This document shows positions 1 to 64,000 of a stretch of DNA of 64,000 bases, piece by piece. The stretch is from Micromonospora peucetia (GTDB lineage: Bacteria; Actinomycetota; Actinomycetes; Mycobacteriales; Micromonosporaceae): the NCBI RefSeq assembly GCF_900091625.1, contig NZ_FMIC01000002.1, forward strand, positions 3,162,001-3,226,000, given 5' to 3'. Position 1 is the first letter of the stretch. Each line of letters opens with the position of its first letter. A program made the position numbers and the translations under genes. Under the pieces are notes generated by a model. That model made no database searches. It worked only from the letters and a program-made list of their open reading frames with translations, and was not told the DNA's origin.

Positions 1-524
1 TCCAGGCGGGCAGCAACGAGCAGCGGCAGGAGTCCAACCAGGGGGCCAGCTCGATCGCCGGGCTGCTCCAGACCGACGCGCCGATCAACCCGGGCAACTC
101 CGGCGGCGCCCTGGTCAACACCCGGGGCGAGGTGATCGGCATCAACACCGCCATCGCCACCGCCGGGCAGGGCAGCAGCGGCAACATCGGCGTCGGCTTC
201 GCGATCCCCAGCAACAAGGCCAAGGACGTGGCCGGCAAGCTCCAGCGGGGCGAGAAGGTCAGCCACCCGTCGCTCGGGGTCAGCGTGACCGCAGCCGAGG
301 GCGGCGGGGCACTGGTCGCCGCCGTCACCCCGGGCAGCCCCGCCGAGAAGGCCGGGTTGCAGCGTGGCGACGTGATCACCCGGTTCGGCGACAAGGCGGT
401 CAACGATTCGGACGACCTGGTCGGCGCGGTGCAGGCCGGCAAGGTCGGCGACCGGGTCGGGGTGACCTACAAGCGCAACGGCACCGAATCCAAGGCAACC
501 GTGACGCTCGCCGAGACGTCGTAA
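1..524 (+). CDS. HtrA/DegP-like serine protease, C-terminal part (5' truncated by window)
   Basis: The reading frame is open from the window edge, so only the C-terminal part is visible. It contains the trypsin-fold active-site stretch GNSGGALVN at about 90-116, with the catalytic Ser in GNSGG. A PDZ domain follows (about 270-515), with the typical [15 protein letters not shown] carboxylate-binding region. This is the arrangement of actinobacterial membrane-anchored HtrA proteases, which degrade or refold damaged envelope proteins. The catalytic His and Asp and any N-terminal anchor lie outside the window. The TAA stop at 522-524 is followed by two strong hairpins. Family assignment is firm; the exact paralogue cannot be decided. 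Confidence 0.93.
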
Positions 525-555
525 CCGGTAACCGAAGACATTCCTCCTCCCTCCG

Positions 556-643
556 GCGGCGGGTGGCGGGGCCAAGGGGGTTGGCTCCGTCACCCGCCGC
601 TCCCTCTTGACGGCGGTTCACCCGGTGCGGGTGAACCGCCGTC
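556..643 (+). terminator. Two consecutive stem-loops after the HtrA-like gene
   Basis: The first hairpin pairs 556-565 with 591-600 and continues inward (gccaa/ttggc). The second is a perfect 15-bp stem, 609-623 with 629-643, and a 5-nt loop. No long U-tract follows, as is usual for actinobacterial terminators. Position between the stop at 524 and the next start at 703 supports a termination role; this is inferred from structure only. Confidence 0.6.
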
Positions 644-702
644 ACCCGTCGCGCCGGCACCGTCGGAGAGGCAGGACCCGGCGAGGCGTACGGAGGGGTG
701 CG

Positions 703-1374
703 ATGACCACGGCAGCGGCCGTCCGGACGGACGGGCGGATCCAGCAGGACGTGCTCGACGAGCTGGCCTGGGACGCCCAGGTGCAGCCGAACGAGATCGG
801 GGTGACCGTCGCCGAGGGCGTGGTGACCCTGACCGGCTGGGTGGACGGGTACGCGCGGAAGTGGGCGGCGCAACGCTGCGCGCAGCGCGTACGGGGGGTG
901 CGGGCGGTCGCCGACGACGTCGAGGTGCGCCTGCCCGGCGAGGCGGGGCGTACGGACGCCGAGATCGCGATCGCGGCGAGCCGGGCGCTGGAGTGGGACA
1001 GCTTCGTCCCCGCCGAGCGGCTGGACGTCACCGTGGCCAACGGTTGGGTGATGCTGCGTGGCGAGGTGGAGTTCGGCTGGCAGCGGCGTACCGCCGAACG
1101 GGAGCTGCGCCGGCTGCGGGGCGTACGCGGCGTGACCAACCTGGTCGAGGTGCGGCCCGCCGCCAGTCCCGACGCCGAGCGGGCCCGGCGTGACCTCCAA
1201 CGGGCGTTGGGGCGCGGAATCGGCACGGAACGGGTGACCGTCGAGCTGGACGGGGACACGGTCGTGCTGACCGGGGTGGTCCGGTCCTGGTGGGAGCGGG
1301 ACGAGGCGGAACGGGTGGCCTGGTCCGCCGAGGGGGTGCGGGCGGTGCGGGACCGCCTCCTCGTGGGCGGATGA
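703..1374 (+). CDS. Protein with three BON domains
   Basis: A 223-residue protein made almost entirely of three consecutive BON (OsmY/nodulation) domains, at about residues 10-75, 85-150 and 155-222. Each repeats the pattern D-x-I-x...V-x-V-x-x-G-x-V-x-L-x-G. BON domains are thought to bind phospholipid surfaces, and stand-alone copies are often stress-induced. There is no signal peptide or membrane segment, so it is probably cytosolic. The start at 703 is chosen over an in-frame start at 607 because GGAGGGG precedes it and the extra N-terminus would be an Arg-rich run through the upstream hairpin. It appears monocistronic. Confidence 0.85.
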   Translation: MTTAAAVRTDGRIQQDVLDELAWDAQVQPNEIGVTVAEGVVTLTGWVDGYARKWAAQRCAQRVRGVRAVADDVEVRLPGEAGRTDAEIAIAASRALEWDSFVPAERLDVTVANGWVMLRGEVEFGWQRRTAERELRRLRGVRGVTNLVEVRPAASPDAERARRDLQRALGRGIGTERVTVELDGDTVVLTGVVRSWWERDEAERVAWSAEGVRAVRDRLLVGG

Positions 1375-1504
1375 CCGCCCCGGGCGTCCGGTTTGGTGAT
1401 GCCGCCGGCGGGAAACCGTGGCCGATCCCGCCGAGCAGCGGGGGCCGGTCGCGGTGCGACGGGCCCGCTGACCGATCCACAGCAGTGACCGACGGGGAGG
1501 AACC

Positions 1505-2623
1505 GTGGCCGTGAACCACCTGTCGCCCGACCGACCGGCGGAGCCGCCGTTGCGGATCGCGATGGTGGTGCCGCCATGGCTGTCGGTGCCGCCGCCCGGC
1601 TACGGCGGGCTGGAACACGTGGTGACCGGCCTGGTGGACGGGCTGGTGGACAGGGGTCACGCGGTGACCGTCTTCGGGGCGGGCCGGGAACACGGGACCG
1701 GTGCCGCGTTCGTCTCCACGGTGCCCGAGCTCCAGTTCGAACGGCTCGGCGAGGCGCTGCCCGAGCTGGCCCACCTGGCCCGGGTCAACCACCGGGTCCA
1801 CGCCGGCGACTTCGACGTCGTCCACGACCACACCACCATCGGCCCGCTGATCGCCGGTCACCGGGCGGTGCCCACCCTGGCCACCGTGCACGGCAACCCC
1901 GTCGGCGAGTACGGCGACGTGCTCAGCGAGACCGACCGGGGCGTCGGGCTGGTGGCCGTCTCGCACGCCCAGCGCCGGCTCAACCCGGGGCTACCCTGGG
2001 CCGGCACGGTGCACAACGCGTTGGACGTCCGGGGCATCCCGCACAAGACCGCACCCGGGCAGGGGCCGGTGCTCTGGCTGGCCCGCTTCAGCCCTGACAA
2101 GGGGCCGGACGTCGCCATCCGGGCGTGCCGGGCCGCCGGTTTGCCGCTGGTGCTGGCCGGCAAGTGCAACGAGCCCGCCGAGCATCGCTACTACGACGAG
2201 GTGGTCCGGCCCATGCTCGGCGAGGACGTCCGGGTGGTGCTCGACGCCGACCGGACCGAGGCGCTGCGGCTGCTGATCGAGACCCGGTGCCTGATCATGC
2301 CGATCCAGTGGGAGGAACCGTTCGGCATGGTGATGGTGGAGGCGATGGCCACCGGGACTCCGGTGGTGGCGCTGAACCGGGGTGCCGTGCCGGAACTCGT
2401 CCGGCCCGGAACGACCGGCCTGATCTGCGAGCACGTGGACGAGCTGCCGGGGGCGTTGCGCGCGGCGGCCGGCCTCGATTCGGCGGCCTGCGTCGCGCAC
2501 GTGAGGGAGAACTTCTCCACCGAACGGATGGCCGCCGGCTACGAGGCGGTGTACCGCCGCTTCACGGCGGGGACGCCCCAGTCCGCCGCAGCCCGGGAAC
2601 CGGCCCGAATCCCGGCCCGCTGA
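1505..2623 (+). CDS. Glycosyltransferase family 4 (GT-B fold)
   Basis: A 372-residue GT-B glycosyltransferase. The N-terminal acceptor domain starts with a glycine-rich loop after the first strand (PPGYGGLEHVV). The C-terminal Rossmann domain carries the GT4 signature EPFGMVMVEAMATGTPVVA, whose glutamates contact the nucleotide-sugar donor. Sugar and acceptor cannot be predicted; a role in trehalose-like solutes, glycolipids or cell-wall glycans is possible. The GTG start is preceded by GGGGAGG. It converges with the kinase gene, leaving 46 bp between stops that is almost entirely a duplicated kinase tail. No membrane segment is seen. Confidence 0.88.
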   Translation: MAVNHLSPDRPAEPPLRIAMVVPPWLSVPPPGYGGLEHVVTGLVDGLVDRGHAVTVFGAGREHGTGAAFVSTVPELQFERLGEALPELAHLARVNHRVHAGDFDVVHDHTTIGPLIAGHRAVPTLATVHGNPVGEYGDVLSETDRGVGLVAVSHAQRRLNPGLPWAGTVHNALDVRGIPHKTAPGQGPVLWLARFSPDKGPDVAIRACRAAGLPLVLAGKCNEPAEHRYYDEVVRPMLGEDVRVVLDADRTEALRLLIETRCLIMPIQWEEPFGMVMVEAMATGTPVVALNRGAVPELVRPGTTGLICEHVDELPGALRAAAGLDSAACVAHVRENFSTERMAAGYEAVYRRFTAGTPQSAAAREPARIPAR

Positions 2624-2669
2624 GCGCCGCCGGTCAGACCCGCGCGGTCCCGAGCACGCTGATCGCGCT

Positions 2670-4301
<1,632 letters not shown>

Positions 4302-4675
4302 GGGATCGCACCTACCTCGCTGTGGGAGCGCTATCAGGTTGCGCGAACACCCCGCCCCTGTCAACGCCCACCCCACCCACTCCCCGCCCCGCCCGCTTCC
4401 GGGCCCGCCCCGCTTCCGCTTCCGGTCCCCGCTTCCGGGCCCGCCCCGTTTCCGGGCCCGCCGATCATGAGGTTATCGCCCTGGATAGCGCTTTCCGGGG
4501 ACAAAAACCTCATGATCGACGAGGTGGGGCGCGTGGGGTGGGCGGGGCGGGCGGGGCGGGGGCAGCGGGGCGGGGACCGGGGGTGGGGTCGGGTGGGGAG
4601 GTGAGTGGGGGAGGTGGTGGGGGTCGGGTGGGCGGGGTGGGGGGTGGGTGTTTGGGGCGTGCCAGGATGGGGTTC
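4302..4675. other. 374-bp divergent intergenic region, C-rich then palindrome then G-rich
   Basis: This gap separates the kinase start from the patatin start. 4345-4461 is a C-rich run of CCCGCCCC and TTCCGGGCCCGCC units, 4462-4518 is a palindrome, and 4520-4660 is a G-rich run. The region therefore behaves as one large imperfect inverted structure with a strand-composition switch at the palindrome. Promoters for both genes must lie here. CAGGAT at 4663-4668, 7 nt before the ATG at 4676, could be a -10 for the patatin gene. Confidence 0.6.
4462..4518. repeat. Intergenic palindrome, GATCATGAGG-arm type (element 1)
   Basis: Perfect 13-bp arms at 4462-4474 and 4506-4518, continuing imperfectly inward to a central AGCGCT. 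Arms and centre match the element at 48976-49040. Unlike most of the others it lies between two divergent gene starts, so it is not obviously a terminator. Confidence 0.85.
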
Positions 4676-5509
4676 ATGGCGGGAGGCGTGGTGGCGTTCG
4701 TGCTCGGGGGCGGCGGAGTCCTCGGCGCGGTCGAGGTGGGCATGCTGCGGGCTCTGTTCCGGGCTGGCATCCGGCCCGACGTCGTGCTCGGCACCTCGAT
4801 CGGGGCGGTCAACGGCGCGCTGGTCGCCGCCGAGCCGTCCGAGGCGGTCACCGACCGGCTGGTCCGGCTCTGGGCCTCGCCCGAGGCGAGCGAGGTGTAC
4901 GGCGACTCGGTGGCCCGCCAGTTGCGCCGGTTCGCCGCCCGCACCCATTTGCACTCGCCCCGCCCGTTGCGCAAGCTGCTGGAGGCCGAGCTGGGCGCGG
5001 AGACCACCTTCGCCGACCTCCAGGTGCCGTTCCGCTGCTGCGCGGCCAACATCGAGCGGGCCGCCGAGCACTGGTTCGACACCGGGCCGCTGGTGCCGGC
5101 CGTGCTCGCCTCCGCCTCGGTGCCGGGGCTGCTGCCGCCGGCCCGGATCGACGACCAGCACTACATCGACGGCGGGATCGTGAACTCCATCCCGATCGGC
5201 GAGGCGGTCGCCGTGGGCGCCACCCGGATCTTCGTACTCCAGGTGGGCCGGATCGAGCGGGAGCTGAGCCCGCCCCGGCGGCCCTGGGAGATCGCCCAGG
5301 TCGCGTTCGAGATCGCCCGGCGGCACCGGTTCGCCCGGGAGATGGCGGCCCTGCCCGACGGAGTGGAGGTGCACGTGCTGCCCACCGGCGGGCTGGAGCC
5401 GCGCGACGACACGCCATGGGCGTACCGGGACATGGCTGCGGTGGGGCGACGGATCAGCCGCGCCTACACGGCCTCCCGACGCTACCTGGCGACCCAGTTG
5501 GAGCACTGA
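4676..5509 (+). CDS. Patatin-like phospholipase (RssA/NTE type)
   Basis: A 277-residue patatin. The oxyanion-hole glycine run GGGGVLGAVEVGML lies at about residues 10-23, the nucleophile elbow GTSIGA at about 41, and the catalytic Asp in DGGIV at about 163. It should hydrolyse acyl esters of membrane lipids through a Ser-Asp dyad. No signal peptide is present, so it acts inside the cell or at the inner leaflet. Its TGA overlaps the ATG of the next gene (ATGA), an acyltransferase, implying translational coupling and a joint role in removing and re-adding acyl chains. A start at 4667 is also in frame; 4676 is preferred on spacing. Confidence 0.88.
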   Translation: MAGGVVAFVLGGGGVLGAVEVGMLRALFRAGIRPDVVLGTSIGAVNGALVAAEPSEAVTDRLVRLWASPEASEVYGDSVARQLRRFAARTHLHSPRPLRKLLEAELGAETTFADLQVPFRCCAANIERAAEHWFDTGPLVPAVLASASVPGLLPPARIDDQHYIDGGIVNSIPIGEAVAVGATRIFVLQVGRIERELSPPRRPWEIAQVAFEIARRHRFAREMAALPDGVEVHVLPTGGLEPRDDTPWAYRDMAAVGRRISRAYTASRRYLATQLEH

Positions 5510-6525
5510 TGCCGCTGCCCCCACGGTGGGTGCGCCGGCTGTTCCTGGCCCCCGGCGTGGTGCTGTTGGCCTTCCTGGTGGTGACGACCCTGCCGGTCTG
5601 GGCGCTGTTCGCGGCGGCCGTCTCGCCGCTGGTCCCGGGCCGGCTGCGGCCGTTGCGCCTGCTCTGGATCGGCTGCGTCTACCTGGTCTGGGACGCGGTG
5701 GCGCTGCTCGCGCTCTTCCTGCTCTGGGTGGCCTCCGGCTTCGGCTGGCGGGTCCGGGCGCCCGCCTTCCAACGGGCGCACTACGTGCTCGCCGGCTGGT
5801 TCCTGAAGGTGCTCTTCTGGCAGGCCCGGTGGGCGCTGCACCTGAGCATCGACGTGGTGGGCACGGACCCCGACACGGCCCTGCCCGGCCGCCCCGAGCT
5901 GGTGCTCTGCCGACATGCCGGCCCGGGCGACTCGTTCATTCTGATCCACGCCCTGGTCAACTGGTTCAACCGGGAGCCGCGGATCGTGCTGAAGGACAGC
6001 CTCCAGTGGGATCCGGCGGTCGACGTGCTGCTCAACCGGCTGCCGAACCGCTTCCTCGCGCCTGGCCCGGACGGCCGGGGGTCGGTGACCGAGCAGATCG
6101 GGCACCTGGCCCGGGGCCTGGACGACGACGACGCTTTCGTGATCTTTCCGGAGGGCGGCAACTTCACACCCGGTCGCCGGCTGCGGGCCATCGACCGGCT
6201 GCGCGGCCTCGGCCTGGAACGGATGGCGCGGCGCGCGGAACGGATGCGGCATGTGCTCGCCCCGCAGCCGGGCGGGCTGCTCGCGGCGCTGGACGCCGCG
6301 CCGGACGCCGGGGTGATCTTCGTGGCGCACACCGGCCTGGACCGGATGCTCACCGTCGCCGACGTGTGGCGGGAACTGCCGATGGACAAGCGGATCGTCA
6401 TGCGCTTCTGGTCGGTGCCGCCGGAGGAGGTGCCGACCGGTCGGCAGGAGCGGATCGACTGGCTTTTTGACTGGTGGGCGCGGATCGACGAGTGGATCGC
6501 GGCCAATCGGGACGGTGCCGCGTAG
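5509..6525 (+). CDS. PlsC-like 1-acyl-glycerophosphate acyltransferase family protein
   Basis: A 338-residue membrane acyltransferase. Two or three hydrophobic helices occupy about residues 8-100. The HX4D catalytic motif appears as RHAGPGD at about 128, and the substrate motif FPEG as IFPEGGNF at about 213. Family members transfer acyl groups to lysophosphatidic acid or related lipids. The gene starts inside the stop of the patatin gene, so the two products are probably made together and may form a deacylation/reacylation pair. The stop TAG at 6523-6525 also forms the first half of the -10 hexamer of cutA. Substrate is unproven. Confidence 0.85.
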   Translation: MPLPPRWVRRLFLAPGVVLLAFLVVTTLPVWALFAAAVSPLVPGRLRPLRLLWIGCVYLVWDAVALLALFLLWVASGFGWRVRAPAFQRAHYVLAGWFLKVLFWQARWALHLSIDVVGTDPDTALPGRPELVLCRHAGPGDSFILIHALVNWFNREPRIVLKDSLQWDPAVDVLLNRLPNRFLAPGPDGRGSVTEQIGHLARGLDDDDAFVIFPEGGNFTPGRRLRAIDRLRGLGLERMARRAERMRHVLAPQPGGLLAALDAAPDAGVIFVAHTGLDRMLTVADVWRELPMDKRIVMRFWSVPPEEVPTGRQERIDWLFDWWARIDEWIAANRDGAA

Positions 6526-6534
6526 GGTGCGCTG
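6523..6534 (+). promoter_or_regulatory. Leaderless promoter -10 of cutA overlapping a stop codon
   Basis: TAGGGT at 6523-6528 is followed by exactly 6 nt and then GTG at 6535. This is the geometry of leaderless actinobacterial transcripts. The first three bases are the stop codon of the preceding gene. No Shine-Dalgarno sequence is visible. Confidence 0.55.
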
Positions 6535-6855
6535 GTGGACCAGATCTGCGTGGTGACGACGGTGGTGGACGCCCGCTCGGTCGCTGACGTGATGGCGGCC
6601 GCGGCCGTCGCCGGTCGGCTCGCGGCCTGCGCGCAGGTGGGCGGCCAGGTGGACAGCACCTACTGGTGGCGTTCCGGGGTGGAGACCAGCTCCGAATGGT
6701 CGGTGCAGTTCAAGACGGCACCGGACCGGGCCGCCGCGTTGGTGGAGCAGATCCGGGCCAGCCACCCGTACGAGGTGCCGGAGATCCTGGTGACCCGGGT
6801 GGACAGCGGCGACCCCGCCTACGCCACCTGGGTGCACGAGCAGACCCGGCCCTGA
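6535..6855 (+). CDS. cutA: CutA1 divalent-cation tolerance family protein
   Basis: A complete 106-residue CutA1 protein, the usual family length. It shows the conserved core L-A-A-C-x-Q (LAACAQVGG), the YWW segment (TYWWRSGVE) and the C-terminal HPYEVPEIL motif. CutA1 forms very stable trimers related to PII-like folds and has been linked to copper and other metal tolerance, though its molecular role remains unsettled. It follows the acyltransferase by 9 bp but probably has its own leaderless promoter. Confidence 0.92.
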   Translation: MDQICVVTTVVDARSVADVMAAAAVAGRLAACAQVGGQVDSTYWWRSGVETSSEWSVQFKTAPDRAAALVEQIRASHPYEVPEILVTRVDSGDPAYATWVHEQTRP

Positions 6856-6902
6856 GTACCCGCACTCTGGCCAGGTGATCTTCCAACCACCATGATGGCC
6901 GG

Positions 6903-9900
6903 GTGCAGAACAGCGGCTACCCCTGTCCCGCCTGCGGCGCGCCGGCCGACCTCGGCTCCGGCTGCTCCGGTTGCGGCCGGCCACCGTATCCGGCCGCCGC
7001 CGAGGTTGTCCGGCTCGACCGGGAGATCGTCGCGCTCGGCGGTGAGGTCGAGCGGGCCCGCGCGGCGTACCAGGGGCTCGTCGGCCGGCTGGGTGCGGCC
7101 CGGCAGCGTCGGGCGACACTGGCCGCCGCGGTCCGGACGGAGTTCCCCGTGACGCGCCCGGCGGTTCCCACGGCTCCGGCACCCGTGCGTCCCGTGCCGA
7201 CCGCGGCTCCGGCACCCGTGCGTCCCGTGCCGGCCGCGATGCCGGTGCCAGCCCGCCCGGTGCCGCCTGCGATGCCGGTGCCGGCCCGTCCCGCGCCGAC
7301 CGCGACCCCGATGCCGGCATGGCCGGGCCGGGGGCCGGTCGCTCCGGTCCCCGCGCCGGCCGGTGCGGGCGTCGGTGGGGCGGAGACCTCCACCCGGACC
7401 GTGCAGGGCCTGCTCTTCGTCCTCGGTGGGTTGCTGCTCGGCACCGCCGCGGTGGTCTTCACGGCGGTCGCCTGGGCGGCGGTCGGGGTCGCCGGCCGGG
7501 CCCTGATCCTGCTCGCGTTCACCGCGCTCGCCCTGGCCGCGCCGCTGGTGGCGGTCCGGCGAGGGCTGCGCGGCACCGCGGAGACCTTCGCCGCCGTCGG
7601 GCTGCTGCTGGTGCTCCTCGACGGGTACGCCGCCTGGTCGGTGGGCCTGGCCGGTGTGGCGGACTGGCCGGCCACCAGGTACGCCGCGCTGGTCGGGGGG
7701 GCCAGCGCGGCGGTCGCCGCCGGGTACGCCCGGCTCAGCGGGTTGACCGTGCCGTGGTTCGCGGCCCTGGTGACCGCGCAGCCGGTGCTGCCCCTGCTCG
7801 CCGTTGACGCCCGGCCGGACGCCGCCGGCTGGGCGATGGTCTTCCTGGGCGTGGCACTGTTCGACCTGGGGGTGCTGGTCGCGCTGCGCCGCCAGGTCTG
7901 CTCGGTGGCTGGCGGCGTTGCCCCGGTCGGCCCGGCTGGCGCCGTGGCCCCGGTCGGTCCGGCAGCCGGTGCCGTCATGGGTGCCGGCCCGGTGGCCGGG
8001 GCTGTGACCGGGGGCGGCCGGGCAGCCGGTGCGATGGCCCCGGCCGGTGGGGGGACGAGCATGGTGCCCGCGCCGCCCGGCGAGCGTCCGGCGGTGCTCG
8101 CCGGGCGCGTCCTCGCCTGGGTCGGACACGCCGGCGCGCTGCTCGTGGCCGCGTGCTGCGCGGTGGTGCCGCTGACCGTCGGCCAGGCCGCCGGCATCCC
8201 GGTGCTGGCCGGGGTGCCGATGCTGCTGGTGGCGCTGACGCTGCTCGGCACTGCGCTGCTCACCGGCGGGGCGGTGTTCCGCGCGGTGGCCGCCGCGCTG
8301 GTGGTGCCGGCGCTGGCCGGAGCGGTGATCCGCCCGATCGCCGAGCTGGGGCTGTCGCCGCTGCTCACGGCGCTGGTCCTGGTGGCGCTGGCCGGCGCGG
8401 TGCGGCTGCTGCCCGCCGGATGGCGGACCGGCCCTCGGGCCGGCGCGCTGGCGGTGGTCGGTGGGACGGGCCAATTCGCCGTACTGCTGGCCGTCGCGCT
8501 TGCGGGAGCCACCGCGGGCCGGTCGCTGCCGCCGTGGCGGGGTGCCGCCGCCGGGCCCGACCTCGGCCAGGGATGGCAGCTTCCGGTGGTGATCGCGCTG
8601 ACCGTGGCCGCCCTGGGACTCCTGCTGCCGAGGGCCGCCCGGCCGGCGCTGGCCGCGATCGGCGTGGCGGCCGTCGTGCTGGCGGTGCCCGCCAGCTGGC
8701 CGTCGCCCTGGCCTGCGGTGATGGCCCTGGACCTGGTGGCGGCCGTGGGCCTGCTGGCCGTCGCGGTGGGGCGGCCGGGCACCCGGTCCTGGACGGCCCT
8801 GACCGCGGCGGTGGCCGGGAGCGTCCTGCTCGGGCACGGCCTGCTCGTGGGGCTCGCCGCACCCGCCGGGGCGGGCGCGGCGCTCGCGGTGGTGCTGGTC
8901 GCCGGGGTCGCCGTGGCGGTGGTCGGCCGGCGCGGCACGGCCGTGCAGCGCGGGGTGGCCGGGGTGGCGCTGGCCGTCGTACCGCTCGCGGTGCCGGCCG
9001 GCGCGGTCGTCGCCCTCATCGCCGGTGCGCCGGCCTGGTGGCAGGCGCGGGCGGCCCTCGCCGCCGTCGCGCTACTGCCCGTCGGGCTGCTCGCGGTCCG
9101 CCGGCACTGGCCCGACCTGCGGGTGTACGCCTCCGTCGGGGTGGCCGTGGCGGTCGCGGCGGTCGGATTGGCGCCGGTGGTCGTACCGGCCGACGAACCG
9201 GTGACGCTCTACGCCGCCGTGACGGTCCTGCTGGCGACGCTGGGCGGTGCGGCGCGCTCCGACATCGCGCTGCGGGTGACCGGCGTCGGGCTGCTCGTGG
9301 TCTCGGTCGCCAGCGCCGTGCCGGTGGCGCTGACGGCGCTCGTCGCCCCGTACGGCGGAGTGTCGCCCTGGTCCGGTGCGCCCACGGTCGGGGCCGACCC
9401 GGGGGCGCTCCCGGTGGGCCTGGCGCTGGCCGTGCTGGCGGTGGCCGGGGTGCTGGCCGGCCTGCCGGACCGGGGCGTCGTGCGGACCGCCCCGGAGCAG
9501 CTCGGAGATGTCCCGCGTGATCCCGGAACCGGCGTCCCGGCGGTGGGTGCCGGCTGGTGGCGGCCCGCGCTGGTCGCGTTGCCGTTCGCCGCGACCGCGC
9601 TGCCCGTGCTGCTGGTGGCCGCCGGTGTGCCGTGGCCGGTGCTGCCGGTCACCACGCTGTTCGGCGGGGTGGCCGTGGTGCTGGTCGCCGCGCTGACCGC
9701 CCCGCGTCCGCTGCTTGCCCCGGTCGGGGTGCCGGTGGGGTTGGTGCTGGCGACGTCCGGGCTGCTCGGGCTGCTGGCCACCCGGGCGGGCACGATCGTC
9801 GGCCTCGGCGTGCTGGTGGTCGCGGCGACGGTGGTCGGCGTGGCCGCCCGCCGGGCCGACGCCCGCCTCGGTGGTGCCCTGGTCGCGGTGGCCGCCGCAA

Positions 9901-10808
9901 CCGGCCTGGCGTTCGTCGCGCCGCTGGCCGGCGGGCTGCCGCTGCGGACGGCAGCGTTCAGCGTGCTCGCCGTCGCCGTGCTCACCCTGGCCGCCGCAGC
10001 GGTGCCCGGCGGCCCCCGGGCGCCCGCCGGGCCGCCTCCTGTCGGCGTGGCGACGCCTGTTCCGGTGGGCGCGACGCTGCCTCCGGTTGACGCGATGCCT
10101 GTTCCGGTGGGTGTGGCGTCGGCTGCTCCGGCCCGCCCGGGACGGGGCACGGCGGCGGCGCTGGACGCGGCAGCCCAGGCGGTGGCGCTGGTCGCGCTGC
10201 TGCTCGCGGTGGGCTCGCTCCGCCATGCCGCGGCGGTCTGCGTGCTGTGGGGCGCCGCCGTCGCGCTACGGGTGCTGCGCCGGGGCGAGCCGGCGGGCCG
10301 GCGGTGGGCCTTCGCGGGCATTGCCGGCGGCAGCGAACTGCTCGGCGGCTGGCTGTTGCTGGCCGCCGGGGACGTGGCGCTGCTGGAGGCGTACACGGTG
10401 CCGGTGGCGGCGTTGGCCCTCGTGACGGGCGTGGTGGCGCTGCGCACCCGGCCCGGGCTGACCAGTTGGCTGGCGCTCGGCCCGGGGCTCACGGCCGCGC
10501 TGCTGCCGAGCCTGGTGTCGGTGCTGGTGGCCCCGGACCCCCAGCCGTGGCGGCGGCTGCTGCTGGGTATCGCCGCGCTCGGCGCGGTGCTCGCCGGCGC
10601 GACCCGCCGCTGGCAGGCGCCGGTGCTGCTGGGCGGGGTGACCCTGGCGCTGCTCGCGCTGCACGAGCTGGTCCGTGGCTGGGACCTGCTGCCCCGGTGG
10701 GTCTTCCTGGCCGTCGGCGGGTTCGCGCTGATCGGGCTCGCCACCACCTACGAGCGGCGTCGCCGGGATCTGGCCCGGCTCCGGGCCGCCGTCGGCCGGA
10801 TGGGCTGA
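6903..10808 (+). CDS. Giant multipass membrane protein, SCO7613 C-terminal-domain type
   Basis: A 1301-residue protein. The N-terminus has a zinc-ribbon-like CPACG...CSGCG pair at about residues 8-26 and a short coiled-coil-like stretch at about 34-75. A Pro/Ala/Val-rich linker of repeated APVRPVP-like units follows (about 85-165), then more than 20 hydrophobic segments to the C-terminus. The topology resembles the Streptomyces SCO7613 family, large membrane proteins of unknown function. Two inserted Pro/Gly/Ala-rich loops (about 340-390 and 1035-1080) repeat the linker composition. The GTG is preceded by CATGAT and 6 nt, possibly a leaderless start. A terminator hairpin follows. Function unknown. 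Confidence 0.82.
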   Translation: MQNSGYPCPACGAPADLGSGCSGCGRPPYPAAAEVVRLDREIVALGGEVERARAAYQGLVGRLGAARQRRATLAAAVRTEFPVTRPAVPTAPAPVRPVPTAAPAPVRPVPAAMPVPARPVPPAMPVPARPAPTATPMPAWPGRGPVAPVPAPAGAGVGGAETSTRTVQGLLFVLGGLLLGTAAVVFTAVAWAAVGVAGRALILLAFTALALAAPLVAVRRGLRGTAETFAAVGLLLVLLDGYAAWSVGLAGVADWPATRYAALVGGASAAVAAGYARLSGLTVPWFAALVTAQPVLPLLAVDARPDAAGWAMVFLGVALFDLGVLVALRRQVCSVAGGVAPVGPAGAVAPVGPAAGAVMGAGPVAGAVTGGGRAAGAMAPAGGGTSMVPAPPGERPAVLAGRVLAWVGHAGALLVAACCAVVPLTVGQAAGIPVLAGVPMLLVALTLLGTALLTGGAVFRAVAAALVVPALAGAVIRPIAELGLSPLLTALVLVALAGAVRLLPAGWRTGPRAGALAVVGGTGQFAVLLAVALAGATAGRSLPPWRGAAAGPDLGQGWQLPVVIALTVAALGLLLPRAARPALAAIGVAAVVLAVPASWPSPWPAVMALDLVAAVGLLAVAVGRPGTRSWTALTAAVAGSVLLGHGLLVGLAAPAGAGAALAVVLVAGVAVAVVGRRGTAVQRGVAGVALAVVPLAVPAGAVVALIAGAPAWWQARAALAAVALLPVGLLAVRRHWPDLRVYASVGVAVAVAAVGLAPVVVPADEPVTLYAAVTVLLATLGGAARSDIALRVTGVGLLVVSVASAVPVALTALVAPYGGVSPWSGAPTVGADPGALPVGLALAVLAVAGVLAGLPDRGVVRTAPEQLGDVPRDPGTGVPAVGAGWWRPALVALPFAATALPVLLVAAGVPWPVLPVTTLFGGVAVVLVAALTAPRPLLAPVGVPVGLVLATSGLLGLLATRAGTIVGLGVLVVAATVVGVAARRADARLGGALVAVAAATGLAFVAPLAGGLPLRTAAFSVLAVAVLTLAAAAVPGGPRAPAGPPPVGVATPVPVGATLPPVDAMPVPVGVASAAPARPGRGTAAALDAAAQAVALVALLLAVGSLRHAAAVCVLWGAAVALRVLRRGEPAGRRWAFAGIAGGSELLGGWLLLAAGDVALLEAYTVPVAALALVTGVVALRTRPGLTSWLALGPGLTAALLPSLVSVLVAPDPQPWRRLLLGIAALGAVLAGATRRWQAPVLLGGVTLALLALHELVRGWDLLPRWVFLAVGGFALIGLATTYERRRRDLARLRAAVGRMG

Positions 10809-10826
10809 CCGGCGCTGCTCACGGGC

Positions 10827-10856
10827 GTCGGGGGTAGGGCTCGCCCTACCCCCGAC
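10827..10856 (+). terminator. Terminator hairpin after the giant membrane protein
   Basis: Perfect 14-bp inverted repeat, 10827-10840 with 10843-10856, 18 nt after the stop. It is strong and GC-rich without a T-tract. Confidence 0.7.
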
Positions 10857-10885
10857 CCGGGGGTGGGCAGGGTTACTCAGCGCAA

Positions 10886-10907
10886 CCGTTCACCGGAGAC
10901 TGAACGG
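10886..10907 (+). promoter_or_regulatory. Possible operator upstream of the desaturase gene
   Basis: CCGTTCA (10886-10892) and TGAACGG (10901-10907) form a perfect 7-bp inverted repeat with an 8-bp spacer, 51 bp before the desaturase start. Dyads with GTTCA/TGAAC half-sites suit TetR-type lipid regulators, but no regulator is encoded nearby. Confidence 0.4.
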
Positions 10908-10957
10908 CAGGGGCGCGCCGGCCGGCGCGGTTCCGGAATCGAGGAACGGGAGCCGCA

Positions 10958-12007
10958 ATGGTGCTCGGAGCGGTGACGGACCCGCCGGTACGGCGGGGCA
11001 GTGACTACGCGCAGTTGTCCCGGCGGATCAGTGGGGCGGGCCTGCTGGAGCGACGCCCGGGCCGGTACGTCACCCGGATCGTGCTCACGCTGGGCGTCTT
11101 CGCGGCGGGCTGGGTCGCGGTCGGGCTGGTCGGCGACTCGTGGGCGCAGCTCCTGGTGGCCGTCTTCCTGGCCGTCGCCACCACCCAGGTCGCGTTCCTC
11201 GGCCACGACGCCGGCCACCGGCAGATGTTCCGGCGGCGCGGGCCGAGCGAGGCGATCGGCCTGCTCACCGGCAACCTGGCGGTGGGGCTCAGCTACGGCT
11301 GGTGGGTCGACAAGCACAACCGGCACCACGCCAACCCCAACCACGAGGACGAGGACCCCGACGTCGGGGCGGGCGCGCTGGTCTGGACGTACGAGCAGGC
11401 CGCCGCGACGCGCGGGCTCGGCCGCCGGCTGGCCCGCCGGCAGGCGTGGCTGTTCTTCCCGATGCTGCTGCTGGAGGGGATCGCCCTGCACGTGGCGAGC
11501 GTGCGGGCGATCGTGGAGCGGGACTCCGGCGGGTTCCGCACCCCGATGCGGCACCGCGGGGTCGAGGCGCTGCTGCTGGTGCTGCACGCCGTGGGCTACC
11601 TCGGCGCGTTGCTGCTGGTGATGTCGCCGGTGAAGGCGCTGCTCTTCGTCGCCGTCCACCAGGGACTGTGGGGCTTCTACATGGGCTGTTCCTTCGCCCC
11701 GAACCACAAGGGCATGCCGATGCCCACCGCCGCCGACGACGACCTGGACTTCCTGCGCAAGCAGGTGCTCACCTCCCGCAACGTGCGGGGCAGCCGGTTT
11801 GTCGACGTCGCCCTGGGCGGGCTCAACTACCAGATCGAGCACCACCTGTTCCCGAACATGCCCAGGGCCAACCTGCGCCGGGCCCGGCCGATCGTCCGCG
11901 CCTACTGCGCCGAGCAGGGCGTCCCGTACGCCGAGACGGGGCTGGTCGAGTCGTACCGCCAGGCGCTGGCGCACCTGCACGAGGTGGGCCGGCCGCTGCG
12001 CGACTGA
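10958..12007 (+). CDS. Membrane fatty-acid desaturase (acyl-lipid or acyl-CoA)
   Basis: A 349-residue di-iron desaturase with all three histidine clusters: HDAGH at about residue 84, HNRHH at about 120 and QIEHH at about 293. Hydrophobic helices flank them at about 45-80, 165-190 and 200-235. It introduces double bonds into membrane acyl chains using reduced ferredoxin or a similar donor. The QxxHH third box is seen in front-end-type desaturases, but regiospecificity cannot be read from the sequence. The ATG follows GGGAGCCGCA. It is single, between its own possible operator and a strong terminator. Confidence 0.9.
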   Translation: MVLGAVTDPPVRRGSDYAQLSRRISGAGLLERRPGRYVTRIVLTLGVFAAGWVAVGLVGDSWAQLLVAVFLAVATTQVAFLGHDAGHRQMFRRRGPSEAIGLLTGNLAVGLSYGWWVDKHNRHHANPNHEDEDPDVGAGALVWTYEQAAATRGLGRRLARRQAWLFFPMLLLEGIALHVASVRAIVERDSGGFRTPMRHRGVEALLLVLHAVGYLGALLLVMSPVKALLFVAVHQGLWGFYMGCSFAPNHKGMPMPTAADDDLDFLRKQVLTSRNVRGSRFVDVALGGLNYQIEHHLFPNMPRANLRRARPIVRAYCAEQGVPYAETGLVESYRQALAHLHEVGRPLRD

Positions 12008-12015
12008 GACGCGCG

Positions 12016-12049
12016 ACGGGGGCGGCGCCGACCGGCGCCGCCCCCGTTT
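12016..12049. terminator. Bidirectional terminator between desaturase and lipoprotein genes
   Basis: Perfect 14-bp stem, 12016-12029 with 12034-12047, GACC loop and a short TTT on the plus strand. It lies between convergent stops at 12007 and 12066. Confidence 0.8.
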
Positions 12050-12065
12050 CCGCGTGCGGCAGGGC

Positions 12066-12839
12066 TCAGGAGCCCAAGGACTCGATCAGCTCCTGCGGGG
12101 CCTCCTGCGTGTCGCTCGCGGGCGGCTTCTGCACGGTGACCGGGGCGCCGAAGTCCGAGTAGGTGGTGATCATCGTGCCGAGCGACTCGTGCAGCACCTG
12201 GGTGTCGATGGCGAACTCGACGAGCCGTCCCTGGTCGTCGACCCTGGCGGTGAACGGGACGGCCTTGGCCTTGTCGCCGAGGGCCTGGATGGACTTGTCC
12301 TCGGCCTTCGTGCGGGTGTAGTCGAGGATGCCGGAGTAGCTGCCCGGGCCGGTCTTCTCGACGTCCACCACGCTCTGGGTCATCTGCTTCGCGCCGCCCG
12401 GGTCGCCATCAGGCATCAGGTTGAGCTGGCCGCTCTTGCCGAGCTTGGTGGCGTCCATGTGCATCCACTTCTTCGGCATGCCCTCCATCCCGGTGATCTT
12501 CAGGTAGGCGTCGTTGCCGAGCATCAGGATCCGGAAGGTGCCCTCGGCGCCCATCTTCATCGTCATGTCGCCGGTCTTGGTGGCCGGGTCCATCGCACCG
12601 CTGCCGTTGACAACCGACGACTTGAGCTGCATCTTCACGCTCTGCTGGCTCAGCTTCTGCGCGGCGGCGGTCAGCTCGGCGCGGGCGTCGGAGGAGGCGC
12701 TGCTGGCCGGCGCCGCGCCGGTGGTGCCACCGTTGCCGCCCGGAGCGTCCGTGTCCCTCTCCGCGGCGCACCCGGTGAGACCGAGGGCGAGCGCGGCGAC
12801 GAGCGCGACCCCCGTGGTCGCCAGCCGTCGAGTGTTCAT
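12066..12839 (-). CDS. LppX/LprG-like lipoprotein
   Basis: A 257-residue secreted lipoprotein. The N-terminal signal ends in the lipobox LTGC with the lipidated Cys at residue 24. A Gly/Thr/Ala/Ser-rich linker follows (about 30-50), then a domain resembling LppX/LprAFG proteins, which form a cupped half-barrel thought to bind lipids in the cell envelope. The start is set by the signal peptide and by GAGGAG upstream. The cargo is unknown. It converges with the desaturase gene across a strong terminator; a functional link through lipids is only suggestive. Confidence 0.8.
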   Translation of the reverse strand: MNTRRLATTGVALVAALALGLTGCAAERDTDAPGGNGGTTGAAPASSASSDARAELTAAAQKLSQQSVKMQLKSSVVNGSGAMDPATKTGDMTMKMGAEGTFRILMLGNDAYLKITGMEGMPKKWMHMDATKLGKSGQLNLMPDGDPGGAKQMTQSVVDVEKTGPGSYSGILDYTRTKAEDKSIQALGDKAKAVPFTARVDDQGRLVEFAIDTQVLHESLGTMITTYSDFGAPVTVQKPPASDTQEAPQELIESLGS

Positions 12840-12926
12840 CGTGGAAGTCTCCTCACGCAGGGTGGGCCGGGGGCAACGCGGGGTCGCGGCCCCGGCCGGG
12901 CCACCGGTCAGCCTAACCCCGCCCGG

Positions 12927-12987
12927 CCACAGCCGCGCGTCTATGTCCTGGCGGCCCATGGGGCCGTCGCACGCCGCGCGGCTGTGG
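12927..12987. repeat. Large palindrome between divergent lipoprotein and phhB-like genes
   Basis: Perfect 13-bp arms CCACAGCCGCGCG (12927-12939) and their complement (12975-12987). The 35-bp centre holds a smaller palindrome around GGCCCATGGGGCC. It lies between divergent starts, so a cruciform or binding-site role is as likely as an RNA role. Confidence 0.7.
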
Positions 12988-13061
12988 CGGGCTGGCGCGG
13001 GGCGCTGCCGGGTCGGCCACCCCTCCCGCCGCTGCTTCGGCGTCGTCGTGGCCCGTCCCGG

Positions 13062-13073
13062 TAGGGTCTCCCC
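13062..13073 (+). promoter_or_regulatory. Leaderless promoter -10 of the pterin dehydratase gene
   Basis: TAGGGT at 13062-13067, then CTCCCC, then ATG at 13074. Six-nucleotide spacing and no Shine-Dalgarno indicate a leaderless transcript. Confidence 0.55.
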
Positions 13074-13367
13074 ATGGCAGACGTGCTCACCGCCGAGGCG
13101 GTGCGAGACGAGCTGGGTGGGCTGGCGGGATGGTCGGGAGACCCCGCCGGCATCACCCGCACCGTGGAGTTGGCCAGCTTCCCGGAGGCCGTCACGGTGG
13201 TCGACCGGGTCGCCGTGACGGCGGAGGAACTGGACCACCACCCCGACATCGACATCCGCTGGCGCACCCTGACCTTCCGCTGCGTCACGCACTCGGTGGG
13301 CGGGGTCACCCGGCGTGACGTCGAACTGGCCCGGCGGATTGACGAGATCGTGGGGAGCGTCCGATGA
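13074..13367 (+). CDS. Pterin-4a-carbinolamine dehydratase (PCD/DCoH)
   Basis: A complete 97-residue PCD, matching the usual family size. The active-site motif appears as ELDHHPDIDIRW (about residues 50-61), including the histidines that dehydrate 4a-hydroxytetrahydropterin. The enzyme recycles pterin cofactor in phenylalanine hydroxylation or prevents formation of dead-end pterins; no hydroxylase is nearby. Its stop overlaps the ATG of the FHA gene (ATGA at 13364-13367), so the pair is translationally coupled, probably from the leaderless promoter upstream. Confidence 0.9.
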   Translation: MADVLTAEAVRDELGGLAGWSGDPAGITRTVELASFPEAVTVVDRVAVTAEELDHHPDIDIRWRTLTFRCVTHSVGGVTRRDVELARRIDEIVGSVR

Positions 13368-14515
13368 GATTCGAGATCAGCAAGGTGCTGGACGCCATCG
13401 AGGGCCGGGTCAACACCGACCCGTCGCTGGCCCGGGCCGTCGTCGACCTGGCGGAGGTGATCCGCTATCAGGACCTCGACGGCGGCCGGCCGGCCAGCCT
13501 GCTCCGCCTCGGCATGGTGATCGACGCCCTCGCCCGGGAGATGGAGGAGGACAGCGTCCCGGTCTACGCGGTCGTCCATCGAGCCCTGCTCTCCGACGCC
13601 GACCTCACCTCCAACGAGCGCATGGTGGTCCGGCGTTGGGCCGACGACGGGCTGGTCGAGGTGCTCGACAACCCGGGCGACCGGATGCTGGAGGTGGCGG
13701 ACCTGCTCGGGCTGCCCGTGCTCACCCGGGTGCGGGCCGACGGCCTGCGCGGGCGCTACCCGTGGGTGGTCGAGCAGCCCGGTCGGGTGCTCGCCCCGGT
13801 GCCCGGCGCGGGCGGGCCGGCCTTCGTCGCCCATATCGGCGGCGGGCACACCCCGGTCGCCGGTGACCGGTCGCCGGCCGGCGTGAAGCTGCTCTCCCGG
13901 CAGTGGCGCTGCGCGGAGCCCGGTTGCGCGCTCTTCGGCGGGGGCGGGGGCGGCGGGGCCTTCGCCGACCTGTCCCGGGTGGTGGAGCGCAGCCCCGCCG
14001 TTCAGCCGCCGCCCACGCTGCGCGGCGGCGTGCCCACCTGTCCCCGGCACGGCACCCGGCTCGGCGACGCCGGTACGCGACCGCGCAGCGCCGTCCTCGC
14101 CGTCCGGGTGGGCGGGCTGGTCCGGCGCCGCTTCGTGCTCACCGAGGACCAGCCGGCGGTGGTGGGCCGCGCGCCCGACCAGACCGGCGGGATCACGCTC
14201 GGGCAGTGGCTCAACGACGAGGCGCGCCGCTGGATCAGCCGCAGCCATGTCCGGTTCGAGCTGCGGGTCGGCGAGGTGATCGTGACTGACGTGAGCACCA
14301 ACGGGTCGGGCATCCGGCCGGGCGGGTCGATGGCGGAGGCCGACCGCGTCCCGCTGGCGCCGCAGCAGTCGCGGGTGCTGGCCGAGGGGGACATGCTGGA
14401 GCTCTACCCCGGGGTGCAGATCGGCCGGCCCGGCGAACTGCCCGCCGGCGCCTCCTACACGCCGACCTCGGTGATGGCCGAGGCCCCCACGATGGCGATG
14501 CGCCTGCCCCGCTGA
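13364..14515 (+). CDS. FHA-domain protein with N-terminal conserved region
   Basis: A 383-residue protein. A classical FHA phosphothreonine-binding domain lies at about residues 255-350, with GRAP, the SRSHVRFEL core (Ser and His binding residues) and DVSTNGSGI. The N-terminal 150 residues are a helical conserved region I cannot name. The middle has Cys/His pairs (CAEPGC at about 182-187, CPRH at about 225) that may hold zinc. FHA domains read Ser/Thr kinase phosphorylation, so the PknB-like kinase 9 kb away is a conceivable partner. Overlap with the pterin dehydratase is conserved-looking but unexplained functionally. Confidence 0.8.
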   Translation: MRFEISKVLDAIEGRVNTDPSLARAVVDLAEVIRYQDLDGGRPASLLRLGMVIDALAREMEEDSVPVYAVVHRALLSDADLTSNERMVVRRWADDGLVEVLDNPGDRMLEVADLLGLPVLTRVRADGLRGRYPWVVEQPGRVLAPVPGAGGPAFVAHIGGGHTPVAGDRSPAGVKLLSRQWRCAEPGCALFGGGGGGGAFADLSRVVERSPAVQPPPTLRGGVPTCPRHGTRLGDAGTRPRSAVLAVRVGGLVRRRFVLTEDQPAVVGRAPDQTGGITLGQWLNDEARRWISRSHVRFELRVGEVIVTDVSTNGSGIRPGGSMAEADRVPLAPQQSRVLAEGDMLELYPGVQIGRPGELPAGASYTPTSVMAEAPTMAMRLPR

Positions 14516-14532
14516 ACTGCCGGGAAGACGAC

Positions 14533-14566
14533 GGCGGGCGCCGGGACCGTGGTCCCGACGCCCGCC
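14533..14566. terminator. Bidirectional terminator between FHA gene and rocD
   Basis: 16-bp arms, 14533-14548 with 14551-14566, one wobble mismatch, flanked by an outer ACGAC/TCGT pairing. It sits between convergent stops at 14515 and 14582. Confidence 0.75.
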
Positions 14567-14581
14567 TCTGTCGTACGGGGC

Positions 14582-15796
14582 TCAGCCGGCCAGCACGGCG
14601 GCGAGCTGGGCGACCGCGTGGTCGATCTCCTCTTCGGTGATCACCAGTGGTGGGGCGAGCCGGATGGTGGCGCCGTGGGTGTCCTTGGCGAGCACCCCGC
14701 GCTCGGCCAGCCGCTCGCACGCCTCCCGGCCGCTCATCAGCGTCGGGTCGATGTCGAGGCCGGCCCACAGGCCCCGGCCCCGCACCGCGACGAGGCCCCT
14801 GCCGACCAGCGACCGCAGACCGGCGTGCAGCCGGGCGCCCAGCTCGACCGAGCGGCGCTGGAACTCGCCGGTGGCCAGCAGCCGGACCACCTCGGTCGCG
14901 ACGGCGCAGGCCAGCGGGTTGCCACCGAAGGTGGAGCCGTGCTGGCCGGGCCTGAGCACGCCGAGCACGTCGGTGTTCGCGGCCACTGCGGAGACCGGCA
15001 CGATGCCGCCGCCGAGCGCCTTGCCCAGCAGGTACATGTCGGGCGTGACGCCCTCGTGGTCGCAGGCGAAGGTGTCCCCGGTCCGGCCCAGACCGGACTG
15101 GATCTCGTCGGCGATGAGGAGCACGTTCTGCTCCGTGCAGACCCGGCGTACGCCCGGCAGGTAGCCTTCCGGCGGCACGACGACGCCCTGCTCGCCCTGG
15201 ATCGGCTCGATCAGGACCGCGACGGTGTTCTCGTCGATCGCGGCGGTCAGCGCGGCCAGGTCGCCGTAGGGGACGACCGTGAACCCCGGGGTGTACGGCC
15301 CGAAGTCGGCCCGCGCGTCCTCATCCGTGGAGAAGCTGACGATGGTGGTCGTCCGGCCGTGGAAGTTTCCCTCGGCCACCACGATGTTGGCCTGCCCCGG
15401 CGTGACGCCCTTGACCTGGTAGCCCCACTTGCGGGCGACCTTGATGCCGGTCTCCACCGCCTCGGCGCCGGTGTTCATCGGCAGCACGAGGTCCTTGCCG
15501 CACAGCTCGGCCAGCTCCCGGCAGAAGTCGGCGAACTGGTCGTGGTTGAACGCCCGGCTGGTGAGGGTCAGCCGGTCGAGTTGGGCGTGCGCTGCCGCGA
15601 TCAGCGTCGGGTGCCGGTGGCCGAAGTTCAGTGCCGAGTAGCCGGCCAGGCAGTCGAGGTAGCGGCGGCCGTCCACGTCGGTCAGCCAGGAACCCTCGGC
15701 GGAGGAGATGACCACCGGCAGCGGGTGGTAGTTGTGCGCGGTCCACCGCTCCGCGTCGCGGATCGCCTCTGGCGTCCGCAGCATGTCGTCGATCAC
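14582..15796 (-). CDS. rocD: Ornithine aminotransferase (ornithine--oxo-acid transaminase)
   Basis: A 404-residue class-III PLP aminotransferase, the usual length for ornithine aminotransferase. It has NTGAEAVETGIKVARKW near residue 105, the DEIQSGLGRTG motif that positions PLP, the Schiff-base Lys in LLGKALGGG, and STFGGNPLA. It converts ornithine and 2-oxoglutarate to glutamate semialdehyde and glutamate in arginine catabolism. GTG 15796 overlaps the TGA of ddaH (GTGA), so the two are coupled; ATG 15784 is an alternative start. Pairing with ddaH supports the ornithine assignment over acetylornithine aminotransferase. Confidence 0.9.
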   Translation of the reverse strand: MIDDMLRTPEAIRDAERWTAHNYHPLPVVISSAEGSWLTDVDGRRYLDCLAGYSALNFGHRHPTLIAAAHAQLDRLTLTSRAFNHDQFADFCRELAELCGKDLVLPMNTGAEAVETGIKVARKWGYQVKGVTPGQANIVVAEGNFHGRTTTIVSFSTDEDARADFGPYTPGFTVVPYGDLAALTAAIDENTVAVLIEPIQGEQGVVVPPEGYLPGVRRVCTEQNVLLIADEIQSGLGRTGDTFACDHEGVTPDMYLLGKALGGGIVPVSAVAANTDVLGVLRPGQHGSTFGGNPLACAVATEVVRLLATGEFQRRSVELGARLHAGLRSLVGRGLVAVRGRGLWAGLDIDPTLMSGREACERLAERGVLAKDTHGATIRLAPPLVITEEEIDHAVAQLAAVLAG

Positions 15797-16614
15797 TTGC
15801 TCGCCTTTCCCTGACGGAGTCGCAACGTGCAGCACTTCGGCCCGCCGCCGGCCTTGCGCAGCTCGGACAGGTCGACACCGATCGTCTCGTAGCCCCGGTC
15901 GCGCAGCTTCGCGGCGAGGCCGGTGGCCTGCGCCGGCAGCACCACGTGCCGGCCGTCGCTGACCGCGTTCAGCCCGAAGACCTCGGCGTCGGCCAGGGTG
16001 GCGTGCACGGCGTCGGGGAAGAGCCGGCGCAGCACGGCCCGGCTGCCGGGCGAGAACGCCTCCGGCAGGTATGCCACCGTCCGCTCGTCGAGCACGGTGA
16101 GCGCGGTGTCCAGGTGGTAGAAGCGCGGGTCGACCAGCTGCATGGTGACCACCGGGTAGCCGAAGACCTCCTGGAGCTGCGCGTGCGAGGCGTGCGCGGT
16201 GCGGAAGCCGGTGCCGGCCAGCAGGAAGTCGCCGGCCAGCAGGATGTCGCCCTCGCCCTCGTTGACGTGCTTCGGGTCGTGCATCTCGAAGCCGGCGGCC
16301 TCGAACCAGGCGTGGTAGGCGGGGGCCTCGTCGGCGCGCTGTGGGTCGCGGAACTGCACGGCCATCGCCTTGCCGTCGATCACCGTGCCGCCGTTGGCGG
16401 CGAACACCATGTCGGGCAGACCGGGCACCGGAGCGATCTCCTCGACGGTGTGGCCCAGGTCCCGGTAGGTCTGGCGCAGCTGCTCCCACTGCCGGACGGC
16501 GCGGTCGGCGTCGACCGGCGCGGTCGGGTCCATCCACGGGTTGATCGCGTAGTCCACGGCGAAGTACGTCGGCCGGCACATCAGAAAGTGCTGGCTGGTG
16601 GCGTCCATCGTCAT
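15793..16614 (-). CDS. ddaH: Dimethylarginine dimethylaminohydrolase-like amidinotransferase-fold hydrolase
   Basis: A 273-residue member of the pentein (guanidino-modifying) superfamily. It shows the catalytic His in FYHLDTAL (about residue 172) and the nucleophilic Cys near the C-terminus in GGPKCCTLRL. Family enzymes hydrolyse (methyl)arginine to citrulline, or arginine-like substrates to ornithine. Coupling with rocD suggests a catabolic route from an arginine derivative to glutamate. The start at 16614 follows AGGAC; ATG 16608 is also possible, and 16650 is less likely. Exact substrate is uncertain. Confidence 0.85.
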   Translation of the reverse strand: MTMDATSQHFLMCRPTYFAVDYAINPWMDPTAPVDADRAVRQWEQLRQTYRDLGHTVEEIAPVPGLPDMVFAANGGTVIDGKAMAVQFRDPQRADEAPAYHAWFEAAGFEMHDPKHVNEGEGDILLAGDFLLAGTGFRTAHASHAQLQEVFGYPVVTMQLVDPRFYHLDTALTVLDERTVAYLPEAFSPGSRAVLRRLFPDAVHATLADAEVFGLNAVSDGRHVVLPAQATGLAAKLRDRGYETIGVDLSELRKAGGGPKCCTLRLRQGKASK

Positions 16615-16721
16615 CTGTCCTGCTCCCAGGGTCGGGCGCGCCCCGGCCACCTTCGGCCCACGGAGCTGGCGCCGTTGCTCAACGCTATGCGGCCCGGGGT
16701 GGCGTTATCCACCGGTGAGGC

Positions 16722-16779
16722 TTGCGTGGAATGGCCGATCATTGCGTATGTGGGGCAGCCTAGGAGCGATTTGTTGCGT
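16722..16779 (-). promoter_or_regulatory. Three direct TTGCGT repeats upstream of ddaH-rocD
   Basis: TTGCGT occurs at 16722-16727, 16742-16747 and 16774-16779, with start-to-start spacings of 20 and 32 bp (about two and three helical turns). The stretch is less GC-rich than its surroundings. Lrp/AsnC-type regulators often govern rocD in actinomycetes, but none is encoded here. Candidate control region only. Confidence 0.35.
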
Positions 16780-16847
16780 CGTGACGCCCCGGTGGCCAAG
16801 CTGCTCCACCGGAACGTCCGACGCGGGATTCACCCCGTTCGCTGCCG

Positions 16848-17486
16848 TCAGCCCTGTTCCACGCCGAGATGGACCTGCCGGTGCCGGGGCGTCTCGATCT
16901 CGTCCAGCAGCGCGACGGCGAAGTCGGCGTACGAGATCCGGCTCGCCGCGTCGGCCGCCGCCTGCCGGTAGCGGCCGGTGCCGGTGCCGGCGTGGTCGAA
17001 GTCACCGGCCGGGCTGAGCACCAGCCAGTCGAGTTCCGGCCCGGCGTGGCGCAGCATCTCCGCCCCGGCGGCGTGGCCCAGGTAGAAGGAGCGGTACTCC
17101 TGTGGGTAACCCGCCGTGTCCATCAGCAGGTCTCCGCCAGCGGTCGGCAGCACCGAGGCCAGCCCGACGACCAGCAGCCGGCCGACCCCGGCCGACGCCA
17201 GCCCGGTGGTCAGCGCCCGGGCGGCGGCGGGGAAGAAGACGTCCGGCGGCGCGGTCAGGTCGGCGGCGGCGTGGATCGCGGCGTCGTGCCCGACGGCCAG
17301 TACGCCGACGCGGTCGGCGTCGGTGACGTCTCCGCTGGTCACCCGCACGGCGTCGGTCGAGGCCAGATCGGGATGCCGAGCCGGGTCCCGGACGACCGCG
17401 GTGACCTGGTGGCCCCGGCCCTGTGCCTCCCGTACCGCCGCCCGACCGGCCCGCCCGCCGGCCCCGAAGACAATGATCCTGCCCAT
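16848..17486 (-). CDS. NmrA/NAD(P)H-binding-like reductase
   Basis: A 212-residue atypical short-chain dehydrogenase. The Rossmann glycine motif GAGGRAGRA lies at residues 7-15, followed by a VVRDP turn, as in NAD(P)H-binding and NmrA-like quinone reductases. Such proteins reduce quinones or sense NAD(P) state. The ATG at 17486 is preferred over 17501 because GAGGGGT precedes it. It is divergent from an HxlR regulator 103 bp away, a common arrangement in which the HxlR protein controls the reductase in response to electrophiles or disulfide stress. Confidence 0.82.
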   Translation of the reverse strand: MGRIIVFGAGGRAGRAAVREAQGRGHQVTAVVRDPARHPDLASTDAVRVTSGDVTDADRVGVLAVGHDAAIHAAADLTAPPDVFFPAAARALTTGLASAGVGRLLVVGLASVLPTAGGDLLMDTAGYPQEYRSFYLGHAAGAEMLRHAGPELDWLVLSPAGDFDHAGTGTGRYRQAAADAASRISYADFAVALLDEIETPRHRQVHLGVEQG

Positions 17487-17557
17487 CGCCGTACCCCTCA
17501 CGTTCGTCGTTCCGGCCAGTCGCCGGAATCGGGACGGACGCTATTCGGCACGGTGGT

Positions 17558-17588
17558 TACCAACCGGATACCAACTACTGTGGCGGGC
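17558..17588 (+). promoter_or_regulatory. Candidate HxlR operator and leaderless -10 in the divergent region
   Basis: TACCAAC is repeated at 17558-17564 and 17569-17575, an 11-bp period of one helical turn. It is followed at once by TACTGT (17576-17581) and 7 nt before the ATG at 17589. Repeats abutting the -10 are well placed for autoregulation by the adjacent HxlR protein. Confidence 0.5.
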
Positions 17589-17966
17589 ATGGCCGCGCCG
17601 CTCGATCCGGAGATGTTCGACCCGGTCTGCCCGTCGGACCTGTCCCCGGTCCGGTTCGGCGACAAGTGGGCAGGCATGATCATCCGCTGCCTGGAGGCAG
17701 GTCCCCGGCGCTTCTCGGAGCTCCGTGTCCCGCTGCGCGGCATCACCGCGAAGGTGCTCACCCGGTCCCTGCGGACGTTGGAGCGGGACGGCCTGGTCGG
17801 GCGCACCGTCCAGGCCGGGCCGGTGCGGCGGGTCGAGTACGCGCTCACGCCGCTCGGGCGCGGCCTGCTCGGACCGATGGACGTGGCGTGCGAGTGGACC
17901 GGTCGGCACTGGGACGAGTTGCTCGACGCACGGGAGGGCGTGGTCCCGGTCTCCGCTGCGGACTGA
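17589..17966 (+). CDS. HxlR-family winged-helix regulator
   Basis: A 125-residue winged-helix protein with the HxlR layout. It has a Cys near the N-terminus (DPVCPSDL, residue 14), the recognition region RFSELRVPLRGITAKVLTRSLRTLERDGL and the wing VRRVEYALTPLG. Some HxlR proteins sense oxidants through such an N-terminal Cys. It probably represses the divergent NmrA-like reductase gene. No Shine-Dalgarno is visible, but a TANNNT -10 lies 7 nt upstream, so translation is probably leaderless. Confidence 0.88.
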   Translation: MAAPLDPEMFDPVCPSDLSPVRFGDKWAGMIIRCLEAGPRRFSELRVPLRGITAKVLTRSLRTLERDGLVGRTVQAGPVRRVEYALTPLGRGLLGPMDVACEWTGRHWDELLDAREGVVPVSAAD

Positions 17967-18079
17967 CCCGCCCTTCGGCCGCCGGTCCCGGCCGGCCGCC
18001 GACCGGGCGAGCGCCGTCTGATCGGCGACAGCCGTCCGGTCGGGTCACCGTCGCGCTTGCGTCGACCTGGGAAAACACC

Positions 18080-18106
18080 TCGGGGGCGGCGAATCGCCGC
18101 CCCCGA
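18080..18106. terminator. Hairpin terminator after the HxlR gene
   Basis: Near-perfect 13-bp stem, 18080-18092 with 18094-18106, between convergent stops at 17966 and 18204. Confidence 0.7.
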
Positions 18107-18120
18107 AGAGGGTTGCCCGG

Positions 18121-18165
18121 CTGGTGAACCACCAGGCTGGTCGGGCGTTGCCGGTGAACCACCGG
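18121..18165. repeat. Two small hairpins with a shared GGTGAACCACC core
   Basis: 18121-18135 and 18151-18165 are each perfect 6-bp stems around an AAC loop. The core GGTGAACCACC is identical and the stem ends differ in a compensating way (CT..AG, CC..GG). They start exactly 30 bp apart, downstream of a stronger terminator and before the stop of the minus-strand gene. Confidence 0.6.
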
Positions 18166-18203
18166 CGTTGCCGGTACGTCGCCGGCGAGCCGATCAGTGC
18201 CCG

Positions 18204-19067
18204 CTAGAAGCGGTCCACAAACTGTGAGTCAAGCCACTCCCGGAACCGCTGCACCCAGTCGCCGTCGGTGGTCGGCCAGTCGAACTGGCCGGTCATCGCC
18301 AGCACGCCGAGCACCACCGCGCCGAGGCCCAGCATGATGCCGAGCAGCGCGTCGGTCTTGCCAGCGATGTGCCGGCGGCGGGTGGCCATCAGGCCGAGTA
18401 CCGCGAGCACCGCGCCCGCCGCGCCGAGCCCGATGCCGTACCCGGTGAGGGCGCCGGTGAGCACGAAGAGCGCCCCGGCCACGCCGACGACCAGGCCGAG
18501 CGTGGCGAGCATGCTGGCCCGGGGCTTCGGGCCGACCGCCACCGGCGGCTCCTCGCGGTCGGGCACGCCGTCGCCGTCCCGGTCGACGGAGCGGTCCATG
18601 GCGCGGTCCCCAGCCACGGTGCGGTCTCCCGCCACCGTGCGGTTCCCGTCCACGACCCGGTCATGGTCCGCCCGCGCGACCCGCGCCGCCGCGTCCCGGT
18701 CCCCGTCGACCGTCCGCCCGTCGGGCGTCTGTTCGACGGTGGGGTCGTTGTCGGTGATCCGGGGGGCGCGCCGGGAGTCGTCGTCGGTCGGTCGGGACGT
18801 GGCGGCCCGCGCGACGGCCGCCCGCTCGGCCGCCCGCCGCTCGGCGGCACCGTTCCGCCCGTCCACGTGGGACGTGGCGCTGCTGCGGTAGGTCGTCTGC
18901 TCGGCGTCCCGGTCCGTCACCACCGGCCGGCCGGGCGTGCCGCTCCGGTCCGCGTCGGTCTGCGCCGTGCCGTCCCGGCCGGTGCCGGCCGGAACGTCGG
19001 GCCCGTCGAGGTTCTCGTCCGTCGGCGCCGGTTCCGACCGGCGCGACAGCAGAGGAATCTTGACCAC
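18204..19067 (-). CDS. Small membrane protein with long disordered charged N-terminus
   Basis: A 287-residue protein I do not recognise. Residues 1-185 are low-complexity and rich in Asp, Arg, Thr and Ala. They include a calcium-loop-like DRDGDGVPDREE resembling a thrombospondin type-3 unit. The C-terminal 100 residues hold three hydrophobic segments with a DUF4190-like look (TLGLVVGVAGALFVLTG, GLGAAGAVLAVLGL, LLGIMLGLGAVVLGVLAM). The tail WVQRFREWLDSQFVDRF is amphipathic. Start GTG 19067 follows a perfect AGGAGG with 6-nt spacing. Probably an envelope protein with a cytosolic disordered tail. Confidence 0.72.
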   Translation of the reverse strand: MVKIPLLSRRSEPAPTDENLDGPDVPAGTGRDGTAQTDADRSGTPGRPVVTDRDAEQTTYRSSATSHVDGRNGAAERRAAERAAVARAATSRPTDDDSRRAPRITDNDPTVEQTPDGRTVDGDRDAAARVARADHDRVVDGNRTVAGDRTVAGDRAMDRSVDRDGDGVPDREEPPVAVGPKPRASMLATLGLVVGVAGALFVLTGALTGYGIGLGAAGAVLAVLGLMATRRRHIAGKTDALLGIMLGLGAVVLGVLAMTGQFDWPTTDGDWVQRFREWLDSQFVDRF

Positions 19068-19180
19068 AACACACCTCCTGATGAATGCGTGGTGGCCGAT
19101 CAAAACGACGCCGCCCACGCGGTACACGTACCGGAATACCCACTCGGCCGTTCGCCGACACGGGGATGCGGGTGCGCTGA

Positions 19181-19192
19181 TACGTTTCCGCC
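19181..19192 (+). promoter_or_regulatory. Leaderless promoter -10 of the 19193 gene
   Basis: TACGTT at 19181-19186, then 6 nt, then GTG at 19193. No Shine-Dalgarno is visible. Confidence 0.5.
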
Positions 19193-19912
19193 GTGGGTTT
19201 CTACGACTTCAACTGCGCGGTCACCGGGGTCAGCCTCAAGGGCGTGGACGCCGTCCTCGTCGGGCTGTGCGAGAGCGACGGTGGCCTGCGGCCGGTGACC
19301 CTCGGCGTTGCCGGCAGCTACAACCGGCTCGGCTCCGTCGACGGCATCGCGGAGGACCTGAGCACCGAGCTGGTCTTCCGTTGGTTCACCGACCGGGTCG
19401 CGGACGGCCGGTTCGTGCTCAACCCCGCGTACGCGAACGACTACGGCAACCCGCCGACCGACCTCGAAGCCCTGCTGAGCTACCTCGAACGCAACGTCAG
19501 CGACTCCTCGGAGGAGCGCCCCGCCGCGGCTCTCGACGGCCGGCGGGTCTTCTCCGCCCTCGTCGCCGCGCCGGTCTGGGCGGCGCTGGCCGGGGATGCG
19601 GCATCGGACGAGTCACCGGATGCCCTGTTCAAGCAGGTGTTCGAGGGGGTGCCGACGGCCACCGAGATGTACGGGGACCGGATCTCCGAGCTGTCCCGGC
19701 ACATCCGCGAGCTGTACGCGGTCGACAGCCACCTCCGTGCGCGCGGGAGATCCTGGGCGCCTCAGCCCGATGACGATATCGGCGATCAGCACTACGGCCA
19801 GGAGATGCGCGGCTTCCTGGAGTCCGCACGACGCGACCTCGGCGGGAACCCGACCATCCGCGCGGCCCTCGACCGGTACGCCGCCGAGGTGGCCGACCTC
19901 CTGCACGAGTAG
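19193..19912 (+). CDS. Conserved-looking hypothetical protein, 239 residues
   Basis: I do not recognise this family. The protein is soluble and acidic, without signal peptide or membrane helix. It begins MGFYDFNCAVTGVSL, which looks like a small domain of a uniform actinobacterial family, and ends in helical segments (MRGFLESARRDLG...AEVADLLHE). There are few cysteines. Codon use matches the neighbours and a well-placed -10 supports expression from GTG 19193. It is followed 64 bp later by the Fpg/Nei gene with its own promoter signal, so they need not be an operon. Confidence 0.75.
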   Translation: MGFYDFNCAVTGVSLKGVDAVLVGLCESDGGLRPVTLGVAGSYNRLGSVDGIAEDLSTELVFRWFTDRVADGRFVLNPAYANDYGNPPTDLEALLSYLERNVSDSSEERPAAALDGRRVFSALVAAPVWAALAGDAASDESPDALFKQVFEGVPTATEMYGDRISELSRHIRELYAVDSHLRARGRSWAPQPDDDIGDQHYGQEMRGFLESARRDLGGNPTIRAALDRYAAEVADLLHE

Positions 19913-19976
19913 GCGGCAGGGTGGAACCGTGCAGCCGGCAGGCCGGAGCCGGACGCGCTGGCTATCCTTGGCACCC

Positions 19977-20786
19977 GTGCCAGAAGGACACACCATCCAC
20001 CGTCTGGCGGCGCGGCACGCGGACCTCTTCGTCGGGGACAAGCTGCACGCCGCCAGCCCGCAGGGCCGTTTCGCCGAGGGCGCGGCCCGGCTCTCCGGCA
20101 CCGTCCTGGAGGCCACCGAGGCGTACGGCAAGCACCTGCTGCACCACTACGCAGGCGAACTGACCCTGCACGTGCACCTGGGGCTCTACGGCAAGTTCAC
20201 CGACGGCGACGGGGAGCCGCCGGAACCGGTCGGCCAGATCCGGCTGCGGCTGGCCAGCGACCGGCACTGGCTCGACCTGCGCGGCCCCACCGCCTGTGAG
20301 CTGCTCACCCCGCCCGAGGTGGCGGCACTGCGCGGCCGGCTCGGCCCCGACCCGCTGCGCGCCGGCGCCGACCCCGAGCGGGCGTACGCCCGGATCTCCC
20401 GCAGCCCCACGCCGCTGGCCGCGCTGCTGCTCGACCAGTCGGTGGTGGCCGGCACCGGGCTGATCTTCGTCACCGAGGCGCTGTTCCGGGCCGGGCTTTC
20501 GCCGACGCTCCCCGGCCGGCGGCTGACCCGCCCCGGCTGGGACGCGCTCTGGGCCGACCTGGTGACGCTGATGCGGCTCGCCGTCACCCGCGGCCGGATC
20601 GACACCGTCCGCGACGCGCACCTGCCCGAGACGATGGGCCGCGCCGCCCGCGTCGACCGGCACGGCGGCGAGGTGTACGTCTACCGCCGCCCCGGCGATC
20701 CCTGCCACGTCTGCGGCACGCCGGTCAGCCGGGGCGGGCTGGCCGGCCGCAATCTCTACTGGTGCCCCACCTGCCAACCGGCCTGA
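19977..20786 (+). CDS. Fpg/Nei-family DNA glycosylase/AP lyase
   Basis: A 269-residue base-excision repair enzyme. After removal of the initiator residue the protein begins PEGHTIHRLA, giving the catalytic Pro and Glu and the Nei-type start. The helix-two-turn-helix region is SPTPLAALLLDQSVVAGTGLIFVTEALFRAGLSP. The C-terminal zinc finger is complete (CHVCG...CPTC). PEGHT favours the endonuclease VIII (Nei) branch, which removes oxidised pyrimidines, over MutM. GTG 19977 is fixed by the need for Pro at position 2. TATCCT lies 8 nt upstream at 19963-19968 and may be a -10. Confidence 0.93.
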   Translation: MPEGHTIHRLAARHADLFVGDKLHAASPQGRFAEGAARLSGTVLEATEAYGKHLLHHYAGELTLHVHLGLYGKFTDGDGEPPEPVGQIRLRLASDRHWLDLRGPTACELLTPPEVAALRGRLGPDPLRAGADPERAYARISRSPTPLAALLLDQSVVAGTGLIFVTEALFRAGLSPTLPGRRLTRPGWDALWADLVTLMRLAVTRGRIDTVRDAHLPETMGRAARVDRHGGEVYVYRRPGDPCHVCGTPVSRGGLAGRNLYWCPTCQPA

Positions 20787-20820
20787 CCGCTCCGCTCTCC
20801 ACTCCATCCCGCCGGCACCG

Positions 20821-20917
20821 CTGTCGAGCTGCCCCATCTGCGCGGGCGGCTTCGGCGGGAGGCGGCTGGTGCTGGTCGGGCCGTCCGGCTGCTCCATCTG
20901 TGCGGGCAACTCGACAG
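20821..20917. repeat. Composite inverted/direct repeat between convergent genes
   Basis: Outer arms CTGTCGAGCTGCCC (20821-20834) and 20904-20917 pair with one mismatch. Inside, GCTGCCCCATCTGCGCGGGC is repeated in direct orientation as GCTGCTCCATCTGTGCGGGC (from about 20888). So the element is both an inverted and a direct repeat. It lies between the Nei stop and the kinase-like gene stop. Confidence 0.7.
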
Positions 20918-20970
20918 CGCGCGTATGGCGGCGGTCGCACCATGGCCAGGGCCCGGCGTGCGGCTGGCTC

Positions 20971-21849
20971 TCACCCCGCGTCGAGCAGCCAGCGGACCAC
21001 CTCGACCTGGTTGGGGAAGACCTGCCCCTCGCCGATGCTCCAGGCCAGGGTCTGCCCGATCGTCCAGCCGCGCACCCGCTCCCGGTCCAGCCCCAGCTCC
21101 GCGCTGAGCCGGTCCAGCCGGTGCCGGACGGCGTCGGGCGAGTGGCCCAGCTCCGCACCGCGCACCAGCGGCACCACCCCGAACTCCCGCTCGCCGGTCA
21201 ACGGCTTCGGGTCGATCACCAGCCACGGTTCCCGGGTCGCCCGCAGCACGTTGCCGGCGTGCAGGTCCTGGTTGACCAGCACCTGCTCGCCCTGACTGCC
21301 GACCAGGTCGGCCAGCAGCCCCAGCGCCGCGTCGAGCAGCCGCCGCTCGTACGGCCGGCCGGCCCGATCCCAGTCCAGCGGCAGTTGCTCCACCCAGCCG
21401 GCGGTCTCCTCGGCGAGCGGGGTGAACGGCGCACCGGCCGGCCGCCACAGCCGGGGCAGCAGCCCGACCGCCACGTCCAGCGCCTCGTCGGCGGCCAGCG
21501 CGTGCAGCGGCGTACCGGGCACGCACCGCTCGACCAGCAGCGCCCGCCGGTCCGGGTCGTGCCCGAGCAGCTGGGCCGCCCCCACCCCGGCCCAGTGCTC
21601 CAGCGCGGTCGCCTCGTGGACGCTGTCAGGGTCCGGGTACTGGAGCTTCAACACCACCGGCGTGCCGTCGGGCAGCTCGGCCGGCAGGGCCAGCGATGCG
21701 AAGGCGTAGGCGAAGGGCTGCTCCACCCGCAGCGACCAGTGCGCGGCGCAGGCGGCCAGCCGGTCCGGCAGCGCCGCCAGCCACTCCCGTCCGGCCGGCG
21801 TGCCCCGCACCCAGCCCAGCCCGTCCGGAATCAGGAGTTCGGAGTCCAT
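20971..21849 (-). CDS. APH(6)/hydroxyurea phosphotransferase-like small-molecule kinase
   Basis: A 292-residue aminoglycoside-phosphotransferase-fold protein resembling the streptomycin 6-kinase/hydroxyurea kinase branch. The nucleotide-binding lysine is in VVLKLQYP (about residue 67), the catalytic loop reads VNQDLHAGNVL (usual form HGDLHxGN), and the metal-binding Asp is in WLVIDPKPL. Such enzymes phosphorylate aminoglycosides or related small molecules, but many chromosomal copies are not resistance genes. The start at 21849 is preceded by CAGGAT and 6 nt, consistent with a leaderless mRNA; 21882 is less likely. Confidence 0.85.
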   Translation of the reverse strand: MDSELLIPDGLGWVRGTPAGREWLAALPDRLAACAAHWSLRVEQPFAYAFASLALPAELPDGTPVVLKLQYPDPDSVHEATALEHWAGVGAAQLLGHDPDRRALLVERCVPGTPLHALAADEALDVAVGLLPRLWRPAGAPFTPLAEETAGWVEQLPLDWDRAGRPYERRLLDAALGLLADLVGSQGEQVLVNQDLHAGNVLRATREPWLVIDPKPLTGEREFGVVPLVRGAELGHSPDAVRHRLDRLSAELGLDRERVRGWTIGQTLAWSIGEGQVFPNQVEVVRWLLDAG

Positions 21850-21979
21850 CCGGCCATCCTGGACCGGGACCGCCCGGCCCACACGACCGCCCCCGGCCCC
21901 AGCCGGTCACAACGGGACCCTCGGCCCACCCGAACCCCCGCTCACCGAACCCACCCCACCCCACCCACCCTCTGCTCGT

Positions 21980-22048
21980 CGATCTTGCACTTTGCGCCCT
22001 CGGATTGGGTGCTTCGCCCCTTAGGCCGGGGCACAAAGTGCAAGATCG
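21980..22048. repeat. Intergenic palindrome, GATCTTGCACTTTG-arm type (element 2)
   Basis: 20-bp arms (21980-21999 and 22029-22048) with one mismatch, around a 29-bp centre. The left flank is C-rich (CCCACCC units) and the right flank is a G-rich run. It lies 73 bp downstream of the stop of the minus-strand WGR gene. The arm aligns with elements at 30732, 40873 and 45951. Confidence 0.85.
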
Positions 22049-22120
22049 CGGAGGGCAGGGGAGGGCAGGGCAGGGGAGGGCAGGGCAGGGGTGAGGGGGA
22101 GGGCAGGGGGAGGGGAGGGG
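22049..22120. other. G-rich repetitive tract (possible G-quadruplex)
   Basis: The plus strand is a run of GGGAGGGCAGGG-type units reaching the stop codon of the WGR gene. Four or more G-runs of three or more occur within short distances, so quadruplex formation on the plus strand is plausible. The WGR mRNA would carry the C-rich complement in its 3' region. Confidence 0.5.
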
Positions 22121-23539
22121 TTAGCGGAGGCGGCGGATGTCGCCGTGGGCTCGGTAGAAGCCGCCCCGGCCGGACTCGCGGACCTGGGTGACCAGGTAGC
22201 GCGCGCCCGGCTCGCGGATGCCCTTGGGGAACTGCACCGACCAGTCCCGGTGGTAGCCGGGGGAGAGCACGTGCACCCGCAGCCGGCCGCCGTTCTCGAC
22301 GCACTGCACGAGCACGCCGCCGTCGACGTCGCTGGTCACCTCGACCGTCGTCCACGCTGCCGGCTCCGGCATCCGGGACGGGGCCTTGACGTCGACCACC
22401 TCCGGCACGCTGCCGGCCTCGGCCGCCCGGATCGCCGGCTCGCTGGCGTCGATGCAGGCCAGGTGGCCGCTGGTGGTGACGACATAGAGCCGCTCGTCGT
22501 GGTACTGCATCGAGTAGGCCGAGCCGCAGCCGGTGCCGAGCTTCCACAGCCGGTTGCCGGCCGCATCGAAGCAGTAGATCGAGGACTGGCTGTCGCCGGC
22601 GAAGACGAACCGGCCGCCCTCGGCCGTGGCGCAGGAGAAGACCGGGGCGTCGCACCGGTAGCTGCGTTCGGTGCGGCCGTCCTTCGCGAGGCGTACGACC
22701 TCGCGGGTGCCGGTGCCGGCGAACACCGCGTCGGGCTCCTGCCAGCCGAACAGCACCGAGCCGGTGCGGGTGTGCCACAGCTCGCGGCCCGTCCGCCAGT
22801 CGTAGCCGGTCACACCCTGCGAGTGGCCGTGGTAGATCGCGTCACCGTCGCAGCGCACCATCCACGCCGACCGGCCCCGACCCTGCCGGCGCCAGAGGAA
22901 CTCGTCCTCGTGGTCGACGGCGACGATGCCGCCGCCCGCGTCGGAGACGCCCAGCACGCCGTCGTGGATGTCCAGCCAGTAGATGTCGATCTCCGGCGCG
23001 ATCTCGTACGCCGCCCGGGGCACCTTGCCGGACAGGTCGTAGACGTTGCCGTCGTCGCAGCCCGCGTAGACCCAGGCGTCGTCGGCGACGATGCACTTCA
23101 CCCCGTCGGGCAGGCGGACCTGGTTGAGCACCCGGGCGTCGTGGCCGAGCGTGGTGATGACCCCGCGCTCGTTGCCGACCATGCAGCTCTGCCCGTCGAC
23201 GAAGATGCCGAAGGCCGGGGCGCCGGAGTCGTAGCGCCAGAGCACCGGGGCGGTGCGGGCGGTGGATCGGGTGCTGACGATCTGCCGCCGGGAGACGGCG
23301 CGCTTCTGTCGCACCCCGGGGACGGCCGGGGCGTACCCCTTGCGGACCTTTTCGCCGATCTTCTTCGCCGCCGCCGCGCGGGCCTTGGTGTTGTCAGCGA
23401 AGGCCGTGGTCTTGACCTGGCCCTGGTCGCCGATCCGCCCGTAGCGGACGGTCAGCACGGCGTCGTCGACGACGGTCTCGTAGAACTTGTGCGCACCGTC
23501 CACTTCGGACAGTTCGAGATAGGTCGTCTCCTGCGACAT
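22121..23539 (-). CDS. WGR-domain protein with beta-propeller
   Basis: A 472-residue cytosolic protein. Residues 5-80 form a WGR domain (TYLELSEVDGAHKFYETVV...LTVRYGRIGDQGQ...), a module that in PARPs contacts DNA ends and the catalytic domain. Residues about 95-455 are a PQQ/WD-like beta-propeller with repeated blade motifs (DGVKCIVADDAWVYAGCDDGNVYDLSG and similar). No catalytic domain is present. A DNA- or nucleotide-sensing scaffold is a reasonable guess, but no function is known to me. ATG 23539 follows GGAGG. The flavin reductase gene lies upstream on the same strand, 157 bp away. Confidence 0.82.
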   Translation of the reverse strand: MSQETTYLELSEVDGAHKFYETVVDDAVLTVRYGRIGDQGQVKTTAFADNTKARAAAAKKIGEKVRKGYAPAVPGVRQKRAVSRRQIVSTRSTARTAPVLWRYDSGAPAFGIFVDGQSCMVGNERGVITTLGHDARVLNQVRLPDGVKCIVADDAWVYAGCDDGNVYDLSGKVPRAAYEIAPEIDIYWLDIHDGVLGVSDAGGGIVAVDHEDEFLWRRQGRGRSAWMVRCDGDAIYHGHSQGVTGYDWRTGRELWHTRTGSVLFGWQEPDAVFAGTGTREVVRLAKDGRTERSYRCDAPVFSCATAEGGRFVFAGDSQSSIYCFDAAGNRLWKLGTGCGSAYSMQYHDERLYVVTTSGHLACIDASEPAIRAAEAGSVPEVVDVKAPSRMPEPAAWTTVEVTSDVDGGVLVQCVENGGRLRVHVLSPGYHRDWSVQFPKGIREPGARYLVTQVRESGRGGFYRAHGDIRRLR

Positions 23540-23640
23540 GGGTGCCTCCGAGGGGGGTCAGCGACCGGCCCGACATGGCCGACGCGGCGACAGCGGGCAC
23601 ACGTTAACCGCCACCCCCGACAAGCCCAACCGGGGTGATC

Positions 23641-23685
23641 GGAAGGGCTCCTTCCGCTCCTCATGCGATGGGAAGGTGCCCTTCC
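23641..23685. repeat. Paired GGAAGG..CCTTCC mini-hairpins
   Basis: 23641-23655 and 23671-23685 are each 6-bp stems (GGAAGG/CCTTCC) with 3-nt loops, 30 bp apart, and can also pair with each other. They lie 12 bp beyond the stop of the minus-strand flavin reductase gene. A related GGAAGGGCTCC occurs at 35537. The short motif is the sort dispersed widely in related genomes; that is recollection, not checked. Confidence 0.55.
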
Positions 23686-23696
23686 TGACGGGCGGC

Positions 23697-25070
23697 CTAA
23701 CGGGCGGCCAGGGCGTCGACGGCCTTGCGGGCGGCGATCAGCACCGGGTCCCAGACCGGGGCGTACGGCGGGGCGTAGCCCAGGTCCAGCCCCGTCATGT
23801 CGTCCACCGTCATGCCGTTCCACAGCGCCACGGCCAGGGTGTCGATCCGCTTCGCCGCCTCGGACCAGCCGACGATCTGCGCCCCGAGCAGCCGCCCGCT
23901 GGGCTTCTCCGCGATCAGCTTCACCGTCATCGGCCGGGCGCCCGGGTAGTAGCCGGCGCGGCTGGTCGACTCGGCGATCACCGAGACGAACTCGAACCCC
24001 GCCGCCGCGGCGTCCTTCTCGCGCAGCCCGGTGCGCCCGACCTCCAGCTCGCAGACCTTGGTGACGGCGGTGCCGATCACCCCGGCGAAGGTGGCGTACC
24101 CGCCACCGATGTTGATGCCGGCGACCCGGCCCTGCTTGTTGGCGTGGGTGCCCAGCGGCACGTGCACCGCCATCCCGGTGACCCGGTGCACGGTCTCCAC
24201 GCAGTCACCGGCGGCCCAGACGTCCGGCACCCCCTGCACCCGCATCCGGCGGTCCACCCGGATTCCGCCGGTGGTGCCCAGCGGCAGGCCGGCGGCCTCC
24301 GCGAGCGCGGTGTTGGGGCGTACGCCCAGACCGAGGACGACCACGTCGGTGGGGATGGGCCCCTCGGCGGTGACCACCGCGGACACCCGGCCGTCGGTCT
24401 CCTCCAGGCCGGTCACCCCGAGGCCGGTACGGATGGTGATGCCGATGCCCCGCATCGCGTCCGTGACCAGTTCGGCCATATCCGGATCCACGGTGGCCAT
24501 CGGCTGCTCGGCCTGCTCGACCAGGGTGACGGCGAGCCCGCGCTGGATCAGCGCCTCGGCCATCTCCACGCCGATGTAGCCGCCGCCGACCACCACCGCC
24601 CGGCGCGGCCGGGGCTCGGAATCCAGCCAGTCGCGCAGCGCGGCGCCGTCGTCGAGGGTCTGCATCCCGAAGACCCCGCCGGCGTCGGTGTCCGCCCAGT
24701 CCGGCTTCTTGGGCACCGCGCCGGTGGCGTACATCAGGGTGTCGAAGCGCTCGCGGACCTCGCCGCCGCCGTCGAGGTCGCGCGCGACGACCTCACGCCG
24801 GTCAAGGTCGATCGCGGTCACCTCGTGCCGCAGCCGTACGTCGATGTCGAACTTCTCCCGGAAGGTCTCCGGGTCACGGGCGATCAACTGGTCCCGCTCG
24901 GGCACCAGCCCGCTGATCCAGTATGGGATGCCGCACGCCGAGTACGACGTGAAGTGTCCCCGCTCGAAGGCGACGATCTCCAGGTCGCCGCGGTCGCGAC
25001 GGCGCCGTGCCTGGGACGCCGCAGCCATCCCCGCGGCGTCCCCACCGATGACGATCAGCCGTTGCGTCAC
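23697..25070 (-). CDS. FAD-dependent pyridine-nucleotide-disulfide oxidoreductase, CoA-disulfide reductase type
   Basis: A 457-residue flavoprotein. The N-terminal FAD site is VIGGDAAGMAAASQAR, and the single redox Cys is in SYSACGIPYWI (about residue 43), as in CoA-disulfide reductase and NADH oxidase/peroxidase relatives. The NAD site is VVVGGGYIGVEMAE, a second FAD contact is DVWAAGDCVE, and the dimerisation domain follows. It likely reduces CoA or mycothiol-type disulfides or polysulfides. GTG 25070 fits the family N-terminus and lies 7 nt after CAGGAT; ATG 25079 is the alternative. Upstream on the same strand is a GCS2-type ligase ending 17 bp away, so a thiol-related operon is plausible. 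Confidence 0.9.
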   Translation of the reverse strand: MTQRLIVIGGDAAGMAAASQARRRRDRGDLEIVAFERGHFTSYSACGIPYWISGLVPERDQLIARDPETFREKFDIDVRLRHEVTAIDLDRREVVARDLDGGGEVRERFDTLMYATGAVPKKPDWADTDAGGVFGMQTLDDGAALRDWLDSEPRPRRAVVVGGGYIGVEMAEALIQRGLAVTLVEQAEQPMATVDPDMAELVTDAMRGIGITIRTGLGVTGLEETDGRVSAVVTAEGPIPTDVVVLGLGVRPNTALAEAAGLPLGTTGGIRVDRRMRVQGVPDVWAAGDCVETVHRVTGMAVHVPLGTHANKQGRVAGINIGGGYATFAGVIGTAVTKVCELEVGRTGLREKDAAAAGFEFVSVIAESTSRAGYYPGARPMTVKLIAEKPSGRLLGAQIVGWSEAAKRIDTLAVALWNGMTVDDMTGLDLGYAPPYAPVWDPVLIAARKAVDALAAR

Positions 25071-25086
25071 AGGCACCATCCTGTCA

Positions 25087-26232
25087 CTAGCGGTTCGCGC
25101 CGCGGGTCTGCCGCGCGACGTCCTCCACCACGTCCACGAGTTTTCCGGTACGCGCGTAGACGGCGCGCTGCCGGGCCGCCCCGCTGCCGTGCCGGCGCAA
25201 CCCGCCGATGAGGTCGGTCACCTCGTCTAGGTCGCCGTGCCGTTCCAGCGCCGGGCGCAGCCGCTCGACGAGCTGGTCGAACAGCTCCCAGGCCGGCCGC
25301 AGCTCGCCGTCGGTCAGGTCGACGCCGTCGCCCTCCAGCCCGTCGTGGGCCGCCCGCCAGTGCGCGGCGACCAGCAGGTGGTGGTCGGTACGCAGGGCGG
25401 GCCGGCCGGCGGCCATGTCGTCCCTCGCGGTCGCCACCATGGCCCGCACCAGGGCGGCCACCAGCACCGCGTCGTCCACCGACGGGCAGACGTCGCCGAT
25501 CCGGATCTCCACCGTCGGGTACTTCGCCGACAGTCGGGCGTACCAGTAGAGCATCCCCTCGTCGAGCATCACGCCACTGGCGATCAGTTGCCGAATCAGC
25601 CGTTCGTAGTGCTCGTGCGACTCCAGGTACGGGGTGGGTGCCACCGACGGCCAGCGCTCCCACTCCACCGACCGCCAGCTCGCGTACCCGGTGTCCTCGC
25701 CCCTGGCGAAGGGGGAGTTGGTGGTAACCGCGTGCAGCACCGGCAGCCAGGGCCGGACGTGGTTGAGCACCCGGACCCCGGTCTCCGGGTCCGGCACCCC
25801 GACGTGCACGTGCATGCCATTGTTGCCGGGGCCGGGAACCAGCAGGCGGAACCGCTCGATCATCCGGTCGAAGCGGGGCTTGTCGACCACCGGGGGCACC
25901 GGCCCGTCGACCGGCCCGGTGCCGATGGCGAGCAGCCGTACGCCGGCCCGCTCGGCCGCGTCGGCGAGCGCGGCCCGCAGCACGCCGAGGGAGTGCCGGA
26001 TCGAGGAGAGTTCCAGGCCGGGCGGGCTGCCGATCTCGATCTGGCTGGTCTGGAACTCCCGTTCCACCTGACCGTGCAGCTCGGGCGGCACCTGCTCCAT
26101 GACGAGGTCGACGGCGGGCACCGCGGCCCCGGTGTGCGGGTCGACGAGCAGGAACTCCTCCTCGACACCCACCGTGAGCAGGTCGGTCCCCTCGCCCGTC
26201 ACGCTCGGAGCCTCCGTCACCTGGCCGGTCAT
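25087..26232 (-). CDS. GCS2-family carboxylate-amine ligase (YbdK type)
   Basis: A 381-residue ATP-dependent ligase of the GCS2 family. It has the N-terminal GVEEEFLLVDP motif, the QIEI stretch, HVHVGVPD near the middle and the ARLSAKYPTVEIRIGDVCPSVDD segment characteristic of the family. YbdK-type proteins show weak gamma-glutamylcysteine ligase activity; in actinomycetes a paralogue makes gamma-glutamylcysteine for ergothioneine. No ergothioneine genes are adjacent, so the physiological substrate is open. ATG 26232 is preferred because homology begins at GVEEEF about 25 residues later. Adjacency with the CoA-disulfide-type reductase hints at low-molecular-weight thiol metabolism. Confidence 0.88.
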   Translation of the reverse strand: MTGQVTEAPSVTGEGTDLLTVGVEEEFLLVDPHTGAAVPAVDLVMEQVPPELHGQVEREFQTSQIEIGSPPGLELSSIRHSLGVLRAALADAAERAGVRLLAIGTGPVDGPVPPVVDKPRFDRMIERFRLLVPGPGNNGMHVHVGVPDPETGVRVLNHVRPWLPVLHAVTTNSPFARGEDTGYASWRSVEWERWPSVAPTPYLESHEHYERLIRQLIASGVMLDEGMLYWYARLSAKYPTVEIRIGDVCPSVDDAVLVAALVRAMVATARDDMAAGRPALRTDHHLLVAAHWRAAHDGLEGDGVDLTDGELRPAWELFDQLVERLRPALERHGDLDEVTDLIGGLRRHGSGAARQRAVYARTGKLVDVVEDVARQTRGANR

Positions 26233-26407
26233 CGCCACCACCGTCCGTTTCACGCCCGGCGGCGGTCCGTCCGCGCCGGGTCGGTCAGTGGTTACCCACC
26301 GTGCGGAGGTGGGGAAACGCAGGGCCGGCGTGTCGCCTGTCGCGTCGGGCCCCACCAGGGTCCTGATGAGCGTGCACCACCCGGGCCTGGTGACGGGCGG
26401 GGCCCGG

Positions 26408-26797
26408 TCACCGCCGATGGCGGTCCTCGCCGGCCTGCACCAGGGCGCGGACGCGGCGCAGCGTGGCATCCGGGGCCAGGATCGCCTCCCGCCACCGGTC
26501 CAGCGTCCGGCGCAGGTCCCAGACCGTCGCCCGCAGCTGCTGTTCCTGCTCGCGGGCCGAGTCCAGCTGCGCCCGGGTGAGCAGCGCGGCCTCCTCCAGC
26601 TCGGCGACCCGGGTACGCAGCGGCTGCACCAGCGTGAGGGCGGCGTCGGTGAGGGTGTCGGCGGCGTCCGCCTTGAACTTGCCCCGCTGCACGACGACGG
26701 TGGCGATGACGGCGAGCCCTCCGGTGCCACCGAGCACGCCGAGGACGGAGAGCAGGACCTGCACCCAGTGCGGGGCGGCCGGCGAGGAGGTGTTCAC
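26408..26797 (-). CDS. Small membrane-anchored coiled-coil protein
   Basis: A 129-residue protein with one N-terminal TM segment (VLLSVLGVLGGTGGLAVIATVVVQ, about residues 14-37). A long heptad-rich helix follows (TRVAELEEAALLTRAQLDSAREQEQQLRATVWDL). I do not recognise the family. The layout is like that of phage-type membrane/tail-assembly-associated proteins, but also of small envelope scaffolds. GTG 26797 overlaps the upstream gene's TGA (GTGA) and follows GGAGGTGGG, so the pair is translationally coupled. Confidence 0.72.
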   Translation of the reverse strand: MNTSSPAAPHWVQVLLSVLGVLGGTGGLAVIATVVVQRGKFKADAADTLTDAALTLVQPLRTRVAELEEAALLTRAQLDSAREQEQQLRATVWDLRRTLDRWREAILAPDATLRRVRALVQAGEDRHRR

Positions 26798-27264
26798 GTC
26801 CCACCTCCGGCGGAGACCGCGCCGCTGCCGGCCAGTCCGGCGAGACCGGTCGTCTGACCGGCCCGGGTGAGCCGGCGCAGGTCGAGCACGATCTGGACGG
26901 CCCGCCACCCCGAGCCGACGGCCACCGCGACGATGAACGACGTCGCGGCGACCCCCTGCCGGCCGGTGACCACCGTCAGGGCGACTGCGTACATGCCGGT
27001 GACCGTGCCCAGCATCAGCAGCGATGCGAGCTCGATCCCGAGGCCGGTGGAGAGCCGGCCCGGCCAGAGCACGCCCAGCAGCCCGGCGACGCCGACGACG
27101 ATGAGGCCGGACTCCCATCCCGCCTGGATGGGGCCCGGCATCGCCATCGCCACCGACTGCGGTCGGACGTCGAGGACGATCAGGAGGGCCCCGCACACCG
27201 GGGCGGTCGCCATGATGGCGATCTCGAAGGGCTGGTGCCTCGAGCGGATTCGGTTGTGGGGCAC
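26794..27264 (-). CDS. Four-TM small membrane protein coupled to a coiled-coil partner
   Basis: A 156-residue membrane protein with four hydrophobic segments (about 17-33, 50-66, 76-100, 105-125) and a basic N-terminus, MPHNRIRSRHQPFEI. No domain is recognised. Start GTG 27264 follows AAGGAG. Its stop overlaps the start of the membrane-anchored coiled-coil gene, so they likely form a complex. Size and topology resemble holin/membrane-scaffold pairs, but there is no adjacent phage gene, so this stays a hypothesis. Confidence 0.7.
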   Translation of the reverse strand: MPHNRIRSRHQPFEIAIMATAPVCGALLIVLDVRPQSVAMAMPGPIQAGWESGLIVVGVAGLLGVLWPGRLSTGLGIELASLLMLGTVTGMYAVALTVVTGRQGVAATSFIVAVAVGSGWRAVQIVLDLRRLTRAGQTTGLAGLAGSGAVSAGGGT

Positions 27265-27449
27265 GGCGGCTCCTTAGGACGGCCCGCCACCTCGTCGAGC
27301 GTTGGCTGTCGACGCACCAAGTCGTACCACTCCCATCGAGCCTCCGTCCACCCCGGACCTGTCGTAAAAGCGCAGGTCAGTGCAGGTGTGGACGGGGAGC
27401 CGCGCGAAAGGGGCCGGGTGGCGTGACAGCGGGTCCTAGGCTGGTCGGC

Positions 27450-27740
27450 GTGCCGGGGCTGGGGATCGTGCTGGGGATGTGGGCGTACGCCCTCACCCAC
27501 CTGACCCTGCTCACCGACCGCCCGGCCGGGCTGCTCGCCGGGGCCGCGCTCGCCGCCGTGGTGCTGCTCGCCGTCGTGCTCGCGGTGCACGCGGCCGGCG
27601 CCGTCGACGCACCCCGGGCAGGCCGCGCCGCCGCCCTGCGCGCCCGGGCCCGCCACCGCAGGGTGCCGCGCCAGGTCGACCCGGACGCCGCCGGGCGTCC
27701 CCGTCCCCGCGCGCCCGGGGCACACCCCTCGGCCGCGTAG
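27450..27740 (+). CDS. DUF6412-type small membrane protein
   Basis: A 96-residue protein with two hydrophobic segments (PGLGIVLGMWAYALTHLTLL and LLAGAALAAVVLLAVVLAVHAAG) and a basic Arg/Pro-rich tail. It resembles the DUF6412 family found beside a second YidC in actinomycetes. I chose GTG 27450 rather than GTG 27423 because TAGGCT (27437-27442) sits 7 nt before it, indicating a leaderless mRNA that begins downstream of 27423. It precedes the YidC-like gene by 94 bp on the same strand. Confidence 0.7.
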   Translation: MPGLGIVLGMWAYALTHLTLLTDRPAGLLAGAALAAVVLLAVVLAVHAAGAVDAPRAGRAAALRARARHRRVPRQVDPDAAGRPRPRAPGAHPSAA

Positions 27741-27834
27741 CACCGCCGCGCGGCCGATTCCGCCGCCATCCGCCCGTCCGGCGAGCTTTCCGCTCCACCG
27801 GACCGGCACCCGGAATCGGACCGAGGGGTCTTCC

Positions 27835-28584
27835 ATGCTCGCCTTCGCACCCTTGCACGACGCCGTCGGCACCGCCGGCAGCGCGCTCACCTGGTTCACC
27901 ACCCTGCTCGAACCACTGGCCGGCGACGCGGCCACGGCCGCCGCCATCGTCGTCCTCACCGTCGTCGTCCGGTTGCTGATCTCCCCACTGACCCTCGCGC
28001 AGGTCCGCGGGGAGCGGCGCCGCGCGGCGCTCGCCCCCGAGGTCCGCGAGCTACAGCGGCGGTACGCGGACGACCCCGCCCGGTTGCAGGGCGAACTGTT
28101 CGCGCTCTACCGGGCCAACGGCGCCAGCCCGGTGTCCGGCTGCCTGCCGCTGCTGCTCCAGGCGCCGGTCCTGCTGGTGATGTACCGGCTCTTCGCCACC
28201 GGCGAGGGCGGCACCGGACTGCTCGACGAGCGGTTGGTCGGGGTGCCGCTGGGCCACCACCTCGGCGACGGGCCGGTCGGCGGTGCGCTGCCGCTGTTCG
28301 GCGCCCTGCTGGCGGCCCTGCTCGCGCTGGCCTGGTGGACGTCGCGACGAATGCGGCGCGCGGCGGCGGCGACCGGGACGGTGGCCGGTACGCCGACGCA
28401 GGGACCGGGCGCGGCGGTGCTCGGCCGGCTGTTGCCGCTGCTGCCGTACACGACGGTGCTGGTGGCGCTGGTGCTCCCGCTCGCCGCGGTGATCTACCTG
28501 GTCACGACGACCGGCTGGTCGGCACTGGAGCAGGCGGTGCTGCGGCGCCCCCGGCCCGCTCCGGCAGGAATCGACATGCGTTGA
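27835..28584 (+). CDS. YidC/Oxa1-family membrane insertase paralogue
   Basis: A 249-residue YidC/Oxa1-type insertase. The first TM carries VVVRLLISPLTLAQ with the conserved Arg in the hydrophilic groove. A cytosolic helical hairpin follows (LAPEVRELQRRYADDPARLQGELFALYRANG), then GCLPLLLQAPVLLVMYRLF and further TMs. It lacks the extended C-terminus of the main YidC, which normally lies by rpmH/rnpA, so this is a secondary copy. It likely inserts a specialised set of membrane proteins together with the DUF6412 protein. The region 28585-28684 before the convergent gene holds nothing else I recognise. Confidence 0.88.
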   Translation: MLAFAPLHDAVGTAGSALTWFTTLLEPLAGDAATAAAIVVLTVVVRLLISPLTLAQVRGERRRAALAPEVRELQRRYADDPARLQGELFALYRANGASPVSGCLPLLLQAPVLLVMYRLFATGEGGTGLLDERLVGVPLGHHLGDGPVGGALPLFGALLAALLALAWWTSRRMRRAAAATGTVAGTPTQGPGAAVLGRLLPLLPYTTVLVALVLPLAAVIYLVTTTGWSALEQAVLRRPRPAPAGIDMR

Positions 28585-28684
28585 ACCCCGGTGGAGCCCT
28601 GGGCCGTCGCCGGGGCCCCACCGCTCGGCCCGATCGCTGTCCGATGGCTGCTTTCAGAACTTGCCGCGGGTTGTCAGCGGGCGT

Positions 28685-29107
28685 TCAGCGGATCGGTGTC
28701 GTCTGGGCCAGGGCAATGCGCCAGTCGTCGCCCTTGCGGGTCATGACGTAGGTCATGGCGCCCGCCGAGGGCAGCTCGGACGATTCCTCCGCCTCGGACC
28801 GTTCGTCGTGGATCGTCTTGGTCAGGCTCACGATGGCGACGTCGGGGGTGGCGAACCGGATGTCGTCGACTCCCAGCACGGTCCGGATGTCCTTGAGCGG
28901 GGAGGAGATCGCCTCGGTCATGGCCGAAACGAAGGACTCGCGCCCGAAGAGGCGCCGCCCGACGATGTTGATGATCACCATGTCGGTGGTGTGCAGCGCG
29001 GGCAGCACGTCCGGGTCGATCTGTGCCTCCTGGGTCCGCGCGACGAGTTCGCGGATCTTCTTCTCGTCGGCCTCGTCGATGGGGGGAGCGGAGTTCGTGA
29101 TGTCCAT
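28685..29107 (-). CDS. SgcJ/EcaC-type SnoaL-like (DUF4440) protein
   Basis: A 140-residue protein of the SnoaL/NTF2-like fold, with the DUF4440-like pattern of an N-terminal helix (DEADEKKIRELVARTQEAQ) and a curved sheet ending in DDWRIALAQTTPI. It matches what is usually called SgcJ/EcaC family, named after antibiotic-cluster genes but common outside clusters, and its catalytic role is not defined. Upstream is a remarkable promoter with a 19-bp spacer and a centred dyad, suggesting control by a MerR-family activator. The start is probably leaderless. Confidence 0.85.
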   Translation of the reverse strand: MDITNSAPPIDEADEKKIRELVARTQEAQIDPDVLPALHTTDMVIINIVGRRLFGRESFVSAMTEAISSPLKDIRTVLGVDDIRFATPDVAIVSLTKTIHDERSEAEESSELPSAGAMTYVMTRKGDDWRIALAQTTPIR

Positions 29108-29113
29108 GGGGAC

Positions 29114-29144
29114 AACCTAGAACCTGAACTTAGGTTGAGATCAA
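29114..29144 (-). promoter_or_regulatory. MerR-type promoter of the SgcJ/EcaC-like gene
   Basis: On the minus strand TTGATC (29139-29144) and TAGGTT (29114-29119) are separated by 19 bp, longer than the usual 17-18. The dyad AACCT-N6-AGGTT (29121-29136) sits inside that spacer with 1-2 bp at each side. This is the classic geometry of promoters remodelled by MerR-family activators. The -10 lies 6 nt before the ATG. No MerR gene is encoded in the window. Confidence 0.6.
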
Positions 29145-29276
29145 CCCCACTTCCACCCGGACGGGGACAGTCCTGCCACGTCTGTGGCGGCGGGCCCTGG
29201 ACAGAAACAGTTAACACTCCTAATAATGGGCGTCAATGTTGATGCCGGTGGATGCCGTCGGGGTGTGGAGGATGTC

Positions 29277-30680
29277 GTGAAAAGATCCAGGTCTCTGGTG
29301 TTCTCACTGGTCACAGCCGTGGTTGCGGCGCTCGGTGCGGTGTGGGTGGCGATGCCCGCGTTCGCTGCCGGAGTGACCGCCAGCTTCGTCAAGACGGCCG
29401 ACTGGGGCTCGGGCTGGGAGGGGAAGTACACGATCACGAACGGGGGCGGGGCCACGGTCGACGGCTGGAATGTCGTCTTCGACCTGCCTGCCGGCACCAC
29501 CGTCGGCAGCTACTGGGACGCCCTGCTGACCTCGTCGGGCCAGCGGCACACCTTCACCAACCGGTCCTGGAACGGCCGCATCGTTCCGGGCGCCTCGGTC
29601 TCGTTCGGCTTCCTCGGCAACGGGCCGGGCGCGCCCACCAACTGCCAGTTCAACGGCGTGCCGTGCGGCGGCGGTCCCACCCCCACCACCGCGCCACCCA
29701 CCACCGCGCCGCCGACGACCGCGCCGCCGACCACCCCGCCCCCGACCACCCCGCCCCCGACGACCCCGCCACCGAACACCGGCCTGCCGAAGCACATCCT
29801 CACCGGGTACTGGCACAACTTCGACAACCCGGCGGTCGAGCTGCGGCTACGTGACGTGCCGGCCGAGTACGACCTCGTGGCGGTCGCCTTCGCCGAGGCC
29901 ACCGCCACCCCCGGCGCCGTCACCTTCGCCGTCGACCCCGGCCTGTCCACCGCGCTCGGCGGCTACACCGACGCCGACTTCTCCGCCGACGTGCGCGCCC
30001 TACAGTCCCGGGGCAAGAAGGTGATCATCTCGGTGGGTGGCGAGACGGGCCGGGTGGCGGTCAACGACGCCGCCTCCGCCGCCGCGTTCAGCAACAGCGT
30101 CCACGCGCTGATCCAGCGGTACGGCTTCGACGGGGTCGACATCGACCTGGAGAACGGGCTGAACCCGACCTACATGGCGCAGGCGCTGCGCTCGCTGCGG
30201 GCCAGGGTGGGCGCCGGACTGATCATCGCCATGGCCCCGCAGACCATCGACATGCAGTCCCCGGGCGGCAGCTACTTCAAGCTGGCGCTCGACATCAAGG
30301 ACATCCTCACCGTCGTGAACACCCAGTTCTACAACTCGGGCGCCATGCTCGGCTGCGACCAGAACGCCGCGTACGGCCAGGGGACGGTGAACTTCATCGT
30401 CGCGCTGGCCTGCATCCAACTGGAGGCCGGGCTGCGCCCGGACCAGGTCGGTCTCGGCCTGCCGGCCGGTCCCGGCGCGGCCGGTGGCGGCGTCGTCGCG
30501 CCCAGCGTGGTCAACGCCGCGCTGGACTGCCTGTCCCGGGGCACCAACTGCGGCAGCTTCCGCCCGCCGCGCACCTACCCGGGCATCCGTGGCGCGATGA
30601 CCTGGTCGGTCAACTGGGACGTGACCAACGGCAACAACTTCGCCCGCACGATCGCCCCCCACCTGAAAACCCTCCCCTGA
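29277..30680 (+). CDS. Secreted GH18 chitinase with N-terminal CBM2
   Basis: A 467-residue exported enzyme. It has a Sec signal peptide (about residues 1-32, ending AMPAFAA) and a family-2 carbohydrate-binding module (about 33-130, with WGSGWEGKYTITN and WNGRIVPG). A Pro/Thr linker of TTAPP and TTPPP repeats follows (about 132-170), then a GH18 catalytic barrel (about 172-465). The catalytic motif DGVDIDLE contains the proton-donor Glu. It cleaves chitin, with the CBM holding insoluble substrate. GTG 29277 is set by GGAGGA and the basic start of the signal peptide. The upstream patch 29200-29235 is unusually AT-rich (GTTAACACTCCTAATAATGG) and probably contains the promoter. Confidence 0.94.
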   Translation: MKRSRSLVFSLVTAVVAALGAVWVAMPAFAAGVTASFVKTADWGSGWEGKYTITNGGGATVDGWNVVFDLPAGTTVGSYWDALLTSSGQRHTFTNRSWNGRIVPGASVSFGFLGNGPGAPTNCQFNGVPCGGGPTPTTAPPTTAPPTTAPPTTPPPTTPPPTTPPPNTGLPKHILTGYWHNFDNPAVELRLRDVPAEYDLVAVAFAEATATPGAVTFAVDPGLSTALGGYTDADFSADVRALQSRGKKVIISVGGETGRVAVNDAASAAAFSNSVHALIQRYGFDGVDIDLENGLNPTYMAQALRSLRARVGAGLIIAMAPQTIDMQSPGGSYFKLALDIKDILTVVNTQFYNSGAMLGCDQNAAYGQGTVNFIVALACIQLEAGLRPDQVGLGLPAGPGAAGGGVVAPSVVNAALDCLSRGTNCGSFRPPRTYPGIRGAMTWSVNWDVTNGNNFARTIAPHLKTLP

Positions 30681-30695
30681 CCCACCCTGACCCAC

Positions 30696-30731
30696 CCTCG
30701 GCCCAGGCCCCCTCGGGGTCCTGGGCCGAGG
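30696..30731 (+). terminator. Terminator hairpin after the chitinase gene
   Basis: 12-bp perfect stem, 30696-30707 with 30720-30731, beginning 15 nt after the stop. It abuts the left arm of the next palindrome. Confidence 0.7.
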
Positions 30732-30817
30732 CCGCCGCGCGATCTTGCAGTTGCGGCCCTGGCAAAAGCCGCATGTGCGGTCATACCCAGGACCACAACT
30801 GCAAGATCGCGCGGCGG
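30732..30817. repeat. Intergenic palindrome, GATCTTGCAGTTG-arm type (element 3)
   Basis: Perfect 22-bp inner match (from 30732 and from 30817 inward) extending to about 28 bp with two mismatches. The centre has its own palindrome CCGCATGTGCGG (30769-30780). It lies between convergent chitinase and DedA genes, 47 bp from the DedA stop. The arm matches elements 2, 4 and 5. Confidence 0.88.
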
Positions 30818-30864
30818 GGGAGCCTCGCCGAAGGAGCCAGGGCGAGGGGGCCGCGGCGAGGGGG

Positions 30865-31533
30865 TCAGGGGGTGGCGTCGGCGTGGTCGCGGGAGTGGGT
30901 GCGGCGGCGGCGGGTTTTCTTGATCGCCCACCAGGCGATCGTGACGACGAAGATGGCGATGATGCCGTAGTCGAACCACTTGCTGTACTGCTCGATCTGC
31001 TGCCAGCGGGAGCCGAGGGCGTATCCCAGGCCGACGAAGAGCGCGTTCCAGATGCCGCTGCCCAACGTGGTGAACGCGATGAACTCCGGCAGCGGCATCC
31101 GGTTGGCCCCGGCGGGGACGGAGATCAGGCTGCGTACCACCGGCATCATCCGGCCGAACAGCACCGCCCACCGGCCGTGTCGCTCGAACCAGCGGTCGGC
31201 CTTCTCCAGATCGTCGCGGTCGACCAGGGGCAGCCGGTCGAGCCAGCGCTTGAGCCGGTCCTCACCGGCAGCCGCGCCCAGCCAGTACAGGACGAGTGCC
31301 CCGGCCAGGGAACCGACGGTGGCGGCGACCCACACCAGGACGACGTTGAACCGTCCCTCGCTGGCCAAATAGCCGGCCATCGCCAGGACGATCTCGCTCG
31401 GGATCGGCGGGATGATGCTCTCCAGGGCGACCAGCAGGGCCACCCCGATGGCGCCGGCGGCGTCGATGACTCCCGCCACCCAGCCGGTCAGGCCGCCGAG
31501 TCGGGTCGGGTCGACGTTCTCGGCGAGTGCCAT
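30865..31533 (-). CDS. DedA-family membrane protein
   Basis: A 222-residue DedA (SNARE-associated/VTT) protein. It carries the ESIIPPIPSEIVL motif near residue 40 and the GRMMPVVRSLISVPAGANRM motif near 130, with conserved Glu and Arg, plus four to five hydrophobic segments. DedA proteins act as lipid scramblases or flippases, for example recycling undecaprenyl phosphate or phosphatidylethanolamine. The C-terminus is strongly basic (KKTRRRRTHSRDH). The start at 31533 follows AAGGA. Substrate cannot be told. Confidence 0.92.
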   Translation of the reverse strand: MALAENVDPTRLGGLTGWVAGVIDAAGAIGVALLVALESIIPPIPSEIVLAMAGYLASEGRFNVVLVWVAATVGSLAGALVLYWLGAAAGEDRLKRWLDRLPLVDRDDLEKADRWFERHGRWAVLFGRMMPVVRSLISVPAGANRMPLPEFIAFTTLGSGIWNALFVGLGYALGSRWQQIEQYSKWFDYGIIAIFVVTIAWWAIKKTRRRRTHSRDHADATP

Positions 31534-31619
31534 CGCGATCCTTTCGGCCGGGTCCGGATCAGATTCTTCTACCCTGCGGCCCGGCCGTCACACCTGCCCG
31601 TGAGCCGGCCCACCCCGGT

Positions 31620-32222
31620 TCAGCCCTCCGCGTGCAGCGTCGCGTCGGCCGGCCCCCGGCGCCAGCCGGTGAACCGGACCCGCAGGCCCGCCCGGGTGGG
31701 GGAGCAGCAGTACGGCCCGGCCGTCGCCACCGCCTCCGGCGCGAGCGGGGCGAGCCGGACCAACCGCCACGGCTGGTCGTCGGGCCGGGCCCGGACGGTG
31801 AGCGCGTCGCGGCCCCGGCTGACCCGAACGGTCACCTCCCGCCCTGCCCACAGCGGCACCGGTGCGACCGACCAGTCGGATACCTCCCGGGTGACCACGG
31901 CGCCGACCTGCGGTTGGCCGTCGCTGACCTCCACCCCGGCCTTGACCCAGTTCCGCTCGTCGACCCGCACCAGCACGCCGGCCTGGTCGAACTGCTCGCC
32001 GTAGTCCAGGTTGAAGGCCACCTCCACCGCCTCGCCGACGGGAAGTGGCGCGAGCAGCGCCGGGGCGTCGTCGTGCACGAAGCCGTACGAGGTGTGCCGC
32101 CACAGGTCACTTCCGCCGGCCGGCTGCACCAGCAACTCGCCCGCCGGCCCGCGCTCGACCCGCACCGGCTCGTTGCACCACTCACCCTCGGCCCAGTCGA
32201 CCGCTCGCTCCGCGTTGCCCAT
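31620..32222 (-). CDS. DUF1349 (beta-sandwich) protein
   Basis: A 200-residue all-beta protein of the DUF1349 family, a concanavalin-like sandwich related to laminarinase/glucanase folds. It contains the typical YGFVHDDAPALL, FNLDYGEQFDQAGVLVRVDERNWVKAGVE and RVRFTGWRRGP stretches. It has no signal peptide. Family function is unknown; a carbohydrate-related role is inferred from the fold. ATG 32222 is chosen because TACCGT lies 7 nt upstream, consistent with a leaderless transcript, and because the longer N-terminus shows no family similarity. Confidence 0.85.
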   Translation of the reverse strand: MGNAERAVDWAEGEWCNEPVRVERGPAGELLVQPAGGSDLWRHTSYGFVHDDAPALLAPLPVGEAVEVAFNLDYGEQFDQAGVLVRVDERNWVKAGVEVSDGQPQVGAVVTREVSDWSVAPVPLWAGREVTVRVSRGRDALTVRARPDDQPWRLVRLAPLAPEAVATAGPYCCSPTRAGLRVRFTGWRRGPADATLHAEG

Positions 32223-32427
32223 GCCGGCGACGGTACCGGTGGTGACCCACTGATCGCGCTGCGCGCCCGTTCGCTCTCGACAGGCGAGTGCTCCTGCCCG
32301 GGTCACCTTTTACCTGACTTGACGGGTTTCGGGATCACGTTGAAGGTAAGGCCCGACCGGGCCGAGCATGTTTGTCTATGCCGTGGATGTCCTGCCGGCG
32401 CCGGGACAGTAGAGAGAAGGGCATGGC

Positions 32428-33768
32428 GTGACTGGAGAGATGACGTGGAGGCGGCTGCGGGCGTTCGTGGTCGCCGCGGTCGTCCTGTGCGGACTGGCGC
32501 TCGTGCCGGCGCAGCCGGCGTCCGCCCAGAACGGCGCGATGATCCAGCCGGTGGGCGGGCGGGTCACCGGAGTGCTGGCGAGCAGGTGCGGCAGCATCGA
32601 CAGTGACCACTACGGGGTGGACATCGCGGGAAACAACGGGATGGCGATCGGCGCCGCCTACCCCGGCACCGTCGTCGTCGCCGGCTGGGTCTCCGGTGGA
32701 GGCAACATGGTGACGGTCTCCCACGCTGGCGGCTACCAGACCCGATACCTGCACATGGCGCAGCAGCCCGCGGTCGTGGTCGGGCAGCAGGTCGGGCAGG
32801 GGCAGGTCCTCGGGTACGTCGGCAGCACCGGCAACTCCACCGGCCCCCACCTGCACTTCGAGATCCGGCGCAACGGCGCGGTGTACAACATCGCCCCGGC
32901 CTACTCCTGCGGCGGCACGGTCACCAAGGGCGCGGTCATCAACCTGTCGTTCCCGGACCTGGCACCACCGGCCGAACCGGTTCTCAACCGGTTCGCGTTC
33001 GTGAATTCGGCGGGTGTGTTGTACGTGAAGGATGGCGCGTACTCGTCGTGGCAGGCGGTCAATTCTGGTGGGGCGTCGAAGGTGGCGCTCAGTGGTAACT
33101 GGATCGGTTGGGCGCAGGGCGGGAACTTCTATGCCAAGGACGGTATCTACGGCGAGTGGCTCACCCTGGCCAGTGGTGGGCAGGTGCGGGACATCGCGGT
33201 GAGTGGCAACCGGTTCGCGTTCGTGAATTCGGCGGGTGTGTTGTATGCGAAGGATGGCGCGTACTCGTCGTGGCAGGCGGTCAATTCTGGTGGGGCGTCG
33301 AAGGTGGCGCTCAGTGGTAACTGGATCGGTTGGGCGCAGGGCGGGAACTTCTATGCCAAGGACGGTATCTACGGCGAGTGGCTCACCCTGGCCAGTGGTG
33401 GGCAGGTGCGGGACATCGCGGTGAGTGGCAACCGGTTCGCGTTCGTGAATTCGGCGGGTGTGTTGTATGCGAAGGATGGCGCGTACTCGTCGTGGCAGGC
33501 GGTCAATTCTGGTGGGGCGTCGAAGGTGGCGCTCAGTGGTAACTGGATCGGTTGGGCGCAGGGCGGGAACTTCTATGCCAAGGACGGCATCTACGGCGAG
33601 TGGCTCACCCTGGCCGGAGGCGGGCAGGTCGGCGACATCGCGGTCAGCGGTCACGACTGGTTCGCGTTCGTCGGCGGCGGGAACTTCTTCGCCAAGCAGG
33701 GCCTCTACGCCGGGTGGCTGACGATGGGCAGCGGCGGGCAGGTCGGCGACATCGACATCACCACCTGA
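32428..33768 (+). CDS. Secreted M23 (LytM-like) peptidase with seven-unit repeat domain
   Basis: A 446-residue exported protein: signal peptide to about residue 34 (PASAQN), then an M23 metallopeptidase domain (about 40-160) with DHYGVDI and HLHFE as zinc and catalytic residues. It should cleave peptidoglycan cross-links. The C-terminal half consists of seven units of about 37 residues alternating NRFAFVNSAGVLYAKDG... and NWIGWAQGGNFYAKDG..., very likely the blades of a seven-bladed propeller of tectonin-like type. Three 74-residue pairs are nearly identical at DNA level. Start GTG 32428 or ATG 32440. The repeat part has a lower GC and more T-ending codons than neighbours. Confidence 0.9.
   Translation: MTGEMTWRRLRAFVVAAVVLCGLALVPAQPASAQNGAMIQPVGGRVTGVLASRCGSIDSDHYGVDIAGNNGMAIGAAYPGTVVVAGWVSGGGNMVTVSHAGGYQTRYLHMAQQPAVVVGQQVGQGQVLGYVGSTGNSTGPHLHFEIRRNGAVYNIAPAYSCGGTVTKGAVINLSFPDLAPPAEPVLNRFAFVNSAGVLYVKDGAYSSWQAVNSGGASKVALSGNWIGWAQGGNFYAKDGIYGEWLTLASGGQVRDIAVSGNRFAFVNSAGVLYAKDGAYSSWQAVNSGGASKVALSGNWIGWAQGGNFYAKDGIYGEWLTLASGGQVRDIAVSGNRFAFVNSAGVLYAKDGAYSSWQAVNSGGASKVALSGNWIGWAQGGNFYAKDGIYGEWLTLAGGGQVGDIAVSGHDWFAFVGGGNFFAKQGLYAGWLTMGSGGQVGDIDITT
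32989..33654 (+). repeat. Three near-identical 222-bp tandem repeats inside the M23 peptidase gene
   Basis: Units begin at 32989, 33211 and 33433, exactly 222 bp (74 codons) apart. Copies 2 and 3 are essentially identical; copy 1 differs mainly at GTGAAG versus GCGAAG, and the end of copy 3 diverges. Synonymous sites have not drifted, pointing to recent expansion or gene conversion. Confidence 0.95.
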
Positions 33769-33775
33769 CGGCCAC

Positions 33776-33823
33776 CCGACCGGGCGGGTGCGGGCGAGGG
33801 TGTGCCCGCACCCGCCCGGTCGG
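33776..33823. terminator. Terminator hairpin after the M23 peptidase gene
   Basis: Perfect 20-bp stem, 33776-33795 with 33804-33823, and an 8-nt loop, 7 nt after the stop. Confidence 0.8.
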
Positions 33824-33883
33824 ACGTCGCGCCGCCCGGCCCCGGTGTTTGCCGAGCGCCGGGATCGGAGACATAACCCCGGC

Positions 33884-35536
33884 ATGGCTGACAGGTGGTA
33901 CTCGGAGGCGGTCGTCTACTGCCTCGACATCGACACGTACGCGGACTCCGACGGCGACGGGGTCGGTGACATCAGGGGGCTGATCGGCCGGCTGGACTAC
34001 CTCGCCCGGCTGGGCGTGACCTGCCTCTGGCTGCATCCCATCCACCCGTCGCCCAACCGCGACGACGGCTACGACGCGACCGACTTCTACAACATCGACC
34101 CGCGCTTCGGCACCCTCGGCGACTTCGCGGAGCTGCTGCACCAGGCGCAGAACCGTGGCATCCGGGTGATCATCGACCTGGTCGTGAACCACACCTCGAA
34201 CGAGCACCCGTGGTTCCAGTCCGCCCGTTCCTCGCCGGACTCGCCGTACCGCGACTGGTACGTCTGGGCCGACCACGAGCCGAGCGACCGGCACCAGGGC
34301 ATGGTCTTCCCCGGCGAGCAGCACGAGACGTGGAGCTACGACCGGACCGCCAAGGCCTGGTACTACCACCGGTTCTACAAGTTCCAACCGGACCTGAACT
34401 TCACGAACCCGGCGGTCCGCGAGGAGGTCAAGAAGATCGTCTCGTTCTGGCTCCAGCTCGGCGTCTCCGGCTTCCGGATGGACGCGGTGCCGTTCATCAT
34501 CGAGCTGACCGAGCCGGGCAACCCGAACTCGCCGAAGGACTTCGAGTACCTCACCGAGCTGCGCCAGCACGTGCAGTGGCGCCGGGGCGACGCCGTCCTG
34601 CTCGCCGAGGCCAACGTCGAGCCCGACCAGCTGCCGACCTTCTTCGCCGACAGCGGCGGCTCGGGCAACCGGCTGCACATGCTCTTCGACTTCATGCTCA
34701 ACGGGCGGCTGATGCTGGCCCTGGCCCGGCAGGACCCGGAGCCGATCATCGAGGCGCTGCGGGACACCCCGGCGCTGCCCGAGGGCGGGCAGTGGGCCAC
34801 CTTCCTGCGCAACCACGACGAGATCGACCTCTCCCGGCTCACCGCCGAGCAGCGCAACCAGGTGTACGCGGAGTTCGGCCCGGACGAGAACATGCGCATC
34901 TACGACCGGGGCATCCGTCGTCGGCTCGCCCCGATGCTCGGCAACGACCGCCGCCGCATCGAGCTGGCGTACGCGTTGCAGTTCTCGCTGCGTGGCACGC
35001 CGGTGCTGCGCTACGGCGAGGAGATCGGCATGGGGGAGGACCTGTCGCTGCCCGGCCGGGAGGCGATCCGCACCCCGATGCAGTGGTCGTACCAGCCGAA
35101 CGCCGGCTTCTCGACGGCCGACCCGGAGAAGCTGGTCCGCCCGGTGATCGACAAGGGCGAATTCTCGTACGAGAAGGTGAACGTGACCGCCCAGCGCGGT
35201 GACCAGAAGTCGCTGCTCGCCTGGTTCGAGCGGATGATCCGTACGCTCCGTGAGGCCCCCGAGGTGGGATCGGGCTCGACCACCCACATCGACGTGGCGA
35301 TGCCGCCGGGGGTGCTGGCGCACCGGGCCGACGGTCGCACCGGCACGATGCTCTTCGTACACAATCTCGGTCCCGACGACGCCGAGGTGGATCTCAGCAT
35401 GCTGGAGCCCGAGGCGGACCTCCCCGTCGACGTGCTCGTCGACCGCAACTACGGCGAGGTCGGCAAGCTGGACCGCCTCAAGGTGGCCGGCTACGGCTAC
35501 CGGTGGATCCGCCTCTGCCGCGGTCGCGGCCTGTAG
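33884..35536 (+). CDS. GH13 alpha-amylase family enzyme, trehalose-synthase-like
   Basis: A 550-residue GH13 enzyme with all four conserved regions: DLVVNHTS, GFRMDAVPF (nucleophile Asp), LLAEANV (acid/base Glu) and FLRNHDEIDL. Calcium-type DSDGDGVGD sits near residue 22. The overall pattern (YHRFYKFQPDLNFTNPAVREEV, RTPMQWS) matches trehalose synthase and close relatives, which interconvert maltose and trehalose. It lacks a signal peptide and a maltokinase fusion. No Shine-Dalgarno is obvious at 33884, but the N-terminus fits. Other GH13 trehalose-metabolising activities are possible. Confidence 0.87.
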   Translation: MADRWYSEAVVYCLDIDTYADSDGDGVGDIRGLIGRLDYLARLGVTCLWLHPIHPSPNRDDGYDATDFYNIDPRFGTLGDFAELLHQAQNRGIRVIIDLVVNHTSNEHPWFQSARSSPDSPYRDWYVWADHEPSDRHQGMVFPGEQHETWSYDRTAKAWYYHRFYKFQPDLNFTNPAVREEVKKIVSFWLQLGVSGFRMDAVPFIIELTEPGNPNSPKDFEYLTELRQHVQWRRGDAVLLAEANVEPDQLPTFFADSGGSGNRLHMLFDFMLNGRLMLALARQDPEPIIEALRDTPALPEGGQWATFLRNHDEIDLSRLTAEQRNQVYAEFGPDENMRIYDRGIRRRLAPMLGNDRRRIELAYALQFSLRGTPVLRYGEEIGMGEDLSLPGREAIRTPMQWSYQPNAGFSTADPEKLVRPVIDKGEFSYEKVNVTAQRGDQKSLLAWFERMIRTLREAPEVGSGSTTHIDVAMPPGVLAHRADGRTGTMLFVHNLGPDDAEVDLSMLEPEADLPVDVLVDRNYGEVGKLDRLKVAGYGYRWIRLCRGRGL

Positions 35537-35567
35537 GAAGGGCTCCGTCCAGGGGGCCCGGTCGTCG

Positions 35568-35715
35568 TGCCGCCGTCCCCGGTCACCGGGCGGCGGCCGG
35601 CTGGTCGCCGTTCCCGGTCGCCGGGCCGGCTCGTCGCCGTCCCCGGTGGCCGGGTCGGCTCGTGGCCGTCCCCGGTCGCCGGGTGGCGGGTCGGCTCGGC
35701 CTGTCCCCGGTGGCC
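35568..35715. repeat. Imperfect tandem repeats of a GTCCCCGGTCGCCGGG unit
   Basis: Four to five units of about 29-36 bp, each containing CCGTCCCCGGT-N-GCCGGG followed by GGCTCG. They fill the space between the convergent GH13 and regulator genes. Each unit can also form a small hairpin (CCCGGT/ACCGGG-type). Confidence 0.7.
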
Positions 35716-35745
35716 TCGCGAGGCTCGGCCGGCGGCGTCCGGGCG

Positions 35746-36807
35746 TCAGAGCCAGCCGCGGGCGGACGCCTCGGCGCCGGCCTGGAACCGGGTGGTGGCG
35801 CCCAGTCGCTCGATGACGGCGGCGATCCGGCGGGTGGCGGTACGGGCGCTGACCCCCAACTGGCGGGCGATGACCTCGTCCTTCAGGCCGGCCTTGAGCA
35901 TCTGGAGCAGCAGCAGGTCCTCGTCGCTCGGCTTGTCGTCGGCCGGCGGGCGGGCGCCGCCGAGGGGCGTGGCCCGACCCCAGTAGGCCTGGAACAACTC
36001 GATCAGCGCGTCGAGCAGCCCCGAGGGATGGATCAGCGCGAGGTTGTCGTAGCCCCCACCGGTGAGCGAGATCGCGGCCACCCGCAGGTCCATGATCCGT
36101 AGCTTGAACGGCAGGCTGGGGAGCATCCGGGCCTGCTCGCCCGCCTCGACGAGCCTGCTCAGCACCTCGAAGCGGCCGGGGCGCCCCATCGACTCGGGGC
36201 AGTAGACGGTGCGGATGTCCACCCCCCTGGCGATCAGGTCCTCGGTCTCCGCGATCTCCACCTCGTTGGTGTCCGGGGTGCCGTGCACGTGCTTCATGTA
36301 GGGCGGGCGGTCGAGCACCCACAGGTGCGTGCGTACGGACGAGGTGAGTTCGTCCATCCGGCGGTCGACCGTCTCCCAGCCCGACAGCACCTCGACCCAA
36401 CGCCCCGGATCGCGCAGCCGGGCTGTCTGGAACAGCTGGGTGAAGTCCGCGACGGCGGTCTGTACGCCGTCCAGCGCCGCTTCCGTCTCCAGCCGCCGCC
36501 GGGCGACGAGCGCGGTCAGCGCCGCCTGCGGACCCGTGGCCTCGTACCGGCCGGGCGCTGTCCGTCTCAGCAGGCCGAGCGTGTTCAGCCGGGCGACGGC
36601 GTTGCGTAGCCGGGCGGTGGTGACGCCCAGGGCGCCGGCGCTCTCCGACAGTGGTTGGTCGGGCTGGATCAGCAGGAGACGGTAGACCTGTTCGTCGAAA
36701 TCGCTGATGCCCAGCGCACCCAGCACCGGATCGTTGCGCACATCCCACCTGCCCGTGACCATGTCGCCGACACGTGACGCGATTCGCCACGTGGCCGAAG
36801 ACGTCAT
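35746..36807 (-). CDS. TrmB-like/LuxR-type HTH regulator
   Basis: A 353-residue regulator. The N-terminus has a TrmB-like winged helix (GISDFDEQVYRLLLIQPDQPLSESAGALGVTTARLRNAVARLNTLGLL). The middle is a PLD-like sensor region (SSVRTHLWVLDRPPYMKHVHGTPDTNEVEIAETEDLIARGVDIRTVY). The C-terminus is a LuxR-type HTH (SDEDLLLLQMLKAGLKDEVIARQLGVSARTATRRI). This architecture is common in Streptomyces next to secreted protease genes. It is divergent from the subtilase gene, 111 bp between starts, so it probably controls the protease and itself. Ligand unknown. Confidence 0.87.
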   Translation of the reverse strand: MTSSATWRIASRVGDMVTGRWDVRNDPVLGALGISDFDEQVYRLLLIQPDQPLSESAGALGVTTARLRNAVARLNTLGLLRRTAPGRYEATGPQAALTALVARRRLETEAALDGVQTAVADFTQLFQTARLRDPGRWVEVLSGWETVDRRMDELTSSVRTHLWVLDRPPYMKHVHGTPDTNEVEIAETEDLIARGVDIRTVYCPESMGRPGRFEVLSRLVEAGEQARMLPSLPFKLRIMDLRVAAISLTGGGYDNLALIHPSGLLDALIELFQAYWGRATPLGGARPPADDKPSDEDLLLLQMLKAGLKDEVIARQLGVSARTATRRIAAVIERLGATTRFQAGAEASARGWL

Positions 36808-36918
36808 GAAGATATCTCGACTTCTTTCGGGCTGAGACGTTCACTACTCACCATCCCACCTGGCGATCTTGCCGGCGTGGACAGGCTCTCTCCGTCTCCA
36901 GCCCCCCAATGAGGAGCA

Positions 36919-39900
36919 ATGGCCCGTAGGAAGCGACACATCTCCCGCTACGGCGCCGCGGTAGCCGCCGCGGCCCTGGCGATCACGATCAGCCCGGTCC
37001 AGGCATCCGCCCAGCCGACGCCTCCGGCGTCGCCGAGCGTCCTGCCCTCCGGTGCGAGTGGCAGCGGCACCTACATCGTCACCCTGGCCGACAAGCCGCT
37101 GGCAACCTACGAGGGCGGAGTCGCCGGAATCGCCGGCACCAAGCCCGGCAGGGGCAAGAAGGTGGACGTGGGCGCCGCCAACGCCCAGCGCTACCGCAGC
37201 CACCTGAAGGACAAGCACAACAAGGTGGCGCGAAGCGTGGGCGCCGAGGCGCTCAAGAGCAACTCCGTGGCCTCGAACAGCTTCGTCGCGGAACTGACCC
37301 GGGCACAGGCGGTGAAGCTGCTGATCACCGGTGGCGTGCTCTCCGTGGTGCCGGACCGGCTGCACAAGACCACCGACGACCGCAACTCCGTCGACTTCCT
37401 CGGTCTCTCCGGCCGCAAGGGCGTGTGGTCCACGCTCGGCGGCACGGCCAACGCCGGCAAGGGCGTCGTCGTCGGTGTGATCGACACCGGGGTCTGGCCG
37501 GAGAGCACGTCGTTCACCGCGCCGGCGCTCGGCGCGACCGCGCCCACGGCGGCCGACCCGTACCGGCCGTACCGTCAGGGCGCGACCACCGTCATGCACA
37601 AGGCCGACGGTGGCACCTTCACCGGCACCTGCCAGACCGGCGAGCAGTTCGCGGCGACCCTCTGCAACGAGAAGGTCATCAGCGCCCGCTACTTCGGGGA
37701 CTCCTGGATGAAGTCCGTCCCCGCGGAGAAGCGGAAGGACTACGTCTCCCCCCGGGACGCGCAGGGGCACGGGACGCACACCGCAGGCACGGCGGCCGGG
37801 AACACCGCGGTCCCGGTCACCGAGCAGGGCGTCGACTTCGGGAAGATCTCCGGAGTCGCGCCGGGCGCGGCGATCGCGGTCTACAAGGCGCTCTGGCAGG
37901 GCACCACCGACCAGACGACCGGCGGGCACACGTCGGACATCATCGCCGCCATCGACCAGGCTGTCGCCGACGGCGTCGACGTCATCAACTACTCGGTGGG
38001 CAGCGGGTACGAATCGTGGCCCGACGACCCGACCCAGCTCGCCTTCCTCAACGCGGCGGCGGCGGGCGTCTTCGTCGCCGCGTCCGCCGGTAACTCCGGT
38101 CCGGACGCCTCCACGATGGACAACACCGCGCCGTGGAACGTGACGGTCGGCGCCAGCACGGTCGCTCCGTACCCGGCCAGCGTGCAGTTGGGTAACGGTG
38201 CCCGCTTCAACGGCACCAGCACCACGGTCGCGGCGGCGTTCGGACCCAAGCCGCTGGTCTCCTCCCGGGCGGCGAAGGCCGCCAACGTCACCGAGGCCGA
38301 CGCCGACAACTGCATGGCCGACAGCCTCGACCCGGCGAAGGTGGCCGGCAAGGTGGTCGTCTGCCTCCGTGGCGTCATCGCCCGGCCGATCAAGTCCGCC
38401 GAGGTCGCGCGGGCCGGCGGCGTCGGGATGGTGCTGGGGAACCCGACTGACCAGGACCTCAGCGGGGACCTGCACAGCGTGCCGACCGTGCACATCAACT
38501 CGCCCGACACGCAGGCCGTGCTGGACTACGCGGCGACCGCGGGGGCGCAGGTGACCCTGCTGCCGACCGGCCCGAGCATGCCGTACCCACAGGTGGCGGC
38601 GTTCTCCTCGCGCGGTCCCTCGGAGCGCCACCCGGACCTTCTGAAGCCGGACATCGCGGCTCCCGGCGTCGCGATCCTCGCGGCCGTGGCCCCGCCGGGT
38701 GCCCAGGGGAAGAACTTCGACTTCTACTCCGGCACCTCGATGGCCGCGCCGCACATCGCCGGTCTGGCCGCGCTCTACCTCGCCAAGTACCCGGACTGGT
38801 CACCGGCGCGGGTCAAGTCCGCGATGATGACCACCACGTACGACACCAAGACCGCCACCGGGAAGCGGAGCAGCGACGTCTTCGCCCAGGGCGCGGGCCA
38901 TGTCGACCCGGCCCGGATGCTCAACCCCGGCCTGGTCTACGACGCCTCGGAGCAGGACTGGCTGGGCTACCTGGAAGGGCTGGGCGTCCGGACCGGTTCC
39001 GGGGTCAAGCCGATCCAGGGCAGCGACCTGAACTACCCGTCCATCGGCGTCGGCAAGCTCTTCGGCACCCGGACGGTCACCCGCAAGGTCACCGCCGTCA
39101 CCCCCGGCGTGTACCACGCCAAGGTCGACCTGCCCGGGTTGAAGGTCAAGGTGAGCCCCTCCACCCTGCGCTTCAAGAAGGCGGGGGAGACCAAGCAGTT
39201 CACCGTCACCATGGAACTCAAGTCGGCCCCCGCCGGCGTGCCGACCATCGGCTCGCTGACCTGGAGGGGCGGCGGCACCGCCGTACGCAGCCCGATCGTG
39301 GTGACCCCGCAGAGCGTGCTCGCGCCGGCCGAGATCCGCGGCACCGGCCCCGCCGGCTCGGCGTCCTTCGAGGTGACCCCGGCGCTCAAGAAGTTCCCGA
39401 TCAATACCTACGGGATGGTGTCGGGGCCGTCGACGCCCGGCACGGTGAACATCAGCGACGTCTGGGGCAAGGACTTCCCGGTCACGGTGGCCCAGGGCAC
39501 CAAGGCCGTCGAGTTCATCGCACGCGCGGACAACCCTCAGGCGGAGGTCGCCTTGATCGTCTTCCGGGTGGTGAACGGCAGTCTGGTCTTCCATGACTGG
39601 ACCGTGCCGGCCAACGAGGCGTACCTCACCTTCGCCAGGCCGGAACCCGGCCAGTACCAGATGACGATCATCACCCTGGCGGACCTGCCGGGAACCACGG
39701 AAACGCCCTTCAAGGTCAAGGCGAACCTGGTCACCGGCAAGGGTGGGGTCGGCAAGCTGGCTGTGTCCCCCGAGAAGCCCAAGGTCACCCCGGGCACCCC
39801 GCTGACGCTCACGGCCACCTGGTCGGGACTGCCCACCGGGCGGCACACGGGCTACATCGAGTACCCGAACGGTGCCGGCACCGTGGTGAGCGTCAACTGA
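36919..39900 (+). CDS. Secreted S8 (subtilisin) peptidase with PA insert
   Basis: A 993-residue exported subtilase. The order is signal peptide (to about residue 33), I9-type propeptide (about 45-150, TYIVTLADKPLATYEG), catalytic Asp in VIDTGVWPES (about 188), His in GHGTHTAGT (about 285), a protease-associated domain (about 410-520) and Ser in GTSMAAPH (about 607). C-terminal fibronectin-III-like beta domains follow (about 690-990). This plant-cucumisin-like layout is common in actinomycetes for digesting extracellular protein. The start at 36919 follows GAGGAGCA. Its regulator candidate is the divergent TrmB/LuxR-like gene. A strong terminator follows. Confidence 0.95.
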   Translation: MARRKRHISRYGAAVAAAALAITISPVQASAQPTPPASPSVLPSGASGSGTYIVTLADKPLATYEGGVAGIAGTKPGRGKKVDVGAANAQRYRSHLKDKHNKVARSVGAEALKSNSVASNSFVAELTRAQAVKLLITGGVLSVVPDRLHKTTDDRNSVDFLGLSGRKGVWSTLGGTANAGKGVVVGVIDTGVWPESTSFTAPALGATAPTAADPYRPYRQGATTVMHKADGGTFTGTCQTGEQFAATLCNEKVISARYFGDSWMKSVPAEKRKDYVSPRDAQGHGTHTAGTAAGNTAVPVTEQGVDFGKISGVAPGAAIAVYKALWQGTTDQTTGGHTSDIIAAIDQAVADGVDVINYSVGSGYESWPDDPTQLAFLNAAAAGVFVAASAGNSGPDASTMDNTAPWNVTVGASTVAPYPASVQLGNGARFNGTSTTVAAAFGPKPLVSSRAAKAANVTEADADNCMADSLDPAKVAGKVVVCLRGVIARPIKSAEVARAGGVGMVLGNPTDQDLSGDLHSVPTVHINSPDTQAVLDYAATAGAQVTLLPTGPSMPYPQVAAFSSRGPSERHPDLLKPDIAAPGVAILAAVAPPGAQGKNFDFYSGTSMAAPHIAGLAALYLAKYPDWSPARVKSAMMTTTYDTKTATGKRSSDVFAQGAGHVDPARMLNPGLVYDASEQDWLGYLEGLGVRTGSGVKPIQGSDLNYPSIGVGKLFGTRTVTRKVTAVTPGVYHAKVDLPGLKVKVSPSTLRFKKAGETKQFTVTMELKSAPAGVPTIGSLTWRGGGTAVRSPIVVTPQSVLAPAEIRGTGPAGSASFEVTPALKKFPINTYGMVSGPSTPGTVNISDVWGKDFPVTVAQGTKAVEFIARADNPQAEVALIVFRVVNGSLVFHDWTVPANEAYLTFARPEPGQYQMTIITLADLPGTTETPFKVKANLVTGKGGVGKLAVSPEKPKVTPGTPLTLTATWSGLPTGRHTGYIEYPNGAGTVVSVN

Positions 39901-39914
39901 CCTGACACCGTACG

Positions 39915-39953
39915 GGCGGCGGGGCCGGACAGCGATTGTCCGGCCCCGCCGCC
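39915..39953 (+). terminator. Terminator hairpin after the subtilase gene
   Basis: Perfect 17-bp stem, 39915-39931 with 39937-39953, loop GCGAT, 15 nt after the stop. Confidence 0.85.
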
Positions 39954-40052
39954 ATGTCGTCACCGCCCGGTTCCGGCCTCCCGCGTCCGGCCGGGACGGC
40001 GTACGGCTGGGTTAAGCTCCTTCGATCGAATGCAAGTTACCGGGAGGTAGGC

Positions 40053-40811
40053 ATGTCGGAGGGGCAGCGGGTCGCCATCGTCACGGGGGCGGCGCGGGGG
40101 ATCGGGGCGGCCACCGCCCGCCGGCTCGCGGCCGACGGCCTCGCGGTCGCCGTGGTCGACATCGAGGAGTCGGCGACCAAGGAGACCGTGGACGCCATCG
40201 CCGCAGCCGGCGGCCGGGCGCTCGGCGTCGGCGCCGACGTGTCCGACCGGACCCAGGTCGAGGCGGCCGTGCAGCGGGTCGCCGCCGAGTTGGGTGCCCC
40301 GGCGGTCCTGGTCAACAACGCCGGCGTGCTCCGCGACAATCTGCTGTTCAAGATGACCGACGCCGACTGGGACACGGTCATGGGCGTGCACCTGCGCGGC
40401 GCTTTCCTGTTCAGCCAGGCCGCCCAGAAGCACATGGTCGAGCAGAAGTGGGGCCGGATCGTCAACCTGTCCAGCACCTCGGCGCTGGGCAACCGGGGCC
40501 AGGCGAACTACGCGGCGGCGAAGGCCGGCCTCCAGGGCTTCACCAAGACCCTCGCCATCGAGCTGGGCCCGTACGGGGTGACCGTCAACGCGGTCGCGCC
40601 CGGCTTCATCGTCACCGACATGACCGCCGCCACCGCCGCCCGGATGAAGGTCGACTTCGAGGCGCTCCAGAAGCACGCCGAGTCCGAGATCGCGGTACGC
40701 CGGGTCGGCCGGCCCGAGGACATCGCGCACACCATCTCGTTCCTGGCCAGCGAGGGCGCCTCCTTCGTCTCCGGCCAGGTCATCTACGTCGCCGGCGGCC
40801 CCAAGTCCTAA
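40053..40811 (+). CDS. Short-chain dehydrogenase, FabG (3-oxoacyl-ACP reductase)-like
   Basis: A 252-residue classical SDR. The cofactor loop TGAARGIG lies at residues 11-18, NNAG at about 90, the catalytic Ser in NLSSTSALG (about 139) and YAAAK (Tyr about 153, Lys about 157). The length and PGFIVTDMT motif match FabG-type reductases, which reduce 3-oxoacyl thioesters with NADPH. It is isolated from fatty-acid synthase genes, so it may be a secondary FabG4-like enzyme. GGGAGG precedes the ATG. The palindrome TTCGATCGAA at 40021-40030, 22 bp before the ATG, may be an operator. Confidence 0.88.
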   Translation: MSEGQRVAIVTGAARGIGAATARRLAADGLAVAVVDIEESATKETVDAIAAAGGRALGVGADVSDRTQVEAAVQRVAAELGAPAVLVNNAGVLRDNLLFKMTDADWDTVMGVHLRGAFLFSQAAQKHMVEQKWGRIVNLSSTSALGNRGQANYAAAKAGLQGFTKTLAIELGPYGVTVNAVAPGFIVTDMTAATAARMKVDFEALQKHAESEIAVRRVGRPEDIAHTISFLASEGASFVSGQVIYVAGGPKS

Positions 40812-40872
40812 CCCCACCCCCGCCCACCCTGCCCCGCCCACCCTGTCCCCGCTCCCCGCCCCGCGCTCTCCT

Positions 40873-40947
40873 CGTCGATCTTGCAGTTGTGGCCCTACCT
40901 TTGCCGGCTTTGTCGCCTTTGCGGGGGCCGAAACTGCAAGATCGACG
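40873..40947. repeat. Intergenic palindrome, GATCTTGCAGTTG-arm type (element 4)
   Basis: 23-bp arms (40873-40895 and 40925-40947) with two mismatches. A C-rich flank lies to the left (CCCGCCCACCC) and a G-rich flank to the right. It sits between the convergent SDR gene and a membrane-protein gene, 42 bp from the latter's stop. Confidence 0.87.
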
Positions 40948-40989
40948 GGGTGGAGGGGTGCGGGGGCGGGGGTGGCGGGGGGTTGGGGG

Positions 40990-41412
40990 TCAGCGTGGGG
41001 TGGGGCGGCGGGTGTGCCAGAGCCAGAGCAGGCCGAGCACCGGCAGGACCAGCGGGATGTAGCCGTACCCGCTGCCGAACCGCGACCAGACCGTCTCGTC
41101 CGGGAAGAGTTCCGGGTCGGCGAGGCTGAGGATCCCGACGCCGAGCACCCCGGCCAGCTCCACGGCGCAGCACGCCAGGGCGACCCGCCGGCCGGCGGAA
41201 CCGGCGCGGGCCAGCCCCACCGCCGCGACGATGTAGATGGCCGCGGCGAGGGCCGAGAGCAGGTACGCCACGGGTGCCTCGTCGAACTTCGTGGCGATCT
41301 GCAGGCCGGCGCGGCTCGTCGCGGCGATTGCGAAGAGCAGGTAGACCGCGATCAGCAGCCGTCCCGGGCCGGCGTTGGTCCGCTTCTGTTCCGGGGCGCG
41401 TACGTCAGCCAC
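40990..41412 (-). CDS. Small four-TM membrane protein
   Basis: A 140-residue membrane protein of unknown function with four hydrophobic helices (about 18-38, 47-67, 78-98, 115-133). A conserved-looking loop reads FDEAPVAYLLSALAAAIYIVAAVG. The soluble parts are short. It overlaps the upstream gene by 8 bp (41405-41412) and both products have the same TM count, so they likely work as a pair. No transport motif is seen. Confidence 0.72.
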   Translation of the reverse strand: MADVRAPEQKRTNAGPGRLLIAVYLLFAIAATSRAGLQIATKFDEAPVAYLLSALAAAIYIVAAVGLARAGSAGRRVALACCAVELAGVLGVGILSLADPELFPDETVWSRFGSGYGYIPLVLPVLGLLWLWHTRRPTPR

Positions 41413-41809
41413 CCAGCACCTCCCAGGTCTGCTGGAGCCGTACGACGACCACCGGTGTGACCAGACAGACCGCGCAGACGATGGCCGAGCCCCAGCGCGT
41501 CGGCTCCATCCGGGCCAGCACCCAGGCCAGCGGCGGCAGGCAGACCAGCGTCGTCAGGTACCCGAAGAAGGCCCCCGGCTCGCCCGGCCGCTCGCCCCCG
41601 CCGAGGGCGACCAACGCCACCACCGCCAGCGCGAGCAGCGCCACCTCCAGCACGGCCAGGCCGGCGAACTGCAACCGGTCCGGCGCGCGGTGCCGCAGCG
41701 TGGCGACCAGTGCCCAGGCGGCGACGAGGAGCGACGACACGATCGAGGCGGTCGCGAGGAGCCCGTCCACCGGCGAACCCGCAGTAGCTGCGCTGGTCAT
41801 CGGGGCCAC
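41405..41809 (-). CDS. Small four-TM membrane protein, overlaps its partner
   Basis: A 134-residue membrane protein with four hydrophobic segments and few charged residues except RHRAPDR in the first loop. No domain is recognised. ATG 41800 (MTSAATAGS) is an alternative start. Its end overlaps the next gene by 8 bp, indicating co-translation. Hypothetical, but the coding pattern and overlap argue that it is real. Confidence 0.68.
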   Translation of the reverse strand: MAPMTSAATAGSPVDGLLATASIVSSLLVAAWALVATLRHRAPDRLQFAGLAVLEVALLALAVVALVALGGGERPGEPGAFFGYLTTLVCLPPLAWVLARMEPTRWGSAIVCAVCLVTPVVVVRLQQTWEVLGG

Positions 41810-42020
41810 CCGGGGCGCGGTTCGGTCACCGGCACAGCCTACTAACCCGTGTAGTACACCCTCTCACCCGCCGCCCCGTGACTGCCTTCCCGTTGCCTTC
41901 CCGTGACTGCCGCCCCGTGACCGCCGCCCATCGGTGTCGGGCGGGCGGGCACGGGAGCGGGCGACTAGCGTGGACCGGGGCCGCGGGTGCCGTGGCGTGA
42001 CGACGACGGTGGGGGTTCTC

Positions 42021-42926
42021 GTGGTGCGGTTCGGGTTGTTCGGCACCGGTCACTGGGCGGCGAAGACACACGGTGCGGCGCTGTACGCGCACCCGGAGAT
42101 CGAGTTCGCCGGCGTGTGGGGCCGGGATCCGCGCAAGGCCGCCGCGCTGGCCGAGCGCTACGGGGTGCCGGCGTTCGCCGACGCCGACGCGCTGATCGAC
42201 GCCTGCGACGCGGTCGCTGTGGCCCTCCCGCCGGACGTCCAGGCCGACCTCGCGGTTCGCGCGGCCACCGCCGGCCGGCACCTGCTGCTGGACAAGCCGC
42301 TCGCGTTGAGCGTCGCCGACGCCGACCGGGTGGTCGACGCCGCGCAGGCGACGGGCGTCGCCTCGGTGGTCTTCTTCACCGGCCGCTACCAGCCGGACGT
42401 CGCCGGTTTCCTCGCCTCGACGGCCGCCGCCGGTGGATGGCACACCGCCAAGGCGATCCGGTTCGGGTCCATCTTCCAGCCCGGCAGCCCGTACGGGGCC
42501 TCGCCCTGGCGCCGCACGCACGGGGCACTGTGGGACATCGGCCCGCACGCGCTGTCGCTCATCCTGCCGGTGCTCGGCCGGGTCACCCGCGTCGCCGCGA
42601 TGGACGGGCCGCGCGGGATCGTCCACCTGCTCCTCACCCACGACGGGGGTGCGACCAGCACGGTCTCGCTGACCCTGGACGCGCCGCAGGAGGCGGTGAG
42701 CCGGGAGTTCGTCTTCTACGGCGAGAACGGCGTCGAGAGCGTCCCGGACGGCGAGGGCGACTCGGCGACCGCGTTCGGAGTGGCGATCGACCAGTTGCTG
42801 GAGGAGATCGGGTCGGGCACCCGGGACCACCGCTGCGACGTGCGCTTCGGCCGCGAGGTCGTCGCCGTGCTCGCCGCCGCCGAGACCGCCCGTACCGAGG
42901 GTCGCACCGTCGACCTGCCGGGCTGA
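42021..42926 (+). CDS. Gfo/Idh/MocA-family oxidoreductase
   Basis: A 301-residue NAD(P)-dependent sugar-type dehydrogenase. The Rossmann motif FGLFGTGHWAAKTH lies at residues 4-17, the EKP-type catalytic motif appears as LLLDKPLALS (about 94), and the C-terminal sheet domain carries WDIGPHALSLILPVLG. Substrates in the family are cyclic or acyclic sugars, but specificity is not predictable. The start at GTG 42021 is chosen for GGTGGGGG at 6-7 nt spacing; GTG 41997 is an alternative. TAGCGT at 41966-41971 may be the -10. The last eight codons and stop are duplicated directly downstream. Confidence 0.83.
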   Translation: MVRFGLFGTGHWAAKTHGAALYAHPEIEFAGVWGRDPRKAAALAERYGVPAFADADALIDACDAVAVALPPDVQADLAVRAATAGRHLLLDKPLALSVADADRVVDAAQATGVASVVFFTGRYQPDVAGFLASTAAAGGWHTAKAIRFGSIFQPGSPYGASPWRRTHGALWDIGPHALSLILPVLGRVTRVAAMDGPRGIVHLLLTHDGGATSTVSLTLDAPQEAVSREFVFYGENGVESVPDGEGDSATAFGVAIDQLLEEIGSGTRDHRCDVRFGREVVAVLAAAETARTEGRTVDLPG

Positions 42927-42953
42927 GGTGGGACGGTCGACCTGCCGGGCTGA
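42900..42953 (+). repeat. 27-bp tandem duplication of a gene end including its stop codon
   Basis: 42900-42926 encodes the final residues GRTVDLPG plus TGA. 42927-42953 repeats it in frame as GGTVDLPG plus TGA. About 23 of 27 bases are identical. The architecture is the same as the kinase-end duplication at 2634-2705. Confidence 0.85.
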
Positions 42954-43003
42954 CGGTGGGAGAGTCCGCCTGGCGTCGCCGAGTGGCAGCGCCGTCGAGG
43001 CGG

Positions 43004-43046
43004 AAAAGCGGTCGCCTCCCGGGGCGGGCGCGGCTAGGGTCGCCGC
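43004..43046 (+). promoter_or_regulatory. Candidate promoter for the erm leader ORF (leaderless)
   Basis: TAGGGT at 43035-43040 is followed by exactly 6 nt and then the ATG of a 37-codon ORF. A lone AAAA (43004-43007) lies just upstream of a plausible -35 at about 43011-43016 (18-bp spacing). An AT patch immediately upstream of the -35 is a feature of WhiB7-activated promoters, which drive inducible macrolide resistance in actinobacteria. The WhiB7 link is inference. Confidence 0.45.
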
Positions 43047-43160
43047 ATGTCCGCGTACGCTGTGATCGAAGAGGCCGGCACGCCGGCCGCCTTCGGGCCG
43101 CTGCTGGTGGCCCGCCCGCGAGTCCGGCGTCCGGCCCTGGCCGGCGCGACCCGCGACTGA
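43047..43160 (+). CDS. Candidate leader peptide (37 codons) upstream of erm
   Basis: ATG at 43047, TGA at 43158-43160. The predicted peptide begins MSAYAVIEEAGTPAAF and turns Arg/Pro-rich (ARPRVRRP). It lies directly behind a well-formed -10, 268 bp before erm, and is followed by three stem-loops. Short leaderless ORFs that sense stalled ribosomes precede whiB7 and some inducible resistance genes. It could instead be an eroded N-terminus of an unrelated gene. Confidence 0.4.
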   Translation: MSAYAVIEEAGTPAAFGPLLVARPRVRRPALAGATRD

Positions 43161-43197
43161 CCCCGCACCGCACCCGCGGCGCCACCGCACCGGCATC

Positions 43198-43418
43198 CCC
43201 GGGCGTGGCACCGCCCCCGCCACGAATCCTGGTGCCACCCCCGGGCTGAGTGCCGCCCGTCGGCGCCACCCCGGTCGTCCACCCGCCGTGGCGGGTCGCC
43301 GTGCGCCACCCTCTCCGCGTTCCGCGTCACGCACAGGGCCGTCCGAGTCCCCGAACCACTCGGACGGGCCCCGCTTGCGGCTGCCTGTCCGCTCCGTCGC
43401 CGCACGGCGACAGACAGG
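43198..43418 (+). promoter_or_regulatory. Three stem-loops in the erm 5' leader (candidate attenuator)
   Basis: Hairpin 1: 43198-43212 with 43231-43245, 14 of 15 pairs. Hairpin 2: 43339-43347 with 43359-43367 (GTCCGAG/CTCGGAC plus CC/GG). Hairpin 3: CCTGTC 43384-43389 with GACAGG 43413-43418 enclosing GTCGCC/GGCGAC. Hairpin 3 buries the only ACAGGA that could serve as a ribosome-binding site before GTG 43429. The remaining sequence from 43246 to 43336 is unremarkable. Confidence 0.5.
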
Positions 43419-43428
43419 ACGACGACAC

Positions 43429-44226
43429 GTGGCGTCACGCCATACCCGAGCAACCGAACGCGACCGGTCCCGTCGCGTACTCTCCCAGAACTTCCTCGCC
43501 GACCCGGCCGCGATCGCCCGGCTGGTCGACGCCGCCCGTCCCGGGCCCGACCGGCTCCTGCTGGAGGTGGGCGCCGGCCGGGGCCAGCTCACCCGGCCGC
43601 TCGCCGCCCTCTGCCGGCACCTGACGGCGTACGAGGTGGACCCCGCCACCGGTGCCGAACTGGCCAGGGTCTGCGCGGCCCTGCCGAACGTGACGCACCG
43701 GCAGGTCGACTTCCTGACCGTCACGCCGCCACCCGAGGAGTTCGATGTGGTCGGCAACATTCCCTGGTCGCTGACCTCGGCCGTGGTGCGCTGGTGCCTG
43801 GCCGCGCCCGGCCTGCGCGTGGCCACCCTGCTCACCCAGTTGGAGTACGCCCGTCGGCGCAGCGGCGACTACGGCCGGTGGACCCGGCTGACCGTGCTGA
43901 CCTGGCCGGAGTTCGGCTGGCGGCTCGCCGGACGGGTGCCCCGCACCGCGTTCCGCCCGGTACCGAGGGTGGACGCCGGCATCCTCCGGGTCCAGCGGCG
44001 GCCGGAGCCGCTGCTGGCCGCGTCGGCGCTGCCGGCGTACCGCCGGATGGTGGAGATCGGCTTTGACGGGGTCGGCGGCTCGCTCGCGGCCTCGCTGGCC
44101 CGGCATTATCCGCGGGCGCGGCTGTCGGCGGCGTTGCGGGCGACCCGGCTCGACCCGGCGACCCCGGTCGGGCACGTCTGGCCCGAGCAGTGGCTGGTGC
44201 TGTTCCGGCTGCTGCATGCCCGCTGA
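43429..44226 (+). CDS. erm: 23S rRNA (adenine-N6)-methyltransferase, Erm family
   Basis: A 265-residue Erm/KsgA-fold methyltransferase. It has the N-terminal SQNFLADP motif, the SAM-binding LLEVGAGRGQLT (motif I), the acidic end of motif II in AYEVDP and the catalytic motif IV NIPWSLTS. It should methylate A2058-type adenine of 23S rRNA, giving macrolide-lincosamide-streptogramin B resistance. QNFLxDP plus the short C-terminal domain favour Erm over KsgA, whose own gene is normally elsewhere. GTG 43429 precedes the basic leader ASRHTRATERDRSRR. A long leader with hairpins suggests inducible expression. Confidence 0.88.
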   Translation: MASRHTRATERDRSRRVLSQNFLADPAAIARLVDAARPGPDRLLLEVGAGRGQLTRPLAALCRHLTAYEVDPATGAELARVCAALPNVTHRQVDFLTVTPPPEEFDVVGNIPWSLTSAVVRWCLAAPGLRVATLLTQLEYARRRSGDYGRWTRLTVLTWPEFGWRLAGRVPRTAFRPVPRVDAGILRVQRRPEPLLAASALPAYRRMVEIGFDGVGGSLAASLARHYPRARLSAALRATRLDPATPVGHVWPEQWLVLFRLLHAR

Positions 44227-44253
44227 CCGGCGGTCGTGCCGTGCCTACCGTCG

Positions 44254-44349
44254 CTGGCGCCTGACTCGCCGGCCGCCGTAGCGGGGCCGCCCGGCTCGGC
44301 TCTGGCGCCTCACTCGCCGGCCGCCGTGGCGGAGCTGTCCGGCTCGGCT
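44254..44349. repeat. 48-bp tandem duplication beyond the DUF2795 gene
   Basis: 44254-44301 and 44302-44349 are abutting 48-bp copies sharing CTGGCGCCT-N-ACTCGCCGGCC and the ending CCGGCTCGGCT. The right copy ends at the DUF2795 stop codon. It lies between convergent erm and DUF2795 genes. Confidence 0.8.
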
Positions 44350-44540
44350 CAGGCCAGCGGGTTCAGGGCCGCACCCAGCTCGGCGGGGGAGTCGAACTCC
44401 TCCGCCGGCAGGGCCCGGAGCGCCTGGAGCAGCTCCGTGCCGACCCCGTTCTCCTGGCCCCAGCGGACCAGATCCTCCCGGGAGACCGGGTAGTCGAGCC
44501 CGGCCAGATACTCCTGTAACTGCACGCCGGTGACGGTCAT
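44349..44540 (-). CDS. DUF2795 small protein
   Basis: A 63-residue protein matching the DUF2795 pattern: VQLQEYLAGLDYPVSREDLVRWGQENG...ELLQALRALPAEEFDSPAELGAAL. Proteins of this family are small, helical and widespread in actinobacteria, with no established role; DNA binding has been guessed. Length is typical. It sits between erm and the erythromycin-esterase-like gene, on the strand opposite to both. Confidence 0.85.
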   Translation of the reverse strand: MTVTGVQLQEYLAGLDYPVSREDLVRWGQENGVGTELLQALRALPAEEFDSPAELGAALNPLA

Positions 44541-44668
44541 GCCGGCGGGCTACCCGCTCAGCCCGCCGGCACACCGCCCGCCCGGAGGTTCGCCCGAGCG
44601 GGCGGCAGGCTCGCCCACCGATCGACGGTCGGCGGTTTGTCCGGCGGCGCGCCGGGTAGCCGCCCGCC

Positions 44669-45925
44669 ATGCTGGTTCAGCGGCTCGGCGCGCCGAGCGA
44701 CTTCGACCCGTTGCTGGAGCGCGTACGAGACGCCCGGATCGTGATGATCGGCGAGGCGACGCACGGCAACTACGACTACTACCGGCTGCGCGAACAGCTC
44801 ACCCGCCGGCTGATCGCCGAGTGCGGGTTCTCCTTCGTCGCCGTGGAGGGGGACTGGCCCGACTGTGACCGGGTGCACCGCTCGGTGATCGCCGCTCCGG
44901 GCGGGGCCGTCGACCCGCGTACCGCGCTGGAACGCTTCGAGCGCTGGCCGACCTGGATGTGGGCGAACGCCGAGGTGTCCCGGTTCTGTGCCTGGCTGAG
45001 GGCGTGGAACGTCGAGCGGCCCGAGGACGCCCGGGCCGGCTTCCACGGCCTGGACGTCTACAGCCTCTGGGAGTCCATGCAGGCGATCTTCGACTATCTC
45101 GGCGAGGAGGACCCGACGTCGCTGGAGGCGGCGCAGGACGCGTACCGCTGCTTCGAGCCGTACGGCAAGCGGGTCGAGGAGTACGGCATGGCCAGCCGGT
45201 TCGTCTCCGCCCGCTGCGAGGAGGAGGTCGTGCGGCTGCTGGCACGTACCCGCGAACAGGCCGCCGCCGACGGCCCGGACAGCTTCTCGGCCTGGCAGAA
45301 CGCGGAGGTGGTGGCCGGCGCGGAGCGCTACTACCGGGCGATGGTGCACGGCGGGCCGGAGTCGTGGAACATCCGGGACACGCACATGACGGACACCCTG
45401 GACCGGCTGCTGGAACGCTACGGTCCGGGCGCGCGGGGGATCGTCTGGGCGCACAACACGCATATCGGCGACGCCCGGGCCACCGAGATGGCCGCCGACG
45501 GGATGGTCAACATCGGCCAACTGGCCCGCGAGCGGCACGGCGCGGACGAGGTGGTCCTGGTCGGCTTCGGCGGCTACCGGGGCACGGTCACCGCCGCGCC
45601 GCGCTGGGGCTCGCCGGCCGAGGCGATGGTGGTGCCACCGGCCCGCCCCGGCTCGGTCGAGCACCGGCTGCACGAGCTGATGCCCGAGCGGGCCGTGCTG
45701 GTCTTCGGCGGCGACGACCAGCCCGACTGGGTCACCGGGACCGCCGACCACCGGGCGATCGGGGTGGTCTACGACCCGTCCTTCGAGTCGTGGGGCAACT
45801 ACGTGCCTACCCGGCTGGGGGAGCGCTACGACGCCTTCGTGTGGTGCGACGAAACCACCGCCCTGCACCCGCTGCCGGCCCTGACCACCCCAGGCGAAAT
45901 GGAGACGTACCCCGCCGGCGTCTGA
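44669..45925 (+). CDS. Erythromycin-esterase-family protein
   Basis: A 418-residue member of the EreA/succinoglycan-biosynthesis hydrolase fold. The signature GEATHGNYDYYRLREQLTRRLI (about residues 29-50) contains the catalytic His, and the acidic residues of the family follow (FVAVEGDWPDCDRV, GLDVYSLWESM, WAHNTHIGD). True Ere enzymes hydrolyse the macrolide lactone, but most actinobacterial homologues act on other esters or are untested. Its closeness to erm (443 bp) makes a macrolide role more plausible than usual. The start at 44669 fits the family N-terminus; no Shine-Dalgarno is evident. Confidence 0.86.
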   Translation: MLVQRLGAPSDFDPLLERVRDARIVMIGEATHGNYDYYRLREQLTRRLIAECGFSFVAVEGDWPDCDRVHRSVIAAPGGAVDPRTALERFERWPTWMWANAEVSRFCAWLRAWNVERPEDARAGFHGLDVYSLWESMQAIFDYLGEEDPTSLEAAQDAYRCFEPYGKRVEEYGMASRFVSARCEEEVVRLLARTREQAAADGPDSFSAWQNAEVVAGAERYYRAMVHGGPESWNIRDTHMTDTLDRLLERYGPGARGIVWAHNTHIGDARATEMAADGMVNIGQLARERHGADEVVLVGFGGYRGTVTAAPRWGSPAEAMVVPPARPGSVEHRLHELMPERAVLVFGGDDQPDWVTGTADHRAIGVVYDPSFESWGNYVPTRLGERYDAFVWCDETTALHPLPALTTPGEMETYPAGV

Positions 45926-45950
45926 CCGCGCTGCGGCCCCCGGCCTCGGT

Positions 45951-46020
45951 GATCATGCAGTTGTGGTGCCCGTTCCAGCCGGTTTCACCGGTGGTGTGGG
46001 GCACCACAACTGCATTGATC
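45951..46020. repeat. Intergenic palindrome, GATCATGCAGTTGTGG-arm type (element 5)
   Basis: About 21-bp arms from 45951 and from 46020 inward, differing by one inserted A. The centre contains CCGGT-TTC-ACCGG (45979-45991). It sits between convergent esterase and MMPL genes, 7 bp from the MMPL stop. Confidence 0.87.
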
Positions 46021-46027
46021 GAGTGGG

Positions 46028-48277
46028 TCAGGCCCGGGTTCCGACCTTCTCGTCGAGGTGGGCGCGCAGGCCCTCGCCCTCGATGTCGACGTTGGGCAGC
46101 GCCCTGTCCAGCCAGCGCGGGAGCCACCAGGCCCGCTTGCCGAGCAGTGACATCACGGCCGGCACGATCGTCATCCGGACCACGAAGGCGTCGATGGCGA
46201 CGCCGACGGCGAGCGCGAAGCCCATCGACTTGATGACCGGGTCGTCGAGGAAGACGAAGCCGCCGAACACCGCGATCATGATCAGCGCGGCGGCGGTCAC
46301 CACCCGGGCACCGTGCCCCATCCCGTTGATGGTGGCCTGCTGCGCGGTGTCACCGTGTACGAAGTCCTCCCGCATCCGGGAGACCAGGAAGACCTCGTAG
46401 TCCATTGCCAGGCCGAACAGGATGCCGATCAGCAGGATCGGCAGGAAGCTGACCAGCGGACTGGGCGTGTCCAGGCCGACCAGGTCGGCGAGGTGGCCCT
46501 GCTGGAACACCGCAACGGTGATGCCGAAGGTCGCGGCGACGGTGAGCAGGAAGCCCAGCGCGGCCTTCACCGGCACCAGCAGCGAGCGGAAGACCAGCAT
46601 CAGCAGCAGCACCGAGAGCCCGACCACCAGCAGCAGGTAGACCGGCATGGCGTCGGTGAGTTTCTCGGAGACGTCGATGCCGACCGCGGTCGCCCCGGTC
46701 AGCAGCACGTCGACGTCGCGGAACTCGCCCACCGCTCCCCGGACGTCGTTGACCAGGGTCTCGGTGGCCTCGTCGGTCGGGCCGGTCTTCGGCACCACCC
46801 CGAGCAGCGCGGTACGGCCGTCCGGGCTGAGCTGCGGCGGAGCCACCGCGAGCACGTTGTCGGTGCGCTGGATCAGCGCGGTGACCTGCGGGACGGCGGC
46901 CGAGGTCGCCTGCGGGGTGTCCCCGGCGACGACCACCGCGAGGCGGCCGGTGAAGCCCGGCCCGAAGCCCTCGGTGATCAGGTCGCTCGACTCCCGGGCC
47001 GGCGAGCCGACCGCCGCCGCGCTCGCGTCGGGCAGCGCCAGCCGCATGTCGGGCGCGGGCAGCGCGAGCAGCCCCAGGCCGATCAGCCCGACCAGGATGG
47101 CCGGCACCCGGAACCGGGTGACGGCACGCGCCCAGCGGAACCCGAAGCCCGACCGGTCCTCGGCCGGCGAAGTGACCGCGCCGTTGGCGCCGTCCGCCTT
47201 GTCCCCGGCAGCTTTGTCCCCGGCCGCCTTGTTCCCGGTCGGTCCGTTCTCGGTCGGGATCGTCGAGCGCAGCTTGCGGGGGAGCACCCGGCGGCCGGCG
47301 AAGCCGAGCAGCGCCGGCTGGAGCGTGATCGCGACCAGCACCGCGATGGTGACCGTGCCTGCGGCGGCCAGACCCATCACGGTCAGGAACGGGATGTTCA
47401 CCACGGCCAGCCCGGCCAGCGCGATGACCACGGTGGCGCCGGCGAAGACCACGGCCGACCCGGCGGTGCCGACGGCGCGGCCCACCGCCTCGTCCGGTGG
47501 CAACCCCTCGATCAGGTTCTGCCGGTAGCGGGAGGTGATGAAGAGCGAGTAGTCGATGCCGACCGCGAGGCCGAGCATCAGGGCGAGGATCGGCGCGGTG
47601 CTGCTCAGGTCGACCACGCTGCTGATCGCGAAGAGGCCGGCCATGCCGACGCCCACGCCGATCAGCGCGTTGAGCATGGTCATCCCAGCCGCCACCAGCG
47701 AGCCGAACGTGATCACCAGGACGATCGCGGCGACCGCGACACCGATCGCCTCGGTCGAGCCGACCTCCGGCGCGCTGTTGAGCACCTCGCCGCCGGGTGC
47801 GATCTCCCAGCCCTGGGTCTCGGCCCGCTCGCCGACCTTCTCGTACGCGTCGCGCTGGGCGTCGGTCACCTCGTCGGCGCCGGTGGCGAACTGGACCTGG
47901 ACCAGCGCGTACCGGCCGTCCGGGGAGACCGCCCCCACCTGGAACGGGTCGACGGCGCCGACGACGCCGGGCAGTGTCGCGGCCTCCTGGGCGAGTTCCT
48001 TCACCACGGCCTGCCCCTGCGGACTGGCGAGCGCGCCGTCGGCGGGTGCCTTGACCGCGATCGTGCCGGTCGCGCCGCTGGCCGCCGGGAACTGCTCGGC
48101 GAGCAGGTCCAGGGCACGCTGCGACTCCGTGCCGGGCATGGTGAAGTTGTCGGCTATCGGGCCGCGCAGGGTCGCGGCGCCGAGGCCGAGACCCACGAGT
48201 ACGACGAGCCAGATCGCCGCGACGAGTCGCCGCCGGCGCATCGAGCCCCGGCCGAGCCGGTATAGCAGGGTGGCCAT
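46028..48277 (-). CDS. MMPL/RND-family membrane transporter
   Basis: A 749-residue transporter with twelve predicted TM helices and two large external loops (about residues 50-165 and 400-520). It has typical MMPL motifs (GLAVGIDYSLFITSRYRQN and GLAMDYEVFLVSRMRED, the Asp-Tyr proton-relay pairs). A polar loop of repeated NKAAGDKAAGDKAD (about residues 333-350) is unusual. It likely exports lipids or lipophilic drugs. ATG 48277 follows AAGGA. A TetR gene lies 38 bp upstream on the same strand; the pair forms an operon under the double palindrome at 48889-48923. Confidence 0.93.
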   Translation of the reverse strand: MATLLYRLGRGSMRRRRLVAAIWLVVLVGLGLGAATLRGPIADNFTMPGTESQRALDLLAEQFPAASGATGTIAVKAPADGALASPQGQAVVKELAQEAATLPGVVGAVDPFQVGAVSPDGRYALVQVQFATGADEVTDAQRDAYEKVGERAETQGWEIAPGGEVLNSAPEVGSTEAIGVAVAAIVLVITFGSLVAAGMTMLNALIGVGVGMAGLFAISSVVDLSSTAPILALMLGLAVGIDYSLFITSRYRQNLIEGLPPDEAVGRAVGTAGSAVVFAGATVVIALAGLAVVNIPFLTVMGLAAAGTVTIAVLVAITLQPALLGFAGRRVLPRKLRSTIPTENGPTGNKAAGDKAAGDKADGANGAVTSPAEDRSGFGFRWARAVTRFRVPAILVGLIGLGLLALPAPDMRLALPDASAAAVGSPARESSDLITEGFGPGFTGRLAVVVAGDTPQATSAAVPQVTALIQRTDNVLAVAPPQLSPDGRTALLGVVPKTGPTDEATETLVNDVRGAVGEFRDVDVLLTGATAVGIDVSEKLTDAMPVYLLLVVGLSVLLLMLVFRSLLVPVKAALGFLLTVAATFGITVAVFQQGHLADLVGLDTPSPLVSFLPILLIGILFGLAMDYEVFLVSRMREDFVHGDTAQQATINGMGHGARVVTAAALIMIAVFGGFVFLDDPVIKSMGFALAVGVAIDAFVVRMTIVPAVMSLLGKRAWWLPRWLDRALPNVDIEGEGLRAHLDEKVGTRA

Positions 48278-48315
48278 GAGTTCCTTGTCCTCGGTCGTGG
48301 ATGGTTGGGTACGGG

Positions 48316-48861
48316 TCAGTCGACGGGCTCCAGCGCCCGCCCGGTCAGTGCCAGCAGCGCAACGCGCAGTTCCTCGTCGGGTACGTCGATGAACTGCCCG
48401 CAGGTCTCGGAGATGCCGGCGAGCAGCACCAGCGCCGTGATCCGGGCGGACGGGCGTTCCGGGTGCCCGGCGAGCGCGTCGACCAGCCGCTCGGAGATCC
48501 GCTGGATGTGCGCGAAGGCGGGCTGCTGGAGCAGTTCCGGGAACTCGCCCCGGAGCAGGGCGATCTCGCGCCGGAACCGGACCGCGAGGTCGACGAAGCC
48601 CTCGGCGGCGACCCGCTGGGCGGCTGCGCCGCAGTGCGCGGAGATCCGCTCGTCGAGCGCCTGGAGAACCGCGATCGCCGGGGCCATCAGCTCGGTGAGA
48701 ATGGCCTCCTTGTTGGCGAAGTGGTAGAGCACCGTCGCCTTGGAACAGCCCACCTCGCGGGCGATGTCCTGCAACGAGGTGCCCCGGTAGCCGGTCGCCG
48801 CGAAGCGTCGAGCCGCCGCCGCAAGGATCTCGTCGTGCGTCTCCGGAACCATCCGCGCCAT
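48316..48861 (-). CDS. TetR-family repressor
   Basis: A 181-residue TetR regulator. The N-terminal HTH reads EILAAAARRFAATGYRGTSLQDIAREVGCSKATVLYHFANKEAIL (about residues 10-54), and a ligand-binding helical domain follows. It is first in the operon with the MMPL transporter, so it most likely represses both until a substrate binds. Two identical perfect palindromes lie immediately upstream and are the obvious operator. The start at 48861 follows GGGAGGTGGG. Confidence 0.93.
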   Translation of the reverse strand: MARMVPETHDEILAAAARRFAATGYRGTSLQDIAREVGCSKATVLYHFANKEAILTELMAPAIAVLQALDERISAHCGAAAQRVAAEGFVDLAVRFRREIALLRGEFPELLQQPAFAHIQRISERLVDALAGHPERPSARITALVLLAGISETCGQFIDVPDEELRVALLALTGRALEPVD

Positions 48862-48888
48862 GCCGGCCCACCTCCCCGACCAGCATGC

Positions 48889-48923
48889 CTGACCGATCGG
48901 TCAGCCCCTGACCGATCGGTCAG
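48889..48923 (-). promoter_or_regulatory. Double operator for the TetR-MMPL operon
   Basis: CTGACCGATCGGTCAG occurs twice, at 48889-48904 and 48908-48923, both perfect 16-bp palindromes 19 bp apart (just under two helical turns). They begin 28 bp upstream of the TetR start codon and must overlap its promoter. Confidence 0.88.
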
Positions 48924-48975
48924 ATCGATAGCGTGGCGTTCCCCACAAGCGCCTGAGGTTTAACCCTCCCCGGCC

Positions 48976-49040
48976 GCGTTGATCATGAGGCTATCGCCTG
49001 CGGAAAGCGCTCTCCAGGCCGATAACCTCATGATCAACGC
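48976..49040. repeat. Intergenic palindrome, GATCATGAGG-arm type (element 6)
   Basis: 25-bp arms (48976-49000 and 49016-49040) with one or two mismatches and a central AGCGCT (49006-49011). It is closely related to element 1 at 4462. It lies 16 bp after the stop of the minus-strand YccF gene. Confidence 0.88.
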
Positions 49041-49055
49041 AGTGGTGGGTGGGTG

Positions 49056-49436
49056 TCAGGGCGCGTCGACGACCTCGCGTCCGAGCGGCCAGAAGGCGGC
49101 CGGTACGAGTTTGAAGTTGGCGATGCCGAACGGGATGCCGACGACCGTGACGCACAGGGCGATGCCGGCGGCGATGTGGGACAGGGCGAGCCACCAGCCG
49201 GCCAGCACCACCCACAGGAGATTGGCCAGGCCGGAGGGGGCGCCGGCACCGGGCCTCGGCACCAGGGTCCGGCCGAAGGGCCACAACGAGTACACGGCCA
49301 GGCGCAGCGAGGCGACGCCGAAGGGGATGGTGACGACCAGCAGGAAACAGATCAGCGCGGCGAGACCGTAGCCGGCGGCGAGAACGAGGCCACCGCCGAA
49401 GACGAGCCACAGGACGTTCAGTACGAAGCGAATCAC
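49056..49436 (-). CDS. YccF-domain inner-membrane protein
   Basis: A 126-residue protein with two YccF repeats. Each has the pattern hydrophobic helix-(T/V)(I/V)(P/G)IPFG followed by a short amphipathic tail: VTIPFGVASLRLAVYSLWPFGR and VVGIPFGIANFKLVPAAFWPLGR. Function is unknown. GTG 49436 is placed after CATCCT with 6-nt spacing, consistent with a leaderless start; homology begins at IRFVLNVLWLVFGG directly after it. Confidence 0.88.
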   Translation of the reverse strand: MIRFVLNVLWLVFGGGLVLAAGYGLAALICFLLVVTIPFGVASLRLAVYSLWPFGRTLVPRPGAGAPSGLANLLWVVLAGWWLALSHIAAGIALCVTVVGIPFGIANFKLVPAAFWPLGREVVDAP

Positions 49437-49527
49437 CCTTCCAGGATGCCCACGCCGTGCCACCCCGCGGCTGCCCCCGCCCTGCCCTGCCCCGGCCGTA
49501 CGCCGAGGTGGGCGTGACGGGTCGCAC

Positions 49528-49580
49528 GGTGGAACGTCACGGGTGCCTTCGGTCGCCGGTGGCACCCGTGACATTCCACC
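49528..49580. repeat. Intergenic palindrome, GGTGGAAC-arm type (element 7)
   Basis: 20-bp arms (49528-49547 and 49561-49580) with a single C/T difference and a 13-nt loop. It lies 17 bp beyond the stop of the minus-strand HxlR gene. The arm aligns with the one at 56301-56327. Confidence 0.85.
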
Positions 49581-49596
49581 GGAGGCCGTCGGTGCG

Positions 49597-50031
49597 TCAG
49601 TCGGCTGCGCCGCGCGCCCGGTCGTACGTGGCCCGGGCATCGGCGATCGCGCTGCGGTGCCGTTCCGCCCAGTCGGTGAGGGCGACCAGCGCCCCGTGGA
49701 GTTCCAGCGCGATCGGCGTCGCCGTGTACTCCACCCTCGGCGGGACGGTCGGGTGGACCGTCCGGTGCAGCAGCCCGTCGCGTTCCAGGTTGCGCAGGGT
49801 CAGGGTGAGCATCCGGCGGCTGATCCCCTCCACACGTCGCTCCAGTTCCGTGAAGCGCACCGGGCCCTGGGAGGCGGCCACCAGGATGCCGATGCTCCAC
49901 TTGCCGCCCACCCGGTCGAGCACCTCGCGTACCGTGCACGCCTTGGCCTGGCCGGGGGCGCAGGGCTCGCCGGCCGGCCCGCACGCCTGCGACGCCTGGC
50001 CGACGGTCACCTCGTTGTTCTCCTGGGACAT
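49597..50031 (-). CDS. HxlR-family winged-helix regulator
   Basis: A 144-residue HxlR protein with an N-terminal cysteine-bearing extension (QACGPAGEPCAPGQAKACTV). The core is VLDRVGGKWSIGILVAASQGPVRFTELERRVEGISRRMLTLTLRNLERDGLL, followed by the wing PPRVEYTATPIALELHG. The cluster of three Cys just before helix 1 suits thiol-based redox sensing. ATG 50031 is chosen because GAGGAGG precedes it. The adjacent divergent gene is broken (50124-50371), so its original target may be lost. Confidence 0.88.
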   Translation of the reverse strand: MSQENNEVTVGQASQACGPAGEPCAPGQAKACTVREVLDRVGGKWSIGILVAASQGPVRFTELERRVEGISRRMLTLTLRNLERDGLLHRTVHPTVPPRVEYTATPIALELHGALVALTDWAERHRSAIADARATYDRARGAAD

Positions 50032-50123
50032 GAAGGTGCCTCCTCTCGACACCGAAGGCGGCCCAGTCCATCGGCACCGGACTGGAGCTTAGAGCCGGGC
50101 CCCGGTCGGCCGAGATTCGGCGT

Positions 50124-50371
50124 GTGACCGACGACCTCGCCAGTCGGGCGACGGCGCTGCGTGGCCAGGACCGCCTGCGCGCCGTCCCGGACGTGGTGTG
50201 CGCGGCGGCGTGCTGCACCGGCCCGGTGACCCGCTGGTCCTGCCCAACGCCTGGGACGCCGGCTCCGCCTGCCAGGTCGCCGCCGCGCGGGGGCACCCGC
50301 GACGGCTGCTCGACGCCGTACGGGCCGGCGGCGATCCGTTCTTCGCGGATCGCCCCGCCGCGTCCGGTTGA
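50124..50371 (+). pseudogene. Remnant of an isocitrate lyase/PEP mutase-family gene
   Basis: GTG 50124 opens TDDLASRATALRGQ, resembling the start of PEP-mutase-family proteins, then the match shifts frame. From 50210 another frame reads VLHRPGDPLVLPNAWDAGSACQVAAARG, the conserved N-terminal strand LVLPNAWDAxSA. It then drifts into nonsense and ends at TGA 50369-50371. Only about the first tenth to fifth of the gene remains. It was probably the target of the divergent HxlR regulator. Confidence 0.6.
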
Positions 50372-50402
50372 CCGCCGGCCCCCGGGCCGCGAAGGTGGTC
50401 GG

Positions 50403-51362
50403 ATGAGTGGCGCTGACGAGACCCGTGACGGGGTGTCGCTGACCAACCTCGACCAGCCGCTGTTCGACGGGGCCGGCGCGACCAAACGGGACCTGGTCGA
50501 CTACCTCGACGCGGTACGCGAGCGGATCCTGCCGCCGTTGCGCGGCCGGCCGCTGTCGGTGATCAGGGTACGGCCGGGGCAGCCGCCGTTCATGCAGAAG
50601 AACCTGCCGAAGTACACCCCGGACTGGGTGCCCCGCACGCCGGTCTGGGCCGAGGCGTCGCACCGCGAGATCTCGTACGCGCTCTGCGACGACCGGCGCA
50701 CCCTGCTCTGGTTCGCCAACCAGCGCGCGGTGGAATACCACCCCACCCTGGCCACGGTCGACGACCTGCACCGCCCCACCCACATGGTGCTCGACCTCGA
50801 CCCGCCGGAGGGCGACTCCTTCGGGCTGGCGGTTGCCGCCGCACGGCTGGTCCGGCAGGCGCTCGCCGACGCGGGGCTCGCCGGTGCGGTCAAGACCAGC
50901 GGGGCCAAGGGCGTGCACGTCTTCGTGCCGGTGGCGGAAGGCGCCACGGTGGAGGACATGGCCGCCGCGACCCGGGCCGTGGCGGCCCGCGCCGAACGAC
51001 TGGACCCGGCGCTGGCCCCCACCGCCTTCATCCGCGAGGACCGGGGCGGCAAGGTGTTCGTCGACTCGACCCGGGCCGGCGGGGCGACCGTGGTGGCCGC
51101 CTACAGCCCCCGGCTGCGACCGGGCGTGCCGGTCTCCTTCCCGGTGGACTGGGCCGACCTGGGCGACGTCACCCCGGCGGACTTCACGATCCGTACCGTC
51201 CCGGCGCTCGTCGCCGACAGCGACCCGTGGGCCGAGCGGCTGCCCGCGCCGCAGCAACTCCCGGCGGACCTCGTCGCCCAGGGGCACACCATCCCGGTCG
51301 CCCGGGTGCAGGCCATGCACGAGGGCAAGCGCCGGGCCCGCGCCCGCCGCGCCGCCGGCTGA
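50403..51362 (+). CDS. LigD-type polymerase domain (archaeo-eukaryotic primase fold)
   Basis: A 319-residue stand-alone LigD polymerase domain. It has the conserved LTNLDQPLF start, FMQKNLPKYTPDWV, the catalytic metal pair in MVLDLDPPEG (about residue 125) and KTSGAKGVHVFVPV. It adds (ribo)nucleotides at DNA ends during non-homologous end joining, normally with Ku and ligase. No Ku or ligase domain lies next to it, so it depends on partners elsewhere or serves another repair path. AAGGTGG precedes the ATG. Confidence 0.92.
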   Translation: MSGADETRDGVSLTNLDQPLFDGAGATKRDLVDYLDAVRERILPPLRGRPLSVIRVRPGQPPFMQKNLPKYTPDWVPRTPVWAEASHREISYALCDDRRTLLWFANQRAVEYHPTLATVDDLHRPTHMVLDLDPPEGDSFGLAVAAARLVRQALADAGLAGAVKTSGAKGVHVFVPVAEGATVEDMAAATRAVAARAERLDPALAPTAFIREDRGGKVFVDSTRAGGATVVAAYSPRLRPGVPVSFPVDWADLGDVTPADFTIRTVPALVADSDPWAERLPAPQQLPADLVAQGHTIPVARVQAMHEGKRRARARRAAG

Positions 51363-51570
51363 CGTACGCGCGCCGCCGACCGCCCGGTCGGGACCGCGTG
51401 CCAGCCTGCGTGGGTACGGTGGCCAGATCATGCAAGGAATCGATCATTAAGTTCGTCATATTGACGATCCACTGCGGGATTTCCGGAGATGTGCAGGAGA
51501 ACCGTTGGTTCGGCGGTTGGGGCCGTGCCAAACTCCCCGGCATTCTGACGGTCTCCGGAAGGAACAGAAG

Positions 51571-53796
51571 ATGCCATCGCTGCCCGCCCCCGAACCTGCT
51601 CGCCTTCCGCTGGACCGCCGCAGGCTGCTCGGCCTGGGCGTCGGTGCCGTCGCTGCGGCGGCCACCGGCGCGGTGACCGGCGGTGCGCCCGCGGTGGCCG
51701 GCCCGCCCGGACACGGTGGACCGTGGTCTGCGGGGTTCGCACTGCTGGGTGACACGCAGATCGACGTGGACCTTCCTGAGCGGACCGAGGGCGTGCGCTG
51801 GGCGTACGAGCAGATCGCCGCTCGGAACCCGTCGATCGTCTGCCACGTCGGGGACATCGTCGAACACGGCTCCGTGGCCGAGTACGACACCTACTTCGGC
51901 ACCATCCCGGTGGCGTTGCGTCCCAAGATCCGGCACGTGCCGGGCAACCACGACTGGCGATGGGACAGCACCGCCGGCGAGCGGTACGGCAAGCTGTTCG
52001 GGCCGAGCCGGTACTCGTTCGACTTCGACGGCCTGCACTTCGTCGCGCTGGACCCCAGCCACCTGCTTCAGGAACCGGGCGGGTTCGGCGAGTCCGGCAT
52101 CCGGTGGCTGACCCGGGACCTGGACCGGGTCGCGCCCGGGGTCCCGATCATCCTGCTGTGCCACTTCCCGTTCGGCGGCGACAACTACTACGTCTCCGAC
52201 CAGGAGCGGCTGCTGGAGCTGCTCGACCGCTACAACGTGCGGGCGGTGTTCGCCGGGCACGTGCACGCCGAGCAGGTGCAGCGGTTCAACGGGGTGACCC
52301 AGCTGGCGGTCGACGACACCCGCGGCTCAGCGATCTACTACTGGGTGCAGCGCACGGCCGGCCCTGACGGCCAGGTGCTGAAGGTGACCGCCGTACAGCG
52401 GGGCGCCGACGGCAGCGCCGAGTCCCGGTCGGTGCTGGACATTCCGGTCAGCGGGCCACGGACCGCCATCGCGCAGCGGCCCCAGGCGGTCTCACTCGAC
52501 CCGGCCGGCGCCGCGCTGGCCGTGTCGGTGCGGCTCGCCCCGCACGTCCGCGCCGCCAACGTGAAGGCCCAGCTCTACCCGCAGCACACGTACGGGCTCA
52601 AGGACGCCGGCCAGTGGCGGAACCTGGCCTCCGACGGTGCCGGCCGCCGCTTCTCCGGCGGCCTGGACCTCACGTCGCTGCCGCCGGGCGAGCACCGGAT
52701 GACCGTACGGGTCACCGACGCCGACGGTGCCTGGTACGAACAGACCCGCACCTTCGACCTTCCCGACACCGCCCGCCGGCTGCGCTGGAGTGAACAGCTC
52801 GGCGCGCCTGTGCAGGCCGGCCTGGCCGTCCGGGACGATCTGCTGGTCGCCGCCACCACCGACGGGACCGTGATCGGCGCCCGGCCCACCCGACGTGGGC
52901 TGTCCCGGCGCTGGCGGGAGCGGATCGGCCCGGTGCACGGCCGGCCGGCGTTCGCCCCCGACGGGAGGACCGTCTACGTCCCCTCCGACGACCACCGCCT
53001 CTACGCCCTCGACCCGGCCACCGGCCGGCGCCGGTTCACCCACGATGCCGGCGCACCGGTGCTCGGCAGCCCGCTGGTGACGACGGTCGACGGTCGTAGC
53101 GTGGTGGTGCTCTCCGCCGGGGCGACCCGGCAGGTCATCGACGCACGGACCGGCGGCACGGTCTGGAACGTGGCCGGAAAGGGCATGTTCGCCGGGCGCG
53201 CGGCCAGCGACGGCACCCGCGTCTACGCCGGCGCCGGGGACGGAAACGTCTACGCCCACGACGCCCGCACCGGTGCCGTGCTGTGGTCGTTCTCCACCAC
53301 CACCCGTGCCACCGTCTACAGCCGCCTCATCTACGGCCCGTGGGCGGACAACCTGGAGGTGCTGCCCAACGGCCTGGTCCTGGTGTCCACCGTGACCAGC
53401 GCGTTCGCGCTGGACCCCGCGACCGGGGAGCTCCGCTGGTCGGTGGCCGGCTCCTACATCTACGCCCCGAAGCTCCTGCTCGACAACGGCGACGTGGTGA
53501 TGTTCGACGACGGCGGTCGCACCGCCTCCCGGGTGGACCCGGCCACCGGCCAGGCCCGGTGGACCACCGGCCTCGGCGCCCGTCCGGTCAGCACCGGCGC
53601 GGCCATCCACGACGGCGTGGCGTGGATTCCCACCACCACCGGCCTGGTGGTCGCAGTCGACCTCACCACCGGATCGGTCCGGACCCGGTTGCAGCTGACC
53701 ACCAGCGCGTACTGCTACAGCCCGCCGGTGGTCATCGGTGACATGCTCATGGTCGGCGACCAGGACGGCTTCCTGCACGGCATCGCCGTCAACTGA
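51571..53796 (+). CDS. Tat-exported metallophosphoesterase fused to a PQQ-type beta-propeller
   Basis: A 741-residue exported protein. A twin-arginine signal (DRRRLLGLGVGAVAAAATGA) spans about residues 15-45. The calcineurin-like phosphoesterase domain (about 50-280) has all metal motifs: GDTQ, GDIVEHG, GNHDW, CHFPFG and GHVHAE. A beta-sandwich follows (about 300-400), then a PQQ/WD-like propeller (about 410-740) with DGTVIGARPT and DPATGRRRFTHD-type blades. It may remove phosphate from extracellular substrates. ATG 51571 follows GGAAGGA. The upstream 208 bp include an AT-rich patch (51439-51465) with TTGACG that may be its -35. Confidence 0.9.
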   Translation: MPSLPAPEPARLPLDRRRLLGLGVGAVAAAATGAVTGGAPAVAGPPGHGGPWSAGFALLGDTQIDVDLPERTEGVRWAYEQIAARNPSIVCHVGDIVEHGSVAEYDTYFGTIPVALRPKIRHVPGNHDWRWDSTAGERYGKLFGPSRYSFDFDGLHFVALDPSHLLQEPGGFGESGIRWLTRDLDRVAPGVPIILLCHFPFGGDNYYVSDQERLLELLDRYNVRAVFAGHVHAEQVQRFNGVTQLAVDDTRGSAIYYWVQRTAGPDGQVLKVTAVQRGADGSAESRSVLDIPVSGPRTAIAQRPQAVSLDPAGAALAVSVRLAPHVRAANVKAQLYPQHTYGLKDAGQWRNLASDGAGRRFSGGLDLTSLPPGEHRMTVRVTDADGAWYEQTRTFDLPDTARRLRWSEQLGAPVQAGLAVRDDLLVAATTDGTVIGARPTRRGLSRRWRERIGPVHGRPAFAPDGRTVYVPSDDHRLYALDPATGRRRFTHDAGAPVLGSPLVTTVDGRSVVVLSAGATRQVIDARTGGTVWNVAGKGMFAGRAASDGTRVYAGAGDGNVYAHDARTGAVLWSFSTTTRATVYSRLIYGPWADNLEVLPNGLVLVSTVTSAFALDPATGELRWSVAGSYIYAPKLLLDNGDVVMFDDGGRTASRVDPATGQARWTTGLGARPVSTGAAIHDGVAWIPTTTGLVVAVDLTTGSVRTRLQLTTSAYCYSPPVVIGDMLMVGDQDGFLHGIAVN

Positions 53797-53858
53797 CGCC
53801 CCGGTGGTCGCGGCACCGCCGCTGCCTGGTGCCCGCGTGGACGGCGGAGGCGGGTGCC

Positions 53859-54311
53859 TCAGCAGTCACACGAGGTCCCGACGGCAGTGAGATCGTCCAC
53901 CGGGCGGCGGCGGATGCCGCTGGCGGTTCGCACGGGGAAACCCTCGCGGACCCAGTACTCGTAGCCGCCGAGCATCTCCTTGACCGGATATCCGAGCGTG
54001 GCGAAGGCGAGGGCGGCCCGGGTGGCGCCGTTGCAGCCGGGCCCCCAGCAGTACGTGACCACGGCGGTTCCGGCGGGGACCAGCAGTGCGGCCCGCGTCG
54101 GGATCTCGGCGGTCGGTAGGTGTACCGCGCCGGGCAGGTGCCCGCCCCGCCACGCGGCGGCGCCCCGGCTGTCCACCACCACGAGCCCGTCCACGCCGGC
54201 CTCCAGGTCGGCGTGGACGTCGCTCGCGTCGGTCTCGAAGCGCAGTCGGGTGGCGAAGTGGGCAACGGCCTGCTCGGCGGGCGCGGGAGGGACGGCGAAC
54301 GCGTTCGACAT
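53859..54311 (-). CDS. Rhodanese-like sulfurtransferase domain protein
   Basis: A 150-residue single-domain rhodanese. It has VDSRGAAAWRGGHLPGAVHLP with the CDC25-like Asp-Arg start and the active-site Cys loop TYCWGPGCNGATRAAL, where the first Cys should carry the persulfide. It ends CDC. Such proteins move sulfur or sense persulfide. It is divergent from a GlxA-type regulator 71 bp away, a recurrent pairing in which the regulator may control the sulfurtransferase. ATG 54311 follows GAGGA. Confidence 0.86.
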   Translation of the reverse strand: MSNAFAVPPAPAEQAVAHFATRLRFETDASDVHADLEAGVDGLVVVDSRGAAAWRGGHLPGAVHLPTAEIPTRAALLVPAGTAVVTYCWGPGCNGATRAALAFATLGYPVKEMLGGYEYWVREGFPVRTASGIRRRPVDDLTAVGTSCDC

Positions 54312-54382
54312 GGAAGTGATCCTCGATCGGCGGACCGGCGCTGGACAGTGGCCCCCACGCCGCTGTCCGCTAACATCCCGCC

Positions 54383-55390
54383 ATGCCTCCGCTCCGCCGT
54401 CCCGGCCCCGCCGTGTCGGTGCTCGCCTACGAGGGGATGTCGGCATTCGAGCTCGGCATCGTCACCGAGGTCTTCGGCCTGCCGCGCCCCGAGTTCGACA
54501 TCCCGTGGTACGAGCTGACAATCTGCGCCGAAGAGCCGGGTGCGGTGCGGGTCCTCGGCGGGGCGAGCCTGCACACGCCACACGGCCTGGAGGTGTTCGC
54601 GGCGGCCGGCACGGTCATCGTGCCCGGTGTCCCCGACGTGTCGGCCGACCCGTCACCCGGGCTGGTCGCCGCGCTACGTCACGCGTGCCACCGGGGCGCC
54701 CGGATCATGTCCATCTGCTCGGGTGCCTTTGCCCTGGCCGGGGCGGGGCTGCTCACGGGCCGGCGCGCCACCACCCACTGGCGCTACGCCGAGCGGTTCC
54801 GTCGCCGCCACCCGGGTGTCGCGTTGGACCCCGACGTGCTGTACGTCGACGACGGCGTGGTGCTCACCAGCGCCGGCAGCGCGGCCGGGCTCGACCTGCG
54901 CCTGCACGTCGTCCGGCGCGACCACGGGGCGGGCATCGCCAACGCGGTCGCCCGGCGCCTGGTGACACCACCGCACCGCGACGGTGGGCAGGCCCAGTTC
55001 ATCGAGGCCCCGGTGACTGCCGACCCGGCCGACGACCGCATCGCCGGGAGCATGGCGTGGGCGGTGGCGCACCTGCCCGACACCATCACCGTCGACACCC
55101 TCGCCGGCAGGGCGCACATGTCGGCCCGCACCTACCTGCGGCACTTCGCCCGGGCCACCGGCACCACCCCGATCAGATGGCTGATCAACCAGCGGATCCA
55201 GGCCAGCCTCGCCCTGCTCGAAACCACCACGACCCCGATCGAGAAGATCGCCGAGGCGGTGGGCTTCGACAGCGCGGTCACCTACCGCCACCACTTCGCG
55301 CACACCATGCGGACCTCGCCGTCGGCGTACCGGCGGGCGTTCCGCACCGGCGAGGCGGCGGGCCGGCGACCGTCATCGCGTACCGGCTGA
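54383..55390 (+). CDS. GlxA-family regulator (DJ-1/PfpI domain plus AraC HTH)
   Basis: A 335-residue protein. The DJ-1/PfpI-like sensor domain (about residues 10-185) has the nucleophile-elbow-like Cys in IMSICSGAFALA. Two AraC HTH motifs follow (about 225-320: TVDTLAGRAHMSARTYLRHFARATGTTPIRWL and TPIEKIAEAVGFDSAVTYRHHFAHTMRTSPSAYRRAF). It probably regulates the divergent rhodanese gene and itself. TAACAT at 54371-54376 lies 6 nt before the ATG and no Shine-Dalgarno is present, so the mRNA is probably leaderless. Confidence 0.9.
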   Translation: MPPLRRPGPAVSVLAYEGMSAFELGIVTEVFGLPRPEFDIPWYELTICAEEPGAVRVLGGASLHTPHGLEVFAAAGTVIVPGVPDVSADPSPGLVAALRHACHRGARIMSICSGAFALAGAGLLTGRRATTHWRYAERFRRRHPGVALDPDVLYVDDGVVLTSAGSAAGLDLRLHVVRRDHGAGIANAVARRLVTPPHRDGGQAQFIEAPVTADPADDRIAGSMAWAVAHLPDTITVDTLAGRAHMSARTYLRHFARATGTTPIRWLINQRIQASLALLETTTTPIEKIAEAVGFDSAVTYRHHFAHTMRTSPSAYRRAFRTGEAAGRRPSSRTG

Positions 55391-55589
55391 GGTCCACCGC
55401 CCCTACGGGCGCGAGGCACAGCGGCTGGTGGTAGCTGCGCAACCAGTTGACCCAGAAGGGCAGAAAGGCCACGCCGACCGACCCCGAGCCGAACCGACCC
55501 CGAGCCGACGAGCAGGAGCCGCCGGGCGCTGAACGGTGGCGGCGCGGCGCGTTGCCGCGCCTGGTCCGCGGATTCGGGCGTACCGGTCA

Positions 55590-55837
55590 CGGCGGCGTCC
55601 CCTGTGCGGCTGCCCTGTCGCAGGCCTGGGCCCGCAGCGCCCGCCGGAGGCCGGCCCGCCGGGTGCTGAGCAGCCCACGCAGCTCGGCGGGGCGGGTCCG
55701 CCTCGGCGGCGGCCGTCGCCCAGGTCGCCATCGCCGCCGGCCCCGGCGAGGTAGCGGTCCGTGCGGGCCACCGCGTCGTCGCGCACCTGGGTGCTCGGGT
55801 AGAGCGAGACCACCCGCATCTGCGCCGGTTCCGGCAC
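55590..55837 (-). pseudogene. Possible remnant of an M1 aminopeptidase (PepN) C-terminus
   Basis: On the minus strand MRVVSLYPSTQVRDDAVARTDRYLAG reads in one frame from 55837. It then continues in another frame as PAELRGLLSTRRAGLRRALRAQACDRAAA. Together these look like the last helical repeats of the PepN ERAP-like domain, split by a frameshift and lacking the rest of the gene. The similarity is from memory and short, so this is tentative. The rest of 55391-56079 shows no credible coding sequence. Confidence 0.35.
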
Positions 55838-56079
55838 GCGGGCGTGCCACAGACACTCAACGACGCTTCAGCGGGAGCGCCGCGAGGCGACCGGGACTGA
55901 CGCTGCTCGAAGAGGGTCTGCTGGCCCACACCCCCGACGGGGCGCCGTGACAGCTGCCGGCCGAGTATGTGCCGGGACTGGCCGATCGTGGCCGCGGAAA
56001 CGTCGGTGACGGCCGGACAAACGAACGAAGCCCCTGACCGTGATCATGCAGGTCAAGAGCTTCGTTTGGCTGGTTGTAC

Positions 56080-56154
56080 TGGTGCCCCCGGCAGGATTCG
56101 AACCTGCGCCCCCGCCTCCGGAGGGCGGTGCTCTATCCCCTGAGCTACGGGGGC
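56080..56154 (-). tRNA. tRNA-Arg, anticodon CCG
   Basis: On the minus strand the sequence folds as a full cloverleaf. The acceptor stem is GCCCCCG/CGGGGGC, the D-arm contains GCTC/GAGC, the anticodon stem CCGCC/GGCGG encloses loop CTCCGGA (anticodon CCG), and the T-arm carries GTTCGAATC. The terminal CCA is encoded (56080-56082). It reads CGG arginine codons, which are common in this genome. Confidence 0.95.
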
Positions 56155-56300
56155 TCAGCGACTGGAGAAGACTAGCAAACGCCTTCCCGGAATGCCGAAT
56201 CGGTATCCTGCGCCTGCCCTCGTGTCGCCCGCACCCCCGTGCCGCCCGCGCCTGACGCCACTCGGGCGGAATAGCGGGAGCGGCTACGCACGTAGTGGGC

Positions 56301-56359
56301 ACGGGTGGAACACCATGGTTGTCTCCCGACGTGGGAGACAACCATGGTGTTCCACCCGT
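56301..56359. repeat. Perfect 27-bp inverted repeat, GGTGGAAC-arm type (element 8)
   Basis: 56301-56327 and 56333-56359 are exact reverse complements around a 5-nt loop. The arm aligns with 49528-49547 at about 15 of 20 positions, most differences being transitions. It is about 220 bp from the nearest protein gene stop. Confidence 0.92.
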
Positions 56360-56420
56360 CAACTCCCGCCGGAGGTGGCTGGGAGTCCGGTCGGCTCCGG
56401 CTGCCACGCTCGGCTCCGTG

Positions 56421-56472
56421 CCTGGCATCCGGGCCTGGCATCCGTGCCCGGCATCCGTGTCCGGCATCCGGC
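56421..56472. repeat. Four 13-bp tandem repeats
   Basis: Units CCTGGCATCCGGG, CCTGGCATCCGTG, CCCGGCATCCGTG and TCCGGCATCCGGC run head to tail. The core GGCATCCG is invariant. Confidence 0.8.
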
Positions 56473-56583
56473 GCCGGAGGGTGCAGGGTGCAGGGCGGTC
56501 AGCCGGCGGCAGCGGGGCGGTCGGGTGCGCGGCCGGCCGACCGTCGTGCCACCGCTCACCGTCAGGCGGTGACGGCGGGGCGG

Positions 56584-57303
56584 TCAGGCGGCGACGGCGC
56601 GGCCGCAGCTGGGCAGTGGGTGCAGCACGATGCGGCGGGGCAGGCGCCGGGGCCACTCGTTGCGGGGCCAGGAGCCGTCGACGATCAGGTGGACGGTCCG
56701 CTGTTCCTCGCCGCTGAGCCGCAGCACGAAGTCGCGGGGGAGGGGAGGGTCGACCGACGGCGTGGTGATCATGAAGCGTACCCGGCCACGGGACGAGACG
56801 GCGGAGATGATGTCCGCCGCCGGCATCGTGCCGCGCAGGCGTACCCGACCGATCCAGTAGACCTCGGCGAGGTGCTCCTGCCCGGCCCTGGTGATGGCCG
56901 GGTACTCGCTGCGCACCCAGCGCTCCACCGCGCCGACGCACAGCCCGCAGGCTCGCTCCCGGGGCTCCCGCGGACCCAACCCCCAGGCCCGCAGGTACGC
57001 CCCGACCGCCCCGGCGTCCATCGGCAGTTCGAAGCGGCGCTGGATTAGGGCGTGCAGGCTCTGTCGCGTCCACAGTTCCTCGTCCAGGCCCAACTGGTCG
57101 GGGTGGACGCCCCGCAGGACGTCGATGAGTTCGAGTTCCTGTTCGCGGCTGAGCGTTCCCGGCTCGCCCTGCCGCTGTCCGCGACGGACGGCTGCCACCG
57201 CCCCGTCACCGCCGATGGTGTGGCGCCGGCACCAACTGGTGACCGAACGCCGTGCGTCTCTCAGTGCAACCCCCACGTCCTGCGCAACGAGCCCGAATCG
57301 CAA
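56584..57303 (-). CDS. Transposase-derived winged-helix protein (IS630-like), probably inactive
   Basis: A 239-residue protein. The N-terminal half has an HTH of IS630 type (VAQDVGVALRDARRSVTSWCRRHTIGG) and a winged-helix region (LDEELWTRQSLHALIQRRFELPMDAGAVGAYLRAWGL). The C-terminal part resembles the DDE nuclease core: VYWIGRVRLRG where a catalytic Asp/Glu is expected, SSRGRVRFMITTP, then VHLIVDGSWPRNEWP, which keeps the second Asp. The first acidic residue is missing and the core is short. So it is either a decayed element or a domesticated DNA-binding protein. No flanking inverted repeats were found. The start (TTG 57303) is uncertain; the upstream stretch 57304-57352 is AT-rich. Confidence 0.65.
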   Translation of the reverse strand: MRFGLVAQDVGVALRDARRSVTSWCRRHTIGGDGAVAAVRRGQRQGEPGTLSREQELELIDVLRGVHPDQLGLDEELWTRQSLHALIQRRFELPMDAGAVGAYLRAWGLGPREPRERACGLCVGAVERWVRSEYPAITRAGQEHLAEVYWIGRVRLRGTMPAADIISAVSSRGRVRFMITTPSVDPPLPRDFVLRLSGEEQRTVHLIVDGSWPRNEWPRRLPRRIVLHPLPSCGRAVAA

Positions 57304-57477
57304 CTGGTCACGATATGTATGGAGAAAACTCTCTTAGTGTTGGAATCGGGCGGAAGGTGCATAAGGCTACGGACCCGAATGGACCGGACGTGGAGTGGTC
57401 GGAACGGCGAGAGGTCCGCGTCGGCCGGTGAAACCGGCGGCGACGCGGACCTCTCGACGGGCAGTGGCGGGGGCGGT

Positions 57478-58143
57478 TCAGCCGCCCAGCCGCTCCAGCG
57501 CGTGCTGGAGATTGGTGAGATCGTTCTGCTGGGTGTTCTTCATGGTTTGCGCGGTCTTGACCACGTCAGGCTCGTCGCTGACGTCGAGGATGCCGTCGAT
57601 CATGTGGATGCCGCCCAGGTGATGCTTGATCATCAGTTGCAGGAAGAGGACGTCCAGCTCCCGGCCCTCGGCCGCGTGCAGCTTCGCCATCTCCTCGGGA
57701 GTGGCCATGCCCGGCATCAGCCCGTTCTTGACCAGGCCCGCGCCGTCGGACATCCACGACATCGACGGCTCGCTGCCCGACGGGTCGAGCCCCCACAAGC
57801 GCAGCCAGGTGTGCATGGTGCCGATCTCGCCCTGCTGGGCGGTGGCGATGTCGCCGCCGATGCTGCGTACCGCCGGGTCCGCGCCCTCGTCGAAGGCGAT
57901 CAGGCCCATCTCCACCGCCTGCGCGTGGTGGGTCATCATGTCCCGGGCGAAGCCCGCCTCCGCGGAGGCGTCGCCCGGCCGGGTCAGCCGGGGCGTCAGC
58001 ATGCCCCCGGCGTACCCGAGGAGCAGCCCGACCACGACGGCCAGGGCCAGCGCCGCGGTGCCCCAGCGGCGCGCGGATGGTCGCCGCTCCTCCGGAGCCG
58101 GGCTGGCCGGCTCGCTGGTTTCGATCGCGGTCGGGATGCTCAT
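57478..58143 (-). CDS. DUF305 secreted/membrane-anchored protein
   Basis: A 221-residue DUF305 protein. One N-terminal TM anchor lies at about residues 31-52 (TAALALAVVVGLLLGYAGGML). A four-helix ferritin-like domain carries the family's MMTHHAQAVEM and LMIKHHLGGIHM motifs, whose His and Met residues suggest metal (copper) binding. It sits 8 bp after the DUF3105 gene, a pair often seen together in actinobacteria, so an exported metal-handling complex is plausible. ATG 58143 follows GAGGAGAACG. Confidence 0.9.
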   Translation of the reverse strand: MSIPTAIETSEPASPAPEERRPSARRWGTAALALAVVVGLLLGYAGGMLTPRLTRPGDASAEAGFARDMMTHHAQAVEMGLIAFDEGADPAVRSIGGDIATAQQGEIGTMHTWLRLWGLDPSGSEPSMSWMSDGAGLVKNGLMPGMATPEEMAKLHAAEGRELDVLFLQLMIKHHLGGIHMIDGILDVSDEPDVVKTAQTMKNTQQNDLTNLQHALERLGG

Positions 58144-58151
58144 CGTTCTCC

Positions 58152-58973
58152 TCAACCCTGCGGCATCTGGGGGGCGTCATCGCGCGGGGTGGTGCCGGTG
58201 GCGGTGATGCCCTGGCTGCACAGCGCGGTCGGGCCCTCGACCGAGGCGTTGACCTTGAGCGCCTTGACGAACTCGTCGATCCGGGTGTCGTCGGCGTTGT
58301 CGACCTTGAGCTGGTAGCCCCACGCCTGGAGCGAGATCGGCTTGTCCAGCCCCTCGAACGGGCTGAGCATCATCTTCTCCTTGCCCCGTACCTTCTCGGC
58401 GAGCTTCGTCACCTGGTCGGCGGGCAGGTCGGGGCGGTAGGTGATCCAGATCGTGCCGTGCTCCAGGCTGTGCACCGCGTGCTCGTTGGCGATCTGGGCG
58501 GGGTAGACGTCGCCCATGCAGTTCTGCCAGGCCGCGTTGTGTGGCCCGGCCACCGGCGGGAGCACCGTGTAGGTGACGGGCCCCGTCGTGTGGTTGCCGC
58601 CCGAGACGAGCTCCTTGTCCTTCTCGCGGAAGTTGACGATGCCCTCGATCGCGTCCGCCCGGTCCTCCCAGGGCTTGGAGCCCTGGAACGTCGCCCAGGC
58701 GCCGTAACCGATGATCGACACGGCGAGCACTCCCACGGCGACGAAGAGCGCGATGGGACCCCAGGAACGGCCCTGGCTCACCTTCACCGGGGTGATCGGC
58801 TTGCGGCCCTTGCCGCCGGCACCGGGCCGGGAACCCGTCGGCTTGCCGGACCCGGTCTTGGCGCTGCCGGACCCGGCCTTGCCGCCGGCAGCCGGCCGGC
58901 CCGCCGCCGGCTTCTTGCCGGTGCTGACCACGGTCGGGCGGCGCTCGGGGCCACCCGGTGTGCTGATGCTCAT
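58152..58973 (-). CDS. DUF3105 membrane-anchored protein
   Basis: A 273-residue DUF3105 protein. It has a disordered Gly/Lys/Pro-rich N-terminus (residues 5-65) and a single TM (IALFVAVGVLAVSIIGYGAW, about 74-93). The extracellular domain contains PPVAGPHNAAWQNCMGDVY and the EHAVHSLEHGTIWITYRP motif, with His residues likely to bind metal. It lies upstream of DUF305 in an apparent two-gene operon. The start at 58973 follows GAGG. The role is not established. Confidence 0.9.
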   Translation of the reverse strand: MSISTPGGPERRPTVVSTGKKPAAGRPAAGGKAGSGSAKTGSGKPTGSRPGAGGKGRKPITPVKVSQGRSWGPIALFVAVGVLAVSIIGYGAWATFQGSKPWEDRADAIEGIVNFREKDKELVSGGNHTTGPVTYTVLPPVAGPHNAAWQNCMGDVYPAQIANEHAVHSLEHGTIWITYRPDLPADQVTKLAEKVRGKEKMMLSPFEGLDKPISLQAWGYQLKVDNADDTRIDEFVKALKVNASVEGPTALCSQGITATGTTPRDDAPQMPQG

Positions 58974-59061
58974 GGTGCCTCGTCAGGTCGGTCGGTCGGG
59001 GGATCCGGCGGGCCGGTCTCACACACTGGGTCGCCGCCGCGGGTGCCGAGTCTACCCCCGA

Positions 59062-59073
59062 TAACATGGATCG
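59062..59073 (+). promoter_or_regulatory. Leaderless promoter -10 of argS
   Basis: TAACAT at 59062-59067, then GGATCG, then GTG at 59074. Six-nucleotide spacing and no Shine-Dalgarno. Confidence 0.55.
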
Positions 59074-60738
59074 GTGACTCCCGCAGAACTCGCCGAGGTC
59101 GTCCTCTCCGCAGCCCACGCCGTCTTCACCGAGCGTGGCCTGGACCGCTCCGCCCTGCCGGAGGAGACGGTGGTCGAGCGACCTCGCAACCCCGAGCACG
59201 GCGACTACGCCTCCACGCTGGCACTTCAGCTCAGCAAGAAGGTGGGCGTCCCGCCGCGCGAGCTGGCCACGGCCCTCGCCGAGCAGCTCGGCCGGGCCCC
59301 GGGGATCAAGTCGGTGGAGATCGCCGGGCCGGGCTTCCTCAACATCCGGCTCGACGCGGCCAGCGCCGGCCAGCTCGCCCGGACGATCGTCGAGGCCGGC
59401 GAGGCGTACGGCCGCAGCGACCGGCTCGCCGGCCAGCGGATAAACCTGGAGTTCGTCTCGGCGAACCCGACCGGCCCGGTGCACATCGGTGGCGTCCGCT
59501 GGGCGGCCGTCGGCGACGCGCTCAGCCGGCTCCTGCGCGCCACCGGCGCCGACGTCGGCACGGAATACTATTTCAACGACGCGGGCTCGCAGATCGACCG
59601 GTTCGCCCGCTCGCTGCTTGCCGCCGCGAAGGGCGAGCCGGCCCCGGAGGACGGGTACGCCGGGGCGTACATCACCGAGATCGCCGACGCCGTCCGGGGG
59701 ATCCGCCCCGACGTGCTGGAATTGGACGACGCCGCCGCCCAGGAGGTCTTCCGGGTCGAGGGCGTGACGCTGATGTTCGCCGAGATCAAGTCCTCGCTGC
59801 TCAGCTTCGGCGTCGAGTTCGACACCTACTTCAACGAGAAGGACCTGCACGACCGGGGCGAGCTGGACCTCGCCCTCGAACGGCTGCGCGAGCAGGGGCG
59901 GGTGTTCGAGTCCGACGGCGCGACCTGGCTGCGCACCACCGACTTCGGCGACGACAAGGACCGGGTGCTGCGCAAGTCCAACGGCGAGTGGACGTACTTC
60001 GCCGCCGACTGCGCCTACTACCTCGACAAGCGGGAGCGCGGCTTCGAGCGGGTCGTGATCATGCTGGGCGCCGACCACCACGGCTACATCGGCCGGATGA
60101 AGGCGATGGCCGCCTGCTTCGGCGACGACCCGGAGCGCAGCCTGGAGATCCTGATCGGCCAGATGGTCAACCTGGTCCGCGACGGTGCCCCGGTCCGGAT
60201 GAGCAAGCGGGCCGGCACCGTGGTGACCCTGGAGGACCTGGTCGACGCGATCGGCGTGGACGCCTCCCGGTACGCGCTGGCCCGCTATTCCAGCGACTCC
60301 CCGATCGACATCGACGTCGAGCTGTGGACCCGGGCCAGCCGCGACAACCCGGTCTACTACGTGCAGTACGTGGCGGCCCGGACGGCCAGCGTGGGCCGCA
60401 ACGCCGCCGAGGTGGGGCTGACCCGCGGCGACGCCGCCGCGTTCCACCCGGAACTGCTCGGCCACGAGAAGGAGAACGAGCTGCTCAAGGCGCTCGCCGA
60501 GTTCCCCGCCGTGGTGGCCGCGGCGGCCGAGCTGCGCGGCCCGCACCGGGTGGCGCGCTACCTGGAGGAGCTGGCCGGGGCCTACCACCGGTTCTACGAC
60601 GAGTGCCGGATCCTGCCGCGCGGCGACGAGGAGACCACCGACCTGCACCGGGCCCGGCTCTGGCTCAACGACGCCACCCGTACCGTGATCGCCAACGGCC
60701 TGCGCCTGCTGGGCGTCTCGGCCCCGGAGAGGATGTAG
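59074..60738 (+). CDS. argS: Arginyl-tRNA synthetase
   Basis: A 554-residue class-I aminoacyl-tRNA synthetase. It has the N-terminal Add-1 domain (about residues 1-85), the HIGH box as [10 protein letters not shown] (about 137), the KMSK loop as [11 protein letters not shown] (about 376), and the anticodon-binding DALR domain at the C-terminus, ending APERM. It charges tRNA-Arg; a tRNA-Arg gene lies 3 kb upstream. It is the first gene of the argS-lysA-hom-thrC order typical of actinobacteria. A 118-bp gap filled by a tandem repeat separates it from lysA. Confidence 0.96.
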
Positions 60739-60746
60739 ACGGCTGA

Positions 60747-60848
60747 TGCGAGCGCGAGGAGTGAGCTTGCGAGCCCCGCAGTCGCGAAGCGGAGAGGGTC
60801 TGCGAGCGCGAGGAGTGGGCCTGCGAGCCCCGCAGTCGCGAAGTGAGG
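60747..60848 (+). repeat. Two 48-bp direct repeats between argS and lysA
   Basis: 60747-60794 and 60801-60848 both read TGCGAGCGCGAGGAGTG-R-GC... through GCGAGCCCCGCAGTCGCGAAG, with about five differences over 48 bp and a 54-bp period. The second copy ends in GTGAGG, 7 nt before the lysA ATG, so the repeat appears to supply the ribosome-binding site. Confidence 0.88.
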
Positions 60849-60855
60849 ACCGGTA

Positions 60856-62268
60856 ATGCGGGCTCACGAGGCCGGTGCGCTGCACGGTGACATCGGCAGC
60901 CGGGGGCCGGCGTGGCTGCGTACCCCGGCCGACGTCAACGCCCTGGTGCCGCAGCTGTGGCCGCGCAACGTGGCGCGCGGCGCCGACGGCGCGCTGACCG
61001 TCGCGGGCCTTGGCGTCCGCGACATCGCGGCCGAGTTCGGCACCCCGGTGTACGTCCTCGACGAGGACGACCTGCGCTCGCGCTGCCGCGACTTCCGCAG
61101 CGCCTTCGACGGCGTCGACGTCTACTACGCGGGCAAGGCGTTCCTCTGCCGCGCGGTGGTCCGGATGATCGCCGAGGAGGGCCTGAGCCTCGACGTGTGC
61201 ACCGGGGGCGAGCTGGCCACCGCGTTGTCGGCCGGGATGCCGCCCGAGCGGATCGGCTTCCATGGCAACAACAAGTCGGTGGCCGAGCTGACCCGGGCGC
61301 TGGACGCCGGGGTGGGCCGGATCATCCTCGACTCGTTCGACGAGATCGACCGGCTCACCGCGCTCGCCCGGGAGCGGGGCGTACGCCCCCGGGTGATGAT
61401 CCGGGTCACGGTCGGCGTCGAGGCGCACACCCACGAGTTCATCGCCACCGCGCACGAGGACCAGAAGTTCGGCTTCTCCCTCGCGGGCGGGGCGGCGGCC
61501 GAGGCGGCCTTCCGGGTGCTCGACGAGGGCGTGCTGGAGTTGCGCGGCCTGCACTCGCACATCGGCTCGCAGATCTTCGACGCCAGCGGCTTCGAGGTCT
61601 CCGCCCGCCGGGTGCTCGCCCTCCAGGCGCAGATCCGCGACGCGCGCGGGGTGGAGTTGCCCGAACTGGACCTCGGCGGCGGCTTCGGCATCGCGTACAC
61701 CACCCAGGACGACCCGGCGGCCCCGCAGGACCTGGCGAAGCGGCTGCGCCGGATCGTCGAGTCCGAGTGCGCGGTGGAGCGGCTGGCGGTGCCGCACCTT
61801 TCGATCGAGCCGGGCCGGGCGATCGTGGGGCCGGCCGTGTTCACCCTCTACGAGGTGGGCACGGTGAAGTCCGTGCCGGTGGGCGCGGGCGGTGACACGG
61901 CCGACGGGCGTCGTGCCTACGTGAGCGTCGACGGGGGGATGAGCGACAACATCCGCACCGCCCTCTACGACGCGTCCTACTCCGCGACGCTGGCGTCCCG
62001 GGCGTCGGCCGCCGGGCCGATGCTCGCCCGCGTGGTGGGAAAGCACTGTGAGTCCGGGGACATCGTGGTGAAGGATGAATTCCTGCCCGCCGACGTGCAG
62101 CCCGGAGATCTTGTCGCGGTGCCGGGCACCGGCGCCTACTGCCGGAGCATGGCCAGCAACTACAACCATGTGCCCCGGCCGCCGGTGGTCGCGGTGCGCG
62201 ACGGCCGGGCGCGCCTGATCGTCCGGCGGGAGACCGAAGAGGACCTGCTGGCATTGGACGTGGGATGA
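60856..62268 (+). CDS. lysA: Diaminopimelate decarboxylase
   Basis: A 470-residue fold-III PLP enzyme. The PLP Lys is in DVYYAGKAFLCRA (about residue 93), with the HSHIGSQ motif (about 236), GGGFGIAY (about 275), EPGRAIVG (about 318) and the catalytic Cys in EDGD-type context as KHCESGDIVVKDE (about 397). It decarboxylates meso-diaminopimelate to lysine. Its TGA overlaps the ATG of hom (ATGA), so the two are translationally coupled. The ATG at 60856 uses a Shine-Dalgarno that belongs to the upstream repeat. Confidence 0.95.
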   Translation: MRAHEAGALHGDIGSRGPAWLRTPADVNALVPQLWPRNVARGADGALTVAGLGVRDIAAEFGTPVYVLDEDDLRSRCRDFRSAFDGVDVYYAGKAFLCRAVVRMIAEEGLSLDVCTGGELATALSAGMPPERIGFHGNNKSVAELTRALDAGVGRIILDSFDEIDRLTALARERGVRPRVMIRVTVGVEAHTHEFIATAHEDQKFGFSLAGGAAAEAAFRVLDEGVLELRGLHSHIGSQIFDASGFEVSARRVLALQAQIRDARGVELPELDLGGGFGIAYTTQDDPAAPQDLAKRLRRIVESECAVERLAVPHLSIEPGRAIVGPAVFTLYEVGTVKSVPVGAGGDTADGRRAYVSVDGGMSDNIRTALYDASYSATLASRASAAGPMLARVVGKHCESGDIVVKDEFLPADVQPGDLVAVPGTGAYCRSMASNYNHVPRPPVVAVRDGRARLIVRRETEEDLLALDVG

Positions 62269-63590
62269 CATCACCTGTGCGCCTGGCACTGCTCGGCTGC
62301 GGCACGGTCGGTAGCGAGGTGGTCCGGCTGCTGCACGAGCAGGCCGCCGACCTCGCCGCCCGGATCGGCGCCCCGCTGGAGATCGCCGGCATCGCCGTAC
62401 GCCGTCTCGGCCGCGACCGGGGCGACCTGCCCGTCGACCCGGCCCTGTTCACCACCGACGCGCTCGGCCTGGTCAAGCGCGACGACGTGGACGTGGTCAT
62501 CGAGGTGGTCGGCGGCATCGAGCCGGCGCGGAGCTGGCTGGTGGAGGCGCTGCGTGCCGGCAAGAGCGTGGTCACGGCCAACAAGGCTCTGCTCGCCGAG
62601 GACGGCGCGGCCCTGCACGACGCGGCGGCCGACGGCGGTGGCGACCTCTACTACGAGGCGTCCGTGGCGGGGGCGATCCCGCTGCTGCGCCCGCTGCGTG
62701 AGTCGCTGCACGGCGACCGGATCAACCGGGTCACCGGCATCGTCAACGGCACCACCAACTTCATCCTCTCCGCCATGGACGCCACCGGCGCCGGCTTCGC
62801 GGAGGCGCTGGAGGAGGCCACCGAGCTGGGCTACGCCGAGGCCGACCCGACCGCCGACGTCGAGGGCTTCGACGCGGCGGCCAAGGCCGCCATCCTCGCC
62901 TCACTGGCGTTCCACACCCGGGTCGGCGCGGCCGACGTGCACCGGGAGGGCATCACCGAGGTCACCGCGGCCGACGTGGCCAGCGCCAAGGCGATGGGGT
63001 GCACCATCAAGCTGCTCTGCATCGCCGCCCGGGGTGCCGACGCCGCCGGCCGGGAGACGGTCAGCGTGCGGGTGCACCCGGCGATGATCCCGCTGAGTCA
63101 CCCGCTGGCCAGCGTCGGCGACGCGTTCAACGCGGTCTTCGTCGAGGCCGAGGCGGCCGGGCCGCTGATGTTCTACGGCCGGGGTGCGGGCGGCGCGCCG
63201 ACTGCCAGCGCGGTGCTCGGCGACGTGGTGGCGGTCTCCCGCAACCGGCTCGCCGGGGTGCGCTCGGCCAGCGAGAGCGCCTACGCCGACCTGGCGGTGC
63301 GGCCGATGGGGGAGGCGCTGACCCGCTACCACATCAGCCTGGACGTGGCCGACCGGCCGGGTGTGCTGGAGGCGGTGGCCGGGGTGTTCGCCCGGCACGA
63401 CGTGTCGATCGCCACCGTGCGGCAGGGCCCGGCGGGCGGCGGCGCGGCCGGCCGGGGCGATGATGCCGACCTGGTCATCGTCACCCACGTGGCACCGGAC
63501 GCGGCGCTCGCCGCCACCGTGGGCGAGCTGCGCGGGCTGGACATCGTCCGCTCGGTGGCGAGCGTGCTGCGGGTGGAGGGCGGCCTGTGA
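62265..63590 (+). CDS. hom: Homoserine dehydrogenase
   Basis: A 441-residue homoserine dehydrogenase. It has the NAD(P) motif LLGCGTVGSEVV (residues 7-18), the catalytic region SVAGAIPLLRPLRESLHGDRINRVTGIVNGTTNFILSAM and the Lys/Asp pair in AYADLAVRPMG. The C-terminal ACT domain (about 345-441, ADRPGVLEAVAGVFARHDVSIATVRQ) makes feedback inhibition by threonine likely. It reduces aspartate semialdehyde to homoserine for threonine and methionine. A 216-bp gap with repeats separates it from thrC. Confidence 0.96.
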   Translation: MTSPVRLALLGCGTVGSEVVRLLHEQAADLAARIGAPLEIAGIAVRRLGRDRGDLPVDPALFTTDALGLVKRDDVDVVIEVVGGIEPARSWLVEALRAGKSVVTANKALLAEDGAALHDAAADGGGDLYYEASVAGAIPLLRPLRESLHGDRINRVTGIVNGTTNFILSAMDATGAGFAEALEEATELGYAEADPTADVEGFDAAAKAAILASLAFHTRVGAADVHREGITEVTAADVASAKAMGCTIKLLCIAARGADAAGRETVSVRVHPAMIPLSHPLASVGDAFNAVFVEAEAAGPLMFYGRGAGGAPTASAVLGDVVAVSRNRLAGVRSASESAYADLAVRPMGEALTRYHISLDVADRPGVLEAVAGVFARHDVSIATVRQGPAGGGAAGRGDDADLVIVTHVAPDAALAATVGELRGLDIVRSVASVLRVEGGL

Positions 63591-63674
63591 CCGGCCGGCT
63601 CGCGGCCCAGTCGGTGTAGGCGGGCCGGCTCGCGTCCGGCGGTGGGAGCCGGCCGGTGACCGGCCGGCTCGCGG
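63587..63674 (+). repeat. Direct repeats after hom
   Basis: GTGACCGGCCGGCTCGCGG occurs at 63587-63605, where its TGA is the hom stop, and again at 63656-63674. A partial copy (GGGCCGGCTCGCG) lies at about 63622-63634. The rest of the hom-thrC gap (63675-63806) shows nothing recognisable apart from a GAGGGAG ribosome-binding site before thrC. Confidence 0.65.
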
Positions 63675-63806
63675 TCCCGGCGGGGCGGGCGCCTGCGTGT
63701 CTCGCCTGGTGGTTAACTGCGGGTGCGCCGGCGGGGACCCGGCGATGCTGGTCCAGGCTAACGGCGTACCCGGCTCGGCGGGGCGGTAGAGGCGAGGGAG
63801 AGCGAC

Positions 63807-64000
63807 ATGTGGCGGGGTCTGATCGACGCGTACCGGGACCGGCTGCCGGTCACCGACGCCACCCCGGTCGTGACCCTGCACGAGGGGAACACCCCGCTGC
63901 TGCCGGCGCCGGTGCTCTCCGCCCGGCTCGGCTGCGACGTGCACCTGAAGGTGGAGGGCGCGAACCCGACCGGCTCGTTCAAGGACCGGGGCATGACGGT
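63807..64000 (+). CDS. thrC: Threonine synthase, N-terminal part (truncated by window)
   Basis: The ATG at 63807 follows GAGGGAG. The visible 64 residues match threonine synthase: [18 protein letters not shown], then [24 protein letters not shown], with the PLP-binding Lys in SFKDRG. It converts O-phosphohomoserine to threonine. Position right after hom completes the expected order; thrB probably follows outside the window. Confidence 0.95.

Follow-up and report, generated by a model that had tools for sequence, protein, structure and literature searches.

The window, a 64,000-nucleotide stretch of the Micromonospora peucetia genome, contains six palindromes that belong to three subfamilies (A, B and D; Table 1). 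All six inverted repeats proposed in the initial annotation are located exactly where it had placed them, and as RNA they have predicted folding energies of −31.9 to −75.5 kcal/mol. An Rfam scan of the window gave one match that reached the gathering score, a tRNA, and a lax scan gave 11 additional hits below it, including mir-4436 at 40869–40951 (E 0.12), which was taken as a chance match. As no Rfam match to the palindromes reached the gathering score, a known RNA family was rejected as their identity.

Table 1. Palindromes and adjoining tracts in the window.
Feature	Coordinates	Core and arms	Context
Palindrome, subfamily B	4462–4518	55-bp core 4463–4517; GATCATGAGGTT arms	Divergent gap; breaks the gene-end rule
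Palindrome, subfamily A	21980–22048	67-bp core 21981–22047	73 nt past stop of − strand gene 22121–23539
G-rich tract	22048–22120		From palindrome to stop codon; C-rich, G-poor when read along the − strand gene
Palindrome, subfamily A	30732–30817	68-bp core 30741–30808 plus 9-bp outer stem	Convergent genes 29373–30680 (+) and 30865–31533 (−)
C-rich, G-poor tract	40812–40876		From stop codon of 40053–40811 (+) to palindrome
Palindrome, subfamily A	40873–40947	67-bp core 40877–40943	Convergent genes 40053–40811 (+) and 40990–41412 (−)
G-rich tract	40944–40989		From palindrome 40873–40947 to stop codon of − strand gene
Palindrome, subfamily D	45951–46020	GATCATGCAGTTGTGGTGCCC arms	Convergent genes 44669–45925 (+) and 46028–48277 (−, as called here)
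Palindrome, subfamily B	48976–49040	55-bp core 48981–49035	20 nt past stop of − strand gene 49056–49436

Subfamilies, spacing and occurrence

The window and a further 1.2 Mb were read together, giving 1.264 Mb of the 7.37 Mb genome. The likeness of the arms noted in the initial annotation is well beyond chance, with 55 occurrences of GATCTTGCACTT (0.034 expected under an order-4 Markov model) and 14 of GATCATGAGGTT (0.05 expected), although the single arm consensus also claimed there does not hold, since the six elements split into the three subfamilies. Lengths are fixed within each subfamily, at 67 or 68 bp for A, 55 bp for B, and 69 or 70 bp for D. When arm pairs with up to two mismatches per arm are counted in the 1.264 Mb, the A pairs span 67 bp in 31 instances, 68 bp in six, and 96 bp in one (a nested partial duplicate), while 13 of the 14 B pairs span 55 bp and five of the six pairs of a further subfamily, C, span 48 bp. 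Unpaired exact A arms are absent from this sequence, and a DNA uptake sequence was rejected for that reason; A arms with one mismatch stand alone in three cases, all within called genes. The classed copies of this genome number 56 (37 A, 13 B, 5 C and 1 D). Some copies have CGTC in front of GATC, but this is variable and is often mirrored by GACG on the other side.

A combined pattern, GATCWTGMRSTTN{20,50}AASYKCAWGATC, has 104 exact copies genome-wide and none in a reversed control. Of the 121 Micromonospora genomes, 115 contain the broader family pattern, and the four richest genomes have 209 (G601), 192 (G594), 163 (G123) and 154 (G571) copies. Subfamily A is unevenly distributed among relatives: exact copies number 84, 26 and 2 in three genomes and zero in five others, are absent from three relatives that are 94–95% identical to M. 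peucetia in an 11.8-kb tree alignment, and across the phylum occur in one of 396 genomes, that of the window itself. Besides M. peucetia, G627, G045, G082, G096, G107, G123 and G144 bear A copies, and G617, G625, G564, G003, G116 and G134 are A-less. The family is a large one of fixed-length palindromes that have been copied to many places in the genomes of Micromonospora and related genera, and the proposal of a dispersed REP-like family is supported by the fixed length, the conserved arms, the more than 100 copies, and cores common to non-orthologous sites. Literature searches with the arm strings returned, among the matches listed, titles that are all unrelated. Searches on terminators, and on palindromes in Micromonospora, Micromonosporaceae, Salinispora or Actinoplanes, found these elements described in none of the titles, abstract openings and passages of the matches listed.

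Gene ends and flanking tracts

The A copies lie a median of 63 nt downstream of a stop codon. A stop codon is faced by 35 of the 36 intergenic A copies, and for 33 of these 35 the nearest is 35–108 nt away. Convergent gaps hold 21 of the 36 (compared to 97 of all 593 gaps) and divergent gaps hold one (compared to 172 of 593). Four of the 56 copies of all subfamilies are in divergent gaps (1 A, 2 B and 1 C, including the window copy at 4463), and three are within genes as called by a crude gene caller.

A C-rich, G-poor and unstructured tract runs into the palindrome from both sides. The tracts have a median length of 72 nt and C and G fractions of 0.65 and 0.18; a C/G ratio of at least 2 is found in 48 of 55, compared to 20 of 396 post-stop controls, and they fold at −0.18 kcal/mol per nt, compared to −0.47 for 120 of the 396 controls. 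A four-run G motif follows within 100 nt past the hairpin at 62 of 74 ends and in 16 of 396 controls. The C/G skew is absent at 152 other intergenic hairpins, and these controls exclude both a general C-richness after stop codons and a general hairpin context as its cause. Tract and palindrome occur together at orthologous sites, where post-stop stretches with the element have C and G fractions of 0.65 and 0.16 (n = 11) and those without it 0.44 and 0.39 (n = 20). The skew is also found on a side facing a 5′ end, such that termination of the upstream gene alone does not demand it.

None of the 74 ends has five or more T residues within 12 nt after the hairpin, and the palindromes are therefore not canonical intrinsic terminators. 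The tracts are similar to the rut site of Rho-dependent terminators, defined in PMC12207403 as an unstructured C-rich, G-poor tract of ~70–80 nt, and the genome contains a Rho gene. The repeated conserved palindrome, the two-way symmetry and the G-run tract beyond it are unlike Rho-dependent terminators, and the rut reading is weakened by the purine-rich sequences that M. tuberculosis Rho is said to recognise in a passage of a 2025 review (PMC12288462).

Many uptake signals are single, whereas every exact A arm read here is paired; the lack of a U-tract is a further difference from uptake-sequence terminators. As described in passages on TransTermHP (PMC1852404), the terminators of Neisseria and Pasteurellaceae that contain uptake sequences have hairpin arms that share one sequence genome-wide, as the palindromes do here, and uptake signals generally number at least 1000.

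Orthologous sites and copying of the cores

No such palindrome is present at the ortholog of the 4463 site in G617, G625, G564 and G627; a 55-bp B element lies at the site of the 21980 A element in G625 and G564; a short GC hairpin is present instead at 40873 in G617, G625 and G564; and no such hairpin occurs at 48976 in the four relatives readable there (G617, G625, G627 and G003). At 30732 both arms are of the D type in the ortholog of G625, and one arm has decayed in that of G617. In three instances the same orthologous site holds different subfamilies (A versus D or B). Two G627 matches, to 3063153 and 3106098, represent one G627 element aligning to both and were left out. These comparisons carry no polarity of gain versus loss, and neither a clean empty site nor a target duplication was found in them; relatives that are 92% identical differ over entire intergenic stretches, and the GATC ends could be a duplication.

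The 45951 site has some hairpin in all 28 genomes examined, 20 of them relatives added because their alignment crossed the site; the two weakest score 12, which equals the 99.9% level of shuffled sequences (shuffled maximum 14). GATC is kept on both arms in 15 of the 28. Six of 20 arm pairs are changed on both sides among 16 alignable relatives, and none of 500 shuffles is as high, so that the arms covary at this, the one site tested. The initial annotation had contrasted these elements with ordinary terminators, in which the fold is kept and the arm is not; that contrast is not supported, given these counts and the location of the A copies after stop codons. Retention of a hairpin without its arm sequence, which had been expected to tell against a family, is seen at this one site, and the family is nonetheless real.

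The A cores are copied to unrelated sites. Among 13 A copies of D. roseum, which occur in both orientations, the centres are 78% identical on average and all 78 pairs exceed the shuffled 99% level, while the flanks are no more alike than expected (47% identity, 44% when shuffled). In the split by genus all 120 loci were classed, with Dactylosporangium and Virgisporangium apart from Micromonospora. In M. peucetia, 23 centre pairs have at least 65% ungapped identity, compared to 1.5 expected from column shuffles (maximum of 8 in 300), although with gapped scores the largest, 23, is not clear of the shuffled maxima (mean 19.3, up to 25 in 100 runs).

No RAYT-like transposase linked to the copies, which the initial annotation had proposed looking for, was found. 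The genome has a single Y1_Tnp, located beside a frame that resembles TnpB by eye and with no A or B arms close by, and Y1_Tnp is present in six of 29 genomes, all four of the richest being without it. A RAYT-driven REP was rejected on this basis, and the family does not need a RAYT. REP units measure 20–40 bp and carry a GTAG or CGTC tag that stays unpaired, whereas the elements here are 48–70 bp, with no unpaired tag, no RAYT, and C-rich and G-rich tracts. MITEs are short and non-coding, with terminal inverted repeats and many copies, all of which is true here, but no partner transposon was found in the 1.264 of 7.37 Mb and no target duplication is proven. According to passages of Di Nocera 2013 (PMC3733652), whose main text does not contain the word 'Actinobacteria', GTAG- and CGTC-tagged REPs carry the tag at one end and are dispersed intergenic palindromes, mostly between convergent or same-direction genes, and probably RNA-acting; dispersal, palindromic structure, this location and a probable action as RNA are shared by the elements described here.

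Interpretation of the palindromes

The palindromes are reasonably likely to be a REP-like superfamily of the Micromonosporaceae that is spread by copying of the core and retained at gene ends because the palindrome works as a two-way terminator. Judged from sequence, the family probably works as a transcription stop signal that acts in both directions. Polymerase leaving either gene would transcribe ~70 nt of C-rich RNA that lacks structure and could serve as a loading site for Rho, followed by the long hairpin and then the G-rich tract; the hairpin and G-rich tract would pause polymerase, Rho would then terminate transcription, and the hairpin may shield the 3′ end against exonucleases. Its symmetry would let the module serve both convergent genes. 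New copies would arise through a non-RAYT machinery that recognises the constant arms, with the centre dispensable for copying and so free to drift. A stronger form of this proposal, put forward tentatively, is a self-dispersing bidirectional terminator that carries or builds its own C-rich and G-rich loading tracts, with subfamilies replacing each other at sites and a non-RAYT machinery reading only the arms.

Alternatively, the palindromes could be function-free selfish elements, REP- or MITE-like, that insert preferentially after genes as a harmless place, with conservation of the arms explained by copying that requires them intact. The nearly all-or-none differences between close relatives, the copied cores in unrelated flanks, and the different subfamilies (A versus D or B) at three orthologous sites are consistent with this, but simple insertion does not predict the coupling to a C-rich tract, and the ubiquitous 45951 hairpin with its paired arm changes also argues against what we regard as an unlikely explanation. 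A dispersed site for a putative DNA-binding protein, such as a nucleoid or segregation factor, would account for two near-invariant arms at fixed spacing around a free centre; it is very improbable given the placement at gene ends, orthologous sites whose arms vary among relatives through paired changes, and the lack of exact A copies in the three relatives 94–95% identical in the 11.8-kb tree alignment.

The paired arm changes could alternatively derive from template-switch correction of palindromes. In its full form, template switching at hairpins on the replicating strand would copy one flank as the reverse complement of the other, which would both produce the C-rich/G-rich symmetry and correct the arms without any function being required. 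The left and right flanks of a copy are reverse-complementary to a degree that composition does not account for in Dactylosporangium (n = 23, 0 of 2000 permuted pairings) and, on local scores, at named Micromonospora loci (n = 87, 0 of 2000), and one locus, L122, has a perfect outer repeat of 27 nt that is specific to it. The complementarity is absent in Virgisporangium (n = 16), however, and past the first 5 nt it reaches significance neither in M. peucetia (n = 46, 188 and 236 of 2000) nor in four relatives (n = 12, 1002 and 702 of 2000). Since it also leaves unexplained the C-rich upstream tract, lacking at other gene ends, we consider template switching without function improbable.

The favoured reading, that of a copied two-way terminator, bears on transcription termination in GC-rich actinomycetes, whose hairpins are mostly without strong U-tracts. 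One standard symmetric part seems to recur at 100 or more gene ends in a single genome. It could serve as a terminator in antibiotic-producing actinomycetes, and its distribution suggests that terminators, too, can spread and supplant one another in the manner of mobile elements.

Palindrome subfamilies

All six inverted repeats proposed in the initial annotation are present in the window at the coordinates it gave and have strong predicted folds on both strands. The arm sequence GATCTTGCACTT is over-represented, with 55 occurrences in 1.264 Mb of the M. peucetia genome (the window and a further 1.2 Mb) against 0.034 expected, and the first two pairs outside GATC are complementary in 49/55 and 36/55 compared with 34.0 and 21.7 expected from composition. 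The proposal of one family defined by its arms holds for this excess, which is far above expectation, but not for a single consensus: of the six, three belong to subfamily A, two to B and one to D, each of fixed length and with its own arms.

Counting arm pairs with up to two mismatches to three arm models in the 1.264 Mb, A pairs span 67 bp in 31 instances and 68 bp in 6, the one remaining pair, of 96 bp, being a nested partial duplicate at 164911; 13 of 14 B pairs span 55 bp, and 5 of 6 pairs of a further subfamily, C, span 48 bp. The 31 copies of A with a 67-bp span have almost invariant 12-bp arms (column 10 being C or G), followed by three mostly non-complementary columns on each side (13–15 and 53–55), a conserved GCCC/GGGC at columns 16–19/49–52, and a centre of 29 variable columns with A/T weakly preferred near columns 25, 34 and 43. 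When these 31 copies are used to build a covariance model, it recovers the 37 copies of A present in the 1.264 Mb (E ≤8e-9); its only other matches up to E 0.1 are the window B element at 4463 and the window D element (E 1e-4 to 1e-2), and down to that threshold decayed A copies do not form a graded series.

Other palindromes are included in the table. In the 1.264 Mb there are three places where the GTGGAACACCA arm forms a pair, and the GGTGATCAGGACGCCATGGAC...GTCCATGGCGTCCTGATCACC palindromes form a further fixed-length family of about 61 bp with 11 exact arm matches and centres alike by eye.

Palindromic features of the M. peucetia genome
Feature	Locus	Coordinate system	Position
B		window	4462-4518
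A		window	21980-22048
A		window	30732-30817
A		window	40873-40947
D		window	45951-46020
B		window	48976-49040
Strong palindrome starting CGGTGGAACGTCAC; family likeness by eye, outer end only		window	49527-49581
Strong palindrome, 27-bp perfect arms containing GTGGAACACCA		window	56301-56359
GGTGATCAGGACGCCATGGAC...GTCCATGGCGTCCTGATCACC family	L014	own C2	373640
GGTGATCAGGACGCCATGGAC...GTCCATGGCGTCCTGATCACC family	L021	own C2	1016813
GGTGATCAGGACGCCATGGAC...GTCCATGGCGTCCTGATCACC family	L025	own C2	1091116
GGTGATCAGGACGCCATGGAC...GTCCATGGCGTCCTGATCACC family	L027	own C2	1139863
GGTGATCAGGACGCCATGGAC...GTCCATGGCGTCCTGATCACC family	L036	own C2	1318908
GGTGATCAGGACGCCATGGAC...GTCCATGGCGTCCTGATCACC family	L053	own C2	3045065
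74-bp hairpin; CCGGGCGGTCAGGCTTGATCCCT (or complement) common inside differing arms		own C2	1227281
74-bp hairpin, as preceding		own C2	1257523
74-bp hairpin, as preceding		own C2	1293922
Two A elements, 27 bp between them, within one convergent gene pair		own C2	2986155-2986315

Gene context and flanking tracts

Genes were called with a crude home-made caller (1087 genes), and the 593 gaps that measured 90 bp or more (97 convergent, 324 tandem, 172 divergent) served as reference. A copies are intergenic in 36 of 37 instances (21 convergent, 14 tandem, 1 divergent), a significant convergent excess (Fisher p 5e-8). A stop codon faces 35 of these 36, at a median distance of 63 nt (35–108 nt in 33/35), compared with a mean of median distances of 123 nt for randomly placed 67-mers. 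Twelve of 13 B copies are intergenic (8 tandem, 2 convergent, and 2 divergent including the window copy at 4463), as are four of five C copies (2 convergent, 1 tandem, 1 divergent); one copy each of A, B and C lies within a gene as called by this crude caller. Among 112 convergent gaps that are 70 bp or longer, 25 contain a listed element.

The 40-nt flanks of A copies, read toward the palindrome, are C-rich and G-poor (C 0.59–0.60, G 0.22–0.23), compared with 351 windows after other stop codons (C 0.373, G 0.371) and 152 other intergenic hairpins of the same genome (C about 0.37, G about 0.34). The 55 stop-to-palindrome tracts of up to 220 nt (median 72 nt) have C 0.65 and G 0.18, with a C/G ratio of at least 2 in 48/55 against 20/396 controls, and are predicted to fold weakly (−0.18 vs −0.47 kcal/mol per nt for a subset of 120 controls). 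Beyond the hairpin, a motif of four G runs lies within 100 nt in 62/74 instances (16/396 controls), and no T-tract is found at the hairpin ends (0/74). Flanks of 12 elements from four relatives are similar (C 0.61, G 0.23). Among the loci listed, the first 20 nt are skewed in the same direction in Micromonospora (C 0.62, G 0.19), Dactylosporangium (C 0.52, G 0.22) and, more weakly, Virgisporangium (C 0.50, G 0.28), and the skew fades by 100–150 nt.

Orthologous sites

The gap at site 45951 was compared in 28 genomes (M. peucetia, seven others, and 20 chosen for a BLAST match spanning the site, which favours conservation). A hairpin is retained in 28/28, with scores of 12–24 (median 19; shuffled 99% level 10, 99.9% level 12, maximum 14), but the arm is not retained with it throughout, GATC occurring on both arms in only 15/28. 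The D/E type is present in 17/28 (69 nt in 16, 70 nt in M. peucetia) and another hairpin in 11/28, including short GGAGGTGTGG...CCACACCTCC and AAGGGCCC forms. In 16 of the D/E genomes (M. peucetia, whose element is one base longer, is excluded) pairing holds in 97.5% of arm cells, and 6/20 arm pairs have two-sided changes, a number reached in 0/500 shuffles, with at most 1 in slid controls. The short GGAGGTGTGG...CCACACCTCC hairpins, at the orthologs of window 45926-46027 in genomes G065, G545, G588 and G605 (with a variant in G566), resemble the inner D/E arm (GGAGTTGTGGTGCC), and this resemblance hints at common ancestry of D/E elements and ordinary terminators.

Relatives G617 and G625 are 92–93% identical to M. 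peucetia across long matches that total about 359 kb. Exact A copies number 0 in G617, G625 and G564, 26 in G627 and 2 in G603. At several A sites the G617 gap is shorter by roughly a whole module (225/25, 198/13, 201/21 and 194/16 nt between the nearest alignable positions in M. peucetia and G617), and three A sites hold another subfamily in a relative: a single D element lies at the site of the pair at 2986155 in G625 and G617 (the latter with one arm pair mismatched), and B occurs at 3044867 in G617 and G625 and at window 21981 in G625 and G564. Where window 40873 has its orthologs in G603 and G138, other repeated hairpins occur, with GGCCACTC-TTTC-like arms.

Tract and palindrome go together: at the G617/G625 counterparts of M. 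peucetia A sites, the 40 nt after the stop codon have C 0.65 and G 0.16 in the 11 stretches with an element and C 0.44 and G 0.39 in the 20 without one (a decayed G617 copy at 30741 is scored absent despite C-rich tracts, and three stretches at unclassable sites are excluded). In an unrooted five-genome tree M. peucetia groups with G627, whose branch is the longest, and away from G625, G617 and G564, so that element loss in the latter group and gain in M. peucetia are both possible.

Spread, copying and interpretation

A combined pattern finds 104 copies in the M. peucetia genome (reversed control 0). Strict A occurs in 21/150 family genomes and 7/44 genera (1 to 139 copies per positive genome), in 9/16 genomes of the genus (11–84 copies; zero in 7/16), and in 1/396 genomes across the phylum, M. 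peucetia itself. A broader several-arm pattern matches 115/121 genus genomes (at most 209 copies each; no match in any reversed control); the six without an exact match (G555, G579, G596, G606, G644, G645) are 5.1–5.9 Mb in size. Named A-bearing loci among the matches listed are from Micromonospora, one Verrucosispora, Dactylosporangium, Virgisporangium and unclassified Micromonosporaceae. Among 124 copies in at least 120 stretches listed, length is 67/68 bp in 80/82 from Micromonospora (with Verrucosispora), 69/70 bp in 21/22 from Dactylosporangium and 68–71 bp in 16/16 from Virgisporangium.

Among 13 listed A copies in D. roseum, which occur in either orientation, centre identity averages 78% and flank identity 47% (44% shuffled). 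In M. peucetia the A arms are 96% identical and the centres 47% (column-shuffle mean 42%), with 23 centre pairs at least 65% identical against 1.5 expected (shuffle maximum 8); a gapped test of centre relatedness gave no clear signal. Left and right flanks belonging to a single copy are mutually reverse-complementary beyond composition in the Dactylosporangium and Micromonospora loci listed, in M. peucetia only adjoining the core, and not in the Virgisporangium loci listed. At L122, L112, L137 and L164, perfect locus-specific outer inverted repeats of roughly 15–27 nt surround A elements, as if a flank had been copied in inverted form. Of 29 genomes tested, 6 have Y1 transposases, but none of the four richest in elements does.

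REPs (PMC3733652) and uptake-sequence terminators (PMC1852404) are the closest known kinds; each has defining features that are lacking here. Micromonospora and Streptomyces are absent from the main text of the RepRanger paper (PMC12306157), and no prior description of these palindromes was found in the literature searched, mostly outside subscription papers. A rut site is described as an unstructured, C-rich and G-poor stretch of about 70–80 nt (PMC12207403), and M. tuberculosis Rho is reported in a review (PMC12288462) to recognise purine-rich sequences; Rho may load onto the C-rich tract. The position and symmetry of the elements, together with the tract and the preserved pairing, are consistent with a two-way terminator; their dispersal, copied cores and patchy subfamilies are consistent with a mobile repeat. 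Judged from sequence, both readings are probably true, the elements being at once two-way terminators and mobile repeats.
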